From: an uncultured Bacteroidales bacterium
Lineage (GTDB): Bacteria > Bacteroidota > Bacteroidia > Bacteroidales > Bacteroidaceae
NCBI GenBank assembly: GCA_902798615.1
Contig: CADBXL010000006.1
Span: 1 to 64,000, forward strand
DNA: 64,000 bases
Reading direction: 5' to 3'
The notes beneath the pieces were generated by a model. It saw only the letters and a list, made by a program, of their open reading frames with translations. It did no database searches and was not told where the DNA came from. Of this stretch, positions 1-64,000 are shown in pieces (within the stretch, counting starts at the first letter, position 1; every line of letters starts with the position of its first letter). The position numbers and the translations under genes are program-made.

Positions 1-195
<195 letters not shown>

Positions 196-447
196 AATTT
201 CTTTATAATGAACTCTTCAGTTTCCTGAAGAGCATCGTTGTCTTGCTCGGGACGACTATCCTTTAATTTATTAAGAAGTCTTTTCTCTTTTCCTCCTGTT
301 AAGGAGGAGAATTGATCGGTTCGTTTTTTACCCAAGTGAGTCTCCTCACTTGCTTCTTGTACTACTACTTTCTGTTTATGTAAATCTTGTCAAAGAACTC
401 TTTCTTCTTGCCCTCTTCCATATGGTGTTTACCACCGTTTTTCCGAA
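196..447 (-). other. rRNA operon leader with three hairpins
   Basis: The region between the rRNA promoter and 16S contains three compact inverted repeats on the transcribed strand: CTCTTCAG/CTGAAGAG (213-232, 4-nt loop), TCCTCC/GGAGGA (291-308) and CAAGTGAG/CTCACTTG (333-352, 4-nt loop). Such leaders usually carry processing and antitermination signals. Which hairpin does which is not evident. I see no convincing protein gene here; short ORFs across it have no recognisable features. Confidence 0.6.
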
Positions 448-454
448 AGCGAGT

Positions 455-486
455 GCAAAGGTACTGCTTTTTTCCGAACTGGCAAA
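455..486 (-). promoter_or_regulatory. rRNA operon promoter
   Basis: On the minus strand a -7 box TACCTTTG (455-462) lies 20 bp from a -33 box TTTG (483-486). This is the classic Bacteroidetes sigma-ABfr arrangement. Transcription would start around 448 and run left through the leader into 16S. An AT-rich tract upstream (487-515) may act as an UP-like element. Confidence 0.8.
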
Positions 487-660
487 ATTTTTCACGAAAT
501 ATTTTTAGAAAAACTTGCTTTTTCTGGGTTTGAATGACCAAAATCAAGGCAAATCGGCAAAATGCGGACAATATGAGCGGATTATTGCGGAAACGACGGT
601 TCTGGGTGTAAATAAGACATTTGGAAGAAATGACAAAGGAAGAGGGAATACAGAAGAGTA

Positions 661-700
661 CAAAGAAAAAGACTTTACCATAAGCTATGATAAAGTCTTT
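661..700 (-). terminator. Terminator after murF
   Basis: Inverted repeat AAAGACTTTA (668-677) / TAAAGTCTTT (691-700) with a 13-nt loop. Read on the minus strand it is followed by a T-rich tract (TTTTTCTTTG). It lies just downstream of the murF stop codon. The rest of 487-717 shows no supported gene. Confidence 0.8.
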
Positions 701-717
701 ACTGAAAATATATTTGA

Positions 718-2064
718 TTAAAGCAATTCCGGGAGTTGGAAAAGTTTTATACCATTTGACCCTTTGATCAGGATATACTCATCCTTTGGTGGGTGGGCCG
801 CAATTTCCTCTTTTACCTGATCCACATCATCAAACTTTCGATAGTCGCAATCAGTCTTTGCAAATTCAGGACCAACAAGCCATACATTCGTGATGTCTGT
901 TTGCTTGAGGAAATCGACAACCTTCTGATGTTCCTCTGCACTTACCTCCCCCAACTCACGCATATCTCCAAGAATAGCCATCTTAGGAGAAACCTTCATA
1001 TCACGGAAGTTCAGCAAAGCTGCATTCATACTCGTCGGATTTGCGTTATAGGTATCAACGATGAGCTTATTGGATGAAGTTATTGTGAGTTGAGAACGGT
1101 TGTTACTTGGAATATAGTTGGCAAGCGCATGATCAACCTGCTCCTCGGAAACGCCAAAATGCAATCCGATAGTAGCAGCCGCTAACATATTATATATATT
1201 ATATGAGCCAATAAGGTGAGTATTCACATTATGAACAGGAGCATTAGAGCCTGCACTCTGGTTTCTCCAAGAGAAAGAAAGGAACGGGGCACATTCTGAT
1301 ATCTTGCCAAAGATGGCGAGATCAGGAGAAGAAACTGTGCCGTATTTAACAAGATTAAGATCATGGGAGATGCCAAGAAGATGCTCGTTGTCGGCATGGA
1401 TGAAGACTTTCGGACATTCATAAGACTTACCATTCGATAGAGAGACTGCATGTTTCTTTGCAGAACGGAGGAAATCATACAGTTCACCCTTTGTACGGAC
1501 AACTCCTTCGAAAGAACCAAATCCTTCAAGATGAGCCTTACCCACATTGGTGATAATACCGAAATCTGGCTCTACGATATCGACAAGAGTCTTAATCTCA
1601 CCAGGATGATTTGCGCCCATCTCTACAACTGCGATCTCATGCTCCTTAGTAAGACGGAGCAAGGTCTTAGGAACGCCTATATGATTATTGAAGTTGCCTT
1701 GAGTGAAAAGTACATTATACTTTTCTGATAAAACTGCTGCAATAAGTTCCTTTGTCGTGGTCTTTCCATTCGTTCCTGTAACACCAATAACTGGAGTTCC
1801 AAAAGCTTTGCGATGATAGTTGGCAAGAAGCTGAAGAGTTCTAAGAACATCATCAACAAGAATACAACGAGAATCAGTAGCATACTCGGCCTCGTCAACA
1901 ACGGCATAAGCACAACCAAGCTCAAGAGCCTTCTGCGCATAAGCATTACCATCAAAGGTCTCACCCTTTAGAGCAAAGAATATACTATCAGCAGGACAGT
2001 CACGACTATCAGTAGTAATGACAGGATGCTTAAGAAAAATATCGTATAAAGAAGATATTGACAT
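718..2064 (-). CDS. murF: UDP-N-acetylmuramoyl-tripeptide--D-alanyl-D-alanine ligase
   Basis: A cytoplasmic Mur ligase that adds D-Ala-D-Ala to UDP-MurNAc-tripeptide in peptidoglycan synthesis. The 448-aa product has the N-terminal TDSR motif (about 18-21), the ATP-binding P-loop GVTGTNGKTTT (94-104) and the downstream Mur ligase motif EMGANHPGEI, as in the family. The frame is open 50 codons further upstream, but those residues overlap the end of proA and are hydrophobic and unconserved. ATG at 2064 gives the normal MurF N-terminus (MSISSLYDIF). It follows a hairpin that probably ends the arginine/proline operon, so it may have its own weak promoter or depend on read-through. D-Ala-D-Ala ligase, its substrate supplier, is at 11883-12884. 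Confidence 0.96.
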   Translation of the reverse strand: MSISSLYDIFLKHPVITTDSRDCPADSIFFALKGETFDGNAYAQKALELGCAYAVVDEAEYATDSRCILVDDVLRTLQLLANYHRKAFGTPVIGVTGTNGKTTTKELIAAVLSEKYNVLFTQGNFNNHIGVPKTLLRLTKEHEIAVVEMGANHPGEIKTLVDIVEPDFGIITNVGKAHLEGFGSFEGVVRTKGELYDFLRSAKKHAVSLSNGKSYECPKVFIHADNEHLLGISHDLNLVKYGTVSSPDLAIFGKISECAPFLSFSWRNQSAGSNAPVHNVNTHLIGSYNIYNMLAAATIGLHFGVSEEQVDHALANYIPSNNRSQLTITSSNKLIVDTYNANPTSMNAALLNFRDMKVSPKMAILGDMRELGEVSAEEHQKVVDFLKQTDITNVWLVGPEFAKTDCDYRKFDDVDQVKEEIAAHPPKDEYILIKGSNGIKLFQLPELL

Positions 2065-2074
2065 AATATATATA

Positions 2075-2108
2075 TTTAGAAAAGAGAACAAGGCGGTAAT
2101 ACCGCCTT
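2075..2108 (-). terminator. Terminator-like hairpin between proA and murF
   Basis: Inverted repeat AAGGCGGT/ACCGCCTT (2090-2108) with a very short loop. On the minus strand it is followed by GTTCTCTTTTCTAA. It sits between the proA stop (2132) and the murF start (2064). The T-tract is interrupted, so it may only partly attenuate. Confidence 0.55.
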
Positions 2109-2131
2109 GAACTATATAGAAGTCTGAAAAA

Positions 2132-3373
2132 TTAAGGACGAATCTGACCGTTACCCTCAATAAGCCACTTATAGGTAGTAATCTCCTCAAGAGCCATTGG
2201 ACCACGAGGGCCAAGTTTCTGGGTAGAAATTCCTATCTCTGCTCCAAGACCGAACTGAGCACCATCTGTGAAACTTGTCGGAGCATTAACATAGACACAA
2301 GCCGCGTCTACCTGTGCCTGGAAAACAGATGCTGCTTCCTTATTGTCAGTTATGATACACTCACTATGGCCAGAACCATTCTCTGTAATATGAGAGATAG
2401 CAGCCTCCAGAGAATCTACAGTCTTGATTGCCATTGAATATGCAATGAACTCAGTTCCGAAGGATTCCTCCGTTGCATGGAATAGAAGTTCATCGTTATA
2501 TTTTCCAGAAAGAGCTGCATAAGCAGCCTCATCAGCATATATCTTCACATTACTCTTGACAAGGAGCTCACAGAGAGCAGGAAGATCAGCGATTCTCTCC
2601 TTATTAATAATAAGACAGTCGAGAGCGTTGCAGACACTAACACGACGGGTCTTGGCATTATTCACAATACGCTTACCCATCTCGAGATCACCGTCCTTAT
2701 CAAAATAAGCATGAACAACACCTGCACCTGTCTCAATCACAGGAATCTTTGCTGTGTCGCGCACAAAATTAATAAGACGACTACTACCACGAGGTATGCA
2801 GACATCAATATAGCCAACGGCATTAAGCATCTCGGCTGTAGCTTCATGAGTAGAAGGCAATAGAGCCACCACATCATTATCCACGCCAAACTTATCAAGC
2901 ACGCTATGGATAAGGGCAATGATAGCTCGATTTGAATCATCAGCATCCTTACCTCCCTTCAGAATACACGCATTACCGCTCTTGAAACAGAGAGAGAAGA
3001 CATCGAATGACACATTTGGACGAGCCTCATACACCATACCAATTACTCCAAAAGGTACAGAAACACGACGAAGACGCAGACCATTCTCGAGAGTCTTATC
3101 CTTCATAACTCGGCCAAGAGGAGACGGGAGGGCTGCAACATGACGCATATCAGAAGCAATATCGGCAAGACGAGCCGGAGTAAGCTGCAGACGGTCATAA
3201 AGAGGGTTAGACTTATCCATTCGTGACAAGTCCTTTGCATTAGCCTCAAGAAGAGAAGCCTCATTTGCAAGAATGGCATCAGCCACCGCAAGAAGGATCT
3301 CATCACGACGAGCATCTGGGATTAAAGCGAGAGAACGACTCGCTACCTTAACTTTCGAGAAAATTTCAAGCAT
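2132..3373 (-). CDS. proA: Glutamate-5-semialdehyde dehydrogenase (gamma-glutamyl phosphate reductase)
   Basis: Second step of proline synthesis: NADPH-dependent reduction of gamma-glutamyl phosphate to glutamate semialdehyde. The 413-aa length is normal. It shows the conserved VYEARPNVS (about 114-122), the [13 protein letters not shown] segment with the catalytic cysteine near residue 248, and the C-terminal [21 protein letters not shown] region. It starts 11 bp after proB ends. The order proC-proB-proA at the distal end of the arginine operon indicates shared regulation of glutamate-derived amino acids. Confidence 0.97.
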
Positions 3374-3384
3374 ATTATTTTGTT

Positions 3385-4152
3385 TTACTTTGGTAAGAAC
3401 TCTGTATGAACAGTCTCTTCTGGATTCTCCAACAAGAGGCGGAGGATATCTGGACGATTACCATTTGCAATGATAACCTTGATACCGGCTTCTGCTGTCT
3501 GACAAGCAGTATTGTACTTAGATTCCATACCGCCACGACCAGCCGAACTCTTTGAAGGAAGAATGTACTTATCAAGACTTTCACCCGGAGCAACAGAACG
3601 GATAACCTCAGACTCCGGATCAGAAGGATTGCCCGTGTAGATACCGTCGATGTTAGAGAGAAGAATGAGAGCCTCAGCTTTCATCATCTGAGCAATAAGA
3701 CCAGAAAGCTCATCATTATCCGTGAACATCAACTCTGTGACGCACACGGTATCATTCTCATTCACTACAGGAATAACTCCATTCTGAAGCATAACCTCCA
3801 TACAAGCCTGCTGATTACGATACTGCTCTGGAGTCTGGAAATTGGACTTCATAGTCAGCACCTGACCAATATGAATATTATATTCACGGAAAAGGTCATA
3901 ATATAGGTTCACCAACTTGACCTGTCCCATTGCAGAGAAAAGCTGACGCTGCTCCACAGAGTCAAGATGATGGTCAACCTGAAGTTCACGACGACCACAA
4001 GCCACCGCACCAGAGCTAACCAATATCACCTCATACCCATGCCAGCGTAACCAGGCAATCTGGTCAACGAGCGACGACATACGAGTGATGTCAAGCTTAC
4101 CAGAGTCAGTGGTGAGGACATTAGAGCCTACTTTTACTACAATTCTTTTCAT
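3385..4152 (-). CDS. proB: Glutamate 5-kinase, short form without PUA domain
   Basis: Phosphorylates glutamate in the first step of proline synthesis and hands the labile product to ProA. The 255-aa protein consists only of the amino-acid kinase fold: VKVGSNVL at the N-terminus, NENDTVCV mid-protein (substrate binding) and GRGGMESK near the C-terminus. The E. coli type is about 367 aa with a C-terminal PUA domain; that domain is absent here, as in several other lineages. Proline feedback properties may therefore differ. It is 11 bp upstream of proA and about 40 bp downstream of proC. Confidence 0.95.
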
Positions 4153-4191
4153 ATCATATAAACGACCAAATCGCTCAAATAAGGCGAATGT

Positions 4192-4902
4192 TTATTTTAA
4201 GCCAGCCTTAAGGCTCTTGATTACAGCAGAGTTGAAACCACAATGATCAAGTTCGTTAAGTCCCTTGATTGTCACGCCACCAGGAGTCGTAACCTTATCG
4301 ATAGCCTCCTCTGGATGCAAACCTGTTTCCTTGAGAAGAGAAACAGCTCCCTGCATTGTCTGCAAGGCAATCTGCTTTGCCTGCTGTGGATAGAAACCCA
4401 TCTCACAACCTCCCTCCATCTGAGCACGGATATAACGCATGACATAAGCGATACCGCAACTTGCCATCATCATACCTGGACCTACTAGATTCTCTGTAAC
4501 AACGAGCGTATCACCACAAAGGTCATAAAGAGTCTTTACCTTTGCAAGGCTCTCATCAGATGTGACCTTGCCCTTTGCTATGAAACTCATACTTGCCCCG
4601 AACTCAGCAGCAATGTTAGGAATAACATAGCAGAACTGACCTGAAACGCCCAACTGCTCTGCGAGTTTCTCTGTTGTAAAGTTAGCAGCATCAGAAACGA
4701 CAATCTGCTTGTCAAGATCCAATGCATACTTGATTTCATCAAGCACAACAGGCATAAGCCAAGGCTTAACCACAACCACAACAATATCAGCACCCTTTAC
4801 AGCTGCCACATTGTCAGTTGTTATATTGATAGAACCACTCTTTGCCCATCCATGAATCAAGGCGCCACCCATGTTTCCAGCTCCGATAACTGTAATATTC
4901 AT
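4192..4902 (-). CDS. proC: Pyrroline-5-carboxylate reductase, short N-terminal domain
   Basis: Last step of proline synthesis, reducing pyrroline-5-carboxylate with NAD(P)H. The N-terminal Rossmann motif VIGAGNMGGA, the VVKPWL segment, the GPGMMMASCGIAYV region and the C-terminal VTTPGGVTIKGL signature are all present. At 236 aa it is about 30 residues shorter than usual. The first helix (ending GWAKSGS) runs almost directly into the ITTDN/ADIV strand, so the second strand and helix of the dinucleotide fold appear to be missing. Either the enzyme tolerates this or the cofactor pocket is altered. It lies between argD and proB in the operon. Confidence 0.92.
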   Translation of the reverse strand: MNITVIGAGNMGGALIHGWAKSGSINITTDNVAAVKGADIVVVVVKPWLMPVVLDEIKYALDLDKQIVVSDAANFTTEKLAEQLGVSGQFCYVIPNIAAEFGASMSFIAKGKVTSDESLAKVKTLYDLCGDTLVVTENLVGPGMMMASCGIAYVMRYIRAQMEGGCEMGFYPQQAKQIALQTMQGAVSLLKETGLHPEEAIDKVTTPGGVTIKGLNELDHCGFNSAVIKSLKAGLK

Positions 4903-4936
4903 CTTTTATTCTTTAGTTTATGTTGTTTACCCGGAC

Positions 4937-6076
4937 TTAGAGCACAGCCTTGAAGCGTGCAATGAAGTCGTCAGCATCTGCCTTTGAGATGCAGAGAGGT
5001 GGAAGGAGACGTATCACGTTTGTACCTGCACAACCTGTAAAGCAATGCTGCTCCTTGATAAGACGTGTACGAGGCTCCTTGTATGGTATATCAAGTTCTA
5101 TGCCAATCATAAGACCTTCACCACGAACATCAACAACATGAGGAAGATTTCCTGCCTTCATTTCAGAAATAAGAGCCTCGATGAGATAAGAACCTACCTT
5201 ATTGGCATTCTCTACGAGATTCTCCTTCTCCATAATGTCAAGCACAGCAATAGCACCTGCACAGCCAAGATGATTACCTCCGAATGTTGTTCCAAGCTGA
5301 CCATATACAGGCTTGAACTTAGGAGAGATAAGTACTCCTGCCATTGGGAATCCGTTACAGATACCCTTGGCAACAGTTATCATATCCGGCTTGACATCAA
5401 GCCACTGATGAGCAAAGAACTTACCAGAACGACCATAGCCACATTGTATCTCATCACAGATAAGAACAGTATTGTATTTATCGCAAAGAGCACGAATCCC
5501 CTGAATGAACTCCTTGCTGACCATGCGAATACCACCAACACCCTGAATACATTCAAGGATTACGGCACATACATCACCTTTGCTAAGCTCTGCCTCCCAA
5601 GCAGGAAGGTCATTGATAGGAAGATACGTAACATGACCATTAGCATTGATAGGAGCTATAATCTTCGGGTTGTTAGTTGCCTCAACAGCAAGAGAAGTAC
5701 GACCGTGGAAAGCCTTCTCAAGAGAGAGGATACGAGTACGACCGTTATAGAAAGAAGAAAGTTTCAAAGCATTCTCATTAGCCTCAGCACCAGAGTTGAT
5801 GAGGAAAAGCTGATAGTCCTCATAACCGCAAGCCTTACCAAGACGTTTTGCAAACTCCTTCTGAAGAGGGTTCTGAACAGAGTTTGAATAGAAACCAAGT
5901 TTTGCAACCTGATTAGAGATAGCCTCTACATAGTGAGGATGCGCATGACCGACAGAGATAACGGCATGACCACCATAGAGGTCAAGATATTCCTGACCTT
6001 CCTCATCCCATACATGACAGCCCTTGCCATGATCAATTGCTATATCGAAAAGTGGATAAACGTCAAAGAGTTCCAT
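4937..6076 (-). CDS. argD: Acetylornithine (or succinylornithine) aminotransferase
   Basis: PLP enzyme that converts N-acyl-glutamate semialdehyde to N-acyl-ornithine. The 379-aa product has the class-III aminotransferase features: NSGAEANENALKL, the aspartate in LICDEIQCGYGR, and the PLP lysine in ITVAKGICNGFPMAG, followed by QLGTTFGGNHLGCAGA. In Bacteroides the intermediates are known to be N-succinylated, with an N-succinylornithine transcarbamylase, so the acyl group here may be succinyl; that part is inference. It is separated from argC by 146 bp holding an 11-bp repeat array. Confidence 0.94.
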   Translation of the reverse strand: MELFDVYPLFDIAIDHGKGCHVWDEEGQEYLDLYGGHAVISVGHAHPHYVEAISNQVAKLGFYSNSVQNPLQKEFAKRLGKACGYEDYQLFLINSGAEANENALKLSSFYNGRTRILSLEKAFHGRTSLAVEATNNPKIIAPINANGHVTYLPINDLPAWEAELSKGDVCAVILECIQGVGGIRMVSKEFIQGIRALCDKYNTVLICDEIQCGYGRSGKFFAHQWLDVKPDMITVAKGICNGFPMAGVLISPKFKPVYGQLGTTFGGNHLGCAGAIAVLDIMEKENLVENANKVGSYLIEALISEMKAGNLPHVVDVRGEGLMIGIELDIPYKEPRTRLIKEQHCFTGCAGTNVIRLLPPLCISKADADDFIARFKAVL

Positions 6077-6140
6077 TTACTTTTTATTTTTTTAGTGAGT
6101 TTATTTGGATAGCTTCAAAGACCTATGAAACGCCGATTCT

Positions 6141-6195
6141 ACGGAACGGACTTACAACGGACTTATAACGGACCTGGAACGGACCTACTTCCTAC
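6141..6195. repeat. 11-bp-period intergenic array R1
   Basis: Four AACGGAC cores start at 6145, 6156, 6167 and 6178, exactly 11 bp apart, with flanking ACTTA/CCTGG variants. It lies inside the arginine operon between argC and argD. The same module recurs at 20519, 44803 and 59755. Confidence 0.9.
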
Positions 6196-6222
6196 CTTGA
6201 AAAACTCATTGTTTTTATTTAC

Positions 6223-7239
6223 TTAGAATGCTGCTGCCTTCAAGTTAAGACCAGCCTTCTCGTCAAGTCCGAACATGATGTTCATATTCTGGACAGCCTG
6301 TCCAACTGCACCCTTCAGGAGATTGTCAATCATAGAGGTTACGACAATCTTACGACCGAACACCTCTACATGAAGCAAGCACTTGTTTGTGTTCACAACC
6401 TGCTTGAGGTCGAGAGCCTTGTCTGAATAATGAGTGAAGGCTGCATCCTTGAAGAAATCCTTATAGAGTGCAACGATAGCATCCTTATCCTGAGCCTTGT
6501 CACAAGTAATAACCTCTGTGCAGAAGATACCACGGGCAAAGTCACCACGGTAAGGGATGAAATCTACGGTTATACCGTCACCCTCAAAACCCTCATCAAG
6601 AGTATCAATAGCATGAGGAGCTGACGCAGGACGAAGTTCGTTCAATGTCTGGCAAATCTCATGAAGATGCTGATGAGTAAAAAGCTTATAGACAGAGAAG
6701 TTATTGTTACGCCAAGAGAAATGGGTTGTTGCGCCCGGCTTCTGACCAGCACCTGTTGATCCAGTAATAGCATTAACAGCAATGTCATGAGTCAAAAGAC
6801 CTGCCTTTGCAAGTGGAAGAAGCCCCTCCTGAATGCAAGTAGCAAAGCAACCAGGATTAGCCAGATGCTGACACTTGGCAATCTCCTCGCGATGAGTCTC
6901 AGGCAAGCCATATACATAGTCGTGGTCGCCTTTTATGCGGAAGTCCTGAGCAAGGTCAATGATCTTCACATTTGCAGGAATGGTATGTTCCTTGAGGAAA
7001 GCCTCACTCTTACCATGACCGAAACAGAAGAACACAACATCTACCTTGTCAAAGGGCATCTCACTTGTGAATTCAAGTTCTGTATCACCGATAAGTCCCT
7101 CGTGAACATCATATACCTTGTTGCCAGCATTAGACTCGCTATTGGCGAATACAATCTCAGCCTCAGGGTGATTAATCAATAATCTTATAAGTTCACCACC
7201 AGTATAACCGGCAGCTCCAAGAATACCTACTCTTACCAT
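6223..7239 (-). CDS. argC: N-acetyl-gamma-glutamyl-phosphate reductase
   Basis: Reduces N-acyl-glutamyl phosphate to the semialdehyde, third step of ornithine synthesis. The 338-aa protein starts with the Rossmann motif GILGAAGYTGGELIRLL and contains the catalytic cysteine in ANPGCFATCIQEGLLPL, then AVNAITGSTGAGQ. It starts 2 bp after the small PspC-domain gene and precedes argD. The N-acylglutamate kinase (argB) and the carbamoyltransferase are not in this window. Confidence 0.96.
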   Translation of the reverse strand: MVRVGILGAAGYTGGELIRLLINHPEAEIVFANSESNAGNKVYDVHEGLIGDTELEFTSEMPFDKVDVVFFCFGHGKSEAFLKEHTIPANVKIIDLAQDFRIKGDHDYVYGLPETHREEIAKCQHLANPGCFATCIQEGLLPLAKAGLLTHDIAVNAITGSTGAGQKPGATTHFSWRNNNFSVYKLFTHQHLHEICQTLNELRPASAPHAIDTLDEGFEGDGITVDFIPYRGDFARGIFCTEVITCDKAQDKDAIVALYKDFFKDAAFTHYSDKALDLKQVVNTNKCLLHVEVFGRKIVVTSMIDNLLKGAVGQAVQNMNIMFGLDEKAGLNLKAAAF

Positions 7240-7241
7240 AT

Positions 7242-7460
7242 TTATTTAATATATCCACCTACCCCAGGCTCTTTCGGAGCAAGAATCCAGACGATGATAT
7301 AAATCCAGAGACTTAAACCTCCAAAGAATACAGCAAGGAATATAACCAGTCGAACCATAAAAGGATCAACATCGAAATACTCAGCGAGTCCACCACAGAC
7401 GCCACCGATTTTCTTGTCTTTCTGAGACAGATAGAATTTCTTTTGCATAGGAATAGTCAT
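7242..7460 (-). CDS. PspC-domain small membrane protein
   Basis: A 72-aa protein with the PspC signature: KIGGVCGGLAEYFDVDP followed by a single hydrophobic segment (VRLVIFLAVFFGGLSLWIYI) and a WILAPKEP tail. PspC proteins elsewhere act in envelope-stress sensing at the inner membrane. Here it is wedged between argG and argC with gaps of 36 and 2 bp, so it should be co-transcribed with arginine genes. A functional link is not obvious. Confidence 0.85.
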   Translation of the reverse strand: MTIPMQKKFYLSQKDKKIGGVCGGLAEYFDVDPFMVRLVIFLAVFFGGLSLWIYIIVWILAPKEPGVGGYIK

Positions 7461-7496
7461 TAGAATCCCTCCATGAAAAGAGGGATATATTATAGA

Positions 7497-8699
7497 TTAA
7501 TCTCTTTCACCTGGGTGAGCAAGATAGTAAGCACGAAGAGGAGTTGATGTAACCTTGATAAAGCCCTTAGCATCCTCTGATGTCCAAGCCTTTGCAGTCT
7601 CACCATACTCACCGAGCTTATTCTTTACAAGGTCGTTAGGGGAATCAACACCAACGGTCTGGAAACCGAGTGGACGGAGCTCAAGCTCAACAACACCTGT
7701 TACGTTACGCTGTGAAGAAGTAAGCATAGCCTCGATATCTGGCATTACAGGCTCAAGATACTGAGACTCGTGAAGGAACATGCCATACCAGTTGCTTACC
7801 TGATCCTTCCAATATTGCTGCCACTTAGAGAGAGTGAACTTCTCAAGGAATCTGTGAGCGCCGATGATAAGCATTGGAGCAGCAGCCTCAAAGCCTACAC
7901 GTCCCTTGATACCTATGATAGTATCACCAACGTGACAATCACGACCTATGCCGTATACTGCACCGATCTTCTCTACAGCCTGAATAGCCTTGATCTTATC
8001 GTCATACTCAACCCCATTTACAGAGCAAAGTTCACCCTTATCAAAACCGAGTTTGAGAGTCTCTGGTCCTTCTTTTGTAACGTGCTTGAGATAAGCAGAC
8101 TCTGGCAAACCCTGCTTTGAGTCAAGAATCTCACCACCACAAATAGAAGTTCCCCAGATACCTACATTATATGAATACTTCAGCTTTGTGAAGTCAGCGA
8201 AATAGCCATTTGCGTTGAGGTAGTCAACCTCTTCCTGACGACTCAGGTTACGGTCACGTGTGAGTGTGATAATCTCCACACCAGGAGCCATAACGAGGAA
8301 AGTCATGTCAAAACGGATCTGGTCATTACCTGCACCTGTTGAACCATGTGCAATAGCATCTGCACCAATCTCCTTTGCATAGCGAGCAATAGCGATAGCC
8401 TGAAAGATACGCTCGGAAGATACAGAGATAGGATAGCAGTTGTTACGGAGAACATTGCCATAAATCATATACTTCAGAGACTTATCATAATACTCTTTAG
8501 TTACATCGAGAGTTACATACTTAACAGCACCAAGTTTATAAGCATTTTCCTCGTTTGCCTTAAGCTGTTCAGCACTAAAACCACCTGTGTTTGCACATGC
8601 AGCATAAACCTCATACCCCATTTCCTTGGTGAGGTACATCACGTTGTAACTTGTGTCAAGGCCACCACTGAAGGCAACCACTACTTTCTTCTTAGCCAT
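7497..8699 (-). CDS. argG: Argininosuccinate synthase
   Basis: ATP-dependent ligation of citrulline and aspartate, the penultimate step to arginine. The 400-aa product begins MAKKKVVVAFSGGLDTSYNV with the PP-loop SGGLDTS. It also has the AHGSTGAGNDQIRFD substrate motif. Length is normal for the family. It lies 24 bp downstream of the GNAT gene and upstream of the PspC gene in the operon. Confidence 0.97.
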   Translation of the reverse strand: MAKKKVVVAFSGGLDTSYNVMYLTKEMGYEVYAACANTGGFSAEQLKANEENAYKLGAVKYVTLDVTKEYYDKSLKYMIYGNVLRNNCYPISVSSERIFQAIAIARYAKEIGADAIAHGSTGAGNDQIRFDMTFLVMAPGVEIITLTRDRNLSRQEEVDYLNANGYFADFTKLKYSYNVGIWGTSICGGEILDSKQGLPESAYLKHVTKEGPETLKLGFDKGELCSVNGVEYDDKIKAIQAVEKIGAVYGIGRDCHVGDTIIGIKGRVGFEAAAPMLIIGAHRFLEKFTLSKWQQYWKDQVSNWYGMFLHESQYLEPVMPDIEAMLTSSQRNVTGVVELELRPLGFQTVGVDSPNDLVKNKLGEYGETAKAWTSEDAKGFIKVTSTPLRAYYLAHPGERD

Positions 8700-8723
8700 A
8701 TTTATTTTTGTTTTTATATTATC

Positions 8724-9353
8724 CTAAAATTGAATACCTCTCAAAGTAAGAGTCTTGATTACATCCTGGAACACTTCACTTGGAGTAGGTTCACCTGTGT
8801 GTGTATCAGGATCATAGAGCATACCTGTACATATACAGAACTTTCTGTTCTTAGCCACCAAGATGTCATGATTGACACATCCCTCGCAGCCACGCCAGAA
8901 AGCATCATCGTCGGTAAGCTGATTGAAAGAGACAGGAACATAACCCAGCTGGGTATTCATCTTCATAACAGCATCGCCACTTGTCAAAGAGAATATCTTT
9001 GCATGAGGCCAACGAACACGCGCCAAAGTGAATGTATAGTTCTTGATACGCTTTGCAACACCCATGCCAAGATAGTCAGGGTGAACAATAAGACCAGAGG
9101 TTGTGACGTATGACTTATTACCCCAAGTCTCTATATAACTAAAACCAACGAACTTATCCCCCAACTCTGTCTGAGTATCTGTGTCAATAGCAAGGATTGC
9201 CTTGCCTTCCTTCATCTTGGTAGCTACGTACTCATGTGTACGTTCTGCAATACCCGTACCACGTTTCTTTGCAGCTGTACGAATAGTGTCAAGTATGGTA
9301 TCAACATACTTCTCATGACTTGCATCAGCAACCAAAACCTTAATATTTGCCAT
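8724..9353 (-). CDS. GNAT-family acyltransferase of the arginine operon
   Basis: A 209-aa GNAT-fold protein. Residues about 80-115 give the acyl-CoA-binding pattern (LIVHPDYLGMGVAKRIKNYT), followed by KMNTQLGYVPVSF. The C-terminus carries a cysteine-rich stretch, WRGCEGC...CICTG. Its position between argR and argG, with no ArgA or ArgJ visible, suggests it supplies the N-acylglutamate (acetyl or succinyl) that starts ornithine synthesis. This is inference from context; the substrate cannot be read from sequence. The start MANIKVLVAD follows argR by 35 bp. Confidence 0.85.
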   Translation of the reverse strand: MANIKVLVADASHEKYVDTILDTIRTAAKKRGTGIAERTHEYVATKMKEGKAILAIDTDTQTELGDKFVGFSYIETWGNKSYVTTSGLIVHPDYLGMGVAKRIKNYTFTLARVRWPHAKIFSLTSGDAVMKMNTQLGYVPVSFNQLTDDDAFWRGCEGCVNHDILVAKNRKFCICTGMLYDPDTHTGEPTPSEVFQDVIKTLTLRGIQF

Positions 9354-9388
9354 TTTCTATTTTAAGGAATTATCTGTATTGTACTTTT

Positions 9389-9862
9389 TTACTGATTACT
9401 TTTTAATGCTGCGGTAATGTTCTCAGACACCTGCTTGATTGGTATCTCCTGATTTATCACCACAAAAATCGTATCATCTCCGGCTATTGTTCCAAGCACT
9501 CCCTCAGGCATAGCTGTATCCAGATGATATGCAATACTACCAGCATGTCCGGGTTTGGTCTTTATAACCCCCATATTTCCAGAGAACTGCATAGAGACAA
9601 AACCAGGAACAGGAGGATTGTCAACCAGAGTATATGCCTGATATACACGCTTGTAAAGAGTTTCCTCAGGCAAAAGATATATAGATCTGCCATCAGCAAC
9701 CATTTTCTTTACAATCTTGAGCTTGTTCATGTCTCGCGAAAGAGTTGACTGAGTAACCGTGAATCCTTCAAGCGCTAATGCCTGTATCACTTCCTCCTGT
9801 GAACTCAATTCCTTACGAGCAATAACAGCTCTCAAAGCCGCCATTCTATCGTTTTTTTTCAT
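9389..9862 (-). CDS. argR: Arginine repressor ArgR
   Basis: Arginine-sensing repressor, normally hexameric. The 157-aa form from ATG 9862 (MKKNDRMAALRAVI) has the N-terminal winged helix (SSQEEVIQALALEGFTVTQS, then TLSRDMNKL) and the C-terminal arginine-binding core (TKPGHAGSIAYHLD, GTIAGDDTIFVV). The frame is open 18 codons further up, but that stretch overlaps the predicted transcription start (-7 box 9894-9901), so 9862 or the ATG at 9844 is the real start. As first gene of the arg/pro operon, downstream of candidate ArgR boxes, it is probably autoregulated. Confidence 0.94.
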   Translation of the reverse strand: MKKNDRMAALRAVIARKELSSQEEVIQALALEGFTVTQSTLSRDMNKLKIVKKMVADGRSIYLLPEETLYKRVYQAYTLVDNPPVPGFVSMQFSGNMGVIKTKPGHAGSIAYHLDTAMPEGVLGTIAGDDTIFVVINQEIPIKQVSENITAALKSNQ

Positions 9863-9893
9863 CAATATGCAGGAATTATTCTTTTTCGGAGTG

Positions 9894-10010
9894 CAAAAGT
9901 ACAAACATTTCTGCATATATCCAAATTTTATTCAGAAAATATGAATATTTCTATATAAATAATGCATATCCGTTATTTTTAATATGCATATTTCTGCATA
10001 TAATTGCATA
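9894..10010 (-). promoter_or_regulatory. arg operon promoter with candidate ArgR boxes
   Basis: The minus-strand -7 box TACTTTTG (9894-9901) and -33 TTTG (9922-9925) are 20 bp apart. A TGCATA box (9912-9917) lies in the spacer. Further upstream are TGCATA at 9963-9968 and three more at 9985, 9995 and 10005, exactly 10 bp apart. TATGCATA is self-palindromic and AT-rich like known ARG boxes. Placement upstream of argR supports an autoregulatory operator; direct proof is lacking. Confidence 0.75.
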
Positions 10011-10018
10011 TTGCGATT

Positions 10019-10693
10019 CTATTTCGCAAATACCTTCTCAATATCACCAGAATAAGTATTCATTCTTATGCAAATCCTATCTCCTGCAGAATATTCTTTT
10101 AGAGGGACACTAAGATATACCGTCTGAGTATAGTATTCAGGAATAGCATCCTGATCATGATGAAGAGTCAGATAATAGGTCTTGCTACCATCTGCCATTG
10201 TCTCCACAGAATTAACAACAAGCCCTACCTTATGAACAGCATCTTCATTCTCTGCATTTCCAACCATCAATCCAAGCGACATATTAATGTAACTGCTATT
10301 CTGAGCCTTCCATGCGCTGATAAACTTGACAGGATCAACTTTAAGAGTCAACGAAGACTGTTTGTCTAAAGGTTTCAAGACATAAACCCGTTTCTGCGAC
10401 TTCAAGTCAATGAAATTGTTCCCTTCCTTATTATAATATAGCATCATGCGATACGTGGTATCCCTATGCTCCATATTCTCAGGAAGCAAGTATGATGATG
10501 ATACCGCAAGCCGTTCGTCAGAATCAGTAACAATACTCTTTATCTCCCTACCCACGACATGCATATCCACCATCTCTGCCATAAGGTAAGAGAGGGAGGT
10601 ATCACCCGTTTCGTATGGCTCAACAGTACATGAAACCATAAGGAAAAAGGCACTTACGAGCAACAAGCTCCTATGCAAGTAAACGTATCTCAA
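10019..10693 (-). CDS. NigD-like lipoprotein
   Basis: A 224-aa secreted lipoprotein with an N-terminal hydrophobic segment ending in a lipobox (FFLMVSC, Cys about 22). The body has the two-part beta-rich layout of NigD-like proteins of Bacteroidetes (LKPLDKQSSLTLKVD and the C-terminal VYLSVPLKEY...GDRICIRMNTYSG). The function of this family is unknown beyond surface location. It overlaps the acyltransferase gene by 4 bp (ATGA-type coupling) and is the last gene of the PASTA-rluD-ddl-acyltransferase operon. It ends only 8 bp before the arg operator boxes. Confidence 0.75.
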   Translation of the reverse strand: MRYVYLHRSLLLVSAFFLMVSCTVEPYETGDTSLSYLMAEMVDMHVVGREIKSIVTDSDERLAVSSSYLLPENMEHRDTTYRMMLYYNKEGNNFIDLKSQKRVYVLKPLDKQSSLTLKVDPVKFISAWKAQNSSYINMSLGLMVGNAENEDAVHKVGLVVNSVETMADGSKTYYLTLHHDQDAIPEYYTQTVYLSVPLKEYSAGDRICIRMNTYSGDIEKVFAK

Positions 10694-11865
10694 TCTTTCT
10701 GAACCTTTGCATTAAGGTAATTACGAGCAGGGTTCGAATACATGGTAAGCAACCTCTCACGAAGGAATGCCATATCCGGATTCGGGACACGAACCTTTGA
10801 AAGTCTCTCGGCAACATAAGCCTCAAACACTTTCACATCAGCCTCTGTATATTTATCGCTATGAGCCTTCGGAGTACCCTCTATCTCATCAAGCGCAATC
10901 CAGTTACCCGGATAGAGCCTATAGCGTCTATGTATTTCCTCATCAATATGCTTGGCTACAGCTGCAAAGACTTCCTGCTTTGGCATATCGGCAGGCAGAG
11001 TATCAAGCCAGGCATCAATACAAGGAGCTGCCTCATAATGCAGGTGTCCCTTCTTGCCGAAGATACCCGTCTTCATATTGTCAAGGTCATCCTGTTTGCT
11101 CTTCTTCCAACCCACAACATCTCTCTTGAACTGGAATTCCTCTGCCTTGAGATAGTCGCACGGATCATACTCGTATGATATAGCGAGCGGAACGATATGC
11201 AGATGCTTCAAGCGGTCAATAACACTACCCTCGCCTCCCATGGCGAACATCTTCAGTACAGCCTCCTGAGTTCTGTCGTCTGAATCCTTGGCACGTCCCT
11301 CACGCTGGGCAATCCATACATTCTCGCCCTTCTCATTCACGGCAAAGTGGATATACTGGCTCATAAGTATGCTTGAGCGGAGCATTTCCTTCGGAGACAA
11401 CCCCCTTCGGACGGTGAACGATTTGTTCAGCCTTACAAGTTTCTTGATCCAAGGATATATAAGAAGATTATCTCCAATACCAATCTCACAGGTATGGGCG
11501 AAATCATTCTTGATGAGCAGTACATCAAGAAAAGCAGAATCAAGAACTATATCACGATGGTTTGAAAGGAAGATATAGCTCCCTTTCCTGTCAAGGCTCT
11601 TGTCAAAACCGAAACCGCTTGACTTGGTGGTCTTGAATTTGACATAGTTAACAAGAGGCTTCATCAGTCTTATCTGGAAGTCCTGCGAGTTTTTCACCCT
11701 CCAGAGAAGCATTCGTATCAATCCGTTACGCACAGACTTAGGCAGCCAAGGAACAAGTCCCTTCAGCACAAGCGAAAACTGCCTGTCTTTAAGCAGTTCG
11801 TCTATGACTACAGGAACTTCCTCTGGCTCATAAGGACGGATGTCATCGAAATCGTGAATTGTCAT
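10690..11865 (-). CDS. PlsC-like glycerolipid acyltransferase
   Basis: A 391-aa protein of the glycerol-3-phosphate/1-acyl-glycerol-3-phosphate acyltransferase superfamily, acting at the cytoplasmic membrane. Block I appears as FLSNHRDIVLD, a variant spacing of the usual HX4D. Block III appears as QREGRAKDSDDRT. These place the active site in the first half; the second half is a family-specific extension with no recognised motif. It lies 17 bp downstream of ddl and overlaps the lipoprotein gene. The actual acceptor is unknown. Confidence 0.82.
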   Translation of the reverse strand: MTIHDFDDIRPYEPEEVPVVIDELLKDRQFSLVLKGLVPWLPKSVRNGLIRMLLWRVKNSQDFQIRLMKPLVNYVKFKTTKSSGFGFDKSLDRKGSYIFLSNHRDIVLDSAFLDVLLIKNDFAHTCEIGIGDNLLIYPWIKKLVRLNKSFTVRRGLSPKEMLRSSILMSQYIHFAVNEKGENVWIAQREGRAKDSDDRTQEAVLKMFAMGGEGSVIDRLKHLHIVPLAISYEYDPCDYLKAEEFQFKRDVVGWKKSKQDDLDNMKTGIFGKKGHLHYEAAPCIDAWLDTLPADMPKQEVFAAVAKHIDEEIHRRYRLYPGNWIALDEIEGTPKAHSDKYTEADVKVFEAYVAERLSKVRVPNPDMAFLRERLLTMYSNPARNYLNAKVQKD

Positions 11866-11882
11866 TTTCTCTTTTCTTCTGA

Positions 11883-12884
11883 TTAGAACTGGTTCTCAAC
11901 GATGTCAGAAAGCACATCCTTGATATCAAGACCGGCAGCACGCACCTGCTGTGGAATGAAAGACGTAGCGGTCATGCCTGGAGTGGTATTTATCTCAAGC
12001 ATATTGATCTTGTCCGTACCATCAGCCTGCTTTGAGATGATATAGTCAATACGGATGATACCATTGGCATGAAGGATATCATAGATAGCAGATGTAATCT
12101 TTGCAACACGCTCTGATGTTTCAGGAGCCAGACGGGCAGGAGTAATCTCCTGTACCTGACCGTTATACTTGGCATCATAGTCGAAGAATTCGTTCTCAGT
12201 AACCACCTCAGTAGCAGGAAGTACGACAGACTTTGTCTTTGTCTTATAACAGCCCTGAGAAATCTCAGTACCCTCAAGATAGCTCTCTATCATTACGGTA
12301 TCGCTCTCCATGAATGCCTTGCGCAAAGCCGGAGCCAACTGGTCGAATTCCTTCACCTTACTTACACCAAAGCTACTGCCATCAGCAGCTGGTTTTACGA
12401 AACATGGGAAACCGACAGTCTTCTGAAGCTGCTCCTCGGTAAGCGAATCCTCATCACCACGACGAACGAGAACGCTCTCAGCAACAGCAACTCCGAAACC
12501 ACGAAGATAGTTGTTCAGCACGAACTTGTCAAAGGTAAGAGCCTCAACAAGCACACCACTTGTAGAGTATGGAAGATGAATCAAATCAAAGTAGCCTTGA
12601 AGCAGACCATTCTCACCCGGAGTACCATGTATAGTAATATATGCATAGTCAACAACGACTGTCTTACCATTATGACGGAAAGAGAAGTCATTACGGTCAA
12701 TAGGCGCGATTGTGCCGTCAGGGAAGTCCACATGCCAATCCTGTCCCTTGATATCTACGATATAAAGGTCATACTTGTCTTTGTCAAAGAAAGAATACAA
12801 GCCTTGAGCAGAGCGCATTGAAACATCATGCTCAGAAGAGTCGCCACCACAAACGATGGCTATTGTGCGTTTGATATTTGCCAT
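11883..12884 (-). CDS. ddl: D-alanine--D-alanine ligase
   Basis: ATP-grasp enzyme making the D-Ala-D-Ala used by MurF. The 333-aa protein has the N-terminal VCGGDSSEHDVSMRSA motif, the ITIHGTPGENGLLQGYFD loop, the ATP-grasp segment FVKPAADGSSFGVSKV and the C-terminal metal-binding INMLEINTTPGMTATSF. It lies in an operon between rluD (22 bp) and the acyltransferase (17 bp). Confidence 0.97.
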   Translation of the reverse strand: MANIKRTIAIVCGGDSSEHDVSMRSAQGLYSFFDKDKYDLYIVDIKGQDWHVDFPDGTIAPIDRNDFSFRHNGKTVVVDYAYITIHGTPGENGLLQGYFDLIHLPYSTSGVLVEALTFDKFVLNNYLRGFGVAVAESVLVRRGDEDSLTEEQLQKTVGFPCFVKPAADGSSFGVSKVKEFDQLAPALRKAFMESDTVMIESYLEGTEISQGCYKTKTKSVVLPATEVVTENEFFDYDAKYNGQVQEITPARLAPETSERVAKITSAIYDILHANGIIRIDYIISKQADGTDKINMLEINTTPGMTATSFIPQQVRAAGLDIKDVLSDIVENQF

Positions 12885-12906
12885 TTTAATGTATTGTATT
12901 TTTATT

Positions 12907-13995
12907 TTATTTCTCGTTTAAGAAGGCATTAGCGCCATTCACATAGTTTCTCCATTTTTCAATGAGTGCAGAGAAATCCTCAGGCCACTCACTTGTGAAG
13001 TCCATCTGCTCACCTGTTATAGGATGTACAAAACCAAGAGTCTTGGCATGAAGAGCCTGACGCGGACAGAGTTTGAAACAGTTCTGGATAAATGCCTTAT
13101 ATGTAGAAGAACGCGTACCACGAAGGACTTCCGAACCGCCATATCTCTCATCACAGAACAGAGGATGCCCGATATGCTTCATGTGAGCCCTTATCTGATG
13201 CGTACGGCCAGTCTCAAGGATGCACTCTATCAGAGTTACATAACCGAATTTCTCTATAACCTTCCAATGAGTAACGGCAGACTTACCTATGCCTGAGTCG
13301 GGAGCGGTAACCGTCATCCTCAGCCTGTCCTTTGGATCACGCGTGATATTGCCTTCAATCCTACCTTCATCCTCTGTGAAGTGTCCCCATACAAGGGCAT
13401 GATACGAGCGATGCGTAGTCTTATTGAAGAACTGCTTACCAAGGGCAGACTTTGCCTCTGGCGTCTTTGCTACTACAAGCAAACCACTGGTATCCTTGTC
13501 AATACGATGCACAAGACCTACCTCTGGAGAATTTGGGTCAAACTCCGGAACATCCTTCATATGCCATGCCACAGCATTGATAAGCGTACCACTGAAGTTT
13601 CCTGCCCCCGGATGAACCACCATACCAGCCTCCTTATTGATAACCATGAGATAATCATCCTCGTACACCACATTGAGAGGGATGTCTTCCGGATATATTG
13701 TAGTATCATGCTTCGGACGAGAGAGCATCAGCGTCACCACATCACCCGGGCGAACCTTGTAGTTGCTCTTCACCGGCTTGTCATTCACATGAATGTAGCC
13801 TGCCTCAGCAGCAGCCTGAATGCGGTTGCGCGAAGAATGCTGCATGTGCTCGAAGAGGAACTTGTCGATTCTCAACTTCTCCTGACCTGCATCAGCAACG
13901 ATACGGAAATGCTCATAGAGCTGTCCGTCTTCTGTCTGAGCATCATCAACTTCCTCGATATCTATATCGTCGAATATTTCTTCCTGTTCTTTCAA
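12907..13995 (-). CDS. rluD: RluD-family 23S rRNA pseudouridine synthase
   Basis: Isomerises uridines in 23S rRNA. The 362-aa protein has an N-terminal S4-type RNA-binding segment (RIDKFLFEHMQHSSRNRIQ, then VNDKPVKSNYKVRPGD) and the catalytic motif HRIDKDTSGLLVVAK. The C-terminal GRTHQIRAHMKHIGHPL is also typical. An acidic N-terminal leader precedes the S4 domain. No ATG occurs near the N-terminus; the likely start is TTG at 13995, which follows the 29-bp repeat copy P1 by 2 bp. That repeat supplies both an in-frame stop and an AAGGA-like ribosome binding sequence. Confidence 0.93.
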   Translation of the reverse strand: MKEQEEIFDDIDIEEVDDAQTEDGQLYEHFRIVADAGQEKLRIDKFLFEHMQHSSRNRIQAAAEAGYIHVNDKPVKSNYKVRPGDVVTLMLSRPKHDTTIYPEDIPLNVVYEDDYLMVINKEAGMVVHPGAGNFSGTLINAVAWHMKDVPEFDPNSPEVGLVHRIDKDTSGLLVVAKTPEAKSALGKQFFNKTTHRSYHALVWGHFTEDEGRIEGNITRDPKDRLRMTVTAPDSGIGKSAVTHWKVIEKFGYVTLIECILETGRTHQIRAHMKHIGHPLFCDERYGGSEVLRGTRSSTYKAFIQNCFKLCPRQALHAKTLGFVHPITGEQMDFTSEWPEDFSALIEKWRNYVNGANAFLNEK

Positions 13996-13997
13996 AA

Positions 13998-14026
13998 TTC
14001 CTTATTGTTACCTGTTACTTGTTACC
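13998..14026 (+). repeat. Heptad repeat copy P1
   Basis: 29-bp element; on the minus strand it reads GGTAACA-AGTAACA-GGTAACA-ATAAGGAA (heptads). It fills the gap between the PASTA gene stop and the rluD start inside an operon. Identical or near-identical copies lie at 19155, 20457, 20617, 20734, 24035 and 25649. Confidence 0.92.
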
Positions 14027-14033
14027 ACTTGTG

Positions 14034-14693
14034 CTACTCAACAACCTGGAAGTTATCAACCTCACCTCCATTGACATCTCCGCGCTCAGGCATATTGACA
14101 TACACCGCATCGGTAACAACAACGGAATCGTTGGCATCACGCTGACCGCTACCTATCTGAAGCACTATCTTTTCTTCAATAGAAACCCGGTCTCCAGCAG
14201 CCAGACTCTTTCCATTGCACTCAACGCCATACACCCAATCCTTCTCACCGGTAACATATTTCGGATCACCGACAAGGAAGCCCATAGCCGTAAGCTTTGC
14301 CTGAGCCTCGCGGTAAGAGCAGTTGTCTATCACATCAGGCATCGTAAGCACAGGAGAATCAGCTGCGTTTATGGTAAGATAGATTGTACGACCGGTCTTC
14401 ACCTTCTGACCGACCTCTGGTGAAAGTTCCAACACGGCATCGGCAGGCAAGGTCTTGACATATCCAGTATCGACAACAACGACATTGAAGCCAAGGCTAT
14501 TGAGTATGCGCTCGGCATCGTCAAACGTGCGACGACGCACATCAGGTATGGATATAGCCTCTCCGTGATGAGTGTAAGTATCAAGACCATACTTTATGCC
14601 CATCACACAAACAACCACCACCAAGGCCATCGCAAGAAGATTTGCCCAAAGGAAGCTGCTTTTGAACTTACTCAAGAATTCTTTTCCATTCAT
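14034..14693 (-). CDS. PASTA-domain membrane protein
   Basis: A 219-aa single-pass protein. The N-terminal transmembrane helix (LWANLLAMALVVVVCVMGI, about 15-33) is followed by three PASTA repeats: IPDVRRRTFDDAERILNSLG, then a module with VLELSPEVGQKVKTGRTIYL, then MPDVIDNCSYREAQAKLTAM. PASTA domains bind peptidoglycan or muropeptides in kinases and PBPs; here there is no kinase domain. It is the first gene of the operon with rluD, ddl, the acyltransferase and the lipoprotein, consistent with a cell-wall role. Confidence 0.9.
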   Translation of the reverse strand: MNGKEFLSKFKSSFLWANLLAMALVVVVCVMGIKYGLDTYTHHGEAISIPDVRRRTFDDAERILNSLGFNVVVVDTGYVKTLPADAVLELSPEVGQKVKTGRTIYLTINAADSPVLTMPDVIDNCSYREAQAKLTAMGFLVGDPKYVTGEKDWVYGVECNGKSLAAGDRVSIEEKIVLQIGSGQRDANDSVVVTDAVYVNMPERGDVNGGEVDNFQVVE

Positions 14694-14715
14694 TGTCTAT
14701 GTGCATATTTTGGTA

Positions 14716-14746
14716 CAAAGGTAAGACAAACCGCCCAAATTACAAA
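14716..14746 (-). promoter_or_regulatory. Promoter of the PASTA-rluD-ddl operon
   Basis: Minus-strand -7 box TACCTTTG (14716-14723) with -33 TTTG (14743-14746), 19-bp spacer. It lies 23 bp upstream of the PASTA start codon. Confidence 0.8.
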
Positions 14747-14774
14747 ATTTCTCGCGTACTTTTTTATTTATATA

Positions 14775-14816
14775 ACAAAAAAGCAGTCTTCCATATTAGA
14801 AAGACTGCCTTTTTTA
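14775..14816 (-). terminator. Terminator after rpmH
   Basis: Inverted repeat AAGCAGTCTT (14781-14790) / AAGACTGCCT (14801-14810), flanked by an A-run on the left and a T-run on the right. It can therefore work in either direction. It ends rpmH transcription before the PASTA operon promoter. Confidence 0.85.
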
Positions 14817-14833
14817 TGACTCAAGAGCCATAA

Positions 14834-14989
14834 TTACTTACCGTGGTTCTCTGAGCTAACAGTAAGCTTCTTACGACCGTGTGCGCGACGAGATGCGAGT
14901 ACGCGACGACCATTCTTAGTTGCCATGCGAGCACGGAAACCATGCTTGTTCACGCGACGGCGGTTGTGTGGCTGAAATGTTCTTTTCAT
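14834..14989 (-). CDS. rpmH: 50S ribosomal protein L34
   Basis: A 51-aa highly basic protein beginning [20 protein letters not shown] and continuing with the invariant [20 protein letters not shown] of L34. L34 is a small structural protein of the large ribosomal subunit. The gene stands alone, divergent from efp, with its own promoter and terminator. A short C-terminal tail ([11 protein letters not shown]) is typical of Bacteroidetes L34. Confidence 0.98.
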
Positions 14990-15063
14990 TGTTGTTCTAT
15001 TTTATTTGTTATTTTTTTGTTTCTAAACTTTTGTCAAAAGGCGCTTTTACGCAATTCAGGGTG

Positions 15064-15071
15064 CAAAAGTA
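15064..15071 (-). promoter_or_regulatory. rpmH promoter (-7 box)
   Basis: Minus-strand TACTTTTG followed by CACC, 75 bp upstream of the rpmH start. No exact -33 TTTG at the standard distance, so the assignment rests on the -7 box. Confidence 0.65.
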
Positions 15072-15186
15072 CTCATATTTTTTGAATTAACAAAGAATTT
15101 CGGCTAATTTAGCATCAAAAAAACGTATTTTTCTTTATTTCGAGTAGTTTTTTTGTTAAAAAGGAGTTTTTTTAGCGAAAATATAG

Positions 15187-15194
15187 TAACTTTG
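15187..15194 (+). promoter_or_regulatory. efp promoter (-7 box)
   Basis: TAACTTTG at the expected place 44 bp upstream of the efp start, preceded by a T-rich tract at the -33 position rather than a clean TTTG. Confidence 0.7.
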
Positions 15195-15237
15195 CAGCCA
15201 AATTGGTAAAAACAAATTTCATAACAATAAAACAACA

Positions 15238-15804
15238 ATGATTAATTCACAGGACATTAAGAAGGGTGTAGCAGTTCGCATGGACGGCGGCATCTGGGTG
15301 TGCATCGATTTCCAGCACCGCAAGCCAGGCAAGGGCAACACAATCATGATCATCAAACTGAAGAACGTAACCGACGGTCGCGTACTTGAGCGCCGCTTCA
15401 ACATCGGTGAGAAGCTTGAGGAAGTTCAGATTACACGTCGCCCATACCAGTACCTCTACAAGGAGGGTGAGGACTATATCTTCATGAATCAGGAGACATA
15501 CGACCAGACTCCTATCTCTTCTGAACTCGTAACAGGCGTTGAGTACATGAAGGAGAGCGACATCGTTGAGGTTGTAAGCGACGCTGACACAGACACCGTT
15601 CTCTACGCTGAGATGCCAGTTAAGACTGTTCTTCGCGTTACTCACTCTGAGCCAGGCGTAAAGGGCGATACAGCTACAAACACTCTCAAGCCAGCAACTC
15701 TTGAGACAGGTGCTGAGATCCGTGTACCTCTCTTCATCAACGAGGGCGACCTCGTACAGGTAGATACACGTGACGGTAGCTACATTCAGCGCATGAAGGA
15801 GTAA
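15238..15804 (+). CDS. efp: Elongation factor P
   Basis: Relieves ribosome stalling at polyproline stretches. The 188-aa protein has the three-domain EF-P layout. The KOW-like N-terminal domain has the tip loop FQHRKPGKGNT, where a Lys or Arg occupies the modifiable position. The C-terminal OB domains end with DTRDGSYIQRMKE, the EF-P signature. Codon use is strongly biased (CGC, GGT), as expected for a highly expressed gene. It has its own promoter and is followed after 39 bp by a glycosyltransferase gene. Confidence 0.97.
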   Translation: MINSQDIKKGVAVRMDGGIWVCIDFQHRKPGKGNTIMIIKLKNVTDGRVLERRFNIGEKLEEVQITRRPYQYLYKEGEDYIFMNQETYDQTPISSELVTGVEYMKESDIVEVVSDADTDTVLYAEMPVKTVLRVTHSEPGVKGDTATNTLKPATLETGAEIRVPLFINEGDLVQVDTRDGSYIQRMKE

Positions 15805-15843
15805 TCTCCTTTCCCTATATTTAGGTTATCCTAAAATGGATAT

Positions 15844-16881
15844 ATGAAATATAGTATTATAGTACCAGTATATAATAGGCCTGACGAGGTTGACGAACTG
15901 CTTGACAGTCTCACCCGTCAGGCTTATTCCGACTTTGAGGTCATCATCGTCGAGGATGGCTCTTCAATTCCTTGCAAGGACGTATGCGAGAAATACGGCA
16001 ACAGCCTCCCTCTCAGCTATTTCCTAAAGGAGAACTCAGGTCCGGGACAAAGCCGCAACTATGGCGCAGAACGTGCCAAAGGCGACTACCTCATCATCCT
16101 CGACAGCGACGTGGTCCTGCCCGACGGCTATCTGAAGGCTCTCGACAAAGAGCTAAGCGAGAACCCTTGCGAGGCTTTCGGCGGAGCTGATGCCTCCCAC
16201 CCTTCATTCACTCCTGTGCAGAAGGCAATCTCCTACTCCATGACCTCGTTCTTCACAACAGGTGGAATACGCGGAGGAAAGGCGAAGCTCGACAAGTTCT
16301 ACCCACGCTCATACAACATGGGCATAAAGCGTGAGGTTTACCAACAGCTCGGAGGATTCTCGAAGATGCGCTTCGGTGAGGACATCGACTTCTCCTACCG
16401 CATCGTGGAGGCTGGCCACAAATGCCGTCTGTTCCCATCAGCTTGGGTATGGCACAAACGCCGCACCGACCTTAGGAAATTCTTCCGACAGGTATATAAT
16501 AGTGGTATAGCGCGCATAAACCTTGAAAAGCGCCACCCAGGCACTATGAAACTGGTACACATGCTCCCGATGGTCTTCACCGTAGGAGTTATCGCGCTAA
16601 TTCTCATATCCATGACCGGCCGTCTGCTCATGCACTATGACGACCCTCACAAATGGTACTGGCTATGCGCAGCTCCCTGGCTACCGATATTGCTCTACTC
16701 GCTGCTCATCTTCATCGACTCAACCATACGCAACAAGTCGCCACGCATCGGCTTTATCAGCATAGCAGCCGCCTTCGTTCAGCTCATGGGCTATGGATTC
16801 GGATTCCTTGAGGCATGGTGGAAGAGATGTGTAAGAAAGCAGGACGAGTTCCAAGCATTCGAGAAGACTTTCTATAAGTAA
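15844..16881 (+). CDS. Family 2 glycosyltransferase with C-terminal membrane helices
   Basis: A 345-aa protein with a GT-A domain: YSIIVPVYNRPDEVDELLDS, EDGSS, then the DXD-like ILDSDVVLPDGYL and FGEDIDFSYRI further on. The last ~120 residues hold three hydrophobic segments (MLPMVFTVGVIALILI, PWLPILLYSLLIFI, GFISIAAAFVQLMGYGFGF), so the enzyme is anchored in the inner membrane. The likely role is polysaccharide or glycolipid assembly; the sugar donor is not predictable. It may be co-transcribed with efp. The DNA is more GC-rich than the envelope operon further right. Confidence 0.88.
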   Translation: MKYSIIVPVYNRPDEVDELLDSLTRQAYSDFEVIIVEDGSSIPCKDVCEKYGNSLPLSYFLKENSGPGQSRNYGAERAKGDYLIILDSDVVLPDGYLKALDKELSENPCEAFGGADASHPSFTPVQKAISYSMTSFFTTGGIRGGKAKLDKFYPRSYNMGIKREVYQQLGGFSKMRFGEDIDFSYRIVEAGHKCRLFPSAWVWHKRRTDLRKFFRQVYNSGIARINLEKRHPGTMKLVHMLPMVFTVGVIALILISMTGRLLMHYDDPHKWYWLCAAPWLPILLYSLLIFIDSTIRNKSPRIGFISIAAAFVQLMGYGFGFLEAWWKRCVRKQDEFQAFEKTFYK

Positions 16882-16911
16882 TAAACCGTAACAAGCATAA
16901 TCTAATCGCCT

Positions 16912-17748
16912 ATGTGGAGAGTAAAAGAATTCTATGAGCCAGAGGATTTCAAGGAAGAAACCTCAAAGGCTGAAAACACAAAGAATAATGAGCCGAACGA
17001 AGCTCACAATACGGAATGCCCATCGCCTTCCGGCTCCCTCCCTACGGGGGAGGGCGGGGGGAGAGGCAGCTTCCCTATCACCTCATGGGCAGAGGACGAC
17101 CGACCTCGCGAGAAGCTTGCACGCATAGGAGCAGAGAACCTGTCAGATGCAGAGCTTATCGCCATCCTCATAGGCTCGGGCAATACAAGCGAGTCAGCCG
17201 TTGACCTTATGAAGCGCATCCTCAAGGATTGCGACAACAACCTCGGCATCCTCGGCAGGAAAAGCATCTCCGAACTCACCGCATACAACGGCATAGGCGA
17301 GGCGAAAGCCATTTCAATACTCGCTGCCTGCGAACTGGGCAAACGTCGTGAGCATGAGGATAAACTCGAACGCCTCGACCTCAGCCAGCCTGACGCCATC
17401 TACCAGCACCTGTTGCCGAAGATGCGCGACCTCGACGTGGAAGAGGCCTACATAGTGCTGATGAACAATAACTACAAGCACATCAAGACCGTGCGCCTCT
17501 CACATGGGGGAATAACCGAAACGGCCGTTGACGTGCGCGTAATAATAAAGGAAGCGGTATTATGCAACGCCACCATCGTTGCCCTTGCCCACAATCATCC
17601 GAGTGGCAATATCCATCCAAGCGGCCACGACGACCAGATCACCCGACAGGTGAAATCCGCCTGCGATGCCATGCGCCTGCATTTTGCCGACCATATCATC
17701 GTGACTGACGGAGCCTACTACTCATATCACGAGAGTGGGAAACTCTAG
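16912..17748 (+). CDS. radC: RadC/JAB-domain protein with repeat-encoded N-terminal segment
   Basis: A 278-aa RadC-family protein. The helix-hairpin-helix part begins WAEDDRPREKLARIGAENLS (about residue 59), and the JAB metalloprotease-like motif is LAHNHPSGNIHPSGHDD. The family is linked to DNA repair or transformation, but its biochemical role is unsettled. Residues about 38-52 (SPSGSLPTGEGGGRG) are encoded by a 43-bp GC-rich repeat; a perfect inverted copy begins directly after the stop codon. No alternative start codon exists in frame between the repeat and the conserved domain, so the repeat must be translated if the gene is expressed. Confidence 0.9.
   Translation: MWRVKEFYEPEDFKEETSKAENTKNNEPNEAHNTECPSPSGSLPTGEGGGRGSFPITSWAEDDRPREKLARIGAENLSDAELIAILIGSGNTSESAVDLMKRILKDCDNNLGILGRKSISELTAYNGIGEAKAISILAACELGKRREHEDKLERLDLSQPDAIYQHLLPKMRDLDVEEAYIVLMNNNYKHIKTVRLSHGGITETAVDVRVIIKEAVLCNATIVALAHNHPSGNIHPSGHDDQITRQVKSACDAMRLHFADHIIVTDGAYYSYHESGKL
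17025..17067 (+). repeat. GC-rich palindromic repeat Q1 (inside radC)
   Basis: 43-bp element containing the palindromic core CTCCCTACGGGGGAG and G-rich arms. It is translated in radC. Its exact inverted copy lies at 17749-17791. Confidence 0.93.
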
Positions 17749-17791
17749 GCCTCTCCCCCCGCCCTCCCCCGTAGGGAGGGAGCCGGAAGGC
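17749..17791 (-). repeat. GC-rich palindromic repeat Q1' (inverted copy)
   Basis: Perfect 43/43 reverse complement of the element at 17025-17067, starting at the base after the radC stop codon and ending 30 bp before the DUF59 gene. It may also form a transcript hairpin. Confidence 0.93.
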
Positions 17792-17821
17792 GAAAAAAGT
17801 AATTAGTAAAAAACAACAGAT

Positions 17822-18142
17822 ATGACACAAGAAGAACGTATAAAGATAGAAGATCGCATCGTTGAGGTGCTCAAGACAGTCTATGACCCTGAGATTCCAG
17901 TAAACATCTACGACCTCGGTCTCATCTATAAGATTGACCTCAACGACGAGGGCGCACTCGACCTCGACATGACCTTCACCGCTCCTTCATGCCCGGCAGC
18001 CGACTTCATCCTCGAAGACGTGCGCTCAAAGGTGCTTGCCGTTGAAGGCGTGACAAGCGCCAACGTGAACATGGTCTTTGAGCCTGAATGGGATAAGTCA
18101 ATGATGACTGAAGAAGCAAGAATAGAATTAGGATTGGATTAA
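17822..18142 (+). CDS. DUF59/MIP18-family Fe-S assembly protein
   Basis: A 106-aa protein with the MIP18 fold: IVEVLKTVYDPEIPVNIYDL near the N-terminus and FTAPSCPAADFI around the conserved cysteine (about 60). Relatives (SufT, PaaD, Cia2) help load or transfer Fe-S clusters. No suf genes are adjacent here. It lies between two GC-rich repeat copies, downstream of radC and upstream of lpxH, on the same strand. Confidence 0.9.
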   Translation: MTQEERIKIEDRIVEVLKTVYDPEIPVNIYDLGLIYKIDLNDEGALDLDMTFTAPSCPAADFILEDVRSKVLAVEGVTSANVNMVFEPEWDKSMMTEEARIELGLD

Positions 18143-18183
18143 AGACCCACCCCCGGTCCCCTCCCATAAAGGGAGGGGAGTAG
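18143..18183 (+). repeat. GC-rich palindromic repeat Q2
   Basis: 41-bp element with core CCCTCCCATAAAGGGAGGGG starting directly after the DUF59 stop codon. It pairs with an inverted copy at 18275-18315 (36 of 41 positions). Confidence 0.9.
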
Positions 18184-18243
18184 TATGTATAATTCCACAT
18201 CGGGAATCACGATAATTATCAAAGCACAGAACAAGCAATCACA

Positions 18244-19074
18244 ATGAAGGAAAACTCTCAGTCAGAAAAACTATCTACTCCCCGCCCTTTATGGGAGGGG
18301 CAAGGGGGAGGGTCTGTATATTTTCTCTCCGACGCCCACCTCGGCTCTCTCGCAGCTGAGCATCCACGCACTCAGGAACGCCGTCTCGTGCGCTTTCTCG
18401 ACGAGATTAAGACGAAGGCTTCCGCGGTGTATCTGCTGGGCGATATGTTCGATTTCTGGCATGAATATAAATACGTCGTGCCAAAGGGCTACACGCGCTT
18501 TCTCGGAAAGCTCTCTGAGCTGACTGATGCCGGTGTAGAGGTGCATTACTTCACCGGAAACCATGACATCTGGGAATACGGCTATCTGGAGAAGGAGTGC
18601 GGAGTTATCGTGCACCATAAGCCTGAGACGCTCGAAATAAACGGCAAGACGTTCTATCTTGCACACGGCGACGGTCTTGGCGACCCTGACAAGAAATTCA
18701 AGTTCATAAAGAAGATTTTCACGAGCAAGACTTGCCAATGGCTTTTCCGCAACGTGCTTCCTACGACATGGGGAATGAAGTTCGGTCTTAACTGGGCAAA
18801 GTCTTCACGCCTGAAGCGCAAGGACGGCAAGGAACCGCCTTACATGGGTGAGGACAAGGAGCATCTCGTTCTCTTTGCCAAGGACTATCTGAAATCGCAT
18901 CCTGACGTGGATTACTTCCTCTTCGGCCACCGCCACATAGAGCTTGACCTCATGCTCACGCGCTCATGCCGATTCATGATTCTCGGCGACTGGATATGGC
19001 AGTTCACCTATGCCGTATTCGATGGTGAGATGATGTGCATGGAGAACTATATCGAAGGGGAGAGCAAGCCTTAA
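18244..19074 (+). CDS. lpxH: UDP-2,3-diacylglucosamine diphosphatase (LpxH-like)
   Basis: Calcineurin-type phosphoesterase of lipid A synthesis. Metal-binding motifs occur in order: FLSDAHLGS, LLGDMFDFWHEY, FTGNHDIWEY, LAHGDGLGD and FGHRHIE. The 276-aa length is slightly above the family because of an N-terminal extension. Residues about 11-23 (STPRPLWEGQGGG) are encoded by repeat Q2'; the enzyme proper starts at VYFLSDAHLG directly after it. No in-frame start codon lies between repeat and domain, so the ATG at 18244 is required. LpxK, another lipid A enzyme, is at 53628-54842. Confidence 0.92.
   Translation: MKENSQSEKLSTPRPLWEGQGGGSVYFLSDAHLGSLAAEHPRTQERRLVRFLDEIKTKASAVYLLGDMFDFWHEYKYVVPKGYTRFLGKLSELTDAGVEVHYFTGNHDIWEYGYLEKECGVIVHHKPETLEINGKTFYLAHGDGLGDPDKKFKFIKKIFTSKTCQWLFRNVLPTTWGMKFGLNWAKSSRLKRKDGKEPPYMGEDKEHLVLFAKDYLKSHPDVDYFLFGHRHIELDLMLTRSCRFMILGDWIWQFTYAVFDGEMMCMENYIEGESKP
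18275..18315 (-). repeat. GC-rich palindromic repeat Q2' (inside lpxH)
   Basis: Inverted copy of 18143-18183 with five mismatches in 41, lying in frame in the 5' end of lpxH and translated as a Gly/Pro-rich linker. Confidence 0.9.
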
Positions 19075-19078
19075 GAAG

Positions 19079-19147
19079 AAAGTCCGACCTCTGACACGCA
19101 TAACTCCGGTGTTCCTGCCAAGAAGCAAGAGCATCGGATTTTTTTCA
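19079..19147 (+). terminator. Terminator after lpxH
   Basis: AAAGTCCGA (19079-19087) can pair with TCGGATTTT (about 19134-19142), followed by more T residues. The enclosed loop is long. It ends the efp/radC/lpxH-strand transcription before the converging transposase gene. Confidence 0.5.
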
Positions 19148-19154
19148 TACTATT

Positions 19155-19183
19155 TTCCTTATTGTTACCTGTTACTTGTTACC
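19155..19183 (+). repeat. Heptad repeat copy P2 (3' end of transposase gene)
   Basis: 29-bp element overlapping the last codons of the minus-strand transposase. The C-terminal residues VTSNR and the stop are encoded by it. It is in direct orientation with copy P3 on the other side of the gene, sharing the extension CTATTTTCC. Confidence 0.93.
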
Positions 19184-20367
19184 GACGGGCATATCTTCCA
19201 CCAGTCGTCATTTCGCTGAGTGATCACTCTTGCCAGTTCATTCATAACAAGACACATCTCCCGGCTCACGGTTGCGTCTTTCCGATATTCATAGCGCCAG
19301 CATGATATCTGTAGCAGGCGGTTCTCTGCACAGGCATAGAAGGCCTTGCCCGTGGGCTTGTATCGGTCGGCAAATCCGTTGTCCATAATTTCGATGAAAG
19401 GCAACAGCTCCACCATCAGTCGTGTCTTTATCTCCTTCTCTTTCGGAGAGATGAAAGCTGAGACGATAATCCAACCGTTTCTTGCTGCATTCATCACAGC
19501 CTCTTTCTGTTGCTCAAACTGGGTGGCATCTTTTCTATGGCATATCAGGGGCAGTTCCCTTTCGTCTGCCATAAGTGGCGGGAAGCCTAAGTAGTCGAGG
19601 CACGCTCCTCTTTCGTCGGTTGCGAGTCGTGCCGTCACGTTGCGCTGAGCCGCGAGGCATTTGTCTGTGTTGCTGGCAAAGAACGGATCGGCGGCTACGG
19701 CACGCATGGCGACCTCGGTGCTCCAGTTGCGGGAGTGCTTGCCGCGCTCTATGCAGAAACAGCGATGCATACGGCCTTTTATCAGTCGCCGCTCTGCCTG
19801 CGAGCGGATGTAGGCAATCTTTATCTGCACCTGCTCTTCGGTTATCGCCTCCACATCGTTATAGCCATGCACGAAGAGAGCAGGGCCACGGAAGGAGCGC
19901 GTGTGGTTGCGGTCCCGGTCAGGCAAAGCGAGCGCGTGCGCGCTGAGTTTATCTCTGCGCCACTCTATGCCCAGCATGTCCCAGTATGCGTGAGTACAGC
20001 CAGCCATAAAGCCGCTTATCAAACTGCCCAAATGGCGCTTATTTCCAGGGAGTAAATGGATAAGCCCATGAAAATGCTCTGGCATCGCCTCGCATGGCCC
20101 TACCCTTACCGTTGAACAGATGGAAGGCATCCTTTTCCAACTTTCGATTACGCCAAGCCCCAGCTTCGTATATCTGCAATGCGGGCTATCGGCACCTATG
20201 CCGCCGATAGTGCCTTCTACCGACGAGAGGATTGGCGATTCGCCACGAGTGTTGAGAGTGACGAAGTAATAACCTTCGAGATAGTTAGAGGGCGAGTCAC
20301 GCTTCAGAGCATCGGGCGTGGCTGCTGCTTTCTTGTTGATCATTGCTATTTGGGCGGAAGTAAGCAT
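19165..20367 (-). CDS. REP-associated-type Y1 transposase fused to a Rossmann-like domain
   Basis: A 400-aa protein. The N-terminal half resembles RAYT/IS200-like HUH proteins: YYFVTLNTRG strand, a CEAMPEHFHGLIHLLPGN motif with the HxH metal pair at about 98/100, then LGSLISGFMAGCTHAYW. The catalytic tyrosine cannot be fixed by eye. The C-terminal ~150 residues (GWIIVSAFISPKEKEIKTRL...ELLPFIEIMDNGFADRYKPT...ISCW) look like a nucleotide-binding Rossmann fold of the DprA/SLOG kind; this is inference. Known RAYTs are mostly shorter. Direct repeats P2 and P3 flank it, and its promoter lies in the extended P3 element. No further transposase or IS ends are seen. Confidence 0.78.
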   Translation of the reverse strand: MLTSAQIAMINKKAAATPDALKRDSPSNYLEGYYFVTLNTRGESPILSSVEGTIGGIGADSPHCRYTKLGLGVIESWKRMPSICSTVRVGPCEAMPEHFHGLIHLLPGNKRHLGSLISGFMAGCTHAYWDMLGIEWRRDKLSAHALALPDRDRNHTRSFRGPALFVHGYNDVEAITEEQVQIKIAYIRSQAERRLIKGRMHRCFCIERGKHSRNWSTEVAMRAVAADPFFASNTDKCLAAQRNVTARLATDERGACLDYLGFPPLMADERELPLICHRKDATQFEQQKEAVMNAARNGWIIVSAFISPKEKEIKTRLMVELLPFIEIMDNGFADRYKPTGKAFYACAENRLLQISCWRYEYRKDATVSREMCLVMNELARVITQRNDDWWKICPSVTSNR

Positions 20368-20403
20368 AACGGTGCGGGTATTTGATTATAATCCTAATGT
20401 CTC

Positions 20404-20485
20404 GCCTGCAAAGATAGCAATAATCCTGCACCCCACAAAATTTCTTCCGCACTATTTTCCTTATTGTTACCCGTTACCTGTTACC
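20404..20485 (-). promoter_or_regulatory. Extended repeat P3 carrying the transposase promoter
   Basis: The 29-bp heptad repeat (20457-20485) continues into a minus-strand promoter: -33 TTTG (20436-20439), 19-bp spacer, -7 TATCTTTG (20409-20416). The whole 82 bp matches 24035-24116 at about 74 positions, so repeat and promoter form one unit. Transcription would begin some 30 bp upstream of the transposase ATG. Confidence 0.85.
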
Positions 20486-20517
20486 CCGATATGGCTTCGC
20501 TATTATCCCATTCTAAG

Positions 20518-20600
20518 GAACGGACCTACAACGGATTTACAACGGACCTGAAACGGACCTAGAGCGAAGGCACAGCGAAGGCATAGCGAAGGCACAGAGG
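20518..20600. repeat. 11-bp-period intergenic array R2
   Basis: Four AACGGA cores at 20519, 20530, 20541 and 20552 are followed by three GCGAAGG cores at 20564, 20575 and 20586. Each series has an exact 11-bp period. The array lies between heptad repeats P3 and P4. Confidence 0.92.
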
Positions 20601-20616
20601 CATGTCAAGCGGCCTC

Positions 20617-20645
20617 GGTAACAGGTAACAAGTAACAATAAGGAA
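20617..20645 (-). repeat. Heptad repeat copy P4 (inverted relative to P3 and P5)
   Basis: GGTAACA-GGTAACA-AGTAACA-ATAAGGAA on the plus strand. It makes inverted pairs with P3 (enclosing array R2) and with P5 (enclosing an AT-rich 88 bp). Confidence 0.9.
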
Positions 20646-20733
20646 TTGTGTGCATGGCCAAGAATTTTACTGAAAATTTCTAAGGAGTTTATATACCTTA
20701 TTATATATAGAATAATAAAATCAGGGCAGTCGT

Positions 20734-20762
20734 TTTCTTATTGTTACCTGTTACTTGTTACT
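20734..20762 (+). repeat. Heptad repeat copy P5
   Basis: Overlaps the stop codon of the membrane-protein gene at 20758, so the gene's TAA lies in the repeat. Confidence 0.9.
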
Positions 20763-21531
20763 GGCCGCTAAAAATTTGCTTATTCCTGCGTGCCTGTAGT
20801 TTCTTGACAAATTCACTATAATCAGGAAATCTTGGACAGGAAAAAAAGGAATCATCGTAAGTGATTGCCACGCTGTCATTATAATTCAAATAAGGAGCTC
20901 CCTTATGGGGATAAGTAACGTCTTTATTAAGTATCTTGGCATTAATTCTGATGACATAAAAGTATCTTGATGATTTGCCAAAGTATTTGTAGACAAGGTC
21001 TGCATCTATGGTGCAAGTATCGGGGCGGGTGGTTATTTTGATTTCTTTCACATTTGCTTTTTCCATAAGTTGCTTGATTGTTCCCTTTTCTTTACAATTC
21101 CAAGAATCTATTTCCTTGAGTTTGTATACTAATTCAGTATTATGCTTTGCCGATGCGTTGACATATCTAACGAGCTTCTCCATATCATCCTTATGCTCAA
21201 GATAGTTCTCTTCCATTTCTGCTGCGGTGGTATATGGTTGAGCGAAAATCAAGATGCATATTAATAGTATGAGGTTAAGTGCATTGATGAATCGTAATGG
21301 TTTTGCCCACCTTTTCTTGACAAACGAGAACCCGACAGGGCATAATGTTACTGCAAGGAAAAAGAAAGAGAGCCAGTTTAAATGAAAATATATACACAAT
21401 AGATCATTACGGAAAGCAACTGTTGGTTTGCTGAGTAAATAGTGTCCAAGGAAATCGGTAAAGAATAATGCTATAAGATATATTGTTGCTATACCTATGC
21501 CCTTGACTATTTTGATGATTTTTTCTTCCAT
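20758..21531 (-). CDS. Hypothetical membrane protein
   Basis: A 257-aa protein with no recognised family. The first ~100 residues hold three hydrophobic segments (IGIATIYLIALFFTDFLG, LSFFFLAVTLCPVGFSF, NALNLILLICILIFAQPY). The rest is a charged, probably extracytoplasmic domain with a predicted coil (EENYLEHKDDMEKLVRYV) and a tail ending FPDYSEFVKKLQARRN. It has its own promoter (21557-21564), stands alone, and is AT-richer than neighbouring genes. It shares the accessory stretch with the transposase and the DUF3987-like gene. Confidence 0.7.
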   Translation of the reverse strand: MEEKIIKIVKGIGIATIYLIALFFTDFLGHYLLSKPTVAFRNDLLCIYFHLNWLSFFFLAVTLCPVGFSFVKKRWAKPLRFINALNLILLICILIFAQPYTTAAEMEENYLEHKDDMEKLVRYVNASAKHNTELVYKLKEIDSWNCKEKGTIKQLMEKANVKEIKITTRPDTCTIDADLVYKYFGKSSRYFYVIRINAKILNKDVTYPHKGAPYLNYNDSVAITYDDSFFSCPRFPDYSEFVKKLQARRNKQIFSGQ

Positions 21532-21556
21532 AAGTTCGGTTTTAATTATCTGTTTG

Positions 21557-21564
21557 CAAAGATA
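21557..21564 (-). promoter_or_regulatory. Promoter (-7 box) of the membrane-protein gene
   Basis: Minus-strand TATCTTTG 25 bp upstream of the start codon. A CTTG replaces the usual TTTG at the -33 position (21585-21588). Confidence 0.6.
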
Positions 21565-21656
21565 TAGATAATTTCTTATTCGTGCAAGTTTTCGTCAAGA
21601 AAAAAATATAACCGCCTTGACGATTGCACACTATCACAATATAGCTCTTTGAAATT

Positions 21657-21710
21657 ACCACACTAATTCTGCAAATTACCACACTAATTACAAAGAATAG
21701 CACACTAATT
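21657..21710. repeat. Three 21-bp-spaced iterons
   Basis: ACCACACTAATT at 21657-21668 and 21678-21689, and AGCACACTAATT at 21699-21710, are spaced exactly 21 bp (two helical turns). They sit about 45-95 bp upstream of the -7 box of the primase-like gene and between two divergent promoters. This suggests a phased operator for one of them or iteron-like binding sites. Confidence 0.85.
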
Positions 21711-21752
21711 ATGCACAGGCGGAAAAGGCTTGGAGGTATGGGGAATTTGTCG

Positions 21753-21760
21753 TAATTTTG
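21753..21760 (+). promoter_or_regulatory. Promoter (-7 box) of the DUF3987-like gene
   Basis: TAATTTTG, with CTTGG near the -33 position (21729-21733). Because the first ATG of the open frame (21758) overlaps this box, translation must start later, at 21812. Confidence 0.65.
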
Positions 21761-21811
21761 CAATCGTCAAAGAGCCCGATGGCTCAATTGTTTAACTTTA
21801 AAAAAAAATCG

Positions 21812-24028
21812 ATGGCTAAAAGACTTACAAAAATTGGTTACATGGATTCTTGCAGAAGCAAGACCATGAAGCGTCTTACTCCTGAGGCGCTCGAGTCACT
21901 TACCAACTCATTCGAGGTGAACTGCATCATGCGTCAGATTGAGGCAGAGGCTGATCAGGAGATGAAAAGCAAGCTGAAGGGCAATCTGCCTGTGGTGCTC
22001 TATGCTTGCCAGATGCCAGAGGATGGCGTGCGTCCAACGGCTGAGACTGCCATTCCAAGCGGATTCTGTCTGCATGACTGGGACCACATGAAGGTGAATC
22101 CTCGCAAGTTCTATGACGAGCAGATTGCCGGCAAGGAAACGGAACTGGGCATCGTTCTTGCACATGTCACTCCCCGTGGCGAAGGGCTCCGTCTGGTGAC
22201 CATACTCGGTGAAGGCGAGCGAATAACCCAGTGCCAGGAGAGGCTTGCAGCAGCATTCGGGATGAGCGCATTTGCCGACCGCAAGATCAAGGATCTGTCT
22301 CGCGTGTCATTCCTTCCCAGCAAGGACTACATGCTCTTCGTTGACAATGACAGGCTCTTCAATCATGTTCTCGAGGAGGGGAATAAGGATGAAGGGATGA
22401 AGGATGAAGGAGCGAAGGTGAGCGACAACTTCAACTATCAGGGCATCAAGTTCAGCAGCATCATCGAGGCTCTGCTCCGCCGAATAGCCACACAGGGAAA
22501 TCCTCGCGAGGGTGAGCGCAACGACGACCTCTTTATTCTTGTGCGTGAGCTTCGCCACATCTGCGACTACAACTTCAACACGCTCTACATGCTCGTGGCT
22601 CCTTACTTCCCCACCCTTCCCGATGCCGAGATTCGTCGCACCATCAGCAACGCCCTTGCCACCAACGGCCGCACGATAACGCCCGTGATGAGAGGTGTGA
22701 TTAGCGAGCTGAGAAACGTGAGCAACGCTTCTGACGAGACCGACATCCAACTGCCTCGTCTGCCAAGGCTCTCAGCCGTGGAGGAGATGATTCTCGCACA
22801 CTACCCCAAGCATCTCCGCTCGCAGGTGTATATGGCTATGCTGCCAATCTGGGGCGTGTATGGCACACACATCCGCTTCAACTACATGGACGGCCGTGAG
22901 AACTCGCTCTCGTTCCAGACTGCCGTGGTGGGCAAGAGCAGTAGCGGTAAGGCATTCGCAGCACATCTCTTCGACCTTATGACGAAGCGCATCCGCATTG
23001 AGGACAACATTGAGCGCCAGAAGGCTGCCGAGTATCTCGCCATCTGCAACAAGGCAAGCGATGCCTCAGAGAAGCCCGACGATCCACGTCCGCGAGTGAA
23101 GCTCTTCGGCGACGACATCACCACAAGTCAGATGCTGGAGTATCTCGACAATCTCGAGGGTGAGCATGCCATTCAGTTCACGGAGGAGGTGGCACGACTC
23201 TCGAAGGCGAAGAAGACGGTGTACGGCGATAACGACGACCTTCTGTGCAAGGCATTCGACAATGCCATGGGCGGTAAGGAGAGCAAGAGCCATCTGACGC
23301 GCAACATCCGCATTCCTATCTTCCTCAACTGCCTCTACTGCGGTACTCCAGGCGGTATGCATAAGTTCTACAACAACCCTGAAGGCGGTCTGAACAACCG
23401 TGTGCTCTTCGCCTTCATGCCATCGGTTAGGATAAAGGGATTTCCTCACTATGAGAACCTTACCGAGACGGAGCAGGCACAGTTTGACGAGGCTTGCGAC
23501 CTTCTCTCAGAAGCAGGCAAGGACGGTAGGAAGGTGCAGCTGCCGTGGCTCGAGAAGACCGTCATGATGCTCAAGAACAAGTGGGACAAGGAAGACGACG
23601 AGAACCCTGACGAGGTGTGGTATGACCTCGGCAAGCGTGCCCTTGTGGTGGCTATGCGTGCTGGTGTGCTGCAATGGTATCTTCGCGGTTGTCCTACTGA
23701 CGAGAAGCAGATTCGCGACATAGCGAAGGTGGTGAAGTGGACTGCCGAGGCTCACCGACTTGGGGTATATACCTTCTGCGGCAAGGACTACGAGGACATC
23801 AACGACATCGACAACTCTCTCATGCAGAAGCAGGGACGAATGTCGAAGAACAAGAAGCTGTTCTCTGTACTTCCCGACCATTTCAGCGTGCAGGAGCTCA
23901 TTGCCCTTCGTGTGCAGAATGGCGACAGCGCCAACGTGAAGATGGTGATAAGCCGATGGGTTGCCGACGGACTCATCCGTAAGGTGTCAGAAGGATGCTA
24001 CGAGAAGGTGCTGCAACTGGTGGCATAA
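21812..24028 (+). CDS. Primase/DUF3987-like protein (BT4734-like N-terminus)
   Basis: A 738-aa protein from ATG 21812 (MAKRLTKIGYMDSCRSKTM). The N-terminal ~200 residues resemble the BT4734/VirE_N-type region of Bacteroidetes mobile elements (SGFCLHDWDHM, VTPRGEGLRLVTI, KDLSRVSFLPSKDYML), a likely primase-polymerase relative. The middle has a Walker-A-like TAVVGKSSSGKAFAAHLF and IQFTEEVARLSKA as in DUF3987. The canonical S/T after GK is replaced by A, so ATP binding is uncertain. The C-terminus has a winged-helix-like QELIALRVQNGDSANVKMVI. Such genes usually lie in genomic islands; no phage or conjugation genes are visible here. Confidence 0.8.
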   Translation: MAKRLTKIGYMDSCRSKTMKRLTPEALESLTNSFEVNCIMRQIEAEADQEMKSKLKGNLPVVLYACQMPEDGVRPTAETAIPSGFCLHDWDHMKVNPRKFYDEQIAGKETELGIVLAHVTPRGEGLRLVTILGEGERITQCQERLAAAFGMSAFADRKIKDLSRVSFLPSKDYMLFVDNDRLFNHVLEEGNKDEGMKDEGAKVSDNFNYQGIKFSSIIEALLRRIATQGNPREGERNDDLFILVRELRHICDYNFNTLYMLVAPYFPTLPDAEIRRTISNALATNGRTITPVMRGVISELRNVSNASDETDIQLPRLPRLSAVEEMILAHYPKHLRSQVYMAMLPIWGVYGTHIRFNYMDGRENSLSFQTAVVGKSSSGKAFAAHLFDLMTKRIRIEDNIERQKAAEYLAICNKASDASEKPDDPRPRVKLFGDDITTSQMLEYLDNLEGEHAIQFTEEVARLSKAKKTVYGDNDDLLCKAFDNAMGGKESKSHLTRNIRIPIFLNCLYCGTPGGMHKFYNNPEGGLNNRVLFAFMPSVRIKGFPHYENLTETEQAQFDEACDLLSEAGKDGRKVQLPWLEKTVMMLKNKWDKEDDENPDEVWYDLGKRALVVAMRAGVLQWYLRGCPTDEKQIRDIAKVVKWTAEAHRLGVYTFCGKDYEDINDIDNSLMQKQGRMSKNKKLFSVLPDHFSVQELIALRVQNGDSANVKMVISRWVADGLIRKVSEGCYEKVLQLVA

Positions 24029-24034
24029 GAGGGC

Positions 24035-24117
24035 GGTAACAAGTAACAGGTAACAATAAGAAAAATAGTGTAGAAGAAATTTTGTGGGGTGCAGGAATAT
24101 TACTATCTTTGCAGACG
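24035..24117 (+). promoter_or_regulatory. Extended repeat P6 carrying a promoter
   Basis: The heptad repeat (24035-24063) continues into -33 TTTG (24081-24084), a 19-bp spacer and -7 TATCTTTG (24104-24111). It is about 90% identical to the transposase promoter unit at 20404-20485. It drives the gene at 24168 and starts 6 bp after the preceding stop codon. Confidence 0.85.
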
Positions 24118-24167
24118 CATGAGGGTTTCTTGCACCCCCGAACACACTTCAATCTAAACAAAGAAAA

Positions 24168-25157
24168 ATGAAAAAAGATATATTAAAAGACATACTGAAT
24201 CGGTTTGACCACTTTATAAAGAATGTGGATTTCGACAATCTGCCTGAACGGGATAGTGAGGACTATCGCGAGCTGCTGATGCAGACGGCTAACGACGGGA
24301 TATTCTGCGACGGCAGATACAGCGCGAATACGGAATATACGCTTGAGGTATTCGAGAACCCTGACTATGCAAGCGAGAGCCGTAGTCTGGCTGCTATCAA
24401 TGCCCTGAGCGAGAAAGACCGCGTGCGCTTCAGGTTCTATCTGGATCTGAAGGATATGTGCTATCCTCTTTTCCGTGGCAAGAAGACTGACTGGTCGGCA
24501 TGGCCTTGGAACATGACCGACGGCGAGAGCAGCTTGGACAACAAGGAGCTGTATGGCTTCATAACCGACTGCAAGTGGCCTAACCTGTCGGCTGCCATCC
24601 TGTATGACATTCACATGCTGATGATGAACGATGAGGAGAACTACACCAGCGTGGCTCGCAACGAGGTTTCGATGCACGTGTTCTATGGCATAAAATCGCA
24701 CTGGGGAGGACATGACCAGTCAGAGGAGAAAAAGAAGAAACTCGTTGCAGCCATAGGCAAGTGCGCCGACGACCTATGGGCTGTAGAGAACCACATGAAG
24801 GTGGGAAGGCTCGTGTGTAAGGATATGCTCGAGTTGTCGCTCTATGACGCTATGGACACCTTTATCGACACTACGTTCCGCTATCAGCAGGTGCTCATGG
24901 CGAGTGAGATGGCTGCATGGATAAGGGAGAACTGGACCATAGGCGAGAGACATCCTGAGAAGGCAAAAGAGAAGGCGTTGTGGGCAAAGCTTGATGAGCT
25001 GAAAGCAAAGTATGACGTTAAGTCGCCAGACATGAACCACACCTGTCTCATCATCGCCATTGACATACTCCAGATGTCGATGTTCTCGGAGGAAGAGGAG
25101 AACTTCGATGATGACGATGAATGGATTGACGAGTCTGACGAAGATAAAACAGAGTAA
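24168..25157 (+). CDS. Hypothetical protein, acidic C-terminus
   Basis: A 329-aa soluble protein I do not recognise. It is largely helical by inspection and rich in aromatic and acidic residues (YPLFRGKKTDWSAWPWNMTD). It ends in an acidic tail (SEEEENFDDDDEWIDESDED). There is no signal peptide or membrane segment. It is expressed from the repeat-borne promoter P6 and overlaps the next gene, so the two are probably translationally coupled. Together with the DUF3987-like gene they form a three-gene accessory group. Confidence 0.75.
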   Translation: MKKDILKDILNRFDHFIKNVDFDNLPERDSEDYRELLMQTANDGIFCDGRYSANTEYTLEVFENPDYASESRSLAAINALSEKDRVRFRFYLDLKDMCYPLFRGKKTDWSAWPWNMTDGESSLDNKELYGFITDCKWPNLSAAILYDIHMLMMNDEENYTSVARNEVSMHVFYGIKSHWGGHDQSEEKKKKLVAAIGKCADDLWAVENHMKVGRLVCKDMLELSLYDAMDTFIDTTFRYQQVLMASEMAAWIRENWTIGERHPEKAKEKALWAKLDELKAKYDVKSPDMNHTCLIIAIDILQMSMFSEEEENFDDDDEWIDESDEDKTE

Positions 25158-25653
25158 GGGCGTGGAGTGGGAAGAAGAAATATTTGAGCCTCGGCCGAAG
25201 AAGGCAGTTGGGCGACCAGCGAGGAATCCTTTTCATACCGTAGAGTGTGAAGAGGATTTCATACGTCGCTGTAGGAATATGGTAGAGAGGTATTATCACC
25301 CCACGCCTAACACATATTCAGATTTCGTGTTTGCAGCAAGGAAGAAGGCAAGCAAGACGCGTTTCTGGGCGATGATCTTCATCTACTATATGGAAGAGAA
25401 AGGCATGGATGAAAATTATTCAGGCTTCATAGAGCGTGTGGTAAGCACGCTCGGTAACTCGGTGATATGCGACCGCCCCACTTTGAGCCGTACCATCAAG
25501 GGCCTCCAGAAATTGTATATCACTATTGACGATGCCCGACTGAAGGATATGGATAAGGATGTAAGCATTTCAGATGCTGACATGAAGGCTCACCAGAAAT
25601 ACAGGAAGCAGTATGTGGGTGTGGTGAAGTACTGGGAAGAGTGCCTGGGGTAA
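25108..25653 (+). CDS. Hypothetical protein coupled to the upstream gene
   Basis: An unrecognised basic protein of about 181 aa. The frame is open from 25060, but ATG 25108 has a ribosome binding sequence (AGGAG, ending at 25100) at proper spacing; ATG 25117 is an alternative. The body has PRPKKAVGRPARNPFHTVE (AT-hook-like GRPARNP) and a helical region (FWAMIFIYYMEEKGMDENYS...VICDRPTLSRTIKGLQKL) that could be a DNA-binding fold; this is inference. It overlaps the previous gene by about 50 bp. Its stop codon lies in heptad repeat P7. Confidence 0.72.
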   Translation: MMTMNGLTSLTKIKQSKGVEWEEEIFEPRPKKAVGRPARNPFHTVECEEDFIRRCRNMVERYYHPTPNTYSDFVFAARKKASKTRFWAMIFIYYMEEKGMDENYSGFIERVVSTLGNSVICDRPTLSRTIKGLQKLYITIDDARLKDMDKDVSISDADMKAHQKYRKQYVGVVKYWEECLG

Positions 25654-25677
25654 CAAGTAACAGGTAACAATAAGGAA
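25649..25677 (-). repeat. Heptad repeat copy P7
   Basis: GGTAACA-AGTAACA-GGTAACA-ATAAGGAA on the plus strand with the extension AAATAGTG shared with P3 and P6. It supplies the stop codon of the preceding gene. It lacks the promoter part. Confidence 0.92.
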
Positions 25678-25775
25678 AATAGTGCTCCCCTATCGCTACC
25701 CGTTAGTAAAAGTGGTTGTTTAATTCTTGTTCATTGTCTTGATGCTACATGGCATAGCGAGAGAGAACCCTCTGA

Positions 25776-26852
25776 CTACTTCCAAACCTCATCCGCAATC
25801 TCACGAACCAGCTTGAGCTTTGCCCATTGCTCTTCCTGAGTGAGTTTGTTGCCGATAGCGCATGAAGCGAAACCGCATTGAGGAGAGAGTGACAGGCGGT
25901 CGAGCGGAATGTACTTTGAAGCCTCGCGGATACGGTTGATAATCAGCTGCTTGTCCTCAAGTTCAGGACGCTTGGTGGTGATAAGACCGAGCACCACATG
26001 CTTGTCGGCACTCACCTTGCTCAGAGGCTCGAAACCGCCAGAACGCTCATCGTCATACTCCAGATAGAGCACATCCACATTCTCACGGGCAAATACCCAG
26101 TCGGCAACGGAGTCGTAAGCTCCGCTATTGAACCATGTAGAGTGGTAGTTGCCACGACAGATATGTGATGCCACGAGCAAGTCCTTAGGACGGCCTTCAA
26201 GCGCGAGATTGTTGACCTTGAGCAACAAATCCTTTACCTCATCGAGATTAGGACTGAGACGCGCATATCGCTGTGCTGCCGCCTCGCCTACCACAGCGCC
26301 CCATGTGCAGTCGTCGAGCTGTAGGAAACGGCCACCTGCATCGTAGAACTGGCGTATGAAGTCCTGATAAACGGCAGCTATGTCACGGATTAGATCATTA
26401 AGGTCATTGTATATAGCACGTGTGCCAAGATAGTTCTGTGGGACAGTAAGTTGCTGGAAGAACTGTGCAGGAGAAGGGACTGTGAGCTTGGCTACGCTCT
26501 GGGCATCCTCAAACTTCTTCACACGCTTGAATGCCTCGATGAATGGGTGTGGCTTCGCTGTTAGCTTGCCTGTGAGATATACCTTGTCAAGACGAGCCGT
26601 CTCGCCATTGAACGTCACATCGCCGCCTGGCTCATGAGCCACGCCGCCAAAGCCCCAGAAGAAGTCGAGATGCCAGAACGTCCTGTTAAATTCGCCATCG
26701 GTTATCACGTGATAGCCTAATTCCTTCTGCTTATCTGTTAATTCCTTTACAAGTTGGTCACGAGTGTTTTCTGAAAGATTCTCCGGACGGAGGAAACTGC
26801 CTACGAAGTCAGCTCTCTGCGGAACCTGAATACCATTGATTACTTTTGCCAT
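25776..26852 (-). CDS. MetE-like cobalamin-independent methionine synthase family protein
   Basis: A 358-aa protein corresponding to the C-terminal catalytic barrel of MetE, similar in size to B. subtilis YxjG/YxjH. Visible motifs: HVITDGEFNR, LQLDDCTWG, ASHICRGNYHSTW (zinc-ligand His/Cys), LEYDDERSGGFEPL and SLSPQCGFASC (third ligand Cys). It lacks the N-terminal half of full-length MetE, so the methyl donor may differ from methyl-THF polyglutamate. An Lrp-family gene is divergently placed with back-to-back promoters. Confidence 0.88.
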   Translation of the reverse strand: MAKVINGIQVPQRADFVGSFLRPENLSENTRDQLVKELTDKQKELGYHVITDGEFNRTFWHLDFFWGFGGVAHEPGGDVTFNGETARLDKVYLTGKLTAKPHPFIEAFKRVKKFEDAQSVAKLTVPSPAQFFQQLTVPQNYLGTRAIYNDLNDLIRDIAAVYQDFIRQFYDAGGRFLQLDDCTWGAVVGEAAAQRYARLSPNLDEVKDLLLKVNNLALEGRPKDLLVASHICRGNYHSTWFNSGAYDSVADWVFARENVDVLYLEYDDERSGGFEPLSKVSADKHVVLGLITTKRPELEDKQLIINRIREASKYIPLDRLSLSPQCGFASCAIGNKLTQEEQWAKLKLVREIADEVWK

Positions 26853-26903
26853 AAAAATATATCAAATTACGAATTATTGATTTTTATTCACCTTTATGGA
26901 GTG

Positions 26904-26971
26904 CAAAATTAATTCTCTTTTCTCTTCCCTCCAAAAATATTTGGCACATTCAGAAAAATATACTACTTTTG
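26904..26971. promoter_or_regulatory. Divergent promoters of the MetE-like gene and the Lrp gene
   Basis: Minus strand: -7 TAATTTTG (26904-26911) and -33 TTTG (26932-26935). Plus strand: -33 TTTG (26940-26943) and -7 TACTTTTG (26964-26971). Both have 20-bp spacers. The two -33 boxes are 4 bp apart inside a near-palindrome (26931-26944), so one regulator bound there could control both. Confidence 0.85.
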
Positions 26972-27013
26972 CACTAAATTAATTACAAGCAACAGAATAT
27001 TATTCGGCAGAAT

Positions 27014-27484
27014 ATGAAATACGAAGAACTTGACGAGACGGATCGCAAGATATTGCGCATCCTTCAGGAAGACTCCACTCTCACGGTAAAAGAACTTGCG
27101 GCAAAGGTGAATCTGTCAGCTTCGCCTACCTTCGACAGGCAGAAACGACTGGAGCGCGAGGGGTTCATAAAAGGCTATCATGCCGTGCTCGACCCGAAGA
27201 AGACGGGCAACGGGATAACCGTGCTCTGCAATATGCGCCTCAGACATCACTCGCAGTTGCTCATGGATGATTTCATGGAGACTATCCAGAATATCGAAGA
27301 GATAACGGAATGCTACAACACGAGTGGCGAGTATGATTTCACGTTGAAGATTCAGACGCGCGACATGGATTCATATCAGGAATTCATGCGCACGAAACTC
27401 GGAAACATAGAGAGCGTAGGTTATTTTCATAGTATTTTCGTTATGAAGGAAGTGAAGAACACTCACGGTGTGCCTATCCTGTAA
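27014..27484 (+). CDS. Lrp/AsnC-family transcriptional regulator
   Basis: A 156-aa protein with an N-terminal helix-turn-helix (LDETDRKILRILQEDSTLTV, then KELAAKVNLSASPTFDRQKR) and a C-terminal RAM-type ligand domain (ITECYNTSGEYDFTLKIQTR). Lrp proteins sense amino acids and often control neighbouring metabolic genes. The MetE-like gene is divergent with overlapping promoter space, so methionine or a related amino acid is a reasonable guess for the effector, not shown by sequence. A strong terminator follows. Confidence 0.94.
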   Translation: MKYEELDETDRKILRILQEDSTLTVKELAAKVNLSASPTFDRQKRLEREGFIKGYHAVLDPKKTGNGITVLCNMRLRHHSQLLMDDFMETIQNIEEITECYNTSGEYDFTLKIQTRDMDSYQEFMRTKLGNIESVGYFHSIFVMKEVKNTHGVPIL

Positions 27485-27507
27485 GCCTGAAATGTTATTA
27501 TATAACA

Positions 27508-27550
27508 GAAGACCTCATCCACCGAATCAGGGGATGAGGTCTTTCTTTTT
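27508..27550 (+). terminator. Terminator after the Lrp gene
   Basis: Stem GACCTCATCC (27511-27520) / GGATGAGGTC (27532-27541) followed by TTTCTTTTTT. Strong rho-independent form. Confidence 0.9.
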
Positions 27551-27592
27551 TATTCTTGCCCGAAAGCTACATTCTAATTTTGCGCTCTCAGA

Positions 27593-30580
27593 CTAATTCA
27601 GTATAACTACATCCCCAATAGAAGATGAGGATTGCTTCTTTTCCTTCATCGGATAGAGACTCCATTGCAGATGCAGCATGGCATAGCGAGGTAGTGTGTT
27701 GGTTACGGTTTCGTATCGTCCCTGCGCATTGATGGTTATATTGGTATTGGTGAGCTGATGAAGGAGGTCAAACATCTCCAGACGGGCGGTGAGCTTCTTC
27801 TTCAGGAACGAGCGAGCAATAGAGGCATTCCACACAAGGTTATTGGTATTGAACTCGCTTGACGAATAACCACGGCGAGAGTACATCTTGATGTCGGTAG
27901 CAAGGGTGATGCCTGTACGGAACACGCGCCATGTGCCGTTGAAGCCATAGGAGAAGAGCTTGGCGTTGATTTCGTTAAAGCCCACTCTGTCAGATGTGCT
28001 ATGGCGCAATTCAACCTTTCCGCTTATACGGAGTGAGAGGCTGTCGCCTCTGCGATAGGTGAGCGAGAGATTATCCGTCCAGTTATTATTGTGCACCTTG
28101 CTAAGCTGGGATTCTGTCTGCCCAAGAGAAGCTATCATATCCACGCTCTGTGAGAAATTGTAACCAGCGTTGTTATCGAGATTGAAGCGTTTCTCTTTTC
28201 CAAAGTCCATACCTAAGCCCCAATTTGTATTCCATGACCAGTTGTCATCCACATTCACAGGCTTGTAGGTGCGCTTACCTGTATTAATATCCATAGTAAA
28301 GCCTTGCGAAATAGCATTCTGGGTAGCGCTGATATTGCCAGATAAATTGGTATATACGGTTATGGAGTCTCCGCCATGTACCCATCGCTTGCCGGCATTT
28401 AAATAAAAGTTTTCATTCCATGACTGCTTGAGATCTGGATTGCCAAGACGCACGCTGAGCGGATTAGAATCGTTTGACACATCAACCATATTCAGCATGT
28501 TCGGTTGTGAGTTCCTGATGTTATAATTAACATTGAAGTTTATATTCTTTTTTCTATGAGAATAATACACATAGCCATATGGATTGAAAAAAACATAGTT
28601 GCGAACCAACTTCGATTCTATGTTGCCGTGGTAATCGTATCTGTGCTTGATATTAGTTAAAGGCACAGTCAAATATGAAAAGAAATTTGTTTTTTCATCA
28701 TACTGCTGATAGCTTATCTGGAAGTTTCCACCATAGCCCTTTTTCATTTCCGTACTGCGATAGCTGTTCTTTGCGTCGATGGCGTAAAGTTCCAAGTCAT
28801 AGTTACTTGGAAGTTCGCCCAAAGGATGCACGGAACCTATGCCCCAACCGTCAATGTCGTGGAGATTATAGTAGTGCTGAGTATTGCTATTATAGTACTG
28901 GTTATACGTTATATTAAGTCTCAATGACAGATGCTCGTTAGCATTATAACTATATCCTGCATTAACAGAATAGTTATAATTGTGGTTGGGAGATGTGGTG
29001 TATTTATTCTGATACAGGTCACTATCTTGCACACGGAAATAATTCACATCCTGCAGGCTATAGTTTTTGTTCTTCACATTACCATAGCTGCCACTTGCTC
29101 CTACAGAAATATAATCACCCGAACTTAGCTTGAACTCGATGTTTGAAACATGATTTGCACTAAACGATGTGTAATTGCTGAACGAGGAATTCGCGTTGCG
29201 ATTGATGAGTTGTGCCTGAAGCGCAGGATTCAACTGGGCAGAAAAGGCAGAGTCGAGACTCTGCTGAACATTACCCCAACGGCTGAACTCCTCATCAGCA
29301 AGAATACTTCGAGAGGCATTGTCGCTATTGTTCTCAGCATAGCTTACTCTTGTGTTATTATACCACCAGTATGGTTTGCGGACATAGAAAGTATTGTTTA
29401 GCGAAACATTCTTGCTATGAGATACTCGGTTGCTCATAGAGCGCGAGAAAGTATTCTTGGGACTAAGGAACTGCTCTGAGTTCTGTGTATTCTCGTCAAC
29501 TGACTTATTCCATGAGAACTCCACATTGCCTTGCTCTTCCCAACGTTGCTCCTTCTCTGTAATCTGGAGGTCGATACCGGCCTTACGGGTGTTGCGAGAG
29601 CCTTCTGGCTGATTAGCAGGATCCCAGTCTCCATCACGACCAGGCTTGCGGTTCTCGTTCACGTTGTTGGTGTTGGCATATACGGAGAGACGTGAACAGT
29701 CGGTATAGCGGAGAGCGAAGAGACGCGCCATATATCGGTCTTCAGTACCGCCTGCAAGCTCTACATTGCCCATAAAGCCTTTGTTATACTGACGCTTTAG
29801 CTGAACGTCCATAGTGAAGGTCTTTTCTTCCAGTTCACGACCTGCCCATTTGCTCTTCTCTGAGCTTTTATGATACACCTGTATATTCTTAACGGTAAAG
29901 CTTGGAAGGTTCTCCAACATCACTTTCTTATTGCCCTTGAAGAAGTCTTTGCCGTTGAGGGTAAGTTCCTCAACCTTCTCTCCGTTTACAGTTATCTCAC
30001 CCTCGCTGCTGAGCTTTGCTCCTGGTAGCTGACGGACAAGTGCATCAAGCATACTGCCTTCTTCCAACGCGAAGGCATCGGCATTATAGATGATGGTATC
30101 TCCATGCTGAACCATCTTGATCTTGGTAGCCTTGACAACCACCTCGTCGAGCATTACGCTATCAGGCACACCTGCTTTCACAGGGCGCATATATACTACA
30201 GGCAGCTCGAACCAACGGTTGCGTGCCACCTTCTTGATTTCATAGTCTATGGTGTTAGGATAATAGCCTGGTGCCTTTGCCTTCAGAATGAACTTTCCAA
30301 CGGCAGAATCTGCAGGAACCTTGAGCTCATAGTATGTACGGTCGCGCATATTCCAGCGGCTCTTTTCGTACCTATGGCAGGTCATAGTGTCGATAACAGT
30401 ACTATCGGCACGCATGAGAGTTACAAACACACTATCAGGACCAGCCTTAGTCTTAGCATCGATGACATATCCGTATAACTCTATTTTCTTCTCTTTCTTT
30501 TTCTTTGCGTTTTCTGCATAAGATGATACTGAAGTAGCCAATACTATCATGACTACCAGTAGGTTTACAATTTTTTTCAA
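27593..30580 (-). CDS. Large outer-membrane beta-barrel protein (TonB-receptor-like)
   Basis: A 995-aa protein with a signal peptide (about 1-22, ending SSYA), an N-terminal beta-sandwich of the carboxypeptidase-regulatory type (ELYGYVIDAKTKAGPDSVFV), a plug-like section (MLDEVVVKATKIKMVQHGDT, then LEEGSMLDALVRQLPGAKLS, VNGEKVEELTLNGKDFFKG) and a long barrel with alternating aromatic strands. This fits the Bacteroidetes OMP_b-brl_3 group. No SusD partner is adjacent, so it is not a normal polysaccharide-utilisation pair, and no substrate can be named. It is separated from nagB by a terminator. Confidence 0.85.
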   Translation of the reverse strand: MKKIVNLLVVMIVLATSVSSYAENAKKKKEKKIELYGYVIDAKTKAGPDSVFVTLMRADSTVIDTMTCHRYEKSRWNMRDRTYYELKVPADSAVGKFILKAKAPGYYPNTIDYEIKKVARNRWFELPVVYMRPVKAGVPDSVMLDEVVVKATKIKMVQHGDTIIYNADAFALEEGSMLDALVRQLPGAKLSSEGEITVNGEKVEELTLNGKDFFKGNKKVMLENLPSFTVKNIQVYHKSSEKSKWAGRELEEKTFTMDVQLKRQYNKGFMGNVELAGGTEDRYMARLFALRYTDCSRLSVYANTNNVNENRKPGRDGDWDPANQPEGSRNTRKAGIDLQITEKEQRWEEQGNVEFSWNKSVDENTQNSEQFLSPKNTFSRSMSNRVSHSKNVSLNNTFYVRKPYWWYNNTRVSYAENNSDNASRSILADEEFSRWGNVQQSLDSAFSAQLNPALQAQLINRNANSSFSNYTSFSANHVSNIEFKLSSGDYISVGASGSYGNVKNKNYSLQDVNYFRVQDSDLYQNKYTTSPNHNYNYSVNAGYSYNANEHLSLRLNITYNQYYNSNTQHYYNLHDIDGWGIGSVHPLGELPSNYDLELYAIDAKNSYRSTEMKKGYGGNFQISYQQYDEKTNFFSYLTVPLTNIKHRYDYHGNIESKLVRNYVFFNPYGYVYYSHRKKNINFNVNYNIRNSQPNMLNMVDVSNDSNPLSVRLGNPDLKQSWNENFYLNAGKRWVHGGDSITVYTNLSGNISATQNAISQGFTMDINTGKRTYKPVNVDDNWSWNTNWGLGMDFGKEKRFNLDNNAGYNFSQSVDMIASLGQTESQLSKVHNNNWTDNLSLTYRRGDSLSLRISGKVELRHSTSDRVGFNEINAKLFSYGFNGTWRVFRTGITLATDIKMYSRRGYSSSEFNTNNLVWNASIARSFLKKKLTARLEMFDLLHQLTNTNITINAQGRYETVTNTLPRYAMLHLQWSLYPMKEKKQSSSSIGDVVILN

Positions 30581-30663
30581 CGTTATGAATAGTTTTAGTT
30601 ATTTTACTACAATGCTCGTCTTTTATGGTTGTAATCTCAGTATATAGTTAGTTTCTCTGTCAG

Positions 30664-30698
30664 AAAAGTGAGGGGATAGGCTCATCCCCTCACGCAAA
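30664..30698 (-). terminator. Hairpin downstream of nagB
   Basis: GTGAGGGGAT (30668-30677) / ATCCCCTCAC (30684-30693) with a 6-nt loop. On the minus strand CTTTTCTG follows. It separates nagB from the outer-membrane protein gene. Confidence 0.75.
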
Positions 30699-30713
30699 AT
30701 TTCATTTATGTTA

Positions 30714-31505
30714 TTACAGATTACCTCTTTCCTTGTCGAGATAGTACTTGTATGTGCCAACTGTAAGCTCGTCACAAGCAGGCTCATCGCATACTACAAT
30801 TGAGTGTGGATGCATCTGGAGCATAGAAGCTGTCCACTTATGGCTAATCTCACCATCGATGATATGCTTGAGGGCACGTGCCTTGTGATGACCGTTACAT
30901 ACAAGCAAAACTTCCTTTGCAGCCATCACAGTACCGATACCTACGGTAAGTGCCTGTGTAGGAACAAGGCTGAGATCACCATCGAAGAAACGTGAGTTTG
31001 CAATGATTGTGTCTGTGGTAAGAGTCTTGATACGTGTCTTTGAAGAGAGAGAAGAGCCTGGCTCGTTGAATGCAAGATGACCATCAGGACCTACACCTCC
31101 CATAAAGAGATCGATACCGCCAGCTGCCTCTATTGCAGCCTCGTAAGCCTCACACTCAGCAACAAGATCCTTCGCGTTTCCGTTAAGGATATGTACGTTC
31201 TCTTTCTTAATATCAATATGAGAGAAGAAATTCGTCCACATGAATGAATGGTAGCTCTCTGGATGATCCTCTGGAAGATGTACATACTCATCCATATTGA
31301 ATGTAATGACATTCTGGAAAGAGATTTCACCAGCCTTGTAGAGATTGATAAGCTCTCTGTAGAGGCCAAGAGGTGAAGAGCCTGTTGGACAGCCCAACTT
31401 GAATGGCTTTTCCGGAGTAGGTTTAGCCTCGATGATTCGTTTTGCAACATAATTTGCTGCCCACTTCGACATCTTGTCGTAGTCTGGTTCAATAATTACT
31501 CGCAT
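30714..31505 (-). CDS. nagB: Glucosamine-6-phosphate deaminase
   Basis: Converts glucosamine-6-phosphate to fructose-6-phosphate and ammonia in amino-sugar use. The 263-aa product has LGCPTGSSPLGLYRELI, FNMDEYVHLPEDHPESY and GGVGPDGHLAFNEPGSSL, the family's catalytic and phosphate-binding segments. Length matches E. coli NagB (266 aa). No nagA is adjacent. It appears to be a single-gene unit. Confidence 0.97.
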   Translation of the reverse strand: MRVIIEPDYDKMSKWAANYVAKRIIEAKPTPEKPFKLGCPTGSSPLGLYRELINLYKAGEISFQNVITFNMDEYVHLPEDHPESYHSFMWTNFFSHIDIKKENVHILNGNAKDLVAECEAYEAAIEAAGGIDLFMGGVGPDGHLAFNEPGSSLSSKTRIKTLTTDTIIANSRFFDGDLSLVPTQALTVGIGTVMAAKEVLLVCNGHHKARALKHIIDGEISHKWTASMLQMHPHSIVVCDEPACDELTVGTYKYYLDKERGNL

Positions 31506-31623
31506 ACTTTTCTTGTTATTGGTTGTTTAAGTTAAGCGCCTGAAGACCTGCTACCAAAAAGTGCAAAAGGAGGGGTTTCCTCAGACTATGATTAAAATGT
31601 TTATTTCATAATAATAACGCAAT

Positions 31624-33204
31624 TTAGAGGTCAATATTACATGCCTGAACATCGCGTTCTCCATCCTCATCAAGAGAGGCATTCCATTCCACTTCTGCTT
31701 TTTCACCCTCAGCAATTAGAGTTGCCTTGTCAGAAAGATTGAAATGAGCAGCTACCCAGTTATATTCATACTGCGCTATAAGTGGCTCTATATCCTCAAA
31801 AGTCTTGCCCGCCTTAAGAGCAGCTATCATCTCTGCCTTTGGAACAAGCATACCTCCGAAGTCTGTCCATTCGCCAATTCCTTCTGAAGATGCGGTTAAA
31901 CCTTCACTTGCCTTGAGAACCTGAGCAAGGTACATTTTTATCGCCTGATTATATAGAGCTATTCCACGGTCGATATGTTTTGGCGAGATTATGCATTTCC
32001 TATACTCCGTCAGGCCTTCGCTTTGCATTTTAGAGAGCACCTCTATTGCCTTGAGAATTGAAGCAACTGTATATGGACCTAGCATAGAGAAATTGAGAAG
32101 GTCACGACGTGTTGCCTTTCCCTCAGTTCGCTTATCACGCTTCGGCCATTTCAAAGCATCACGACGAGTACCTACGCTTCGGAATGCCTGTGCAGGAATG
32201 ATATGCGTATATCCATCCCTACCCTCTGTTATGAGCGAGAAAGGAAGATCACGAAGATCCTGATGTCCGACATGATGCATAATAACTGTACTGAAAGCGC
32301 CAATCTGCATAGGCCAATATACATAGCTGCTGCTACCGAGTTTTGCACCACGAAGAAGCTGACCATACTTGTTTGGTCCCATCTTATATGAGTGGTTACT
32401 CTGGTTGCTTCCTGAACCAGCATTAAAGAAACTTGTCATACACGCAATCATAAGCGTTGCCTTATGGTGGCTTACGCTATAAGGACCGGCAAAATATGCA
32501 CAAGCCTCGCCATTCTCAAAGTGACAGTTGGCAAAGAAAAGCGACTGGGTTGCAGAATACATACGACCGATATGACAGCCTTGTCCAACAAAGCAGTTAT
32601 CAAGTTGGGCAGCATCAGTAATATGACTGTCAGAACCAACTATAACATGCTCCATTATGACATTTGCCCCTACCCCACTTGGAGCTTCCGGCAAAGAGTT
32701 GATACTTACGTCAACAAGTCGGGTAGCACCAATAACATGTGTCTTTGGACCTATATGAACATCTGTCAACTGAAGACAATTCTTCACTACGGCACCTTCA
32801 TCAATGATACTTCCATCTGATTCTATCTGCTTGGCATAGTCAAATGCTTTCTGCTGAAGGGTCTTGACAAGCGTAGGATTCGCATAAGCCTCCTGCACTT
32901 CAAAGGCAGCCTCCATACTGGTAAGGTTATCATGAATGATGACTTCAAGTCCGCCATCTTCCTTCATAACACCCACTTCTACTCCATTGGCAAAAGAGGT
33001 CTTGCCACTTGCACCAAGATCTGAAATATCAACAAGAGTTATGCCTGAAGACAGATACACCTTACCTGTGAAATTTACATTACAGATGGTATAATTAGAA
33101 AAATCATTTGTTACTAAGATATCCTGCCAATTAGAAGCTGCAGAACCTGCAGATTGCAGCATCTGAATTTCGTCTTCAGTCAGATTACGATATTGCTTTT
33201 GCAT
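31624..33204 (-). CDS. DUF4954 family protein (left-handed beta-helix type)
   Basis: A 526-aa protein from ATG 33204 (MQKQYRNLTEDEIQ). The upstream ATG at 33228 lies in the promoter -7 box and is excluded. Residues about 130-330 show short hexapeptide-like turns (VVKNCLQLTDVHIGPKTHVI, ANVIMEHVIVGSDSHITDAA, LDNCFVGQGCHIGRM), as in sugar-nucleotide acyltransferase beta-helices. The C-terminal part is helical. The family is common in Bacteroidetes and of unknown function; a sugar-phosphate-related activity next to nagB would be a guess. Confidence 0.85.
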   Translation of the reverse strand: MQKQYRNLTEDEIQMLQSAGSAASNWQDILVTNDFSNYTICNVNFTGKVYLSSGITLVDISDLGASGKTSFANGVEVGVMKEDGGLEVIIHDNLTSMEAAFEVQEAYANPTLVKTLQQKAFDYAKQIESDGSIIDEGAVVKNCLQLTDVHIGPKTHVIGATRLVDVSINSLPEAPSGVGANVIMEHVIVGSDSHITDAAQLDNCFVGQGCHIGRMYSATQSLFFANCHFENGEACAYFAGPYSVSHHKATLMIACMTSFFNAGSGSNQSNHSYKMGPNKYGQLLRGAKLGSSSYVYWPMQIGAFSTVIMHHVGHQDLRDLPFSLITEGRDGYTHIIPAQAFRSVGTRRDALKWPKRDKRTEGKATRRDLLNFSMLGPYTVASILKAIEVLSKMQSEGLTEYRKCIISPKHIDRGIALYNQAIKMYLAQVLKASEGLTASSEGIGEWTDFGGMLVPKAEMIAALKAGKTFEDIEPLIAQYEYNWVAAHFNLSDKATLIAEGEKAEVEWNASLDEDGERDVQACNIDL

Positions 33205-33225
33205 ATTATTGGGTTTAGGTTTTTG

Positions 33226-33233
33226 CAAAGGTA
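33226..33233 (-). promoter_or_regulatory. Promoter (-7 box) of the DUF4954 gene
   Basis: Minus-strand TACCTTTG 22 bp upstream of the chosen start. The -33 box is degenerate. Confidence 0.65.
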
Positions 33234-33316
33234 CAATAAATATCTTATACTATAAAATATTTATCATTTCAGTCTTTAGTTTTTTTACATTTTTAACAGA
33301 TTACGCTTTGCCTTCA

Positions 33317-33480
33317 TTATGTCTTCGCTCTACCTTCGCTCTTCCTTCGCTATAAATCCGAACCAAACTCGATGCAAGTCCGTTCCAGGTCCCATTCTAT
33401 ATGGGAGTTTCATCGAGTTTGGTTGGGAAGAAGATGGGACTTACAAGGGAACTACATAGGACCTACTTGGGAAGAACTAC
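33317..33480. repeat. 11-bp-period intergenic array R5 with inverted arms
   Basis: TTCGCT cores at 33324, 33335 and 33346 (11 bp apart). Then a 14-bp inverted pair AACCAAACTCGATG (33361-33374) / CATCGAGTTTGGTT (33411-33424). Then four 11-bp steps at 33434, 33445, 33456 and 33467. It lies 3' of the TPR gene and upstream of the DUF4954 promoter. The inverted pair recurs in R7, and an inverted AACGGACTT module is embedded. Confidence 0.88.
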
Positions 33481-33532
33481 GAGAAACTAAAAAACGCATC
33501 CCTCAAAAGAGAGATGCGCCTTATTTATTGTA

Positions 33533-35209
33533 TTAAAGTGGTCTGTGTTCTGCTCTCATACGAGCAGCAGTCTTTGGCTTGCCCTTAGCACAAGCGCTGA
33601 AAATCTGATCACCAGAACCATACGTCAAATCATAATCCATCATATGGAGAGCATACTTCATTGCTTTGTCATAGTCACTATTAAAGAAGTAATGAATACC
33701 AAGATAATTGGCTGCAACAGCTATATATTGTTCATCATTACTATCGCGACTCAGATTAGATGCCTCAAGATTAAACAACTTTGTATAAATCGCAAGAGCA
33801 TTACCAGTCTTAGGATTTTCCTCCGTCTGAGTAAGCATATATGCATGACTATAATAGATACTACATACCTGTGGATCAGTTGAGAAATCCCTCTCTACCT
33901 TTTCATACATATTCAAGAGTTCACGTTGTGCAAGACTCTTTTCTGTAGCATCAGTAGCACCGTTATACTTATTTTGAAGAACATTAATCTGATCTATCCA
34001 ATCATTAATAGTCAAGTCATTTGCATTCTTCTTACTCATCTGATACTGTCGGATATGAAGAGCCTGATCATACTGTCCCTTAGCCATCAATGCATTAACA
34101 ATTTTCTTAATATCACCACTCATTCCATTATACTGAGCTGTAGCAAGCACACGTTGTTGCATTGTAACACCCATATCCTGTGAGAGATCAAGACCTACCT
34201 CAAGACCTTTCTCCATTATATCAACAGCAGCATCCAATCCTACATTACCAGTACTGAGGCTATCTATACTCTCCAAAGAGAACATAGAGAGTGCCTGATA
34301 ACGATAGTCATAAGGCATATAACGATAATGAAGCTTAGCTGTATCAGCACTCTGGAAAAGCTCATTAGCATTCTTAATAGCATCCTGATAACGTTGCAAA
34401 CCATAGTTTGCTGCCAACAAGACACTCAAGAATCTTGGATCTGTAACTTCCTTCTCATGGGCAAAATTAGCGACACTAACAATCTTTTCACGATAGAAAT
34501 TCTTCACATCTGCCTCTTTTGACCAGTCAACAGCAAGATCCAACGCATTACAATATTTATAGAGTTCATCCAATGAGAGATTCTCATTGCCTTGCTCCTC
34601 ATATGTGGTAATACCTTTCTTAAGAAGTCCCATCTTAATGCCGAGAGTATCATCTGGGGCTTTTCTGGCAACAGCAACCTGAAGAGCAGCAATAGTACCA
34701 CCAATATTCAGGTCAGGACGCTGATCACGAAGTTGAAGGAACTGTCTCAACACACCCTCAGGATCTTCTGACGCCTTCATACTAGCATAATAGTCATATG
34801 AGTCAGGATAGAGAGGGTTTACTTCCATCGCTTTCTTGAAATAGATAATTGCAGTATCTCTATAAGCAGAATCACCCCAGTGCTCAAACTTATACTGACA
34901 ATGCCTTCCAAGAAGCACATAAGAAGGTGCGAAATCAGGCTGAATCTCAAGAGCCTGCATAGCATACTTCTTAGTCTTATCAAAGTCCTGGTTCATGTTG
35001 TATGCCTCTGCAATACCAAGAAGTACCGTAGGATTCTTACGGTTTGCAAAAGCAATACGATATGCGAGTGTATCCGCATAGTTAGCATACTCTCTGATAG
35101 TCTCAGCGAGCGCACCAGTAAGTGCCTTTACATCAGTTTGTGCATTTGCAGGAGCTGCAAAAGCTCCAAGCACAAAAACTGAAAGTATGATATGTTTGAA
35201 AAATTTCAT
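33533..35209 (-). CDS. TPR-repeat periplasmic protein (last gene of envelope operon)
   Basis: A 558-aa secreted protein from ATG 35209 (MKFFKHIILSVFVLGAFAAP, then ANAQ, a clear signal peptide); ATG 35221 is an alternative four codons upstream. The body is helical with TPR-like units (YAMQALEIQPDFAPSYVLLG, YFKKAMEVNPLYPDSYDYYA) and a final unit near AVAANYLGIHYFFNSDYDKA. It ends ARMRAEHRPL. TPR proteins of Bacteroidetes often scaffold outer-membrane assemblies. It lies about 20 bp after the 1110-aa barrel gene, so the two are surely co-transcribed. Function unknown. Confidence 0.85.
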   Translation of the reverse strand: MKFFKHIILSVFVLGAFAAPANAQTDVKALTGALAETIREYANYADTLAYRIAFANRKNPTVLLGIAEAYNMNQDFDKTKKYAMQALEIQPDFAPSYVLLGRHCQYKFEHWGDSAYRDTAIIYFKKAMEVNPLYPDSYDYYASMKASEDPEGVLRQFLQLRDQRPDLNIGGTIAALQVAVARKAPDDTLGIKMGLLKKGITTYEEQGNENLSLDELYKYCNALDLAVDWSKEADVKNFYREKIVSVANFAHEKEVTDPRFLSVLLAANYGLQRYQDAIKNANELFQSADTAKLHYRYMPYDYRYQALSMFSLESIDSLSTGNVGLDAAVDIMEKGLEVGLDLSQDMGVTMQQRVLATAQYNGMSGDIKKIVNALMAKGQYDQALHIRQYQMSKKNANDLTINDWIDQINVLQNKYNGATDATEKSLAQRELLNMYEKVERDFSTDPQVCSIYYSHAYMLTQTEENPKTGNALAIYTKLFNLEASNLSRDSNDEQYIAVAANYLGIHYFFNSDYDKAMKYALHMMDYDLTYGSGDQIFSACAKGKPKTAARMRAEHRPL

Positions 35210-35229
35210 TCTATTATGCATCTAAAGGT

Positions 35230-38200
35230 TTATCTAAGAGTATAATGAACACCGAAGTTGATTGTCTGCATCAAAGTTGTACGACCAAGGAAGTGATGCT
35301 GACCACCACGATTCAACACATAGATTGTTGGCTGACAGAATGCAGCAAGACGATCTGCAATACGACGAGAGATACGGATACCTGCATGTACACCGATACT
35401 AATGTCCTTTGCACGAAAATCAGGGTCAAGGTGTCTAACCTTGTCTGCATTTTGGAAATATACAGTAGGACCAATGAATGCATCGAATTCAGTTGTACGT
35501 GGACGGAAACCACCCATAAGAGTCGTAATATTAGCATTGAAACTTGCAGAAAGAAGTCCCAGATTTACTACCCTTGCTGACTGCATATCACTTCGAGCAA
35601 CTAATTCGTATGTCAAACGACCAGCATAATATTCGGAGAAACGATATTCACCAAATATCATTCCCTGACCGCCAGTAATGAAGCCCTTGGAACCAACAGC
35701 CTTAGAGGTATGACCACGATAACTATGGAACATATTAATACCGCCAGCAATACCAAAACGAAGACGTGAAGAAAGCCATGGCTTGAAATCATACATAGCG
35801 CTGATATCACGCATCTCACGATATTTCTCTGTACGAAGATTCATACCAAAACCAAGTTTGATAGAATGACGTCCCTGACTATTATCATCAAATACCCATG
35901 ATTCGTAAACAGGATCCTGTGGTCTTGTAGAACTTGCTGTTGAATAAAGATATTCAATAAAGATATTCAAGTCATCGCTGAGTTTATACCAAGGATGAAT
36001 ACCAAAATTCAAGCTTGTGATATTCTGTTTCAAGAGACCAAAGCTATCATCAATCTTCTGTTTGTTGATATAAGCAGCTGTCATATACCTATGCATACGC
36101 TTCTGTCCCATACCTATACCGACAAAACCATAAACTCCCCAAGGATCATCCCACGTAAAATCTCTGAAGAATCCCATAGGATTAACAAGAAGATCAACTC
36201 TTCCACCAAGGTAGTTTTCATTAAAGAACTCATACCCACTCATAAGCGGATTATCGCCTTTATTACTTCCCCACTCATAGTATCCCCATTCTGTAGAACG
36301 ACGTGTAAGTGTTCCTCTGAAACCTGCTACCGGAGCAAACCACTTACCAACAGAAATACTACTCTCATAACCAATACCGAGTCGTGAGCCGCCTACATTA
36401 GGATCCTGATTCTGTGCAGAAGTCATGCAGATACCAGAAGATGCCTCCACAAAGAGAGGGTCACGCCAACGCTCAAGGTCAAGAGAATCTTCGAAAGATG
36501 AAAGACGCTTAGCTGGAGCAAGTGCATACTGAACACCCAAGTTGAAAGTCTGTAGAGCCTGCCATCCACCCATCTTTGGAGTTTCACTACCATACTTAAC
36601 ATTCTTAACAAGATATGCAGTAGGCATAAAGAATACAGAAGCCTGATTTGTAAATCTATAACTCAGACGAAGATTGATGTTACCTCCAAGTTTAAGGTCA
36701 CTGTCAGTAATAGGGAAAACAGGATTTCCTACAACAGCAGATGCAGTCTCACCAGTCAACCATGAAGCAGTCAAACCAATACCACCATCAACATCCCATT
36801 TACGATATGGATCAACTCCACGCATAAGACTTGCTAAGTGGAACACAGGTCCAATATTGAACATTGTCATATGAGATGAATGATTGATCGCAGAACCACC
36901 ATCCCACCTTGGCTTTTTATTTCCTGTAATATCGTATAGATTTATATACTCCATACCAATTCTGGTTGAAATATAATGATTGAAACGATATTCGCCAAAC
37001 AATGTGAATCCACTAACAATAGGATTCTTCTGAGCACTCAGATAAGGATAATGTGTCTGCTGACGCTGAAGATAAGCAGCACCCACACCGAGTGTAAGAC
37101 GTGAAGCTACGTTAGGATAAATAGGAAGTTCTTCTGGAAGATATGTATCTCTATATTTACGAGATTCACTAGTTACTGTGAAACCAACATTAACATCAAA
37201 GTTATAACGCTTTGATAATCTAGACATTCCTTCATATCTTGTCACATGTGGCTCAATAAAAATCTGTACGCCTCTATCAACACCATACCAACCATGAACA
37301 CCACCTTCCAAATTGATTATATTTGAAGAATATAAGGAACTACTTCCCTTATATTTCTGTACATGACCAATACTTAAACCACCAACAAGATAAGCACCAT
37401 ACTTTGAATTCCAATCATAGTAACGACCAAATCCAAAAGGATTCACAATACCTTCAACTCGAATTCCCCCCCAGGAATAACGGTTTGACACCTCAAAACC
37501 ATCGCCCTGATATGCTTTTTCATATTCTGCATTACGACCAGTTGCACCAAATCGCATACCGAAAGCTGGTGAGAACCACTTACCAACAGCAACTGCAGTA
37601 TTATGACCGCGATGTCCAAATGAAGCTCCTGTCTGGAAATCTATGAAATAAGGATTCTGCCAAACACGAAGTTTCTCTACATCGGTCAAACCTGCATAAT
37701 GCCATGAACTGCGAATACGATTCCAAGCCTCTGGGCTATTGTGATCACGAAGATAGTAAGCATAGGTACCACGAATACCATAATACAAGTCGTACTTATG
37801 CCAGTTTCTTTTTACAGAATTATCAATCTGGTCAGAAGCAATACCAACATATGGTTCTATAGAGAAATAACTCCTAGGACCACCGTAGATGCCAAAAGAA
37901 AGACCGAAATGTGCGTTCATAGAGAATTTCCATCCTTCCATTTCCTTTTCCAACCAATCACCTCTTGCAGGCGTAGACTTAGTAAAGCCAAAACCCAAAC
38001 CACCAAATGCACTAATATTTACAGGACGCTGTGGATTGTAACCAGCAAAATAAGTTGACAAATTATAAAGATAGTCAATGTTTCCATTAACCATATAGAA
38101 TCTTTGCGTATTACCAGTATATGTACGCAACGCATTTTCCGTATTGATGTATAAACGGGCACTACTCATAGGATTAAAATTCTTACCAACACCAAAATGG

Positions 38201-38562
38201 GCATTCTCCATTGTGTTGAGTCTGAATCCTTCAATAGCACCGATTCTCTGCAAGCCAAAACCACCCATAAAGTAGAAGTGATCCCAGAAATTCTTGCTTG
38301 TGAAAGTGTCACCAGTAGGCAGGAAACGATTCTCCATGATATAATCATGAGCATTCAGCTGTCCCTCCTGCTGAGCACGATTAATCTTACTCAACTTTGA
38401 GACATCCTTATTTGCAATGAATTCCTCCTCATCAATGTCAACTGTGTCGTTGGCAGCGGTATATACTTCTCTATTGGATAGAGAAGCTTTTGCTACCGCA
38501 TTCACTGCGGTGCAACTCAACAGCATTACTGCCAAAGATATGAAATATTTTGTCTTATTCAT
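35230..38562 (-). CDS. 1110-aa repeated multi-barrel outer-membrane protein
   Basis: A secreted protein with a signal peptide (MNKTKYFISLAVMLLSCTAV) and an acidic linker. Five beta-barrel-like modules follow. Type A at about 92-270, 297-465 and 698-910 shares VGKWFSPAFGMRFGA/VGKWFAPVAGFRGTL and VNPFGFGR/VNPMGFFR. Type B at about 480-682 and 925-1110 shares FGEYRFNHYISTRIG/FGEYRFSEYYAGRLT and FNLGVQYAL/INFGVHYTL. The order is A-A-B-A-B. Each module is the size of an 8-strand barrel. I do not recognise the family. It lies between the OmpA-like gene and the TPR gene. Confidence 0.82.
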   Translation of the reverse strand: MNKTKYFISLAVMLLSCTAVNAVAKASLSNREVYTAANDTVDIDEEEFIANKDVSKLSKINRAQQEGQLNAHDYIMENRFLPTGDTFTSKNFWDHFYFMGGFGLQRIGAIEGFRLNTMENAHFGVGKNFNPMSSARLYINTENALRTYTGNTQRFYMVNGNIDYLYNLSTYFAGYNPQRPVNISAFGGLGFGFTKSTPARGDWLEKEMEGWKFSMNAHFGLSFGIYGGPRSYFSIEPYVGIASDQIDNSVKRNWHKYDLYYGIRGTYAYYLRDHNSPEAWNRIRSSWHYAGLTDVEKLRVWQNPYFIDFQTGASFGHRGHNTAVAVGKWFSPAFGMRFGATGRNAEYEKAYQGDGFEVSNRYSWGGIRVEGIVNPFGFGRYYDWNSKYGAYLVGGLSIGHVQKYKGSSSLYSSNIINLEGGVHGWYGVDRGVQIFIEPHVTRYEGMSRLSKRYNFDVNVGFTVTSESRKYRDTYLPEELPIYPNVASRLTLGVGAAYLQRQQTHYPYLSAQKNPIVSGFTLFGEYRFNHYISTRIGMEYINLYDITGNKKPRWDGGSAINHSSHMTMFNIGPVFHLASLMRGVDPYRKWDVDGGIGLTASWLTGETASAVVGNPVFPITDSDLKLGGNINLRLSYRFTNQASVFFMPTAYLVKNVKYGSETPKMGGWQALQTFNLGVQYALAPAKRLSSFEDSLDLERWRDPLFVEASSGICMTSAQNQDPNVGGSRLGIGYESSISVGKWFAPVAGFRGTLTRRSTEWGYYEWGSNKGDNPLMSGYEFFNENYLGGRVDLLVNPMGFFRDFTWDDPWGVYGFVGIGMGQKRMHRYMTAAYINKQKIDDSFGLLKQNITSLNFGIHPWYKLSDDLNIFIEYLYSTASSTRPQDPVYESWVFDDNSQGRHSIKLGFGMNLRTEKYREMRDISAMYDFKPWLSSRLRFGIAGGINMFHSYRGHTSKAVGSKGFITGGQGMIFGEYRFSEYYAGRLTYELVARSDMQSARVVNLGLLSASFNANITTLMGGFRPRTTEFDAFIGPTVYFQNADKVRHLDPDFRAKDISIGVHAGIRISRRIADRLAAFCQPTIYVLNRGGQHHFLGRTTLMQTINFGVHYTLR

Positions 38563-38622
38563 TTTCTTTAAAAAGCTGGTTATATATCAGCGATTATATA
38601 GTTTCCTGATTTAATTGACGAT

Positions 38623-41232
38623 TTAATCCTCTTCTTCCTCTGTCTTAGTTTCTGCATTATCCTGCGCAGGCTGCTGTCCTGCATTAGGATTTGCCGCATT
38701 TGCAGTTTGATCAAGATTCAGATTAACAACAACATCGTCTTCCTCATCACCTCCACTAACAGAAATGTCCTCTTCATTTTCAGACGACTTTCCATCCTCT
38801 GATAGTACAACAAGATCATTGAAGCGCTGTTCATACTTCGCGTAATCCTTCTTCTTGTAAAGGTAAATCTTTCGAAGATCATCACTAACCTGACCATCAT
38901 TAAAGTAATAGAACTTATAGCTTGGTTCCAACTTGAAAGCATGGTGGAAGTAAGCAAGATAATCAGGTATATAGTTAGGACGCGCCACCTTCGTATTCTT
39001 GAAGGCTTCCGTACGAGCTGCCATAATACCCTTCATATACCACTTCTTTGCATTGCTATCATCCATTGCGTTTACAAGGGAATCAATATGATGCTGAGTA
39101 AGTCCCAATTGCTTAATAGTCATCAACTCAAGAGCTGCCTCTGTATAGAATACAGCGTGGTTATCTTTATGAGATGAAAGTACCTCTTCCATTTCCTGAA
39201 GATATGAGTTTGTTTCAGATGGAGACATCTGTTTTGTCACACACTTCATGAAACGATCCTTGAAACTGATAAACATACGAAGCTTAGCAACCTTTGGATC
39301 ATTCTGTTCAGAAGCCTTACCAAACCAGAAATTCATATAACTCTGAGCACTATCACGCTCATCCCTCATATAATAGGTAAGAATCTGGTTGATGAGAATT
39401 TCACGACGATTCTTCTGTGCGACATCTGAATTACGAGCAGGTCTTCCCTGTACTCTTGAACTACGAGTATTAATGAAAGGACGAAGGATGTTAAGGTCCG
39501 GAGCACCTTCTCTCATCTTAAGAATTGCCATTCTGTTTGCACAATACATGGCAAACTTTACATTTTCATAACCTAAGTCCTTAGTTACCTGACGATATGC
39601 AAGACGAGTAATGATATCCTGGTCTTCCTTGTCTTCAATAACGTCAAAGAGGTTATAGTAGTCACCATCAGAAAGGTGTGCCTTACCATCAATAAGATCC
39701 TGCTTATTAGCATAATAGAAAGCTGCTACCTCAGCTCCGTTCATGATATGCTTACGCTCATAACGATAAGTACAACGCATTCTACGCATTGACTCAAGGA
39801 TAGGAACTATATATGTATCATAGAATGGAAGAAACTTAATACTTGCCTCACCTGAAGGAATTACAGCACGAAGAGAGTCTGCCTTATCCTTGTTTCCTTC
39901 TTCATCAAGCTGCTTCGCAACATCATCCCAACTATAAACTCTTGGAGCCTGTTTTGAGAAATTTACATCTGCCTTACCAAGACCATTTCGAAGAATGTTA
40001 TATGCAACATCCAAACGACCAGAAGCAAGTTTACGGTTAGCTTCGAAACCACCATCAGGAGATGCAGTAGCCTCAATTGAAACCTGCATCAGAAGATCAC
40101 CATAAGATCTCAACTCATCAAGGAATGTTTCCTTAATAGAATCATTCAAAGCATCCTGAATAAGAACAGACTTACCAACCTGGAAGCGGAGCTTGATATC
40201 CTGATTCTTAGTCTCAAAGTTTTCTTCAGCCTGAGTAGCGAATTCATCAAGATCCATATCTGCTTGAGATACTGCCAAGTTCAGGAACTTATAATAGTTC
40301 TTTTTTGTACAAGAAGACTGGCTTGCCCATTGTGCAAGATAAATATGGTGATAGTCAGCAACCTCTACAAGATATGGGAACTTGTAATCCATACTTGGAG
40401 TACGCTTCTTATAAATTACAGTTGTATCAATATCCACACGATTGTGGAGATTCAAAATGATGTTACTTGAATAGTAATCTTTCAACTTATCGTTCTTACG
40501 ATAGTTGTAGCCCATACGACGGTCCTGAAGCTCATGATATTCAGCACCCTCATAGCATAGACCTTTTACAAAGTCAACAGAATCACCCGTTTCACACTCT
40601 ACTGCATATGGCTGTATGATAAGACGAGAATCTTCTGCAACCGTACCAGCAGGGAGATGCACAACAATTGGAATATAACAGTTTATACCATCATCAAGTG
40701 CTGGAGCAGCAACAACGCTCAAAGTATCACGACTTTGACCTTGTACCTCAACGTTACTAAGAGTATGATTAGCCTTAAAGTCAATCTTTTTCTCATGAAC
40801 ATGAACATATTCCGTCTGACCAGCAACAGTCTCGATAACAATGAAATCAGCGCCATCAGAAGTCAAGTCATCGTCAGGGTCGAAAGATGTTATAAGCAAT
40901 GCCATTCCTGGATACAAAACGCGAACATTGAAAGTACCGTTAGCCTTTGACTTCTTGAATGTCACATTATGCTTAGCAACTGCTTCATCAAAAGCAAGAG
41001 GATTCGTACCATTTGAAATCTCAGGCATAGTAGCCTCAAGAATAGCCTTTACATCGTTAGCCTTTTTCGATGTTTTGAAAAGAGCATAACGAAGTGGCTT
41101 GGTGGTTACCTCATCACCAGTCTTAAACTGAACCTTGACACTAGCAGTAAATGGCTCGTCACTCTGCGCCATAAGTGAATTACTTACGACAAAAAGCAAC
41201 ATTGTCAAAAGGATAAATAATTTCTTCATCAT
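38623..41232 (-). CDS. Large periplasmic protein with OmpA-like module
   Basis: An 869-aa protein with a signal peptide (MMKKLFILLTMLLFVVSNSL, then MAQ). Around residues 335-410 an OmpA/MotB-like peptidoglycan-binding stretch is visible: LRFQVGKSVLIQDALNDSIK, then VSIEATASPDGGFEANRKLA, SGRLDVAYNIL. The long helical C-terminal half ends in a very acidic tail (ENEEDISVSGGDEEDDVVVN, then KTEEEED). It could tie the outer-membrane components of this operon to peptidoglycan; that is inference. The N-terminal beta-rich part is unassigned. Gaps to its neighbours are about 60 bp on each side. Confidence 0.82.
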   Translation of the reverse strand: MMKKLFILLTMLLFVVSNSLMAQSDEPFTASVKVQFKTGDEVTTKPLRYALFKTSKKANDVKAILEATMPEISNGTNPLAFDEAVAKHNVTFKKSKANGTFNVRVLYPGMALLITSFDPDDDLTSDGADFIVIETVAGQTEYVHVHEKKIDFKANHTLSNVEVQGQSRDTLSVVAAPALDDGINCYIPIVVHLPAGTVAEDSRLIIQPYAVECETGDSVDFVKGLCYEGAEYHELQDRRMGYNYRKNDKLKDYYSSNIILNLHNRVDIDTTVIYKKRTPSMDYKFPYLVEVADYHHIYLAQWASQSSCTKKNYYKFLNLAVSQADMDLDEFATQAEENFETKNQDIKLRFQVGKSVLIQDALNDSIKETFLDELRSYGDLLMQVSIEATASPDGGFEANRKLASGRLDVAYNILRNGLGKADVNFSKQAPRVYSWDDVAKQLDEEGNKDKADSLRAVIPSGEASIKFLPFYDTYIVPILESMRRMRCTYRYERKHIMNGAEVAAFYYANKQDLIDGKAHLSDGDYYNLFDVIEDKEDQDIITRLAYRQVTKDLGYENVKFAMYCANRMAILKMREGAPDLNILRPFINTRSSRVQGRPARNSDVAQKNRREILINQILTYYMRDERDSAQSYMNFWFGKASEQNDPKVAKLRMFISFKDRFMKCVTKQMSPSETNSYLQEMEEVLSSHKDNHAVFYTEAALELMTIKQLGLTQHHIDSLVNAMDDSNAKKWYMKGIMAARTEAFKNTKVARPNYIPDYLAYFHHAFKLEPSYKFYYFNDGQVSDDLRKIYLYKKKDYAKYEQRFNDLVVLSEDGKSSENEEDISVSGGDEEDDVVVNLNLDQTANAANPNAGQQPAQDNAETKTEEEED

Positions 41233-41296
41233 TCTTATATCTGCATCTATACTGACAGACGACTATTATTGATTATACAAACTGTATATATATTGT

Positions 41297-41857
41297 TTAC
41301 TTTAAAACGTATGAGATCGAGATACCGATTCGTGTAGGAAGAAGATAGTATCCACGCGCATTTGACTGGGTGTAACCATTTTCCCTTGAGTCCTCATCGC
41401 GAGAGCCTATAAAATTCTCCTTTTGGTTATAGTATATTGCGCCATAACCAGCATGGAAGTCAAGACTTAGACGGCGAGTAATGTTATAAACATATCCAAA
41501 TGTCAGACCTGCGCCAACCGCATCACCTTTGTAGGTCTTGTTCTTCCATTCAATGTCATAACGTCCACCAATAGCGCCCAAGCCCATGAAGATTCCATGA
41601 ACAGGGCGATGAGAAAGATAGTAACGGAATTCCGGCTGAATAACCGTAGCCTCAATATTCTTTCCCAGGGCCTTCCACCCATAGATAAAATTCACGCCAA
41701 AAGAGGTCTTATTGCCTGTGACGATTTCCATACCAAGTGATGGAGCCATCATAGCATCCATTGCCAGGTCTGTATTTATAGCTACCATCTGAGCTTTAGC
41801 ACTCAGAGATATAACAACAGCACATACTATAGAGAGTATTTTCTTCATTCTTTTCAC
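41297..41857 (-). CDS. DUF3575 family outer-membrane protein
   Basis: A 186-aa protein with a signal peptide (MKRMKKILSIVCAVVISLSA) and a small barrel-like body: AINTDLAMDAMMAPSLGMEI, VIQPEFRYYLSHRPVHGIFM, GAGLTFGYVYNITRRLSLDF, ISISYVLK. This matches DUF3575 proteins, which in Bacteroidetes commonly accompany DUF5119 and fimbrillin-type genes. It starts 4 bp after the DUF5119-like gene. No Mfa1/FimA-type fimbrillin is visible nearby. Confidence 0.85.
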   Translation of the reverse strand: MKRMKKILSIVCAVVISLSAKAQMVAINTDLAMDAMMAPSLGMEIVTGNKTSFGVNFIYGWKALGKNIEATVIQPEFRYYLSHRPVHGIFMGLGAIGGRYDIEWKNKTYKGDAVGAGLTFGYVYNITRRLSLDFHAGYGAIYYNQKENFIGSRDEDSRENGYTQSNARGYYLLPTRIGISISYVLK

Positions 41858-41861
41858 TTAA

Positions 41862-42752
41862 TTAAAATGTAATATCTCCAAGATTAATGATACGACGTTT
41901 TGTCCCATCATCTTCTTGACCATCAACTACAGTATATCTAACAGACTTCATCTCAGGAGTTGTTGATGTATCATCACCCTTGAAGCGCACATAGATATTG
42001 GCTGTACCAGTTTTAGAAACACCAAGCACAGTCAGATATTGCTTAAACTCCCTCTTTGTATCCTTTGCTGTACCACCAATAGAAAGAACACACTTTACCT
42101 TATTACCTTCGACAGCAGCCCCATTCGGTTTTTTCTTTCCTATGATGTCACATATTTCCACATATACATTCTGGGCTGCACGACTTGACGTAATACTTCC
42201 AGAAACCTTATATTGTGTTGTAAGCTTATAAGGCTTTTGAAAAGTAGCATGTGCCTCCTGCCCCAACTTTACTTCCACCAACATAGTAGAATCCGCATAA
42301 ATCCCAGCAGAATTGCTTGATACATATTTCCCAGACAGAGCCTTTTTAACCCCTTCATCAGAAGTGCTATACTCTGTAGTCTTACATGAAATAATCACAT
42401 CGCCATAATATTGGCTTCCCTTTGAAAGTGCCTCAAAATCAAAATTCTCATAGTCATAGCCAGTGTTTCTACTTATAGCATAGAACTTATACTTTCCCAT
42501 AGGAATATTAGTCAACTTATTTTCTTTATTGAAATTATAAGTAAACACTGTATCACAACTACCAGCTGTGTTTGTTGCAAAAACTACAGTACGTGTAGTA
42601 GGCCAATCTGCCAAACTCACCGTAACAGCCGTACTCTTCTTCTGCTCAACAAGTTCCTCTTCAGAAACCAGATCAACTTGCGAACATGAAGCAAAAGAGG
42701 CAGAAACCACAGCTATTGACAATATATTTCTGAGTATCTTATTCATTTTCAT
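41862..42752 (-). CDS. DUF5119-like surface lipoprotein
   Basis: A 296-aa lipoprotein: signal ending SASFASC (lipobox, Cys about 23), followed by beta-rich sequence with LADWPTTRTVVFATNTAG, NIPMGKYKFYAISRNTGYDY and GSITSSRAAQNVYVEICDII. The layout and the DUF3575 neighbour fit DUF5119, a fimbrillin-like lipoprotein group of Bacteroidetes. It may be an anchor or subunit of a surface structure. Gaps are 9 bp upstream and 4 bp downstream. Confidence 0.8.
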   Translation of the reverse strand: MKMNKILRNILSIAVVSASFASCSQVDLVSEEELVEQKKSTAVTVSLADWPTTRTVVFATNTAGSCDTVFTYNFNKENKLTNIPMGKYKFYAISRNTGYDYENFDFEALSKGSQYYGDVIISCKTTEYSTSDEGVKKALSGKYVSSNSAGIYADSTMLVEVKLGQEAHATFQKPYKLTTQYKVSGSITSSRAAQNVYVEICDIIGKKKPNGAAVEGNKVKCVLSIGGTAKDTKREFKQYLTVLGVSKTGTANIYVRFKGDDTSTTPEMKSVRYTVVDGQEDDGTKRRIINLGDITF

Positions 42753-42761
42753 TATCCCCGA

Positions 42762-44474
42762 TTAATTGTTATTTTTCGCAGCCTTTGCAGCAGCCTTGGC
42801 TTCTGCTTCAGCTCTCTTCTTTGCCTCCTTCTCAGCCTTAGCTGCTTCCTTCTCAGCCTTAGCCTTTGCCTTTGCCTCTTCCTGAGCTCTCTTCTTAGCC
42901 TCACGCTCTGCCTTTGCAGCCTCAGCCTTAGCATCAGCATCAGAATCGCCATTGAGTGACTGGCTCTGCTTCTTCAACTGCTCCTCACGCTTCTTCTGCT
43001 GTTCTTTTTCCTGCTTTTCGAGATAGCGCTGCCATTCCTTTCTCTCGGCTTCACGTTGCTTTTCCTTAGCAGCCTCCTTAGCATCACGCTCCTTCTGGAG
43101 AGCCTTCTGTTCAGCATCATACTTTCTCTGTTCAGCATAAGCCTCATTCATACGTTTACGCTTCTCAGCCTCGTACTTCCTGTTCTCCTCGGCCATCTGC
43201 TTCTCCATAGCCTTCTCCTCTGCAGCCTGCTGCTTCAAGAGAGCCTTTTCCTCAGCATCAAGAGCCTTCTCAAGCTTGCGTTCCTCAGCCTCTTTCAGCT
43301 TATCAGCCTCAATCTGCTGACGAACCTGCTCCTCTACCTTACGAGCATTAGCCTTATCTACGAGAGCGATACTATCCTCCTTAGCCTTCTGCTCCTGAGC
43401 CTTAATACGCTCCAGACGCTGCTGTTCGCGAGCCTGCTCCTGAATCTTACGAGCCTGCTCCTCACGAGCCTTGTCAGCTTTACGCTTCATATCACGAGTA
43501 TCGGCCAATTTCTGGTCAATAACACTCTCATGATTTCTCATATTTATAATAAGGAGAGAGTCATACTTATTCTGATAGAAACGGTAAATCTTTAGATACT
43601 CCATATCGCGCTTACGCAATTCAGCACGATAGTCAAGTTCTGCGAGCACCTTTTCCTGATACTTCAAGTCAACATCGTATCTCCAACGATACTTTGTATA
43701 TACATTAGCCTTGCCAACACGATACACAAGACCAACACGCGCCTCGGTCAAGATAGGGAATGGCACAATCTTCAAACCTGTCTTAGAGTCAGGAATTGTA
43801 GTATAAGTTGAAGTCTGGCTGTCATGGCTATACTTCTCATAATCAGCAAGAGCAAAACCTGCGCTAAAACCAAAATCAAGATCAACGCTCTTTCCGCTAG
43901 GGAATATATAAAGAGGACGAATCACACCATACTGGAAGCCCAAGGTATATGCCTGTCCCTGTATACCTTCCTTACCGAAAAGGAATGAAAAGTCATCATA
44001 CGCCAAATAAGCACCACGATACCAAGTAGTACGAGGATGCTTTGGACGACGACGACGACCTGAGAAGATTTTCTCATAGGTATGGCGATGAGGACCAAGT
44101 TCATTGTTAGTCTTTCGAGTATGCCAATAGTTACGGAACTCTGCGCGAGCCTCGAACAGATTATACACGACACCTGGATTATAGGTATGCTTAGTATTCC
44201 AGTTACCCCTAACATTAAGACCAATGGCATTACGGCTCCAGTTGTATTTACCGAGATCAAACTCCACACCGAAGTTTGCAAGGAGCATCATCCAGTCCAC
44301 ACCATTTGTACGAAGGGAAATACGATCGCTTATAGAAAGCGAATCGAGCTTATGGTCATCTGCCATCTTCTTCTGCGCGAAAGCACATGAAGATGAAACC
44401 AGCATCATAAGCAGCACGCAATATTTCAGCCCTTTAAAATTCACTGTTTTAATCAAAACTTTAATATATAACAT
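42762..44474 (-). CDS. DUF3575-type barrel fused to a long charged helix
   Basis: A 570-aa protein, first gene of the six-gene operon. A signal peptide (LLMMLVSSSCAFAQ, ending about 34) leads into a barrel-like domain to about residue 268 (GVEFDLGKYNWSRNAIGLNV, VGLVYRVGKANVYTKYRWRY). From about 272 to 566 the sequence is almost only K, E, R, A, Q and D with no Pro or Gly over long runs (EEKAMEKQMAEENRKYEAEK, KAEKEAAKAEKEAKKRAEAE). It would form a coiled coil or single alpha-helix like TolA domain II. The combination is unusual. The promoter is at 44608-44639. Confidence 0.85.
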   Translation of the reverse strand: MLYIKVLIKTVNFKGLKYCVLLMMLVSSSCAFAQKKMADDHKLDSLSISDRISLRTNGVDWMMLLANFGVEFDLGKYNWSRNAIGLNVRGNWNTKHTYNPGVVYNLFEARAEFRNYWHTRKTNNELGPHRHTYEKIFSGRRRRPKHPRTTWYRGAYLAYDDFSFLFGKEGIQGQAYTLGFQYGVIRPLYIFPSGKSVDLDFGFSAGFALADYEKYSHDSQTSTYTTIPDSKTGLKIVPFPILTEARVGLVYRVGKANVYTKYRWRYDVDLKYQEKVLAELDYRAELRKRDMEYLKIYRFYQNKYDSLLIINMRNHESVIDQKLADTRDMKRKADKAREEQARKIQEQAREQQRLERIKAQEQKAKEDSIALVDKANARKVEEQVRQQIEADKLKEAEERKLEKALDAEEKALLKQQAAEEKAMEKQMAEENRKYEAEKRKRMNEAYAEQRKYDAEQKALQKERDAKEAAKEKQREAERKEWQRYLEKQEKEQQKKREEQLKKQSQSLNGDSDADAKAEAAKAEREAKKRAQEEAKAKAKAEKEAAKAEKEAKKRAEAEAKAAAKAAKNNN

Positions 44475-44607
44475 TTTTTAACCCCAAACATGTCTACCAC
44501 ACATAGGAGCATTCTTTCTTCCACTTATATCTCCTAACTAATTGAAATTGTAGCAGTTACGGGAGACCCCAATAACAAAATCAGTATGAAGACCCTAAAA
44601 CTGACTG

Positions 44608-44639
44608 CAAAGTTAAATATTTTTAATTGAATATGCAAA
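44608..44639 (-). promoter_or_regulatory. Promoter of the six-gene envelope operon
   Basis: Minus-strand -7 TAACTTTG (44608-44615), 20-bp spacer, -33 TTTG (44636-44639). The leader to the first ATG is about 130 nt. No second promoter of this quality is seen within the operon. Confidence 0.85.
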
Positions 44640-44800
44640 CAAATTCTCAACTTTTATATATTTTTTAACATATATATTAACATTTTTCATTTTCCTCAAA
44701 TAAAACTCAAAACAACAATATTACTGATACCCTTTCGTAGAAAGTCATTCAAATTCCCCTTTACAAAGTCCTTTACAGGCAACTTTCATAATTGAGATTC

Positions 44801-44850
44801 AGAACGGACTTACAACGGACCTATAACGGACTTACAACGGACCTACATAT
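44801..44850. repeat. 11-bp-period intergenic array R3
   Basis: AACGGA cores at 44803, 44814, 44825 and 44836, exact 11-bp period, alternating ACTTAC and CCTATA tails. It lies between the GH43 stop codon and the promoter of the six-gene operon. Confidence 0.92.
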
Positions 44851-44893
44851 AAGAGCAATCTCAACGAGCAAAAAAGCATCACGAAGAGAACTG

Positions 44894-46987
44894 CTATCTA
44901 AGTAGGATTTTCCGACCATCAGCAATCAAAACACCATTGTTTTTTCCACCGCCAATACGTCCCATAAGATCATATATCTTTTTACCATTAACTCCCTCAT
45001 TGCCATTCACTTCCACATTATTTATATAAGAAGTTGTTCCTATGGTAGTTTTAGGGTGGTAAACGTCACTTGAATAGTAATATTCTCCAGCAGAGATTGT
45101 ATACCACACATATCTACTTGAGCCATCTGTCGTCGGAGTATATTTACCATCTGATGTCAATGTGCCGGAAGACTTTGTCTTTTCGAAATCCTCATAACAT
45201 TCAAATTCCACATTCACACCTTCCACAAACGGAGCATCGCCAGAAAGTGTACCCGACAAATATGTTTTCAGCACATTATACGCATTTACGATTGCAGACT
45301 TCGGAGCATACTTGTATGCCCAAAGCGGTACACCGGCATTACTAACACAGCTAATACACAAAGCAGGCATATCTGTAAGGCCATCTATGTTTTGCTCTGC
45401 CAACACGCCATAATAGGAGATGCCGGAAATTGTCATCTTTATATAGGACTTTCCCTCTTGAGTAAACTCCCAAGTCCCCGTTTTGTCTCCTGAAATCTTT
45501 CCACCTTCTGAAAGCACTACTGAAATTGGAGTTGCCTCTGCAAAACCCGAATGATTCAACTTATAAGGATGAATGAGCAGCTGATAGGTTCCAGCAACAT
45601 CTTCATTCGAATAAAGTCGAGTTGACTCTATCTGAGTCTGAGTTGTTTTCATCGAAGTATATCTGAAAGGAGAGGCTACAAGCCATCCGTATTCATTCTG
45701 GAATAACTGACGCACACGAACCTGATGATGAACTGTACCGTTATTAAACTTAGTATGATATACTACAAATGCGTTTCCTTCAGCATCCACACAAGCCGAA
45801 TTATGCCCTTCCGCACACTCTCCAACCGTCATTGTTCCCCAGTTGTTAAAAGCGCCCAAAAGTTTCATTCCTCTATTTGACGTAGAGTTTGGACCATAGT
45901 TTAATTGGTAATTGTTAAAAATTGCGACATTTCCTGCAGCATCCTTATATGGCCCTGTAGGAGAAGACGAGCGGAACACTCGCATCTCATATCCTCCATC
46001 CGGCGCATATCCACCATAACTCATAAAAAGATAGTAATATCCTCTTATATAATGGATATATGATCCCTCACCAGAAACATAATAGCCTCCTGCTATCTTC
46101 TTTCCAAAATACTGGTCGGAAGTGGCATTGGCATCAAGAGTCGTCCCCGAATAAGTATAGGTATAGTCACGAAGTCCTGTATTCTTGTCGAGCTTCAACA
46201 TAAAGATTCCTCCCGACCATGAGCCGTAGGTAAGCCAAAGCTCACCTTCCTCATCATAGAAGGCACAAGGATCTATGCAGTTCGGATAGTAGGTTCCCCA
46301 CTTGCTACCTGCACTCGAGAAACGAGTCGGAAGAGAATTTGAACCTGTCACGATTTGCATATCGGTCTTGGCAACATCCACCTTCTTGCCTGAGTAAGAA
46401 ACATTATTGAAACCTCCGAACACTATCGGGGCCTCATATCTGAAAGGACCAGTCGGACTATCCGCAGTAAGAAGAACGATAACCGAAGCCCAGTTATCTC
46501 CATTAAGCGAAAGATACATGCACCATTTCTTCATCTGCACATTATATACAATATCCGGTGCCCACATATCTCCGGCTATCCATTCTGATGTATTTGATGC
46601 ATAGATAGAACAATATGCACCTGCATCAAAAGAGCCTATTGTCTCGGTAACGATTTCAGCTCCCCGCTTTACTTTTACCTCATGAGTAGGACAAGAAGAA
46701 AAAGCGGTTTTATAACTTTGTCCGAAAAAAGTAGTATGTTCCCTTCCCGTATTTACTCCGACCCAGTTAACCAAATCAGCAGACTTGGCAACCCCAATAT
46801 GAGAACCTACTATATAATAGTTCGCATCTGAGGGATTGTACACAACAGACGGATCATGAACAGACACATTACTATACGTTTTTGGCTTCTGCATATTCTG
46901 CAGTTGTGTTGATGTCAGCTTTGTCTGTGCATGAATAGCAGCCGGCAATAGCAGCATCGATAATGAAAAGAGTGATTTTAGTTTCAT
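44894..46987 (-). CDS. GH43 endo-arabinanase-like glycoside hydrolase
   Basis: A 697-aa secreted enzyme (signal MKLKSLFSLSMLLLPAAIHA). The five-bladed GH43 domain has the general base Asp in SVHDPSVVYNPSDANYYIVG (D about 45), the second Asp in NCIDPCAFYDEEGELWLTYG and the acid Glu in YYVSGEGSYIHYIRGYYYLF. A C-terminal domain (TYQLLIHPYKLNHSGFAEAT...GTWEFTQEGKSYIKMTISG) resembles that of extracellular endo-1,5-arabinanases. The tail IYDLMGRIGGGKNNGVLIAD, then GRKILLR, is typical of secreted Prevotella proteins. The divergent GH51 neighbour supports arabinan breakdown. Confidence 0.9.
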   Translation of the reverse strand: MKLKSLFSLSMLLLPAAIHAQTKLTSTQLQNMQKPKTYSNVSVHDPSVVYNPSDANYYIVGSHIGVAKSADLVNWVGVNTGREHTTFFGQSYKTAFSSCPTHEVKVKRGAEIVTETIGSFDAGAYCSIYASNTSEWIAGDMWAPDIVYNVQMKKWCMYLSLNGDNWASVIVLLTADSPTGPFRYEAPIVFGGFNNVSYSGKKVDVAKTDMQIVTGSNSLPTRFSSAGSKWGTYYPNCIDPCAFYDEEGELWLTYGSWSGGIFMLKLDKNTGLRDYTYTYSGTTLDANATSDQYFGKKIAGGYYVSGEGSYIHYIRGYYYLFMSYGGYAPDGGYEMRVFRSSSPTGPYKDAAGNVAIFNNYQLNYGPNSTSNRGMKLLGAFNNWGTMTVGECAEGHNSACVDAEGNAFVVYHTKFNNGTVHHQVRVRQLFQNEYGWLVASPFRYTSMKTTQTQIESTRLYSNEDVAGTYQLLIHPYKLNHSGFAEATPISVVLSEGGKISGDKTGTWEFTQEGKSYIKMTISGISYYGVLAEQNIDGLTDMPALCISCVSNAGVPLWAYKYAPKSAIVNAYNVLKTYLSGTLSGDAPFVEGVNVEFECYEDFEKTKSSGTLTSDGKYTPTTDGSSRYVWYTISAGEYYYSSDVYHPKTTIGTTSYINNVEVNGNEGVNGKKIYDLMGRIGGGKNNGVLIADGRKILLR

Positions 46988-47028
46988 TTCATTCTATATT
47001 TTAGCCTAGTCGGTTAGTATTTTCGCGA

Positions 47029-47060
47029 CAAAAATACAATTATTTTTCAACATCAACAAA
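47029..47060 (-). promoter_or_regulatory. GH43 promoter
   Basis: Minus-strand -7 TATTTTTG (47029-47036) and -33 TTTG (47057-47060), 20-bp spacer. Confidence 0.75.
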
Positions 47061-47109
47061 TTTTCCATGATATTTTTGAGAAAACGTACGATTTCTGTTT
47101 TTTTATTAC

Positions 47110-47117
47110 TATATTTG
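47110..47117 (+). promoter_or_regulatory. GH51 promoter (-7 box)
   Basis: TATATTTG 56 bp upstream of the GH51 start. No clean -33 at standard spacing. The two divergent arabinan promoters are about 50 bp apart and could share a regulator. Confidence 0.6.
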
Positions 47118-47172
47118 CAGAAATTTTACGACTAAAGCATATACTAACTTATATTATATCAGAAATAAAACG

Positions 47173-49161
47173 ATGAAAAAGTATCTTTTTCTGGCATCAC
47201 TCGCTATGACAAGTTGTCTCGGATCTTTTGCCCAGAGCAACGAGTTCATTATTCAGGCAAAAAAGCCGGGGGCAACTATCCAGAATACGATGTATGGTAT
47301 CTTCTTTGAGGACATCAACTTTGCAGCCGATGGCGGTCTCTATGCCGAGATGGTCGCAAACCGTTCCTTTGAATATCCTAATAGCTTTGCATGCTGGGAC
47401 ATATCCGGTAAGGTCAGTCTAAAAGATGACGGCCCTTTCGACAAGAACCCTCACTATGTACGTCTCTCCCCTTCCGGTTTCCGCGACAAGCACACCATGA
47501 TTGAGAATCACGGATTCTTCGGAATGGGTGTAAAGAAAGATCATGAGTATCGCTTTACCGTTTGGGCTCGTTGTCCGGAAGGAGGAAACGCAAAGATTTG
47601 GGTTGACCTTGTAGATAATGCCACTATGACCGACGACCAGAAATTAGGTAACGGAAGTATAGACATCAGCGATAAGGAATGGAAGAAATATTCTCTAATC
47701 CTAAAGGCAAAGAAGACAATCAGCAAGGCTCATCTCCGCGTATGGGGCGACAATAAAGTTACAACTGACCTTGAGCACGTTAGCCTCTTCCCTGTTGATA
47801 CATGGAAAGGTCGTGAGAATGGCATGAGAAAAGACCTTGCTCAGGCCTTGAACGATATGAAACCTGGTATTTTCCGTTTTCCTGGCGGATGTATCGTTGA
47901 GGGTACAGATCTCGCTACACGCTACCAATGGAAGAATACCGTAGGACCTGTCGAGAACCGTCCTCTTAACGAGAACCGCTGGCATTACACGTTCACTTCC
48001 CGATATTATCCAAACTACTACCAGAGCTACGGACTTGGCTTCTTCGAGTTCTTCCAACTCTGCGAGGACTTCGGATGTGATGCTCTTCCTGTACTCAACT
48101 GCGGAATGGCTTGCCAGTATCAGAATCCGGAAAAGACCGACCAGTATGTTGCCCTCGACGACCTTGATCCATATATCCAGGATGCTCTCGACCTGATTGA
48201 GTTTGCCAATGGAGATGCAAATACCACATGGGGAAAGGTACGTGCAGATATGGGACACCCGGAACCGTTCAACCTTAAATACATGGGTATAGGAAATGAG
48301 CAATGGGACTATAAGAACAATCCTGCATTCACATCACGTCTGAAGAAGTTCCTTGATGTTCTGAAGAAAAAGCATCCTGAAATAAAATACATCGGAACAA
48401 CAGGTCCTGACTCCGAGGGATGGAAATTTGATATGCTCCAGCCTAAGATGAAAGAACTCAAGGTTGACCTTTACGATGAGCATTTCTATCGTAATGAGCA
48501 ATGGTTTACCGACTCTGTCAATCGCCACCGTTATGACAAATACGACCGTTCAAAGGGTGCTCCGAAGGTGTTTGCCGGAGAGTATGCCTGCCACGGAAAG
48601 GGCAAGAAATGGAATCACTTCAACGCAGCCCTTCTCGAAGCAGCCTTCATGACTGGATATGAGCGTAATGCAGATGTTGTCCACATGGCAACTTATGCCC
48701 CGCTCTTCGCTCACGTAGAAGGATGGCAATGGCGTCCTGACGCTATCTGGTACGACAATCTCAACTCATTCAAGACTTGCTCATACTGGGTACAATATCT
48801 CTATGCCCACTACAAAGGCACAAACGTTCTCCCACTCACTATGAACAACAAGGTTGTTGCGGGTGATAGCGACCAGAACGGTCTGTCAGCTTCCGCAGTA
48901 ATCAACAAGCCAACAGGTGAAATCTATGTCAAGATTGCCAATATCAGCGACAAAGATCAGAGCATCAGACTCAACTTCAAAGGCATCAAAAACCTCACAA
49001 GCGGTAAGGTAATCACCCTCCATTCTGACAATCCAATAGCAGAGAACTCTATCCAGAGACCTGATGCTATTCTGCCTATAGAGAAGGATATTGAGGTTGC
49101 CGGCTATATACTCGATACTGAAGTACCCGCAAAGACATTCGCAGTCTTTGTTCTGAAATAA
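47173..49161 (+). CDS. GH51 alpha-L-arabinofuranosidase
   Basis: A 662-aa secreted enzyme (signal MKKYLFLASLAMTSCLGSFA) that releases arabinofuranose from arabinan or arabinoxylan. Family hallmarks: YGIFFEDINFAADGGLYAEM at the N-terminus, RFPGGCIVEGTDLATRYQWK, the acid/base Glu in YMGIGNEQWD (E376) and the nucleophile Glu in FAGEYACH (E470). A carbohydrate-binding-like insert lies between about 90 and 215. It is divergent from the GH43 gene and ends at a strong bidirectional hairpin. Confidence 0.95.
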   Translation: MKKYLFLASLAMTSCLGSFAQSNEFIIQAKKPGATIQNTMYGIFFEDINFAADGGLYAEMVANRSFEYPNSFACWDISGKVSLKDDGPFDKNPHYVRLSPSGFRDKHTMIENHGFFGMGVKKDHEYRFTVWARCPEGGNAKIWVDLVDNATMTDDQKLGNGSIDISDKEWKKYSLILKAKKTISKAHLRVWGDNKVTTDLEHVSLFPVDTWKGRENGMRKDLAQALNDMKPGIFRFPGGCIVEGTDLATRYQWKNTVGPVENRPLNENRWHYTFTSRYYPNYYQSYGLGFFEFFQLCEDFGCDALPVLNCGMACQYQNPEKTDQYVALDDLDPYIQDALDLIEFANGDANTTWGKVRADMGHPEPFNLKYMGIGNEQWDYKNNPAFTSRLKKFLDVLKKKHPEIKYIGTTGPDSEGWKFDMLQPKMKELKVDLYDEHFYRNEQWFTDSVNRHRYDKYDRSKGAPKVFAGEYACHGKGKKWNHFNAALLEAAFMTGYERNADVVHMATYAPLFAHVEGWQWRPDAIWYDNLNSFKTCSYWVQYLYAHYKGTNVLPLTMNNKVVAGDSDQNGLSASAVINKPTGEIYVKIANISDKDQSIRLNFKGIKNLTSGKVITLHSDNPIAENSIQRPDAILPIEKDIEVAGYILDTEVPAKTFAVFVLK

Positions 49162-49194
49162 TACTTCTACACATACAAGTTGGATAGTATCCGT

Positions 49195-49246
49195 AAAAAA
49201 AAATCCCCCAACTCTTCCCGTCAAGCGGAAAAGGGTTGGGGGATTT
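49195..49246 (-). terminator. Convergent terminator between the GH51 and CobW genes
   Basis: AAATCCCCCAACT (49201-49213) pairs with GGTTGGGGGATTT (about 49234-49246). The nine-A run on the left becomes a T-run on the minus strand, so it mainly ends the CobW transcript and probably also GH51. Confidence 0.85.
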
Positions 49247-49254
49247 CTCGTTTC

Positions 49255-50343
49255 CTATACAATCCTATGTGTTGGATTCGGTCTTCCCGGCTGAAGGAAT
49301 CTCCAAGCGAGAATCTCATTATTGTATTTATCTCCTATAGCAGAGGCAATAACATTCTTCACAATATCATTAAGATGTTCAGGACTTGTCTCCACGCGGG
49401 CATTAACTATGAGCTTGAGCGTTTCACTTGTACCAGCAGTACCACGCAACTGCAAGGTAGAAGCATCACCCGTAATATTACCAACGGCATATTGTGCACC
49501 ATTCTCAGCAATAACCTTGATATGTCCCACACGCAGTTTCTCTTTCTTCACCACCTGCGCTATACCGTTCATTATATCCTTAAAGAGTGAATCCCAATAA
49601 GCAGGAGTACGACTGGTAACTGCCACAGTTCCGTTCAACCATCCCAACACAGCTTCTCCATGAGCATATTTGTCGTAATTGATGTCGAGGATAGTCTTTC
49701 CGCTTCCCAGTCTATGGCCTACCTCTTCCAACCACTCCACAACACCGATACCATTCTGCGTGCTTACCGTCATAACAGCAGTATGCGGAAAACAGGTCTG
49801 AGTGTCCTTCTTCAGTTTCTCAAGCTCAGATTCACTCAGCAGATCTATCTTTGTAATAAGGATTACTTCGCTCTCCTCCAACTGTTTACGATAGATATAG
49901 GCAGCATCCTCATGAAGTCCTCCGTCACCACCATAAATGATAGACTTCAGTCTCATAGGATCAGTAAGAACCGTAAGAGGCGACACGAGCACTTCAGTAT
50001 CGTGAAACTTCTTCATCGGACGGATAATAGTTGCTGTAAGGTCGGCACAACTGCCCACCGGCTCTGCAAGAATAACATCAGCCTCAACTTCCTTGCGGAG
50101 CTTCTTGATAGCATCTGTAAAACCGTCGAGATTACAGCAGAAACAACTTCCTGCCACCTCCTGAACCTGCAAGTTTGCCTGTTTTAGCAAACGGCTGTCA
50201 ACAAGTTCCGGAGCCTGATCATTTGTAATCAATCCTACTCGCAAGCCTTTTGCCATAAGTCTCTGTGCCACATCCCATATAAGTGTGGTCTTACCGGCAC
50301 CCAGGAATCCGCCGGCGATTATCAATCTTGTCTGTTTATTCAT
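49255..50343 (-). CDS. CobW/COG0523-family GTPase
   Basis: A 362-aa metal-chaperone GTPase of the G3E class. It has the Walker A IAGGFLGAGKTTLIWDVAQR, the metal-binding CxCC-type motif GSCFCCNLDGF and the guanine-specificity region TKIDLLSESEL. The C-terminal domain is beta-rich. COG0523 proteins load Zn or other metals into client enzymes. No Zur or cobalamin gene is adjacent. It is co-transcribed (21-bp gap) with an aquaglyceroporin whose C-terminus is cysteine-rich, which may hint at a metal or metalloid link. Confidence 0.9.
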   Translation of the reverse strand: MNKQTRLIIAGGFLGAGKTTLIWDVAQRLMAKGLRVGLITNDQAPELVDSRLLKQANLQVQEVAGSCFCCNLDGFTDAIKKLRKEVEADVILAEPVGSCADLTATIIRPMKKFHDTEVLVSPLTVLTDPMRLKSIIYGGDGGLHEDAAYIYRKQLEESEVILITKIDLLSESELEKLKKDTQTCFPHTAVMTVSTQNGIGVVEWLEEVGHRLGSGKTILDINYDKYAHGEAVLGWLNGTVAVTSRTPAYWDSLFKDIMNGIAQVVKKEKLRVGHIKVIAENGAQYAVGNITGDASTLQLRGTAGTSETLKLIVNARVETSPEHLNDIVKNVIASAIGDKYNNEILAWRFLQPGRPNPTHRIV

Positions 50344-50364
50344 ATCATCAATATATCATAATTA

Positions 50365-51174
50365 TTACTTATTACAACCGCATTGGCAGTTCTTCTTTTT
50401 GTTGATAGGCTCAAGAATATACTTGAACAGAAGGGCAGCTATAGTTCCGCCTAAGATAGGAGCAAAGATATAAACCCAGAACCAACCTCCCACCTCATCT
50501 GGCATAGCAGCACTACCCCATCCGCTCAGATAAGCCACGATACGTGGACCGAAATCACGAGCCGGATTCAAGCCTGCCTGAGTAAGCGGAGCCACAAAGA
50601 AGATGATGCTTGATACGGTAAAACCGATGAACAACGGCTGTAGATCAGAAGAAGGGCGCCCTACATTACAATCTTCCGTCAAAGCAAAGATGAAGAGGGC
50701 GAGCAACATAGTGCCAAAACCTTCCGCAAGCATAGCCAAAGGCAAGGATACAGTAGCCATAGCATCGCCAGGATTAGGATAGAACTCACCAAACATTCGT
50801 GCTGTATCAACAGAAGCAGCCGTACCTCTCGTAATATTATGCACAAGTTCATATTGCGCAATCGACGGACTGAAAAGCACATACAACATAGCACCTGCAA
50901 GAATAGCACCCAAGAACTGAGCTATCAGATAACCAGGCAATTGCGATGCTTTCATACGGCCAGCCACCACCATAGCAACCGATACGGCAGGATTGAGATG
51001 TGCACAACAGATGTTACGTGTAAGGAATATTGCCAATGTCACAGCAACACCCCAAACCAATCCAATCTGGAAAATACTGTTATACTCTCCAAAGAGAACA
51101 GCTACGGCCACACTACTGCAGCCAAACAACGTGAGGATGAAAGTCCCCAGAATTTCTCCAATAAAACCTCTCAT
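50365..51174 (-). CDS. Aquaporin / glycerol facilitator (MIP family)
   Basis: A 269-aa six-helix channel with both NPA motifs: AHLNPAVSV (about 58-66) and GLNPARDFGPR. The Asp after the second NPA (NPARD) is the marker of glycerol facilitators rather than water-only channels. The first helix is IGEILGTFILTLFGCSSVAV. The C-terminal tail KKKNCQCGCNK has three cysteines, which is uncommon. Glycerol or a small neutral metalloid is a possible cargo. It has its own promoter and precedes the CobW gene. Confidence 0.93.
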   Translation of the reverse strand: MRGFIGEILGTFILTLFGCSSVAVAVLFGEYNSIFQIGLVWGVAVTLAIFLTRNICCAHLNPAVSVAMVVAGRMKASQLPGYLIAQFLGAILAGAMLYVLFSPSIAQYELVHNITRGTAASVDTARMFGEFYPNPGDAMATVSLPLAMLAEGFGTMLLALFIFALTEDCNVGRPSSDLQPLFIGFTVSSIIFFVAPLTQAGLNPARDFGPRIVAYLSGWGSAAMPDEVGGWFWVYIFAPILGGTIAALLFKYILEPINKKKNCQCGCNK

Positions 51175-51223
51175 ATACGTTCTATTTTTCTGTTTAGTGT
51201 TCGTTATTATGTTTTAAACGTTG

Positions 51224-51253
51224 CAAAAATAGTCATTATTTTGATATCTCAAA
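51224..51253 (-). promoter_or_regulatory. Promoter of the aquaglyceroporin-CobW operon
   Basis: Minus-strand -7 TATTTTTG (51224-51231), -33 TTTG (51250-51253), 18-bp spacer, slightly short. Confidence 0.65.
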
Positions 51254-51351
51254 GCATTTCATTTTGTCAACACGAAAAACAATCGTACGAAAACGAAATT
51301 TCCCCGACACTTGGATTCTCCAACGAATCACTTCCGTTTCAGCTCCTATGT

Positions 51352-51466
51352 AAATACCATTAAATTACCATTAAAATACTATTAAGATACCATTAAAATA
51401 CCATTCGCAATGGTAATATAATGGTATTATTATGGTAATATTATGGTATTATAATGGTATTATCAT
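51352..51466. repeat. Palindromic 11-bp array R6 (5 + 5 units)
   Basis: ACCATT-type cores at 51356, 51367, 51378, 51389 and 51400 are followed after a short centre by AATGGT/TATGGT cores at 51409, 51420, 51431, 51442 and 51453. Both series have an exact 11-bp period. The two halves form a large imperfect palindrome. It lies upstream of both the aquaglyceroporin and the sppA region. Confidence 0.93.
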
Positions 51467-51556
51467 CGAATTTACTGCCGGATTTTGGATGGTCAGGGGA
51501 TAAGGATGGGGACTATCATCAAACAACTCCCCTGTCTTCCCTGGATTAGCGGAAAG

Positions 51557-51719
51557 TCACTTCTGCGCCTTGACATCAAGCAAACGCTTGAGTACTTCGG
51601 GGTTGGCTAACGTGTTTTCAGCAGCTATTTTTCCAAAATCATGAGGAATTCGCGAAAGCACAAACATCGTCAGAGTATGGCAATTACGAATGTCATTATC
51701 CTTTTTTCCTTGTTTTCAT
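51557..51719 (-). pseudogene. Small ORF broken by an A-tract frameshift
   Basis: On the minus strand ATG at 51719 opens MKTRKKG and stops at once. With one A removed from the six-A tract (51702-51707), the frame continues as about 53 codons ending RIPHDFGKIAAENTLANPEV, then LKRLLDVKAQK and TGA at 51557. The sequence looks protein-like, but I do not recognise it. It may be a decayed or slippage-controlled gene, or a sequencing error. Confidence 0.45.
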
Positions 51720-51761
51720 AGCATTTTTGCCGTTATACTTGCAAATTATCAATATTTTTTG

Positions 51762-51769
51762 TATCTTTG
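51762..51769 (+). promoter_or_regulatory. sppA promoter (-7 box)
   Basis: TATCTTTG, with ACTTG at the -33 position (51737-51741). The open frame's first ATG (51767) overlaps this box, which rules it out as a start. Confidence 0.7.
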
Positions 51770-51817
51770 CAGTCAATTTACATTATTAATATAGATTTTT
51801 TCAACAATATAAGCAAA

Positions 51818-53614
51818 GTGAAAGATTTTATTAAGCACACCCTTGCAACCGTAGTCGGTATATTCATATTCTGTATCCTCACGGGTATTCTGATGCTTAT
51901 GAGCATAGTGGGTATGGTGGCATCAGGTAGTCAGGCAACAACAATCGACGATAATTCAGTACTTGTCATCAAGCTCAAAGGAGAAATTGTTGACCGTTCA
52001 AATGACGAAGGAAACCCTTTGGCGACTATCCTTGGCGAAGAAGTTGAGACTCAAGGACTTTATAACATTGTAGAGGCTATCAAGCGTGCAAAAGAAAGCG
52101 ACGAGATAAAAGGTATTTACATCGAAGCTGGTGAAATTGCTGCCGAGCCGGCAACAATAACCGCTTTGCGCGATGCCCTCAAGGACTTCAAGAAATCAAA
52201 GAAGTTCATCGTGGCATACGCTGACCAGTATTCACAGGGCAGCTACTATATCAGCAGCGTTGCCGACAAGGTATGGATAAACCCACAGGGTATGCTCTTT
52301 TTCCACGGTATGGCCTCTCAGCCACAATATTTACGTGACGTCCTTGCGAAACTTGGCATAAAGATACAGGTGGTAAAGGTTGGTCAGTATAAGAGTGCTA
52401 CCGAGAAATATACCGAAGATCACATGAGCGATGCTAACCGCGAACAGGTAACAGCCTACATTTCAGGTATTTGGAATCACATGCTCAAGGGTATTGCCGA
52501 AAGCAGAAAGGTGAGTGTAGATTCACTCAACGCATACGCAGATCAGGTGATGGATTTTGCAAGCACCGAGACTCTGAAGAAAAACAAGCTTATCGACGGC
52601 ACTCTCTACACAAATCAGATTAAGGGTGAAGTAAAGAAGTTGCTGAAGATTGATGATAGCGACGATATATCACAGGTAAGCGTATTACAGATGCTTCAGG
52701 CAAAGAGCAAGTCAGCTTCCAGCGATAATGAGATTGCCGTTTACTTCTGTGAAGGCAGTATCGTACATAACCCTAACGAAAATATCATAAATGGCGGAGG
52801 CTCTACAATTATCGACACTAAGGTGTGCAAGGACCTCGAATCCCTTGCCAAGGACGATAACGTAAAGGCCGTTGTTATCCGTATCAATTCTGGAGGTGGA
52901 AGTGCATACGCATCAGAACAGATGTGGCATCAGATTGTAGAACTGAAGAAGGTTAAGCCTGTGGTAATCTCAATGGGCGGTATGGCAGCATCCGGCGGTT
53001 ACTATATGTCGTGTGGAGCTACATGGATTGTAGCAGAACCTACAACGCTGACTGGTAGCATCGGCATATTCGGTGCATTCCCAGACATCAGCAACCTCAT
53101 GACAAGCAAGCTCGGATTCAAATACGACGAAGTGAAGACAAACAAGAACTCCACAATGTCAGCTGTACCAATGGCGCGTCCGTTCTCTGGTGACGAGCTG
53201 AATATTCTCCAGGGCTATATAGACCGCGGATATACTCTTTTCCGCAAACGTGTTGCCGACGGTCGTCATCTCAAGGTTGAGGACGTGGAGAAGATTGCAC
53301 AGGGACATGTTTGGCTGGGCAAGGATGCTATCGGCATTAAGTTGGTTGACCAGCTCGGAAGCCTAAATGATGCTATTGATATGGCATGTAAGTTTGCCAA
53401 TATCAAGGATAATGACTATTACACCAACACCTATCCGGCAGCAGAGAAGTGGACAGAAACCTTACTCCAGAGCGCAACAGGTGACGGCAACTACCTTGAC
53501 GCCAAGCTAAAGGAAACGCTCGGCGAATACTACGAGCCATTTATGCTGATGAAGACAATACGTCAGCAGGATCCTGTTCAGGCAAGAATGATGGACAATT
53601 TCAGAATATATTAA
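51818..53614 (+). CDS. sppA: Signal peptide peptidase SppA, 67-kDa type
   Basis: An inner-membrane serine protease that degrades cleaved signal peptides. The 598-aa form starts at GTG 51818 (VKDFIKHTLATVVGIFIFCI), giving an immediate membrane helix; the upstream ATG is untranscribed. It has two tandem SppA domains. The N-terminal one provides the catalytic Lys (VKVGQYKSATEKYTEDHMS), the C-terminal one the Ser (SMGGMAASGGYYMSCGA). Length matches E. coli SppA. It heads the sppA-lpxK-thiL-holB-ricT-gldH strand. Confidence 0.94.
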   Translation: MKDFIKHTLATVVGIFIFCILTGILMLMSIVGMVASGSQATTIDDNSVLVIKLKGEIVDRSNDEGNPLATILGEEVETQGLYNIVEAIKRAKESDEIKGIYIEAGEIAAEPATITALRDALKDFKKSKKFIVAYADQYSQGSYYISSVADKVWINPQGMLFFHGMASQPQYLRDVLAKLGIKIQVVKVGQYKSATEKYTEDHMSDANREQVTAYISGIWNHMLKGIAESRKVSVDSLNAYADQVMDFASTETLKKNKLIDGTLYTNQIKGEVKKLLKIDDSDDISQVSVLQMLQAKSKSASSDNEIAVYFCEGSIVHNPNENIINGGGSTIIDTKVCKDLESLAKDDNVKAVVIRINSGGGSAYASEQMWHQIVELKKVKPVVISMGGMAASGGYYMSCGATWIVAEPTTLTGSIGIFGAFPDISNLMTSKLGFKYDEVKTNKNSTMSAVPMARPFSGDELNILQGYIDRGYTLFRKRVADGRHLKVEDVEKIAQGHVWLGKDAIGIKLVDQLGSLNDAIDMACKFANIKDNDYYTNTYPAAEKWTETLLQSATGDGNYLDAKLKETLGEYYEPFMLMKTIRQQDPVQARMMDNFRIY

Positions 53615-53627
53615 TTAAACCGCAGTT

Positions 53628-54842
53628 TTGGAAGGCGATTTTATCAAAATAAACGAGTGGCTACTCCCATTCTCATGGCTTTATGGTTTGGGAGTCGGAA
53701 TAAGGAACACGCTCTTCGATCTTGGAATACTGAAGAGCCGTTCTTTTGACGTGCCCGTCATCTCCGTTGGCAATATCACCGTGGGTGGCTCGGGCAAGAC
53801 CCCACACGTAGAATACCTTATCCGATTGCTCCACAACAAATATCGCGTGGCAGTACTGTCGCGCGGATATAAGCGTAAGACCAAGGGATTCATCCTCGCC
53901 GACGAGAACTCCACGATGAAGGATATTGGTGATGAGCCTTACCAGATGCATAGCAAGTTCAAGGATGTGAGTATTGCTGTGGACAGAAACAGATGTAACG
54001 GTATTGAGCGTATCACCACCGACGAAGCTACCAAGGATACAGATGTCATTCTGCTTGATGATGCCTATCAGCACCGTTACGTGAAACCGGGTATCAACAT
54101 TCTTCTGGTGGATTATCATCGCCTTATCATCTACGACAAGCTGTTGCCCGCAGGTCGTCTTCGAGAATCGAAAGAAGGCAAGACGAGAGCCGACATAGTG
54201 ATAGTGACCAAGTGTCCGAAAGACTTGAAACCCATGTCATTCCGAGTACTCACAAGAGCTATGAACCTCTTCCCTTATCAGCAGCTATACTTCACATGTC
54301 TCAAATATGGCAATCTGAAGGCTCTCTTCAACGAAGGCACACGTTCTATCAGCGATATCAAGCAAGATGAGCATATACTGCTCGTCACAGGCATAGCATC
54401 GCCAGAACAGATGGTGGAGGATCTCTCTCCATATTCAAAGGATATCATATCACTAAGATTTAGTGACCATCATCAGTTCAACGCAGATGATGTGGAGAAG
54501 ATAAATAACACCTTCGCCATGATGCCGACTCCTCGCCTCATCATCACGACGGAGAAGGATGCCACAAGACTTGAAAATATCGAAGGGCTATCCGAAGATG
54601 TAAGGAACAATATCTACACTCTGCCAGTAGAGGTACAGGTAATGCTCGACCAGCAGGAGAAGTTTGACGAGGTGATTCTGAGCTATGTTCAGAAGAATTC
54701 GAAGAACAGCACCCTCACAAAGGAGAAGAACCGAAAGATACTGGAGGCAAAGAAACCTATGGATTCAAAGGAGAAGCCTATCCGATTGCCAGATAATAAC
54801 GACAGTCAGGCTAGCAAACCGCCGATGAAGATTAGGTTTTAA
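53628..54842 (+). CDS. lpxK: Tetraacyldisaccharide 4'-kinase
   Basis: Adds the 4'-phosphate to lipid A precursor at the inner membrane. The 404-aa protein has an N-terminal hydrophobic anchor (WLLPFSWLYGLGVGI), the P-loop NITVGGSGKTPHVEYLIRLL and DVILLDDAYQHRYVKPG. The C-terminal ~50 residues are a charged extension (KEKNRKILEAKKPMDSKEKP) beyond the usual end. The start is TTG at 53628 (MEGDFIKINEW), 13 bp after sppA; no better ATG precedes the conserved region. A GC-rich repeat pair follows. Confidence 0.93.
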   Translation: MEGDFIKINEWLLPFSWLYGLGVGIRNTLFDLGILKSRSFDVPVISVGNITVGGSGKTPHVEYLIRLLHNKYRVAVLSRGYKRKTKGFILADENSTMKDIGDEPYQMHSKFKDVSIAVDRNRCNGIERITTDEATKDTDVILLDDAYQHRYVKPGINILLVDYHRLIIYDKLLPAGRLRESKEGKTRADIVIVTKCPKDLKPMSFRVLTRAMNLFPYQQLYFTCLKYGNLKALFNEGTRSISDIKQDEHILLVTGIASPEQMVEDLSPYSKDIISLRFSDHHQFNADDVEKINNTFAMMPTPRLIITTEKDATRLENIEGLSEDVRNNIYTLPVEVQVMLDQQEKFDEVILSYVQKNSKNSTLTKEKNRKILEAKKPMDSKEKPIRLPDNNDSQASKPPMKIRF

Positions 54843-54846
54843 AGCC

Positions 54847-54877
54847 AAAGCCCCCCATCCCCCCGAGGGGGAGCTTT
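54847..54877 (+). repeat. GC-rich palindromic repeat Q3
   Basis: AAAGCCCCCC... ...GGGGGAGCTTT element directly after lpxK. It pairs with the inverted copy at 54901-54932. Confidence 0.9.
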
Positions 54878-54900
54878 TTGATTGCATAATACTATCTAAA

Positions 54901-54932
54901 GATTCCCCCTTGGGGGGCTAGGGGGCTGTTTT
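54901..54932 (-). repeat. GC-rich palindromic repeat Q3'
   Basis: Inverted partner of Q3 after a 23-bp spacer, ending 3 bp before the thiL start codon. The pair can fold into a long hairpin in the lpxK-thiL intercistronic region. Confidence 0.9.
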
Positions 54933-54935
54933 AAT

Positions 54936-56003
54936 ATGGAAATAAACAAACTCGGTGAGTTCGGTCTTATTGACCACCTCACAAAAGACATAGAGATAAA
55001 GAATGCATCCACACTCAAGGGCGTGGGTGACGATTGTGCAGTATTCGACCACAGCAAGGATTTCAAGGACAGCGTGTCGCTCGTCTCTACCGATATGCTA
55101 ATGGAAGGCGTGCATTTCGACCTTACATACGTGGACATGAAACACCTTGGCTACAAGTCTGCTATGGTGAATATCTCAGATATCTTCGCCATGGGCGGAA
55201 CACCACGCCAGATGGTAGTAAGTATCGCCCTGTCAAAACGTTTCAGCGTAGAAGACCTTGAGGATTTCTACATCGGACTCAGAATGGCGTGTGATAAATG
55301 GAACGTGGATGTTGTCGGAGGTGATACGACATCTTCCCTTACAGGTCTCGCCATCTCCATTACTGTAATGGGAGATGCAGCTAAGGAGGATGTGATATAC
55401 CGTTCAGGAGCGAAGGATACAGACCTTATCTGCGTATCAGGAGATCTTGGAGCTGCATATTGTGGCTTGCAGGTTCTTGAGCGAGAGAAAACCGTTTACT
55501 ACCAACAGTTGAAAGAAGCTCAGCAGAAGGGCAAGGACACATCAAACATCGAGTTTGCCCCTGAGTTTGCAGGCAAGGAATATCTCCTTGAGCGTCAACT
55601 TCAACCCGAGGCTCGTGGTGATGTGTTGAAGCAGCTACGCGAGGCAGGCATACGCCCGACAAGTATGATTGACATTTCCGACGGTCTTTCATCCGAGATA
55701 ATGCACATCTGCAAGAACAGTAACACGGGATGCCGAATTTTCGAGAAGGAGATTCCTATCGACTACCAAACCGCTGTTATGGCAGAGGAAATGAACATGA
55801 ACCTCACCACCTGCGCATTAAATGGCGGGGAAGACTATGAGCTGCTCTTCACTTGCTCTATCGGTGACTATGAGAAAGTTAAGAACCTTGACGGCATTCG
55901 CGTCATAGGACATATCACCAAGCCGGAACTTGGTTATCAGCTCATTACTCGCGACGGACAGGAGTTCGAACTAAAGGCACAAGGTTGGAATCATTGCGAG
56001 TAA
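54936..56003 (+). CDS. thiL: Thiamine-monophosphate kinase
   Basis: Phosphorylates thiamine monophosphate to the active diphosphate. The 355-aa protein has the PurM-like fold markers: GEFGLIDHLT, LKGVGDDCAVFD, STDMLMEGVHFDL, NISDIFAMGGTPRQMVVSIA, IDISDGLSSEI and NGGEDYELLFTC. ATG 54936 is close behind repeat Q3', which leaves little room for a conventional ribosome binding site. Other thi genes are not in the window. Confidence 0.96.
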   Translation: MEINKLGEFGLIDHLTKDIEIKNASTLKGVGDDCAVFDHSKDFKDSVSLVSTDMLMEGVHFDLTYVDMKHLGYKSAMVNISDIFAMGGTPRQMVVSIALSKRFSVEDLEDFYIGLRMACDKWNVDVVGGDTTSSLTGLAISITVMGDAAKEDVIYRSGAKDTDLICVSGDLGAAYCGLQVLEREKTVYYQQLKEAQQKGKDTSNIEFAPEFAGKEYLLERQLQPEARGDVLKQLREAGIRPTSMIDISDGLSSEIMHICKNSNTGCRIFEKEIPIDYQTAVMAEEMNMNLTTCALNGGEDYELLFTCSIGDYEKVKNLDGIRVIGHITKPELGYQLITRDGQEFELKAQGWNHCE

Positions 56004-56036
56004 AGTTCTTTGTTTAGGAATTAGAGTTTAGAGGAA

Positions 56037-57152
56037 TTGAATTTTGAGGACATCATAGGACAACGCGAGATGGCAGAACGCCTTCGCAATCTGGCAGACA
56101 ATAACCGTTTGCCACATGCCATTATGCTTTGCGGCCCAAAGGGGGCAGGCAAGATGGCGCTTGCAATCGCGTTGGCAAGTCATCTGCTTGGAACAACTGA
56201 TCAGGCGTGGCATATGCTCAACAATTTCCAGCACCCGGACTTGCATTTCGCATTCCCTATTATTCGTCCCAAAGGCGCATCAAGCGATAAGAAGTTTGAT
56301 TCCGACGACTATATGTCAGAATGGCTGGAGATGCTGAGGGCCGATGGTGCATACTTTGATTTGCCCACTTGGCTTGCAAAAATAAAAGTGGAAAATCAGC
56401 AGAGTAACATTCCAGTAGCCGAGAGCGACCGTCTAACCCGCCTTTTCTTAATGAAATCAAATCAAGGCGGCAAGAAAATCGCAATTATCTGGTTGCCAGA
56501 GAAGATGAACATCGAGTGTGCCAACAAGATGCTGAAACTCATTGAGGAACCACCAGCAGAGTCCCTGTTCATCATGGTCAGCAACCACCCAGAGCAGTTG
56601 TTGGAGACAACAAGAAGTCGTGTTCAGCGCTTTGATGTCAAACCGATAGCACAAGAGGACATCATCGACGCCCTTATGAACAAACGAGGCCTGAACCAAA
56701 ACGATGCCACCAGAACGGCACGTATTGCAAACGGCAACTGGCTCAAAGCAATATCACTCCTTGAACCGGGAAACGAAGAGGCTCTATTCTTCGACATGTA
56801 TGTAATGCTCATGCGATTAGCATACACACGCAAAGTGAGCGATTTGAAGAAATGGTCTGACCAATGTGCCTCTTTAGGACGCGAGAAACAGATTCGCATG
56901 CTGGAGACCTTCCAAAGACTCACACGCGAATACTTCATGTATAACTTCCATCAGCCATCCATCACATATATGACTGAGGAAGAAGAGAATTTTGCAAGAA
57001 AATTCGCTCCATTCATCAATGAGAATAACATTATTGGCATGTACGAACTCTTCCAGAGAGTGATTCGCGACATCGGACAGAATGCCAATCCAAAGATACA
57101 GTTCTTCGATCTATCGATGAAGATGGCAGTATTTATTCATAAGCAGAAGTAA
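56037..57152 (+). CDS. holB: DNA polymerase III delta' subunit
   Basis: Clamp-loader component of the replicase. The 371-aa protein starts MNFEDIIGQREMAERLRNLA (TTG start at 56037) and has the AAA+ P-loop MLCGPKGAGKMALAIALASH. The sensor region IEEPPAESLFIMVSNHPEQL, then LETTRSRVQRFDVKPI follows. The zinc-finger cysteines of many DnaX/HolB proteins are not evident, as expected in some delta' lineages. It is followed after 10 bp by ricT, a neighbour pair common in many bacteria. Confidence 0.92.
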   Translation: MNFEDIIGQREMAERLRNLADNNRLPHAIMLCGPKGAGKMALAIALASHLLGTTDQAWHMLNNFQHPDLHFAFPIIRPKGASSDKKFDSDDYMSEWLEMLRADGAYFDLPTWLAKIKVENQQSNIPVAESDRLTRLFLMKSNQGGKKIAIIWLPEKMNIECANKMLKLIEEPPAESLFIMVSNHPEQLLETTRSRVQRFDVKPIAQEDIIDALMNKRGLNQNDATRTARIANGNWLKAISLLEPGNEEALFFDMYVMLMRLAYTRKVSDLKKWSDQCASLGREKQIRMLETFQRLTREYFMYNFHQPSITYMTEEEENFARKFAPFINENNIIGMYELFQRVIRDIGQNANPKIQFFDLSMKMAVFIHKQK

Positions 57153-57162
57153 TTAAACACAA

Positions 57163-58371
57163 ATGGATTATAAAGATATGACATTTACTCTCGCAACAGG
57201 CTGTGGACGCGGTCTGTGCCGGAAAAGTTGCTCACGTTCTGACCATCAGCTCAACGTGTACGACTGGCTTGCTGACATTTCCGGCAATAATGAGAGTACT
57301 GACCTTGTTGAGGTTCAGTTTAAGAATACACGTAAGGCATACTACCACAATATCAACAGACTTGACTTGAAAAAAGGCGACTGGGTTGCCGTTGAAGCCA
57401 CACCAGGTCACGATATCGGTGTTGTTACGCTTACCGGTCGTCTCGCCATCATGCAGGTAAAGAAAGCAAACCTCAAGTCTGCTGACGATATAAAGCGCGT
57501 ATATCGCTTTGCTCGCGACGTGGATATGGATAAGTATAATGAGGCAAAGGCACGCGAGCACGACACCATGATTCAGAGTCGACAGATTGCCAATGAACTT
57601 GGCCTGAACATGAAAATAGGCGATGTGGAATATCAGGGAGACGGCAATAAGGCCATCTTCTACTACATAGCCGACGAACGCGTGGACTTCCGACAGCTCA
57701 TCAAGGTTCTGGCAAACACATTCCACGTGCGTATTGAGATGAAACAGATAGGTGCACGTCAGGAGGCTGGTCGTATTGGAGGTACAGGACCTTGCGGACG
57801 AGAGCTTTGTTGTGCTACTTGGATGAAGAATTTCTCAAGCGTTTCCACAACAGCGGCACGCTTACAGGATATTTCTCTCAACCCTCAGAAACTCGCAGGT
57901 ATGTGTGCAAAACTGAAATGCTGTCTGAACTATGAGGTTGACTGTTACATGGAAGCTGGCAAGAAGATGCCTCCTAAGGATACCGTTCTCCAGACAGCCG
58001 ACAGCGACTACTACCTCTTCAAGCAGGATATCATTGCCGGTATCGTCACATACTCTACCGACAAGCGACTTGCAGCCAACCTTGAGACTATTCCTGCAGA
58101 ACGAGCTGTGGAGATTATCGAGATGAACAAGCGTGGAGAAAAGCCTTTACAGCTCACCTCTGATGGTACAGACAAAGCACCTCAGAAGCCAAAGGATCTT
58201 CTCGCTGATGCCGATATTGCCCGCTTTGACAAGGCAAAGAAGAAGAAAAAGAAGAAAAACAAAAATCATGGTGACAACAAAGGTGCAAACAACGACCAAG
58301 GCAGAGGCAACGCTGATCAGCAGAACAAGCCAAACGGCAATCACCAACAGAATCACCATCACAAGGGATAA
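57163..58371 (+). CDS. ricT: RicT/PSP1 C-terminal-domain protein
   Basis: A 402-aa relative of B. subtilis RicT (YaaT), an Fe-S-containing factor that influences RNase Y action. The PSP1 core is clear: FKNTRKAYYHN near the N-terminus, RIEMKQIGARQEAGRIGGTG, then PCGRELCCATWM and KLAGMCAKLKCCLNYE with the conserved cysteines. The C-terminal ~60 residues are lysine- and then Asn/Gln/His-rich (KAKKKKKKKNKNHGDNKGAN), a low-complexity tail. It precedes gldH, a pairing typical of Bacteroidetes. Confidence 0.92.
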   Translation: MDYKDMTFTLATGCGRGLCRKSCSRSDHQLNVYDWLADISGNNESTDLVEVQFKNTRKAYYHNINRLDLKKGDWVAVEATPGHDIGVVTLTGRLAIMQVKKANLKSADDIKRVYRFARDVDMDKYNEAKAREHDTMIQSRQIANELGLNMKIGDVEYQGDGNKAIFYYIADERVDFRQLIKVLANTFHVRIEMKQIGARQEAGRIGGTGPCGRELCCATWMKNFSSVSTTAARLQDISLNPQKLAGMCAKLKCCLNYEVDCYMEAGKKMPPKDTVLQTADSDYYLFKQDIIAGIVTYSTDKRLAANLETIPAERAVEIIEMNKRGEKPLQLTSDGTDKAPQKPKDLLADADIARFDKAKKKKKKKNKNHGDNKGANNDQGRGNADQQNKPNGNHQQNHHHKG

Positions 58372-58420
58372 AAGAGTAAAGTATAAAGAGTAAGGTTAAA
58401 AGAGGACAGTAGGAAGGATA

Positions 58421-58891
58421 ATGCGAAAGCTATTTATATACACCCTATATTGTGTTTGTATCGTAATGGGATTTATCTCATGCGATACAAACACCCCTTA
58501 TTACCAATACGCACATACCCCTATCGACGGATGGGAAAAGAACGACACTCTAAGATATGAAGTACAGCCTCTGAAAAAAGGTGGAGAGCATCAGATAACA
58601 GTTGCTCTGCGACTAAATGGAGCATATCCTTTCCGCAAACTATACTTGATTATGCAACAGGATATATTCCCAAGACTGCAAAGCAAAACCGATACCATCT
58701 GCTTTGATGTCACAAGTAAAGAAGGAAGATTCACAGGCAACGGCATCTCATACTATCAATATACCGTACCAGTATGCAGAGAGCATTACATGGATAAAGA
58801 CTCTATCCACATCACCATACGTCACGCCATGAAGCGCGACATTCTACCAGGAATATCAGATATTGGAGTAAAACTGGAGAGAATATACTGA
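58421..58891 (+). CDS. gldH: Gliding-motility lipoprotein GldH
   Basis: A 156-aa lipoprotein with signal and lipobox (CIVMGFISC, Cys about 21). The GldH-type body has YYQYAHTPIDGWEKNDTLRY, LRLNGAYPFRKLYLIMQQD and a C-terminal ITIRHAMKRDILPGISDIGV. GldH is required for gliding in Flavobacterium but is kept in non-gliding Bacteroidales, where its role is unclear. Its place after ricT fits the usual order. Confidence 0.9.
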   Translation: MRKLFIYTLYCVCIVMGFISCDTNTPYYQYAHTPIDGWEKNDTLRYEVQPLKKGGEHQITVALRLNGAYPFRKLYLIMQQDIFPRLQSKTDTICFDVTSKEGRFTGNGISYYQYTVPVCREHYMDKDSIHITIRHAMKRDILPGISDIGVKLERIY

Positions 58892-58937
58892 TTATCAAGC
58901 AGAAAACACATCTTTTTGGAAGTTTTAACTATTATTC

Positions 58938-58969
58938 TTTGGTTATTTGACCAAAATTACTTATTTTTG
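58938..58969 (+). promoter_or_regulatory. Promoter of the RlpA-like gene
   Basis: -33 TTTG (58938-58941), 20-bp spacer, -7 TATTTTTG (58962-58969). Leader to the gene is about 120 nt. Confidence 0.75.
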
Positions 58970-59125
58970 TCCCCCGAAAAGATTGAATACAAGACAAATA
59001 GTGATTAATTTAGAATAATTTGGCGTACCAAACTATTATATTTTCATCACTTGTCAGGAATTCTTCATTTACTATACTACAACCTAAAATTGTAACAAAC
59101 GAAAAAGCTTGCTATTATAATATAT

Positions 59126-59695
59126 GTGTTGTTTACCGCTTTGCTGTGTACATACTCACAACAAAGGGGAAAAGCCTCATATTATTCTAAAAGAGCAACA
59201 GGAGCAAAGACGAGTAGCGGAACCCTTCTGCATAACGACTCACTTGTTTGTGCCCACCGCACACATCCATTCGGAACAAAACTTCTTGTGAGAAACCTGA
59301 CAAACGACAAAGAGGTTATAGTAACAGTTGTTGACAGAGGACCATATAAAAAAGGAAGGATTATCGACCTCACCTATGCCGCAGCCGAACAGCTTGGTAT
59401 GATAAGCAAAGGCGTAGTGGCTGTAGAGGTTAGTGTATATCCAGACAAAGGTGTACCTTACGCATTGGATCCAGAATCTCTCCCAGAGATTGACCTTGAA
59501 GAGCATGAGAATGCTACTACAGATGAGGGATATAATGCTGTCTGGATAAAAAGCCAACAAAAAAATGAAACAAAAGAATTAGCACAAAATCTCATAAAAG
59601 AGGACAAGAGTACAAAGTCCTCTGAAGTTAAGAAAACCCAACCAACAACAACTAAAAAGAAAAGTACCACAATAACCAAGAAAAAGAGGAGGTAA
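59126..59695 (+). CDS. rlpA: RlpA-like double-psi beta-barrel protein
   Basis: A 189-aa (or longer) secreted protein with the RlpA barrel: GKASYYSKRATGAKTSSGTL, AHRTHPFGTKLLVRNL, VVDRGPYKKGRIIDLTYAAA, then EQLGM. RlpA proteins bind or cleave denuded peptidoglycan. The basic tail (KKTQPTTTKKKSTTITKKKR) is low-complexity. From GTG 59126 the signal peptide lacks its charged front. The frame continues upstream as KKLAIIIYVLFTALLCTYSQ, a normal signal, but the codon where ATG is expected (59099) is ACG. Either ACG or the GTG is used, or the start has mutated. Confidence 0.85.
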   Translation: MLFTALLCTYSQQRGKASYYSKRATGAKTSSGTLLHNDSLVCAHRTHPFGTKLLVRNLTNDKEVIVTVVDRGPYKKGRIIDLTYAAAEQLGMISKGVVAVEVSVYPDKGVPYALDPESLPEIDLEEHENATTDEGYNAVWIKSQQKNETKELAQNLIKEDKSTKSSEVKKTQPTTTKKKSTTITKKKRR

Positions 59696-59709
59696 GACTC
59701 CTTTTTTTT
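59687..59709 (+). terminator. Terminator overlapping the rlpA stop codon
   Basis: AGGAG (59687-59691) / CTCCT (59698-59702), 6-nt loop containing TAA, followed by eight T. Short but well placed. Confidence 0.7.
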
Positions 59710-59749
59710 ATTTACTTACCTCCATCATGCCTTTGCTTTTTGTCCCAAT

Positions 59750-59800
59750 ATAGGAACGGACTTACAACGGATTTACAACGGACCTGAAGGGGAAGCATAG
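59750..59800. repeat. 11-bp-period intergenic array R4
   Basis: AACGGA cores at 59755, 59766 and 59777 followed by degenerate GGGGAAGCATAG/GTGAAGTGG units, 11-bp period. It lies downstream of rlpA. Confidence 0.88.
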
Positions 59801-59943
59801 TGAAGTGGATGTTTTTCGAGAAAAACACAAAAAAACATTTCAAACCGAGTATTGAGTAGACTACAGATGAAAGCATTGAGACAAATTGCTCAATAATTGA
59901 AAAAAAATCCCCTTAAAGGTGTTAGTTTATCAGATTTTATTTA

Positions 59944-60115
59944 TACTTTTGTCATGTCTTATTACGATTTTATTTGTTTTTGGATTCACGACACAAAGAT
60001 AAGTAAAAAAAATAACATGACAATACTACGAGCAATTTTTTGTTACTCTGAATGTTATGAAATGTCGATAGGAGATTGTATAAACAATTCTACAGGAACA
60101 ATAAAATTACATTAA
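59944..60115 (+). other. Promoter and doubtful small ORF upstream of the broken membrane gene
   Basis: TACTTTTG (59944-59951) looks like a -7 box. Downstream, ATG 60017 opens 32 codons (MTILRAIFCYSECYEMSIGD...) ending at 60115, 5 bp before the next ORF. Longer versions of this frame begin inside or before the promoter and are unlikely. I cannot say whether the peptide is real; the region is AT-rich with no known motif. Confidence 0.35.
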
Positions 60116-60120
60116 CAAAA

Positions 60121-60578
60121 ATGAAGTTTAACATATTGAAACCTTTTGATTATTTCTTTTACAGAAAATATATATATTTTGAGAAGAAAAAGGATATGCC
60201 TTTTTTTCAAGTATACTCATGACGTCGATGCTTTTTGCATCGTTGACATCTTCTATTTGGTTAAATCTACGATATGTGATGATTATTTATTCTGAAGATA
60301 TAGTAGTGTTCAAAAACTTTCGCAGAGAATACACTTTGTCTATGGCTATAGTCGCTTTTACATATTATATGATTACCTATTTTCTGTATAAAAAAAGGAA
60401 AGAAAAAGTTTTAAAAGAATTTAAGAATTCTAAGTATAATAGGATTCTTCCATACTGGGTTTTCCCTACGATTGCTTTCATCACATTTTTTCTTGGACTT
60501 ATCCCTGCAATATATCTTAAAGACATCCTTGAAGAACATAATATGGAGGGAATTGTATTCCGCTGGCTTTTTTCATAA
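60121..60578 (+). pseudogene. Small membrane protein interrupted at a T-tract
   Basis: ATG 60121 reads MKFNILKPFDYFFYRKYIYF, then EKKKDMPFF, and stops at 60222. From 60219 another frame continues with two strong membrane helices (SMAIVAFTYYMITYFLYKKR, WVFPTIAFITFFLGLIPAIY). Adding one T to the seven-T run at 60201-60207 joins them into one ~152-aa protein (DMPFFSSILMTSMLFASL) with a normal first helix. The gene is therefore frameshifted, slippage-switched, or mis-sequenced. The intact form would be a small integral membrane protein of unknown function. Confidence 0.6.
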
Positions 60579-60924
60579 ACCCAGAATAACTCTATTCTTC
60601 CCACGCTTCCATCAATTCCTCGAGAGTTCCTTGGTGGCGTAAGAAGTACAACCCTTGGTAATAGCATCCGTGGAGTTTCAAAAACAAACAGATTGGGCAC
60701 ACGCTATCACAATGCATCAAAAGCATTGTTCGAGCAACTATATCGATACATCGGATTCTATTATTAAATTAATAAAAATGGATAAAAATTTATATATAAA
60801 GATTTCGGCATTAGATTATGCAATTTTAAAATCTCATTCCCTCTAACCCTCCCCTTCTATCAATCTTTAGACACTTTGTCTTTTATGCTGAGATAAGAGG
60901 CTTTTTCTTTCCTTTAGGTCTGTT

Positions 60925-61061
60925 GTTCCTCCTATGCTCCTCCCTTCTACCTCCTAACCAAACTCGATGATAATACCATTATAATACCATTAAGGATAAG
61001 AGTTTCATCGAGTTTGGTTAGGAGGAACATAGGAGGATGATGGGTAGAACATGGGAGTTTG
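60925..61061. repeat. 11-bp-period palindromic array R7
   Basis: Left arm CCTCC-type 11-mers (60925, 60936, 60947), the arm AACCAAACTCGATG (60957-60970), a centre with two ATACCATT units 11 bp apart (cores 60975, 60986), the inverted arm CATCGAGTTTGGTT (61006-61019), then GGAGG-type 11-mers at 61018, 61029, 61040 and 61051. It lies downstream of two converging genes. It shares the 14-bp arms with R5 and the centre with R6. Confidence 0.9.
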
Positions 61062-61073
61062 TGCTGATTCTCG

Positions 61074-61904
61074 CTATTTCAAATGAATGTCAAAACGTGA
61101 AAGATGGATTCCGCTTTTTCCATTCTGACTGACAGGAACTTTCTTTCCAGAGGCATTCTCCACCATCTTTGCAGGATTGAGATAAGTGTGGGTATGTCCG
61201 CCAAGAACGAGGTCTATACCTTCTGTTTGAGGTACCAAGCGTTCATCGGAAGGTTCTTCATCGCCAGTTTTCCAACCAAGATGCGAAAGACAGATGACAA
61301 GATTGCATTTCTCCTTTTCGCGGAGAGTCTTGACAACATCCCTTGTAACGGCGATAGGATCAAGATACTTGATATTGCCATAATTCTCACGCACAACAAG
61401 TCCTTCAAGTTTAGGCGAAAGACCAAACACGCCAATCTTGACACCATTACGTTTGATAACGGTATATGGCTTTACTATTCCTTCAAGAATAGTTCCCGAG
61501 AAATCATAATTGGCACACACGATAGGAAACTTCGCCATCTTGAAGAGGCGTGCCATATTGTCAAGTCCGAAATCAAACTCATGATTACCGATTGTGGCAG
61601 CATCATATCCCATGATGTTCATAAGTCCGATCTCCACATCCCCCTTGAACATACTATAATAAGGAGAGCCTTGAGAGAAATCGCCACAATCGAAAAGCAA
61701 CAGATTCGGGGTGAGCTTACGTTGCTGCTTTACATACGCCACACGACGGGTAAAGCCACCCAGATTAGCTTTTTTCTTATCGGCCAAGTTCTTGCTGAAT
61801 GGGAATATCTGCGAATGGCAGTCGTTGGAATGAAGTACGACTAGATCCTTTTGCGCAAAAGCATTAAGTGCGACAAAAAGTAAAAGGAAAAATATCTTTC
61901 TCAT
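61074..61904 (-). CDS. Periplasmic 5'-nucleotidase-type metallophosphatase (catalytic half)
   Basis: A 276-aa secreted protein (signal MRKIFFLLLFVALNAFA) with the dinuclear metallophosphatase motifs of UshA/5'-nucleotidases: LHSNDCHSQIFPF, LLLFDCGDFSQGSPY, AATIGNHEFDFGLDN, CLSHLGWKTG and DLVLGGHTHTYLNP. It ends where UshA would continue into its substrate-specificity domain. That domain is encoded by the gene just upstream (61918-62688). ATG 61904 is chosen because a GGAGG sits 8 nt before it; GTG 61913 is the alternative. Confidence 0.9.
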   Translation of the reverse strand: MRKIFFLLLFVALNAFAQKDLVVLHSNDCHSQIFPFSKNLADKKKANLGGFTRRVAYVKQQRKLTPNLLLFDCGDFSQGSPYYSMFKGDVEIGLMNIMGYDAATIGNHEFDFGLDNMARLFKMAKFPIVCANYDFSGTILEGIVKPYTVIKRNGVKIGVFGLSPKLEGLVVRENYGNIKYLDPIAVTRDVVKTLREKEKCNLVICLSHLGWKTGDEEPSDERLVPQTEGIDLVLGGHTHTYLNPAKMVENASGKKVPVSQNGKSGIHLSRFDIHLK

Positions 61905-61917
61905 TACGCTCACCTCC

Positions 61918-62688
61918 CTACTCTACTGTAATTCTACCTTCAATCTCGGCATCAACAACACGTCCCTGCTTCGTTTCCTCACGGAAATAATCCATGATTA
62001 TGAAACGGAGATTATTACTCTTATCGGTTAGCATCTTACGATTTGTACCATGCGTAAAAGCAGGCATACCGTCGTTTCCTTCAGCAAGATAGTCAATAGT
62101 AGCAATTCTATACTCAGCATCAGGATTTACATCCTCACCGTTAATCTTCAGACTTTTCAGTTTCCCATCCTTGCTAATGACAGCCTTCACGGAATGGCTC
62201 ACTCCCTCACCTCCTCGGACAGCAATCTGTTCAAAGAGAGTCATAATCTGAGAGCCTTTCATCGTCATGAAACAAAGTTTATTCTCAAAAGGGGCTACCT
62301 CAATTACATCTCCGATAGTAACATCTCCTTTTTCGAGTGATGCTCGAATTCCTCCCATATTATATACCGAAAAAACAGGTTTCTCATCAAAGTCCTTTCC
62401 CGCCCAAATGAGAATGTCGGCAAGAAGGTTGGAAAGTTTGCTTTCCGGACGGTCAGCATCCATATCGCAAGCCACACGTCCCACGACAGGAGACATGACA
62501 CTATCAACTTTGGCTTTGAAAGGCGCAAGGAAGTTCGCTGTCTCAGCATCAGGAGCGGCGTCGAAGAGAGAATCCATTGTCACTCGCTGATAGTCAACCG
62601 ACTGCACAGAATAGTGATGCGAGGAACAGGAGACAAAGCCAAGAGCTATTGCATAAGCAAGCAGCAAAAATCCTAAATACCTTTTCAT
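61918..62688 (-). CDS. 5'-nucleotidase C-terminal-domain lipoprotein
   Basis: A 256-aa lipoprotein (signal with lipobox AIALGFVSC) matching the C-terminal substrate-binding domain of 5'-nucleotidases: LLADILIWAGKDFDEKPVFS, VYNMGGIRASLEKGDVTIGD, FENKLCFMTMKGSQIMTLFE and YRIATIDYLAEGNDGMPAFT. It has no catalytic metal motifs. It precedes the catalytic half by 13 bp, so a two-subunit enzyme in reversed domain order is likely. The Cys would anchor the complex to a membrane. Confidence 0.9.
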   Translation of the reverse strand: MKRYLGFLLLAYAIALGFVSCSSHHYSVQSVDYQRVTMDSLFDAAPDAETANFLAPFKAKVDSVMSPVVGRVACDMDADRPESKLSNLLADILIWAGKDFDEKPVFSVYNMGGIRASLEKGDVTIGDVIEVAPFENKLCFMTMKGSQIMTLFEQIAVRGGEGVSHSVKAVISKDGKLKSLKINGEDVNPDAEYRIATIDYLAEGNDGMPAFTHGTNRKMLTDKSNNLRFIIMDYFREETKQGRVVDAEIEGRITVE

Positions 62689-62776
62689 ATAATATGAGTG
62701 AAATTAGAAAAACCGATACAAAAATACTCTTTTTTAGTTAATTATAAAAGGAAATTGAGAAAAAAGTCACAAAAAG

Positions 62777-62808
62777 TTTGGTTACTCGAAGGAAAATCAG
62801 TAATTTTG
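62777..62808 (+). promoter_or_regulatory. rplS promoter
   Basis: -33 TTTG (62777-62780), 20-bp spacer, -7 TAATTTTG (62801-62808). Confidence 0.85.
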
Positions 62809-62821
62809 CACCCGCTTTCCT

Positions 62822-62865
62822 GCGTAACCGATGGTGAGGGAGAAGTGTTACCCACTATGTTGCGC
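62822..62865 (+). promoter_or_regulatory. Structured leader of rplS (candidate L19 autoregulatory RNA)
   Basis: Just after the predicted transcription start, GCGTAAC (62822-62828) pairs with GTTGCGC (62859-62865) and an inner ATGGTG (62831-62836) pairs with CACTAT (62853-62858), leaving a 16-nt loop rich in GGGAGAAG. A two-tier stem in a ribosomal-protein leader suggests binding of L19 itself; this is inference. Confidence 0.6.
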
Positions 62866-62903
62866 TAGAACGATACAACAATTTAACAAAACAATTCAAC
62901 AAA

Positions 62904-63260
62904 ATGGATTTGATCAAAGTTGCTGAAGAAGCATTTGCAACCGGCAAGCAGTTCCCTGAGTTCAAGCCAGGTGACACTATCACTGTCGCTTACAAAATTA
63001 TCGAGGGTTCAAAGGAGCGTATCCAGCTCTATCGTGGTGTAGTCATCAAGATCTCTGGTCACGGTGACAAGAAGCGTTTCACAGTTCGTAAGATGTCAGG
63101 TACAATTGGTGTAGAGCGTATCTTCCCAATCGAGTCACCTGCTATCGAGTCTATCGAGGTGAACAAGCACGGTAAGGTACGTCGTGCTAAGCTCTACTAC
63201 CTCCGCAACCTTACAGGTAAGAAGGCACGTATCGCTGAAAAGCGTGTTGTTACAAAGTAA
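62904..63260 (+). CDS. rplS: 50S ribosomal protein L19
   Basis: A 118-aa ribosomal protein at the 30S-50S interface. It shows [56 protein letters not shown] and [19 protein letters not shown], the L19 signature. Codon use is strongly biased as in efp. It is a single-gene unit with its own promoter, structured leader and terminator; trmD and rimM are not adjacent, unlike in E. coli. Confidence 0.98.
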
Positions 63261-63280
63261 TTTGTGCACACTGAAAATAA

Positions 63281-63310
63281 AAAAGACTCACCCCGTGTGG
63301 GTCTTTTTTT
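63281..63310 (+). terminator. Terminator after rplS
   Basis: AAAAGACTCA (63281-63290) / TGGGTCTTTT (63298-63307) with a 7-nt loop, then more T. Confidence 0.85.
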
Positions 63311-63324
63311 AATTTTCCTTGCAA

Positions 63325-63471
63325 ATGAAACATCTCAAAATTGATCTCCACAAGGCATGGGACATCGTAAAGAAATACGAGCACCCCTCAAAGGAAGCAC
63401 GCGACCGTATTGCCTTGCTTGCAGGATTCCAGACATGGGAGGATCTGCAAAAGGAATTGGCTAAGGATTAA
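63325..63471 (+). CDS. Small hypothetical protein (48 aa)
   Basis: ATG 63325 opens 48 codons: MKHLKIDLHKAWDIVKKYEH, then PSKEARDRIALLAGFQTWED and LQKELAKD. The sequence is amphipathic and helical and has normal composition, so it looks genuine though very short. It lies 15 bp after the rplS terminator and before repeat Q4. Function unknown; it may be a conserved small protein. Confidence 0.6.
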   Translation: MKHLKIDLHKAWDIVKKYEHPSKEARDRIALLAGFQTWEDLQKELAKD

Positions 63472-63480
63472 AAAAGAAAA

Positions 63481-63520
63481 GGAAGCCCCCCAGCCCCCCA
63501 AGGGGGAGCTTTATAGATAG
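63481..63520 (+). repeat. GC-rich palindromic repeat Q4
   Basis: Same family as Q3 (AAGCCCCCCAGCCCCCCAAG core, then GGGGAGCTTT). It pairs with the inverted copy at 63557-63588. Confidence 0.9.
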
Positions 63521-63556
63521 TAATAAACCCTCTCAAACGAGAAAAGGTATCTAAAA

Positions 63557-63588
63557 AACTCCCCCTTGGGGGGCTGGGGGGCTTTAAT
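63557..63588 (-). repeat. GC-rich palindromic repeat Q4'
   Basis: Inverted partner of Q4, ending about 12 bp before the AICAR transformylase start codon. Confidence 0.9.
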
Positions 63589-63599
63589 TTTATAAATTT

Positions 63600-64000
63600 A
63601 TGAAAGAACTAGCTCTCAAGTACGGCTGTAACCCAAACCAGAAGCCGTCTCGTATCTTCATCACCGAAGGCGAACTGCCTATCGAAGTTCTTAACGGACG
63701 TCCAGGATACATCAACTTCCTCGACGCGCTCAACTCTTGGCAGCTTGTCAAGGAGCTTAAGGAGGCTACAGGTCTCTGTGCTGCTGCAAGCTTCAAGCAC
63801 GTAAGCCCTGCTGGAGCTGCTGTAGGTCTTCCTTTGTCAGACACTCTGAAGAAGATCTATTTCGTTGACGACGTTAAGATTCCTCTCTCTCCTATCGCTT
63901 GTGCCTATGCTCGTGCCCGTGGTGCTGACCGTATGTCAAGCTATGGTGACTTCATCGCCCTTTCTGACACCTGTGATGCTGCTGTTGCTACTCTCATCAA
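63600..64000 (+). CDS. AICAR transformylase, standalone (5' part)
   Basis: ATG 63600 opens [20 protein letters not shown], continuing [20 protein letters not shown], then [18 protein letters not shown] and [13 protein letters not shown]. This is the formyltransferase domain of PurH (family motif KHVNPCG-like). It begins directly with that domain, so the IMP cyclohydrolase half is absent and must be encoded elsewhere. The enzyme formylates AICAR in purine synthesis. The gene runs off the right edge after about 133 codons. A start immediately behind repeat Q4' leaves little room for other signals. Confidence 0.92.

Follow-up and report, generated by a model that had tools for sequence, protein, structure and literature searches.

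How can seven intergenic loci within one stretch of bacterial DNA be built from 11-bp units that differ in sequence and yet keep a single period? The stretch analysed, hereafter the window, covers positions 1 to 64,000 of contig CADBXL010000006.1 (assembly GCA_902798615.1) of an uncultured Bacteroidales bacterium; the host of the arrays is a gut bacterium of the Prevotella family, probably from the rumen. Its genome contains hundreds of such arrays, between genes, in which dissimilar 11-letter words follow one rigid rhythm. They look like either a landing strip for a putative DNA-binding protein or a family of rapidly evolving repeats with, at most, a putative function.

Period, frame and core of the arrays

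Direct reading confirmed the 11-bp period at all seven loci, where lag 11 exceeds the neighbouring lags (Table 1). Lags 5 to 30 were scanned in the window with a threshold of at least 24 of 33 matches. Lag 11 gave five clusters (loci 6141, 20518, 33317, 44801 and 51352), lag 6 two, lag 15 one, lags 21 and 22 two each, and the remaining lags none. Being too short or too compound, the arrays at 59750 and 60925 miss this threshold; they are real on direct reading and in Tandem Repeats Finder, which outside the seven loci returned one weak period-11 row (14998-15021, 2.1 copies). The array at locus 6141 is flanked by two minus-strand genes, an aminotransferase class III (4937-6076) and a semialdehyde dehydrogenase (6223-7239). 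At locus 20518 the AACGGA and AGCGAAGGCAN units share one frame, and the inverted 14-mers of locus 33317 are AACCAAACTCGATG at 33361 and CATCGAGTTTGGTT at 33411.

Table 1. Arrays of the window, all read directly, with the period-11 rows of Tandem Repeats Finder (TRF) that fall within them.
Position	Strand	Build	TRF rows	Basis
6145..6188	+	4 AACGGACYTNN units (GGA arm)	6145-6188	read directly, TRF
20496..20597	+	compound: short left part (TTCGCTATTATCCCATT), centre, 4 AACGGA units, 3 AGCGAAGGCAN units	20519-20561, 20563-20597	
33302..33479	.	two-armed compound: CTTCGCT units, inverted 14-mers, GGGA units	33323-33351	
44803..44847	+	4 AACGGACYTAN units	44803-44847	read directly, TRF
51352..51463	.	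two-armed, hairpin-like: 5 TACCATTNNNN units, CGC centre, 5 AATGGTANNNN units (with variants)	51352-51405, 51409-51463	
59755..59783	+	short, 3 AACGGAYYT units	59755-59783	read directly, TRF
60925..61057	.	two-armed compound: GTTCCTCC/CTCC units, inverted 14-mers AACCAAACTCGATG, two ATAATACCATT units, GGA units	60970-60992	

The reuse of modules between loci, claimed by a sequence-only reading of the window, was found for four of the modules named. AACGGACYT is present at loci 6141, 20518, 44801 and 59750, with an inverted copy at 33376; AGCGAAGG occurs at locus 20518, inverted at 33317, and at four isolated sites (22411, 23722 and 55409 on the plus strand, 32015 on the minus strand); ATACCATTA is common to loci 51352 and 60925; and AACCAAACTCGATG forms an inverted pair at both 33317 and 60925. 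In the window GGAGGAAC was seen only at locus 60925, as an inverted pair, and its reuse is therefore unconfirmed.

The same reading had made a lag-11 signal elsewhere in the genome its check, and the signal appeared in every contig run examined. A scan of 464 kb (the complete contig runs C6, C1 and C13, picked after a first match list was known) yielded 39 lag-11 clusters versus 0–3 at each of lags 8–10, 12 and 13. Stretches beyond these 464 kb, which enter the lag-11 check and the counts of skew, sharing, arms, frame and chain length, were selected for holding pattern matches. With genes taken as open reading frames called by length only, 40 of 44 lag-11 clusters were intergenic and one lay at an edge; a coding repeat was rejected, since 11 cannot be divided by 3 and predicted genes contain just three of the 44.

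Using a word list compiled after the arrays had been seen, dissimilar words stood at 0 mod 11 in 422 of 625 intergenic pairs versus 85 of 694 coding pairs, and ATCGAGTTTG fell on a single residue in 44 of 44 pairs. That the units differ while the period stays constant was thus correct, and is the strongest part of the original description. The core of the arrays is GGA once every 11 bp. Intergenic GGA pairs 11 bp apart numbered 112, where the background is about 12, with 79, 70 and 30 pairs at spacings of 22, 33 and 44 bp, and coding DNA showed no peak at multiples of 11 bp. Around this core lies a weak directional consensus, N-A-W-N-G-G-A-N-N-W-R. The GGA chains (n = 123) most often had four (48) or five (38) units.

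Arm polarity and orthologous sites

Many arrays are two-armed, with a TCC arm, a centre and a GGA arm, a build that the sequence-only reading had missed; close to half of all arms are paired. In paired arms the TCC chain preceded the GGA chain 18:0 in the genome's own sequence and 13:0 in relatives, the latter including orthologues of own arrays; the unpaired chains of the own sequence were 11 TCC and 18 GGA. This polarity belongs to the clade and is reversed in G337 (L126) and G225 (L173). Inverted 13-mers lie at inner distances of 36 (15 pairs), 47 (2) and 25 (1), with mostly unlike words between the halves, and therefore all 18 pairs, four of which are orthologues of one locus (33317 in the own genome, G234, G182 and G257), equal 3 mod 11. 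Eight of 26 left and seven of 25 right halves had no partner. When chains were defined more loosely, 6 of the 43 centre gaps lay outside 3–6 mod 11 (the 43 two-armed arrays include two shifted duplicates). Because 71 of 85 array regions share sequence, the frame and polarity counts lack independence and may trace to few founders.

No preference of array orientation for gene strand was found; orientation agreed with local GC skew in 20 cases and disagreed in 24, and matched the strand of most nearby genes in 23 of 44. Such neutrality is expected of elements that act as duplex DNA rather than RNA. A KOPS-like replication-polarity motif, suggested by a contig bias among the matches listed, was rejected on the skew and gene-strand counts. 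Among gaps of at least 120 bp, arrays occurred in 9 of 25 convergent (p 0.06), 4 of 33 divergent (p 0.23) and 23 of 113 tandem gaps (p 0.84); there was no clear preference, and a promoter or terminator element was rejected.

Orthologous gaps were compared with five related uncultured Prevotellaceae/Bacteroidales genomes (G234, G182, G135, G257 and G095). At the four comparable loci most orthologous gaps hold arrays, though the words change: 4/4 for locus 6141, 5/5 for 33317, 4/5 for 44801 and 1/1 for 20518. Four framed units are present at locus 6141 in G234, G182, G135 and G257. At locus 33317 the array is similar in G257, G095 and G135 and made of other words in G234 and G182. For locus 44801 the corresponding gap contains AACGGA-type units (G234, G257, G135), ATGGGA/ATAGGA/ATCGGA units (G095) or no array (G182). 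The array of locus 20518 has its orthologue in G234, with an off-frame 3-bp gap near the array end. No orthologous gap for loci 51352, 59750 and 60925 was found among the five relatives.

In orthologous gaps GGA is what changes least. Substitutions affected 19 of 323 GGA positions (5.9%), 7 of 109 at position −3 and 14 of 109 at +5, versus 207 of 870 at all non-GGA unit positions (23.8%) and 848 of 4765 in the remaining gap (17.8%), the last count including replaced, poorly aligned stretches. The set comprises 20 pairs from 10 distinct loci (two loci are double-named). Three of 14 own–G234 gaps (C6 128205, C1 65078 and C8a 13878) were too long for the indel and substitution comparison, and C6 33302 and C1 42979 were dropped from the G234 substitution pairs, since their gap lengths differ by 60 or more. 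In six shift-free arrays, chosen by eye, GGA had 1 substitution in 102 versus 143 in 1805 for the flank (p 0.006); against the other unit positions p was 0.08. Conservation of GGA may also reflect the exchange or misalignment of units, as GGA is usually present in the units of this vocabulary. Four orthologous gaps differed by 11 or 22 bp, and in only one of these (C6 100860) did the change lie within the array. Predicted-coding arrays were excluded from the gap-length, shared-sequence and folding comparisons.

The vocabulary is limited to a clade rather than to one species: among 398 genomes, AACGGAC pairs were abundant in six related genomes and had at most three matches in each other genome, and most of the genus's remaining genomes lack the words. 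In G225, G087 and G073 the reversed control equalled the pattern count (231, 129 and 36), so the core-word test is void there. Period 11 is not universal, given period 7 in G009 and periods 7, 9, 10 and 11 (not 8, 12 or 13) in G225 and G087, two other species of the genus whose stretches were likewise selected for holding pattern matches.

Proposed readings: protein platform, repeat family, RNA or curvature

We tentatively prefer to read the arrays as a DNA platform for a putative cooperative protein contacting A..GGA..T in each 11 bp, while giving this reading somewhat less than an even chance. The dispersed arrays are built of arms, usually of 4–5 directional units; where arms are paired, an orientation flip at a central dyad puts TCC units on the left and GGA units on the right. 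Words vary by locus and species within one frame, kept mostly across the centre too. A small DNA-binding protein could then pack cooperatively on the duplex, each 11 bp taking up one protomer, with GGA as the main contact assisted by A(−3) and T(+5), a coating comparable to that of ribbon-helix-helix centromere proteins on iteron arrays. Loose demand outside the core would permit rapid word turnover with the frame retained, as bases are substituted, units are gained or lost and sequence is copied from one locus to another. The likeliest use of these intergenic sites would be in organising the nucleoid or a local domain. The phased protein binding suggested by the sequence-only reading is compatible with the rigid frame, slow GGA change, arm polarity, strand neutrality and weak covariation, the binding itself being putative. 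Its equation of 11 bp with about one helical turn is approximate; a turn takes 10.5 bp, against which a strict 11 drifts, and helical phasing alone does not account for two other species of the genus, in which periods 7, 9, 10 and 11 occur while 8, 12 and 13 are missing.

Equally likely is a selfish or neutral, concertedly evolving repeat family, in which founder 11-bp arrays would have spread in MITE-like composites, with slippage and gene conversion keeping them homogeneous; the frame, the polarity and the GGA core would then be inherited from founders rather than selected. The 71 of 85 array regions mentioned above, taken with 250 bp on either side of the array, each share at least 90 bp with another site in the same 862 kb, and one element of several hundred bp has four aligned copies with the array at one end. 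The clade-bound vocabulary and the clear one-unit length change at C6 100860 also argue for it. The arms that stand alone, about half, together with the one in four length differences within an array, slightly lower the odds of the platform and raise those of the selfish family. Speaking against the latter are the reduced GGA substitution in shift-free orthologues, the single frame maintained over very different words, and the lack of any transposase linked to the arrays. Among 12 Y1-transposase loci examined, two had an array within about 1.5 kb, which would be near the background rate, and L168 had a low-complexity lag-11 stretch only; the own genome has two Y1 matches, and the one examined (L163) has an in-frame stop and no array. 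RAYT/REP mobility is thus not supported.

It is unlikely that the arrays serve as RNA structure, that is, as transcribed stems acting in mRNA processing, stability or termination, although the A-form repeat is also 11 bp. The CGATGGA and AATGGTA classes do fold better than shuffled sequences, with z of about −4 to −9, array 51352..51463 has z values of −4.2 and −3.6 on its two strands, and arrays are somewhat commoner in convergent gaps. However, z was below −3 in 14 of 40 intergenic arrays on the plus strand (16 of 40 on either), versus 23 of 93 control gaps, for which a single strand was scored, and most AACGGAC arrays were near zero, with a few at −4 to −5. Within-locus arm complementarity (3.44, 3.79 and 3.58 of 8) only just exceeded that of arms swapped between loci (3.05, 3.21 and 3.05; p 0.08, 0.011 and 0.013), position 6 was mismatched in 8 of 18 inverted 13-mer pairs, and a gene-strand preference was absent. 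The base-paired stem was dropped as a general principle for most arrays and retained for the two classes named. At the gathering threshold, the only Rfam match in the window was 16S rRNA at 1-193.

Intrinsic mechanics, in which phased G/C and A/T blocks would give curved or bendable DNA without a dedicated protein, is the least probable account: each unit has a GC pole at GGA and is AT-rich at −3, −2, +5 and +6, and periods 9, 10 and 11, with none of 8, 12 and 13, occur in two other species, but a strict 11 falls out of step over 4–5 units, periods 7 and 9 are out of phase, and curvature alone requires neither GGA nor arm polarity.

Relation to known repeats

The statement that no named element has these properties was broadly right, with a close published kind in the constant-size, variable-sequence tandem repeats of bacteria (PMC8161180), of which the arrays are closest to being a compound 11-bp variant. 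In the part of their paper used here, Subirana and Messeguer describe repeats of 20–23 and 52 nt, at least four in number, and propose a polymerising DNA-binding protein or a transcribed RNA (PMC8161180). On that text, both kinds have a strict size, several same-size families per genome, a non-coding location, clade-limited sequence and one short sequence that is kept; the 11-bp arrays differ in their short arms, mixed words per array, frequent dyad and fixed polarity. Their basic period is 11, of which lag 22 is a multiple, rather than 20–23 or 52 nt.

MacGregor (2015), as far as the excerpted text goes, reports direct repeats of an intergenic heptamer (TAACTGA), patchy across species and found in some Bacteroidetes, with unit-step indels in two cyanobacteria and, in the type genome, a location mostly just ahead of start codons (PMC4679880). 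These share with the arrays their number, shortness, intergenic location and patchiness by species. They have a 7-nt unit, which the arrays do not, and one main word, without the 11-bp frame and dyad in the text excerpted.

The iterons of pSM19035 parS are 7 bp long, and heptad repeats are named in a reference title. Ribbon-helix-helix proteins bind these iterons (PMC5016525) and the 11-bp iterons of plasmid R1 parC (PMC9426499), according to the sections of both papers drawn on. Both unit sizes also occur among the arrays of the genus. Like the iterons in those sections, the arrays are tandem, short directional repeats of about 11 bp; a small protein coats the iterons cooperatively, with binding proven there and putative here. 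Such centromeres are one or few plasmid sites beside a par operon, whereas the arrays occupy hundreds of dispersed chromosomal intergenic sites.

REP/BIME elements with their RAYT transposase are inverted repeats scattered between genes, with copies numbering in the hundreds. The arrays resemble them in this and differ in having no clear Y1 link at the loci examined, multi-unit 11-bp arms and pairing that is mostly not conserved.

More speculatively, and with rather less confidence than for the platform itself, the 7-, 9-, 10- and 11-bp frames with their clade-specific vocabularies might be footprints of cooperative DNA-coating proteins, and the arrays a fast-evolving chromosomal scaffold. If true, this would be a bacterial analogue of centromeric satellites, conserved in size and not in sequence. 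Why bacterial repeats keep an exact size despite sequence turnover is an open question of published bacterial-satellite work, and the arrays make it testable through their short frame, dissimilar words and orthologous sites, and through the differences between species of the genus.

The array pattern was also seen on viral contigs (six stretches on five contigs), where two of the stretches (L135 and L137) have two adjacent units only and may be chance; PHROGs gave names to one of eight proteins tried. Separate lag-7 arrays occur within the same genome as the 11-bp arrays.

The 11-bp period in the window and the genome

Periodicity was assessed as the number of positions that match the base n bp further on (lag n). 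With 24 matches of 33 as the threshold for a cluster, the window, which opens contig C6 in a draft genome of 3.46 Mb and 55 contigs, contained five clusters at lag 11 and none at lags 7–10 and 12–14. Direct reading and Tandem Repeats Finder gave 11-bp-period repeats at all seven loci for which the sequence-only reading had claimed them. In 464 kb of the same genome (the first 164 kb of C6, with 140 kb from C1 and 160 kb from C13; whole runs, chosen after the genome-wide pattern matches were known), 39 clusters were found at lag 11 versus 0, 3, 1, 3 and 0 at lags 8, 9, 10, 12 and 13; lags 14, 21, 22 and 33 were raised as multiples. The signal, for which that reading had proposed a wider search, is thus present elsewhere in the genome, and scaling by proportion suggests roughly 300 arrays per genome. 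The pair pattern AACGGACYTNNAACGGAYYT had 152 matches genome-wide versus 0 for the reversed control. Intergenic DNA contained 40 of the 44 classified clusters; of the others, one was at an edge and three were within predicted genes. No significant preference of the arrays for convergent, divergent or tandem gaps was found. Arrays with a 7-bp period form a separate class (35 lag-7 clusters in the same 464 kb), some of them two-armed.

Coordinates of arrays and neighbouring features (window positions unless a contig is named)
Position	Feature	Observation
6141	11-bp array	Four framed units retained in 4 of 4 relatives
20518	11-bp array	Array in 1 of 1 relative; 3-bp gap close to array end versus G234
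33317	11-bp array	Array in 5 of 5 relatives, different words in two
44801	11-bp array	AACGGA-type units in three relatives, ATGGGA/ATAGGA/ATCGGA units in G095, none in G182
51352, 59750, 60925	11-bp arrays	No orthologous gap found in relatives
C6 100860	11-bp array	One unit length difference versus G234, within the array by alignment
C6 104584–104711	Two-armed 7-bp array	TAATTAC, then GTAATTA-like words
20618–20761	Dispersed element, ~145 bp, adjoining the 20518 array	Ends bear GTTACCTGTTACTTGTTAC-like 7-bp repeats; many copies ~79–91% identical in relatives
17019–17067, 17747–17795	Inverted 49-bp stretches	Many nearly perfect copies in relatives; at a guess, ends of a ~780-bp insertion sequence
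1–193	16S rRNA gene start, minus strand	Truncated by contig end
C2 about 78000–78900	Composite repeats, several hundred bp	Each unites an 11-bp array with further modules that are themselves repeated (CTCGTCACCC as inverted repeats, and GGGGGGTGCACTTTT); C14, C8 and C11 also have copies
L139:5353–5396 (viral contig)	11-bp repeats AACGGACTTAG	Within a gene matching DnaD-like/O-like replication initiators

One frame, many words and two arms

The arrays mix words that include AACGGAC, ATGGGAC, ATAGGAC, CGATGGA, ATTGGAC, AATGGTA, AGCGAAGG and ATAAGAG, with GGA as the common part. Intergenic GGA trimers were 11 bp apart in 112 cases (background ~12), and 22, 33 and 44 bp apart in 79, 70 and 30; coding DNA lacked a GGA-spacing peak of this kind. 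Pairs of unlike words 8–60 bp apart, with positions normalised to GGA, fell at 0 mod 11 in 422 of 625 intergenic cases (next residue 30) versus 85 of 694 in coding DNA, counts for which the word list was compiled after the arrays had been read and in which repeated copies are non-independent. The claim that the units differ while the period stays constant therefore holds. In 506 kb of the relative G234, genes included, the figure was 298 of 821. The 521 units of 123 intergenic chains follow the profile N-A-W-N-GGA-N-N-W-R, the commonest chain spans being 4 units (48 chains) and 5 units (38 chains).

Chains carrying GGA (GGA arms) and those carrying its inverse (TCC arms) have an identical consensus in inverted orientation, and their order is polar in the window's clade. 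The 464 kb contained 29 TCC and 36 GGA chains; the GGA partner lay to the right of TCC in 18 and to the left in 0, leaving 11 TCC and 18 GGA chains unpaired; in the relatives the same order prevailed by 13 to 0 (9 TCC and 15 GGA alone), counts that include orthologues of the arrays studied here. The centre gap was 3–6 mod 11 in every pair of both sets, and with looser chains in 862 kb in 37 of 43 two-armed arrays (two of them shifted duplicates). Inverted 13-mers (ACCAAACTCGATG and kin) formed 18 pairs, four of them orthologues of a single locus, with inner distances of 36 (15 pairs), 47 (2) and 25 bp (1), all 3 mod 11; the words inside were mostly quite different from one another, and position 6 was mismatched in 8 of the 18. 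Watson-Crick pairing outside GGA/TCC amounted to 3.4–3.8 of 8 positions versus 3.05–3.2 with arms swapped between loci (p = 0.08, 0.011 and 0.013). This barely exceeds the control, and the covariation of the arms is therefore weak. The frame is kept, more so than the pairing.

Orthologous gaps and distribution in the genus

Five close relatives share the vocabulary, all uncultured Prevotellaceae/Bacteroidales MAGs: RUG14644 (G234), RUG12352 (G095), RUG14682 (G135), SRR12081293_bin.68 (G257) and SRR12081301_bin.40 (G182), where RUG denotes rumen uncultured genomes. Both flanks were located in at least one relative for 4 of the 7 loci, at 73–100% identity. Orthologous gaps in G234 were obtained for 14 of 85 arrays; in four the lengths were 11 or 22 bp apart, and by alignment just one of these changes lay within the array. 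GGA is slow to change: over 20 pairwise comparisons with relatives at 10 loci, substitutions affected 19 of 323 GGA positions, 207 of 870 other unit positions and 848 of 4765 in the remainder of the gap; unit positions −3 and +5 were also slow. The pattern could also come from unit exchange or whole-unit misalignment. In six arrays chosen by eye as shift-free, 1 of 102 GGA positions, 15 of 272 other unit positions and 143 of 1805 flank positions differed (GGA versus flank, p = 0.006; versus other unit positions, p = 0.08).

None of the 59 other genomes in one draw, 35 from the same genus and 24 from the same order, had the AACGGAC pair. Of 398 genomes of the genus, 15 matched a slightly looser pattern, and only G000 (170), G234 (171), G257 (115), G182 (54), G135 (52) and G095 (26) exceeded three matches. 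When five GGA spaced 11 bp apart were sought irrespective of the surrounding word, there were 164 matches in the window's genome versus 6 for the reversed control, and the pattern was present in 111 of the 398, many with 1–2 matches; other species employ other words, e.g. GGAGTTAAAGG or GGACTTACTTG. Nine other same-genus genomes (284 kb from contig starts) yielded 2 weak lag-11 clusters, both in G009, which has long 7-bp arrays. Among 22 genomes scanned, five GGA at 10-bp steps gave 0 matches in the window's genome and the five relatives, and 211, 42 and 33 in G225, G087 and G073, but there the reversed control was equally high; 13-bp steps gave 3 matches in total. The arm order is GGA then TCC in G337 (L126) and G225 (L173), opposite to the window's clade.

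In stretches of G225 and G087 selected because they held GGA-step matches, arrays outside long ORFs at lags 7–13 numbered 6, 0, 12, 12, 8, 0, 0 and 5, 0, 3, 6, 2, 0, 0, respectively. Intergenic periods of 7, 9, 10 and 11 coexist in these stretches (L172–L188), several with their own words (CTATAGAAA for 9, TAGGAAGTTC for 10, TTAACTCCCCT for 11), and 8, 12 and 13 are absent outside long ORFs.

Possible roles, copies and viral contigs

We tentatively prefer to read the arrays, with arms often dyad-mirrored, as a DNA platform on which a protein would bind cooperatively, taking up one unit every 11 bp and contacting A..GGA..T. The data show the frame, the polarity in this clade, the slow change of GGA and the absence of strand preference; the protein and its role are inferred. 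The likest published kind is the bacterial tandem repeats of constant size and variable sequence, for which the authors likewise propose a protein requiring constant repeat size (PMC8161180). As described there, those repeats measure 20–23 or 52 nt versus 11 bp here; the present arrays are also distinct because a single array can combine several words and because of their dyad. Within full-text literature that leaves most subscription journals outside its coverage, no title or abstract opening among the papers listed described 11-bp intergenic repeats in Prevotella/Bacteroidetes.

A nearly equally likely reading is that the arrays are a selfish, concertedly evolving repeat family, which accounts for the copies and the clade-limited vocabulary. 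When each array was taken with 250 bp on either side, 71 of the 85 resulting regions had at least 90 bp in common with another place in the 862 kb, and four copies of one element several hundred bp long were aligned, with the array at one end. No transposase was linked to the arrays; Y1 transposase genes are few, with an array near 2 of 12 retrieved loci.

RNA stems are improbable and suit a minority of arrays: CGATGGA and AATGGTA arrays fold strongly (z about −4 to −9), AACGGAC arrays mostly have z near zero, and z fell below −3 in 14 of 40 arrays on the plus strand and 16 of 40 on either, versus 23 of 93 control gaps (one strand). Strand preference is absent. The orientation of AACGGAC is linked neither to neighbouring genes (12 with and 10 against in the genome's tandem gaps) nor to GC skew (20 agree, 24 disagree), which argues for a DNA feature and not RNA.

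Arrays of at least 3 AACGGA-type units were also seen in IMG/VR contigs classed as viral (L134 and L136, on one contig, and L138). PHROGs named 0 of 7 proteins tried from these contigs, and host DNA on them is therefore possible. The repeat in viral contig L139 resembles the host word, perhaps by coincidence. Some phage origins are located inside the initiator gene, and the arrangement in L139 is similar.
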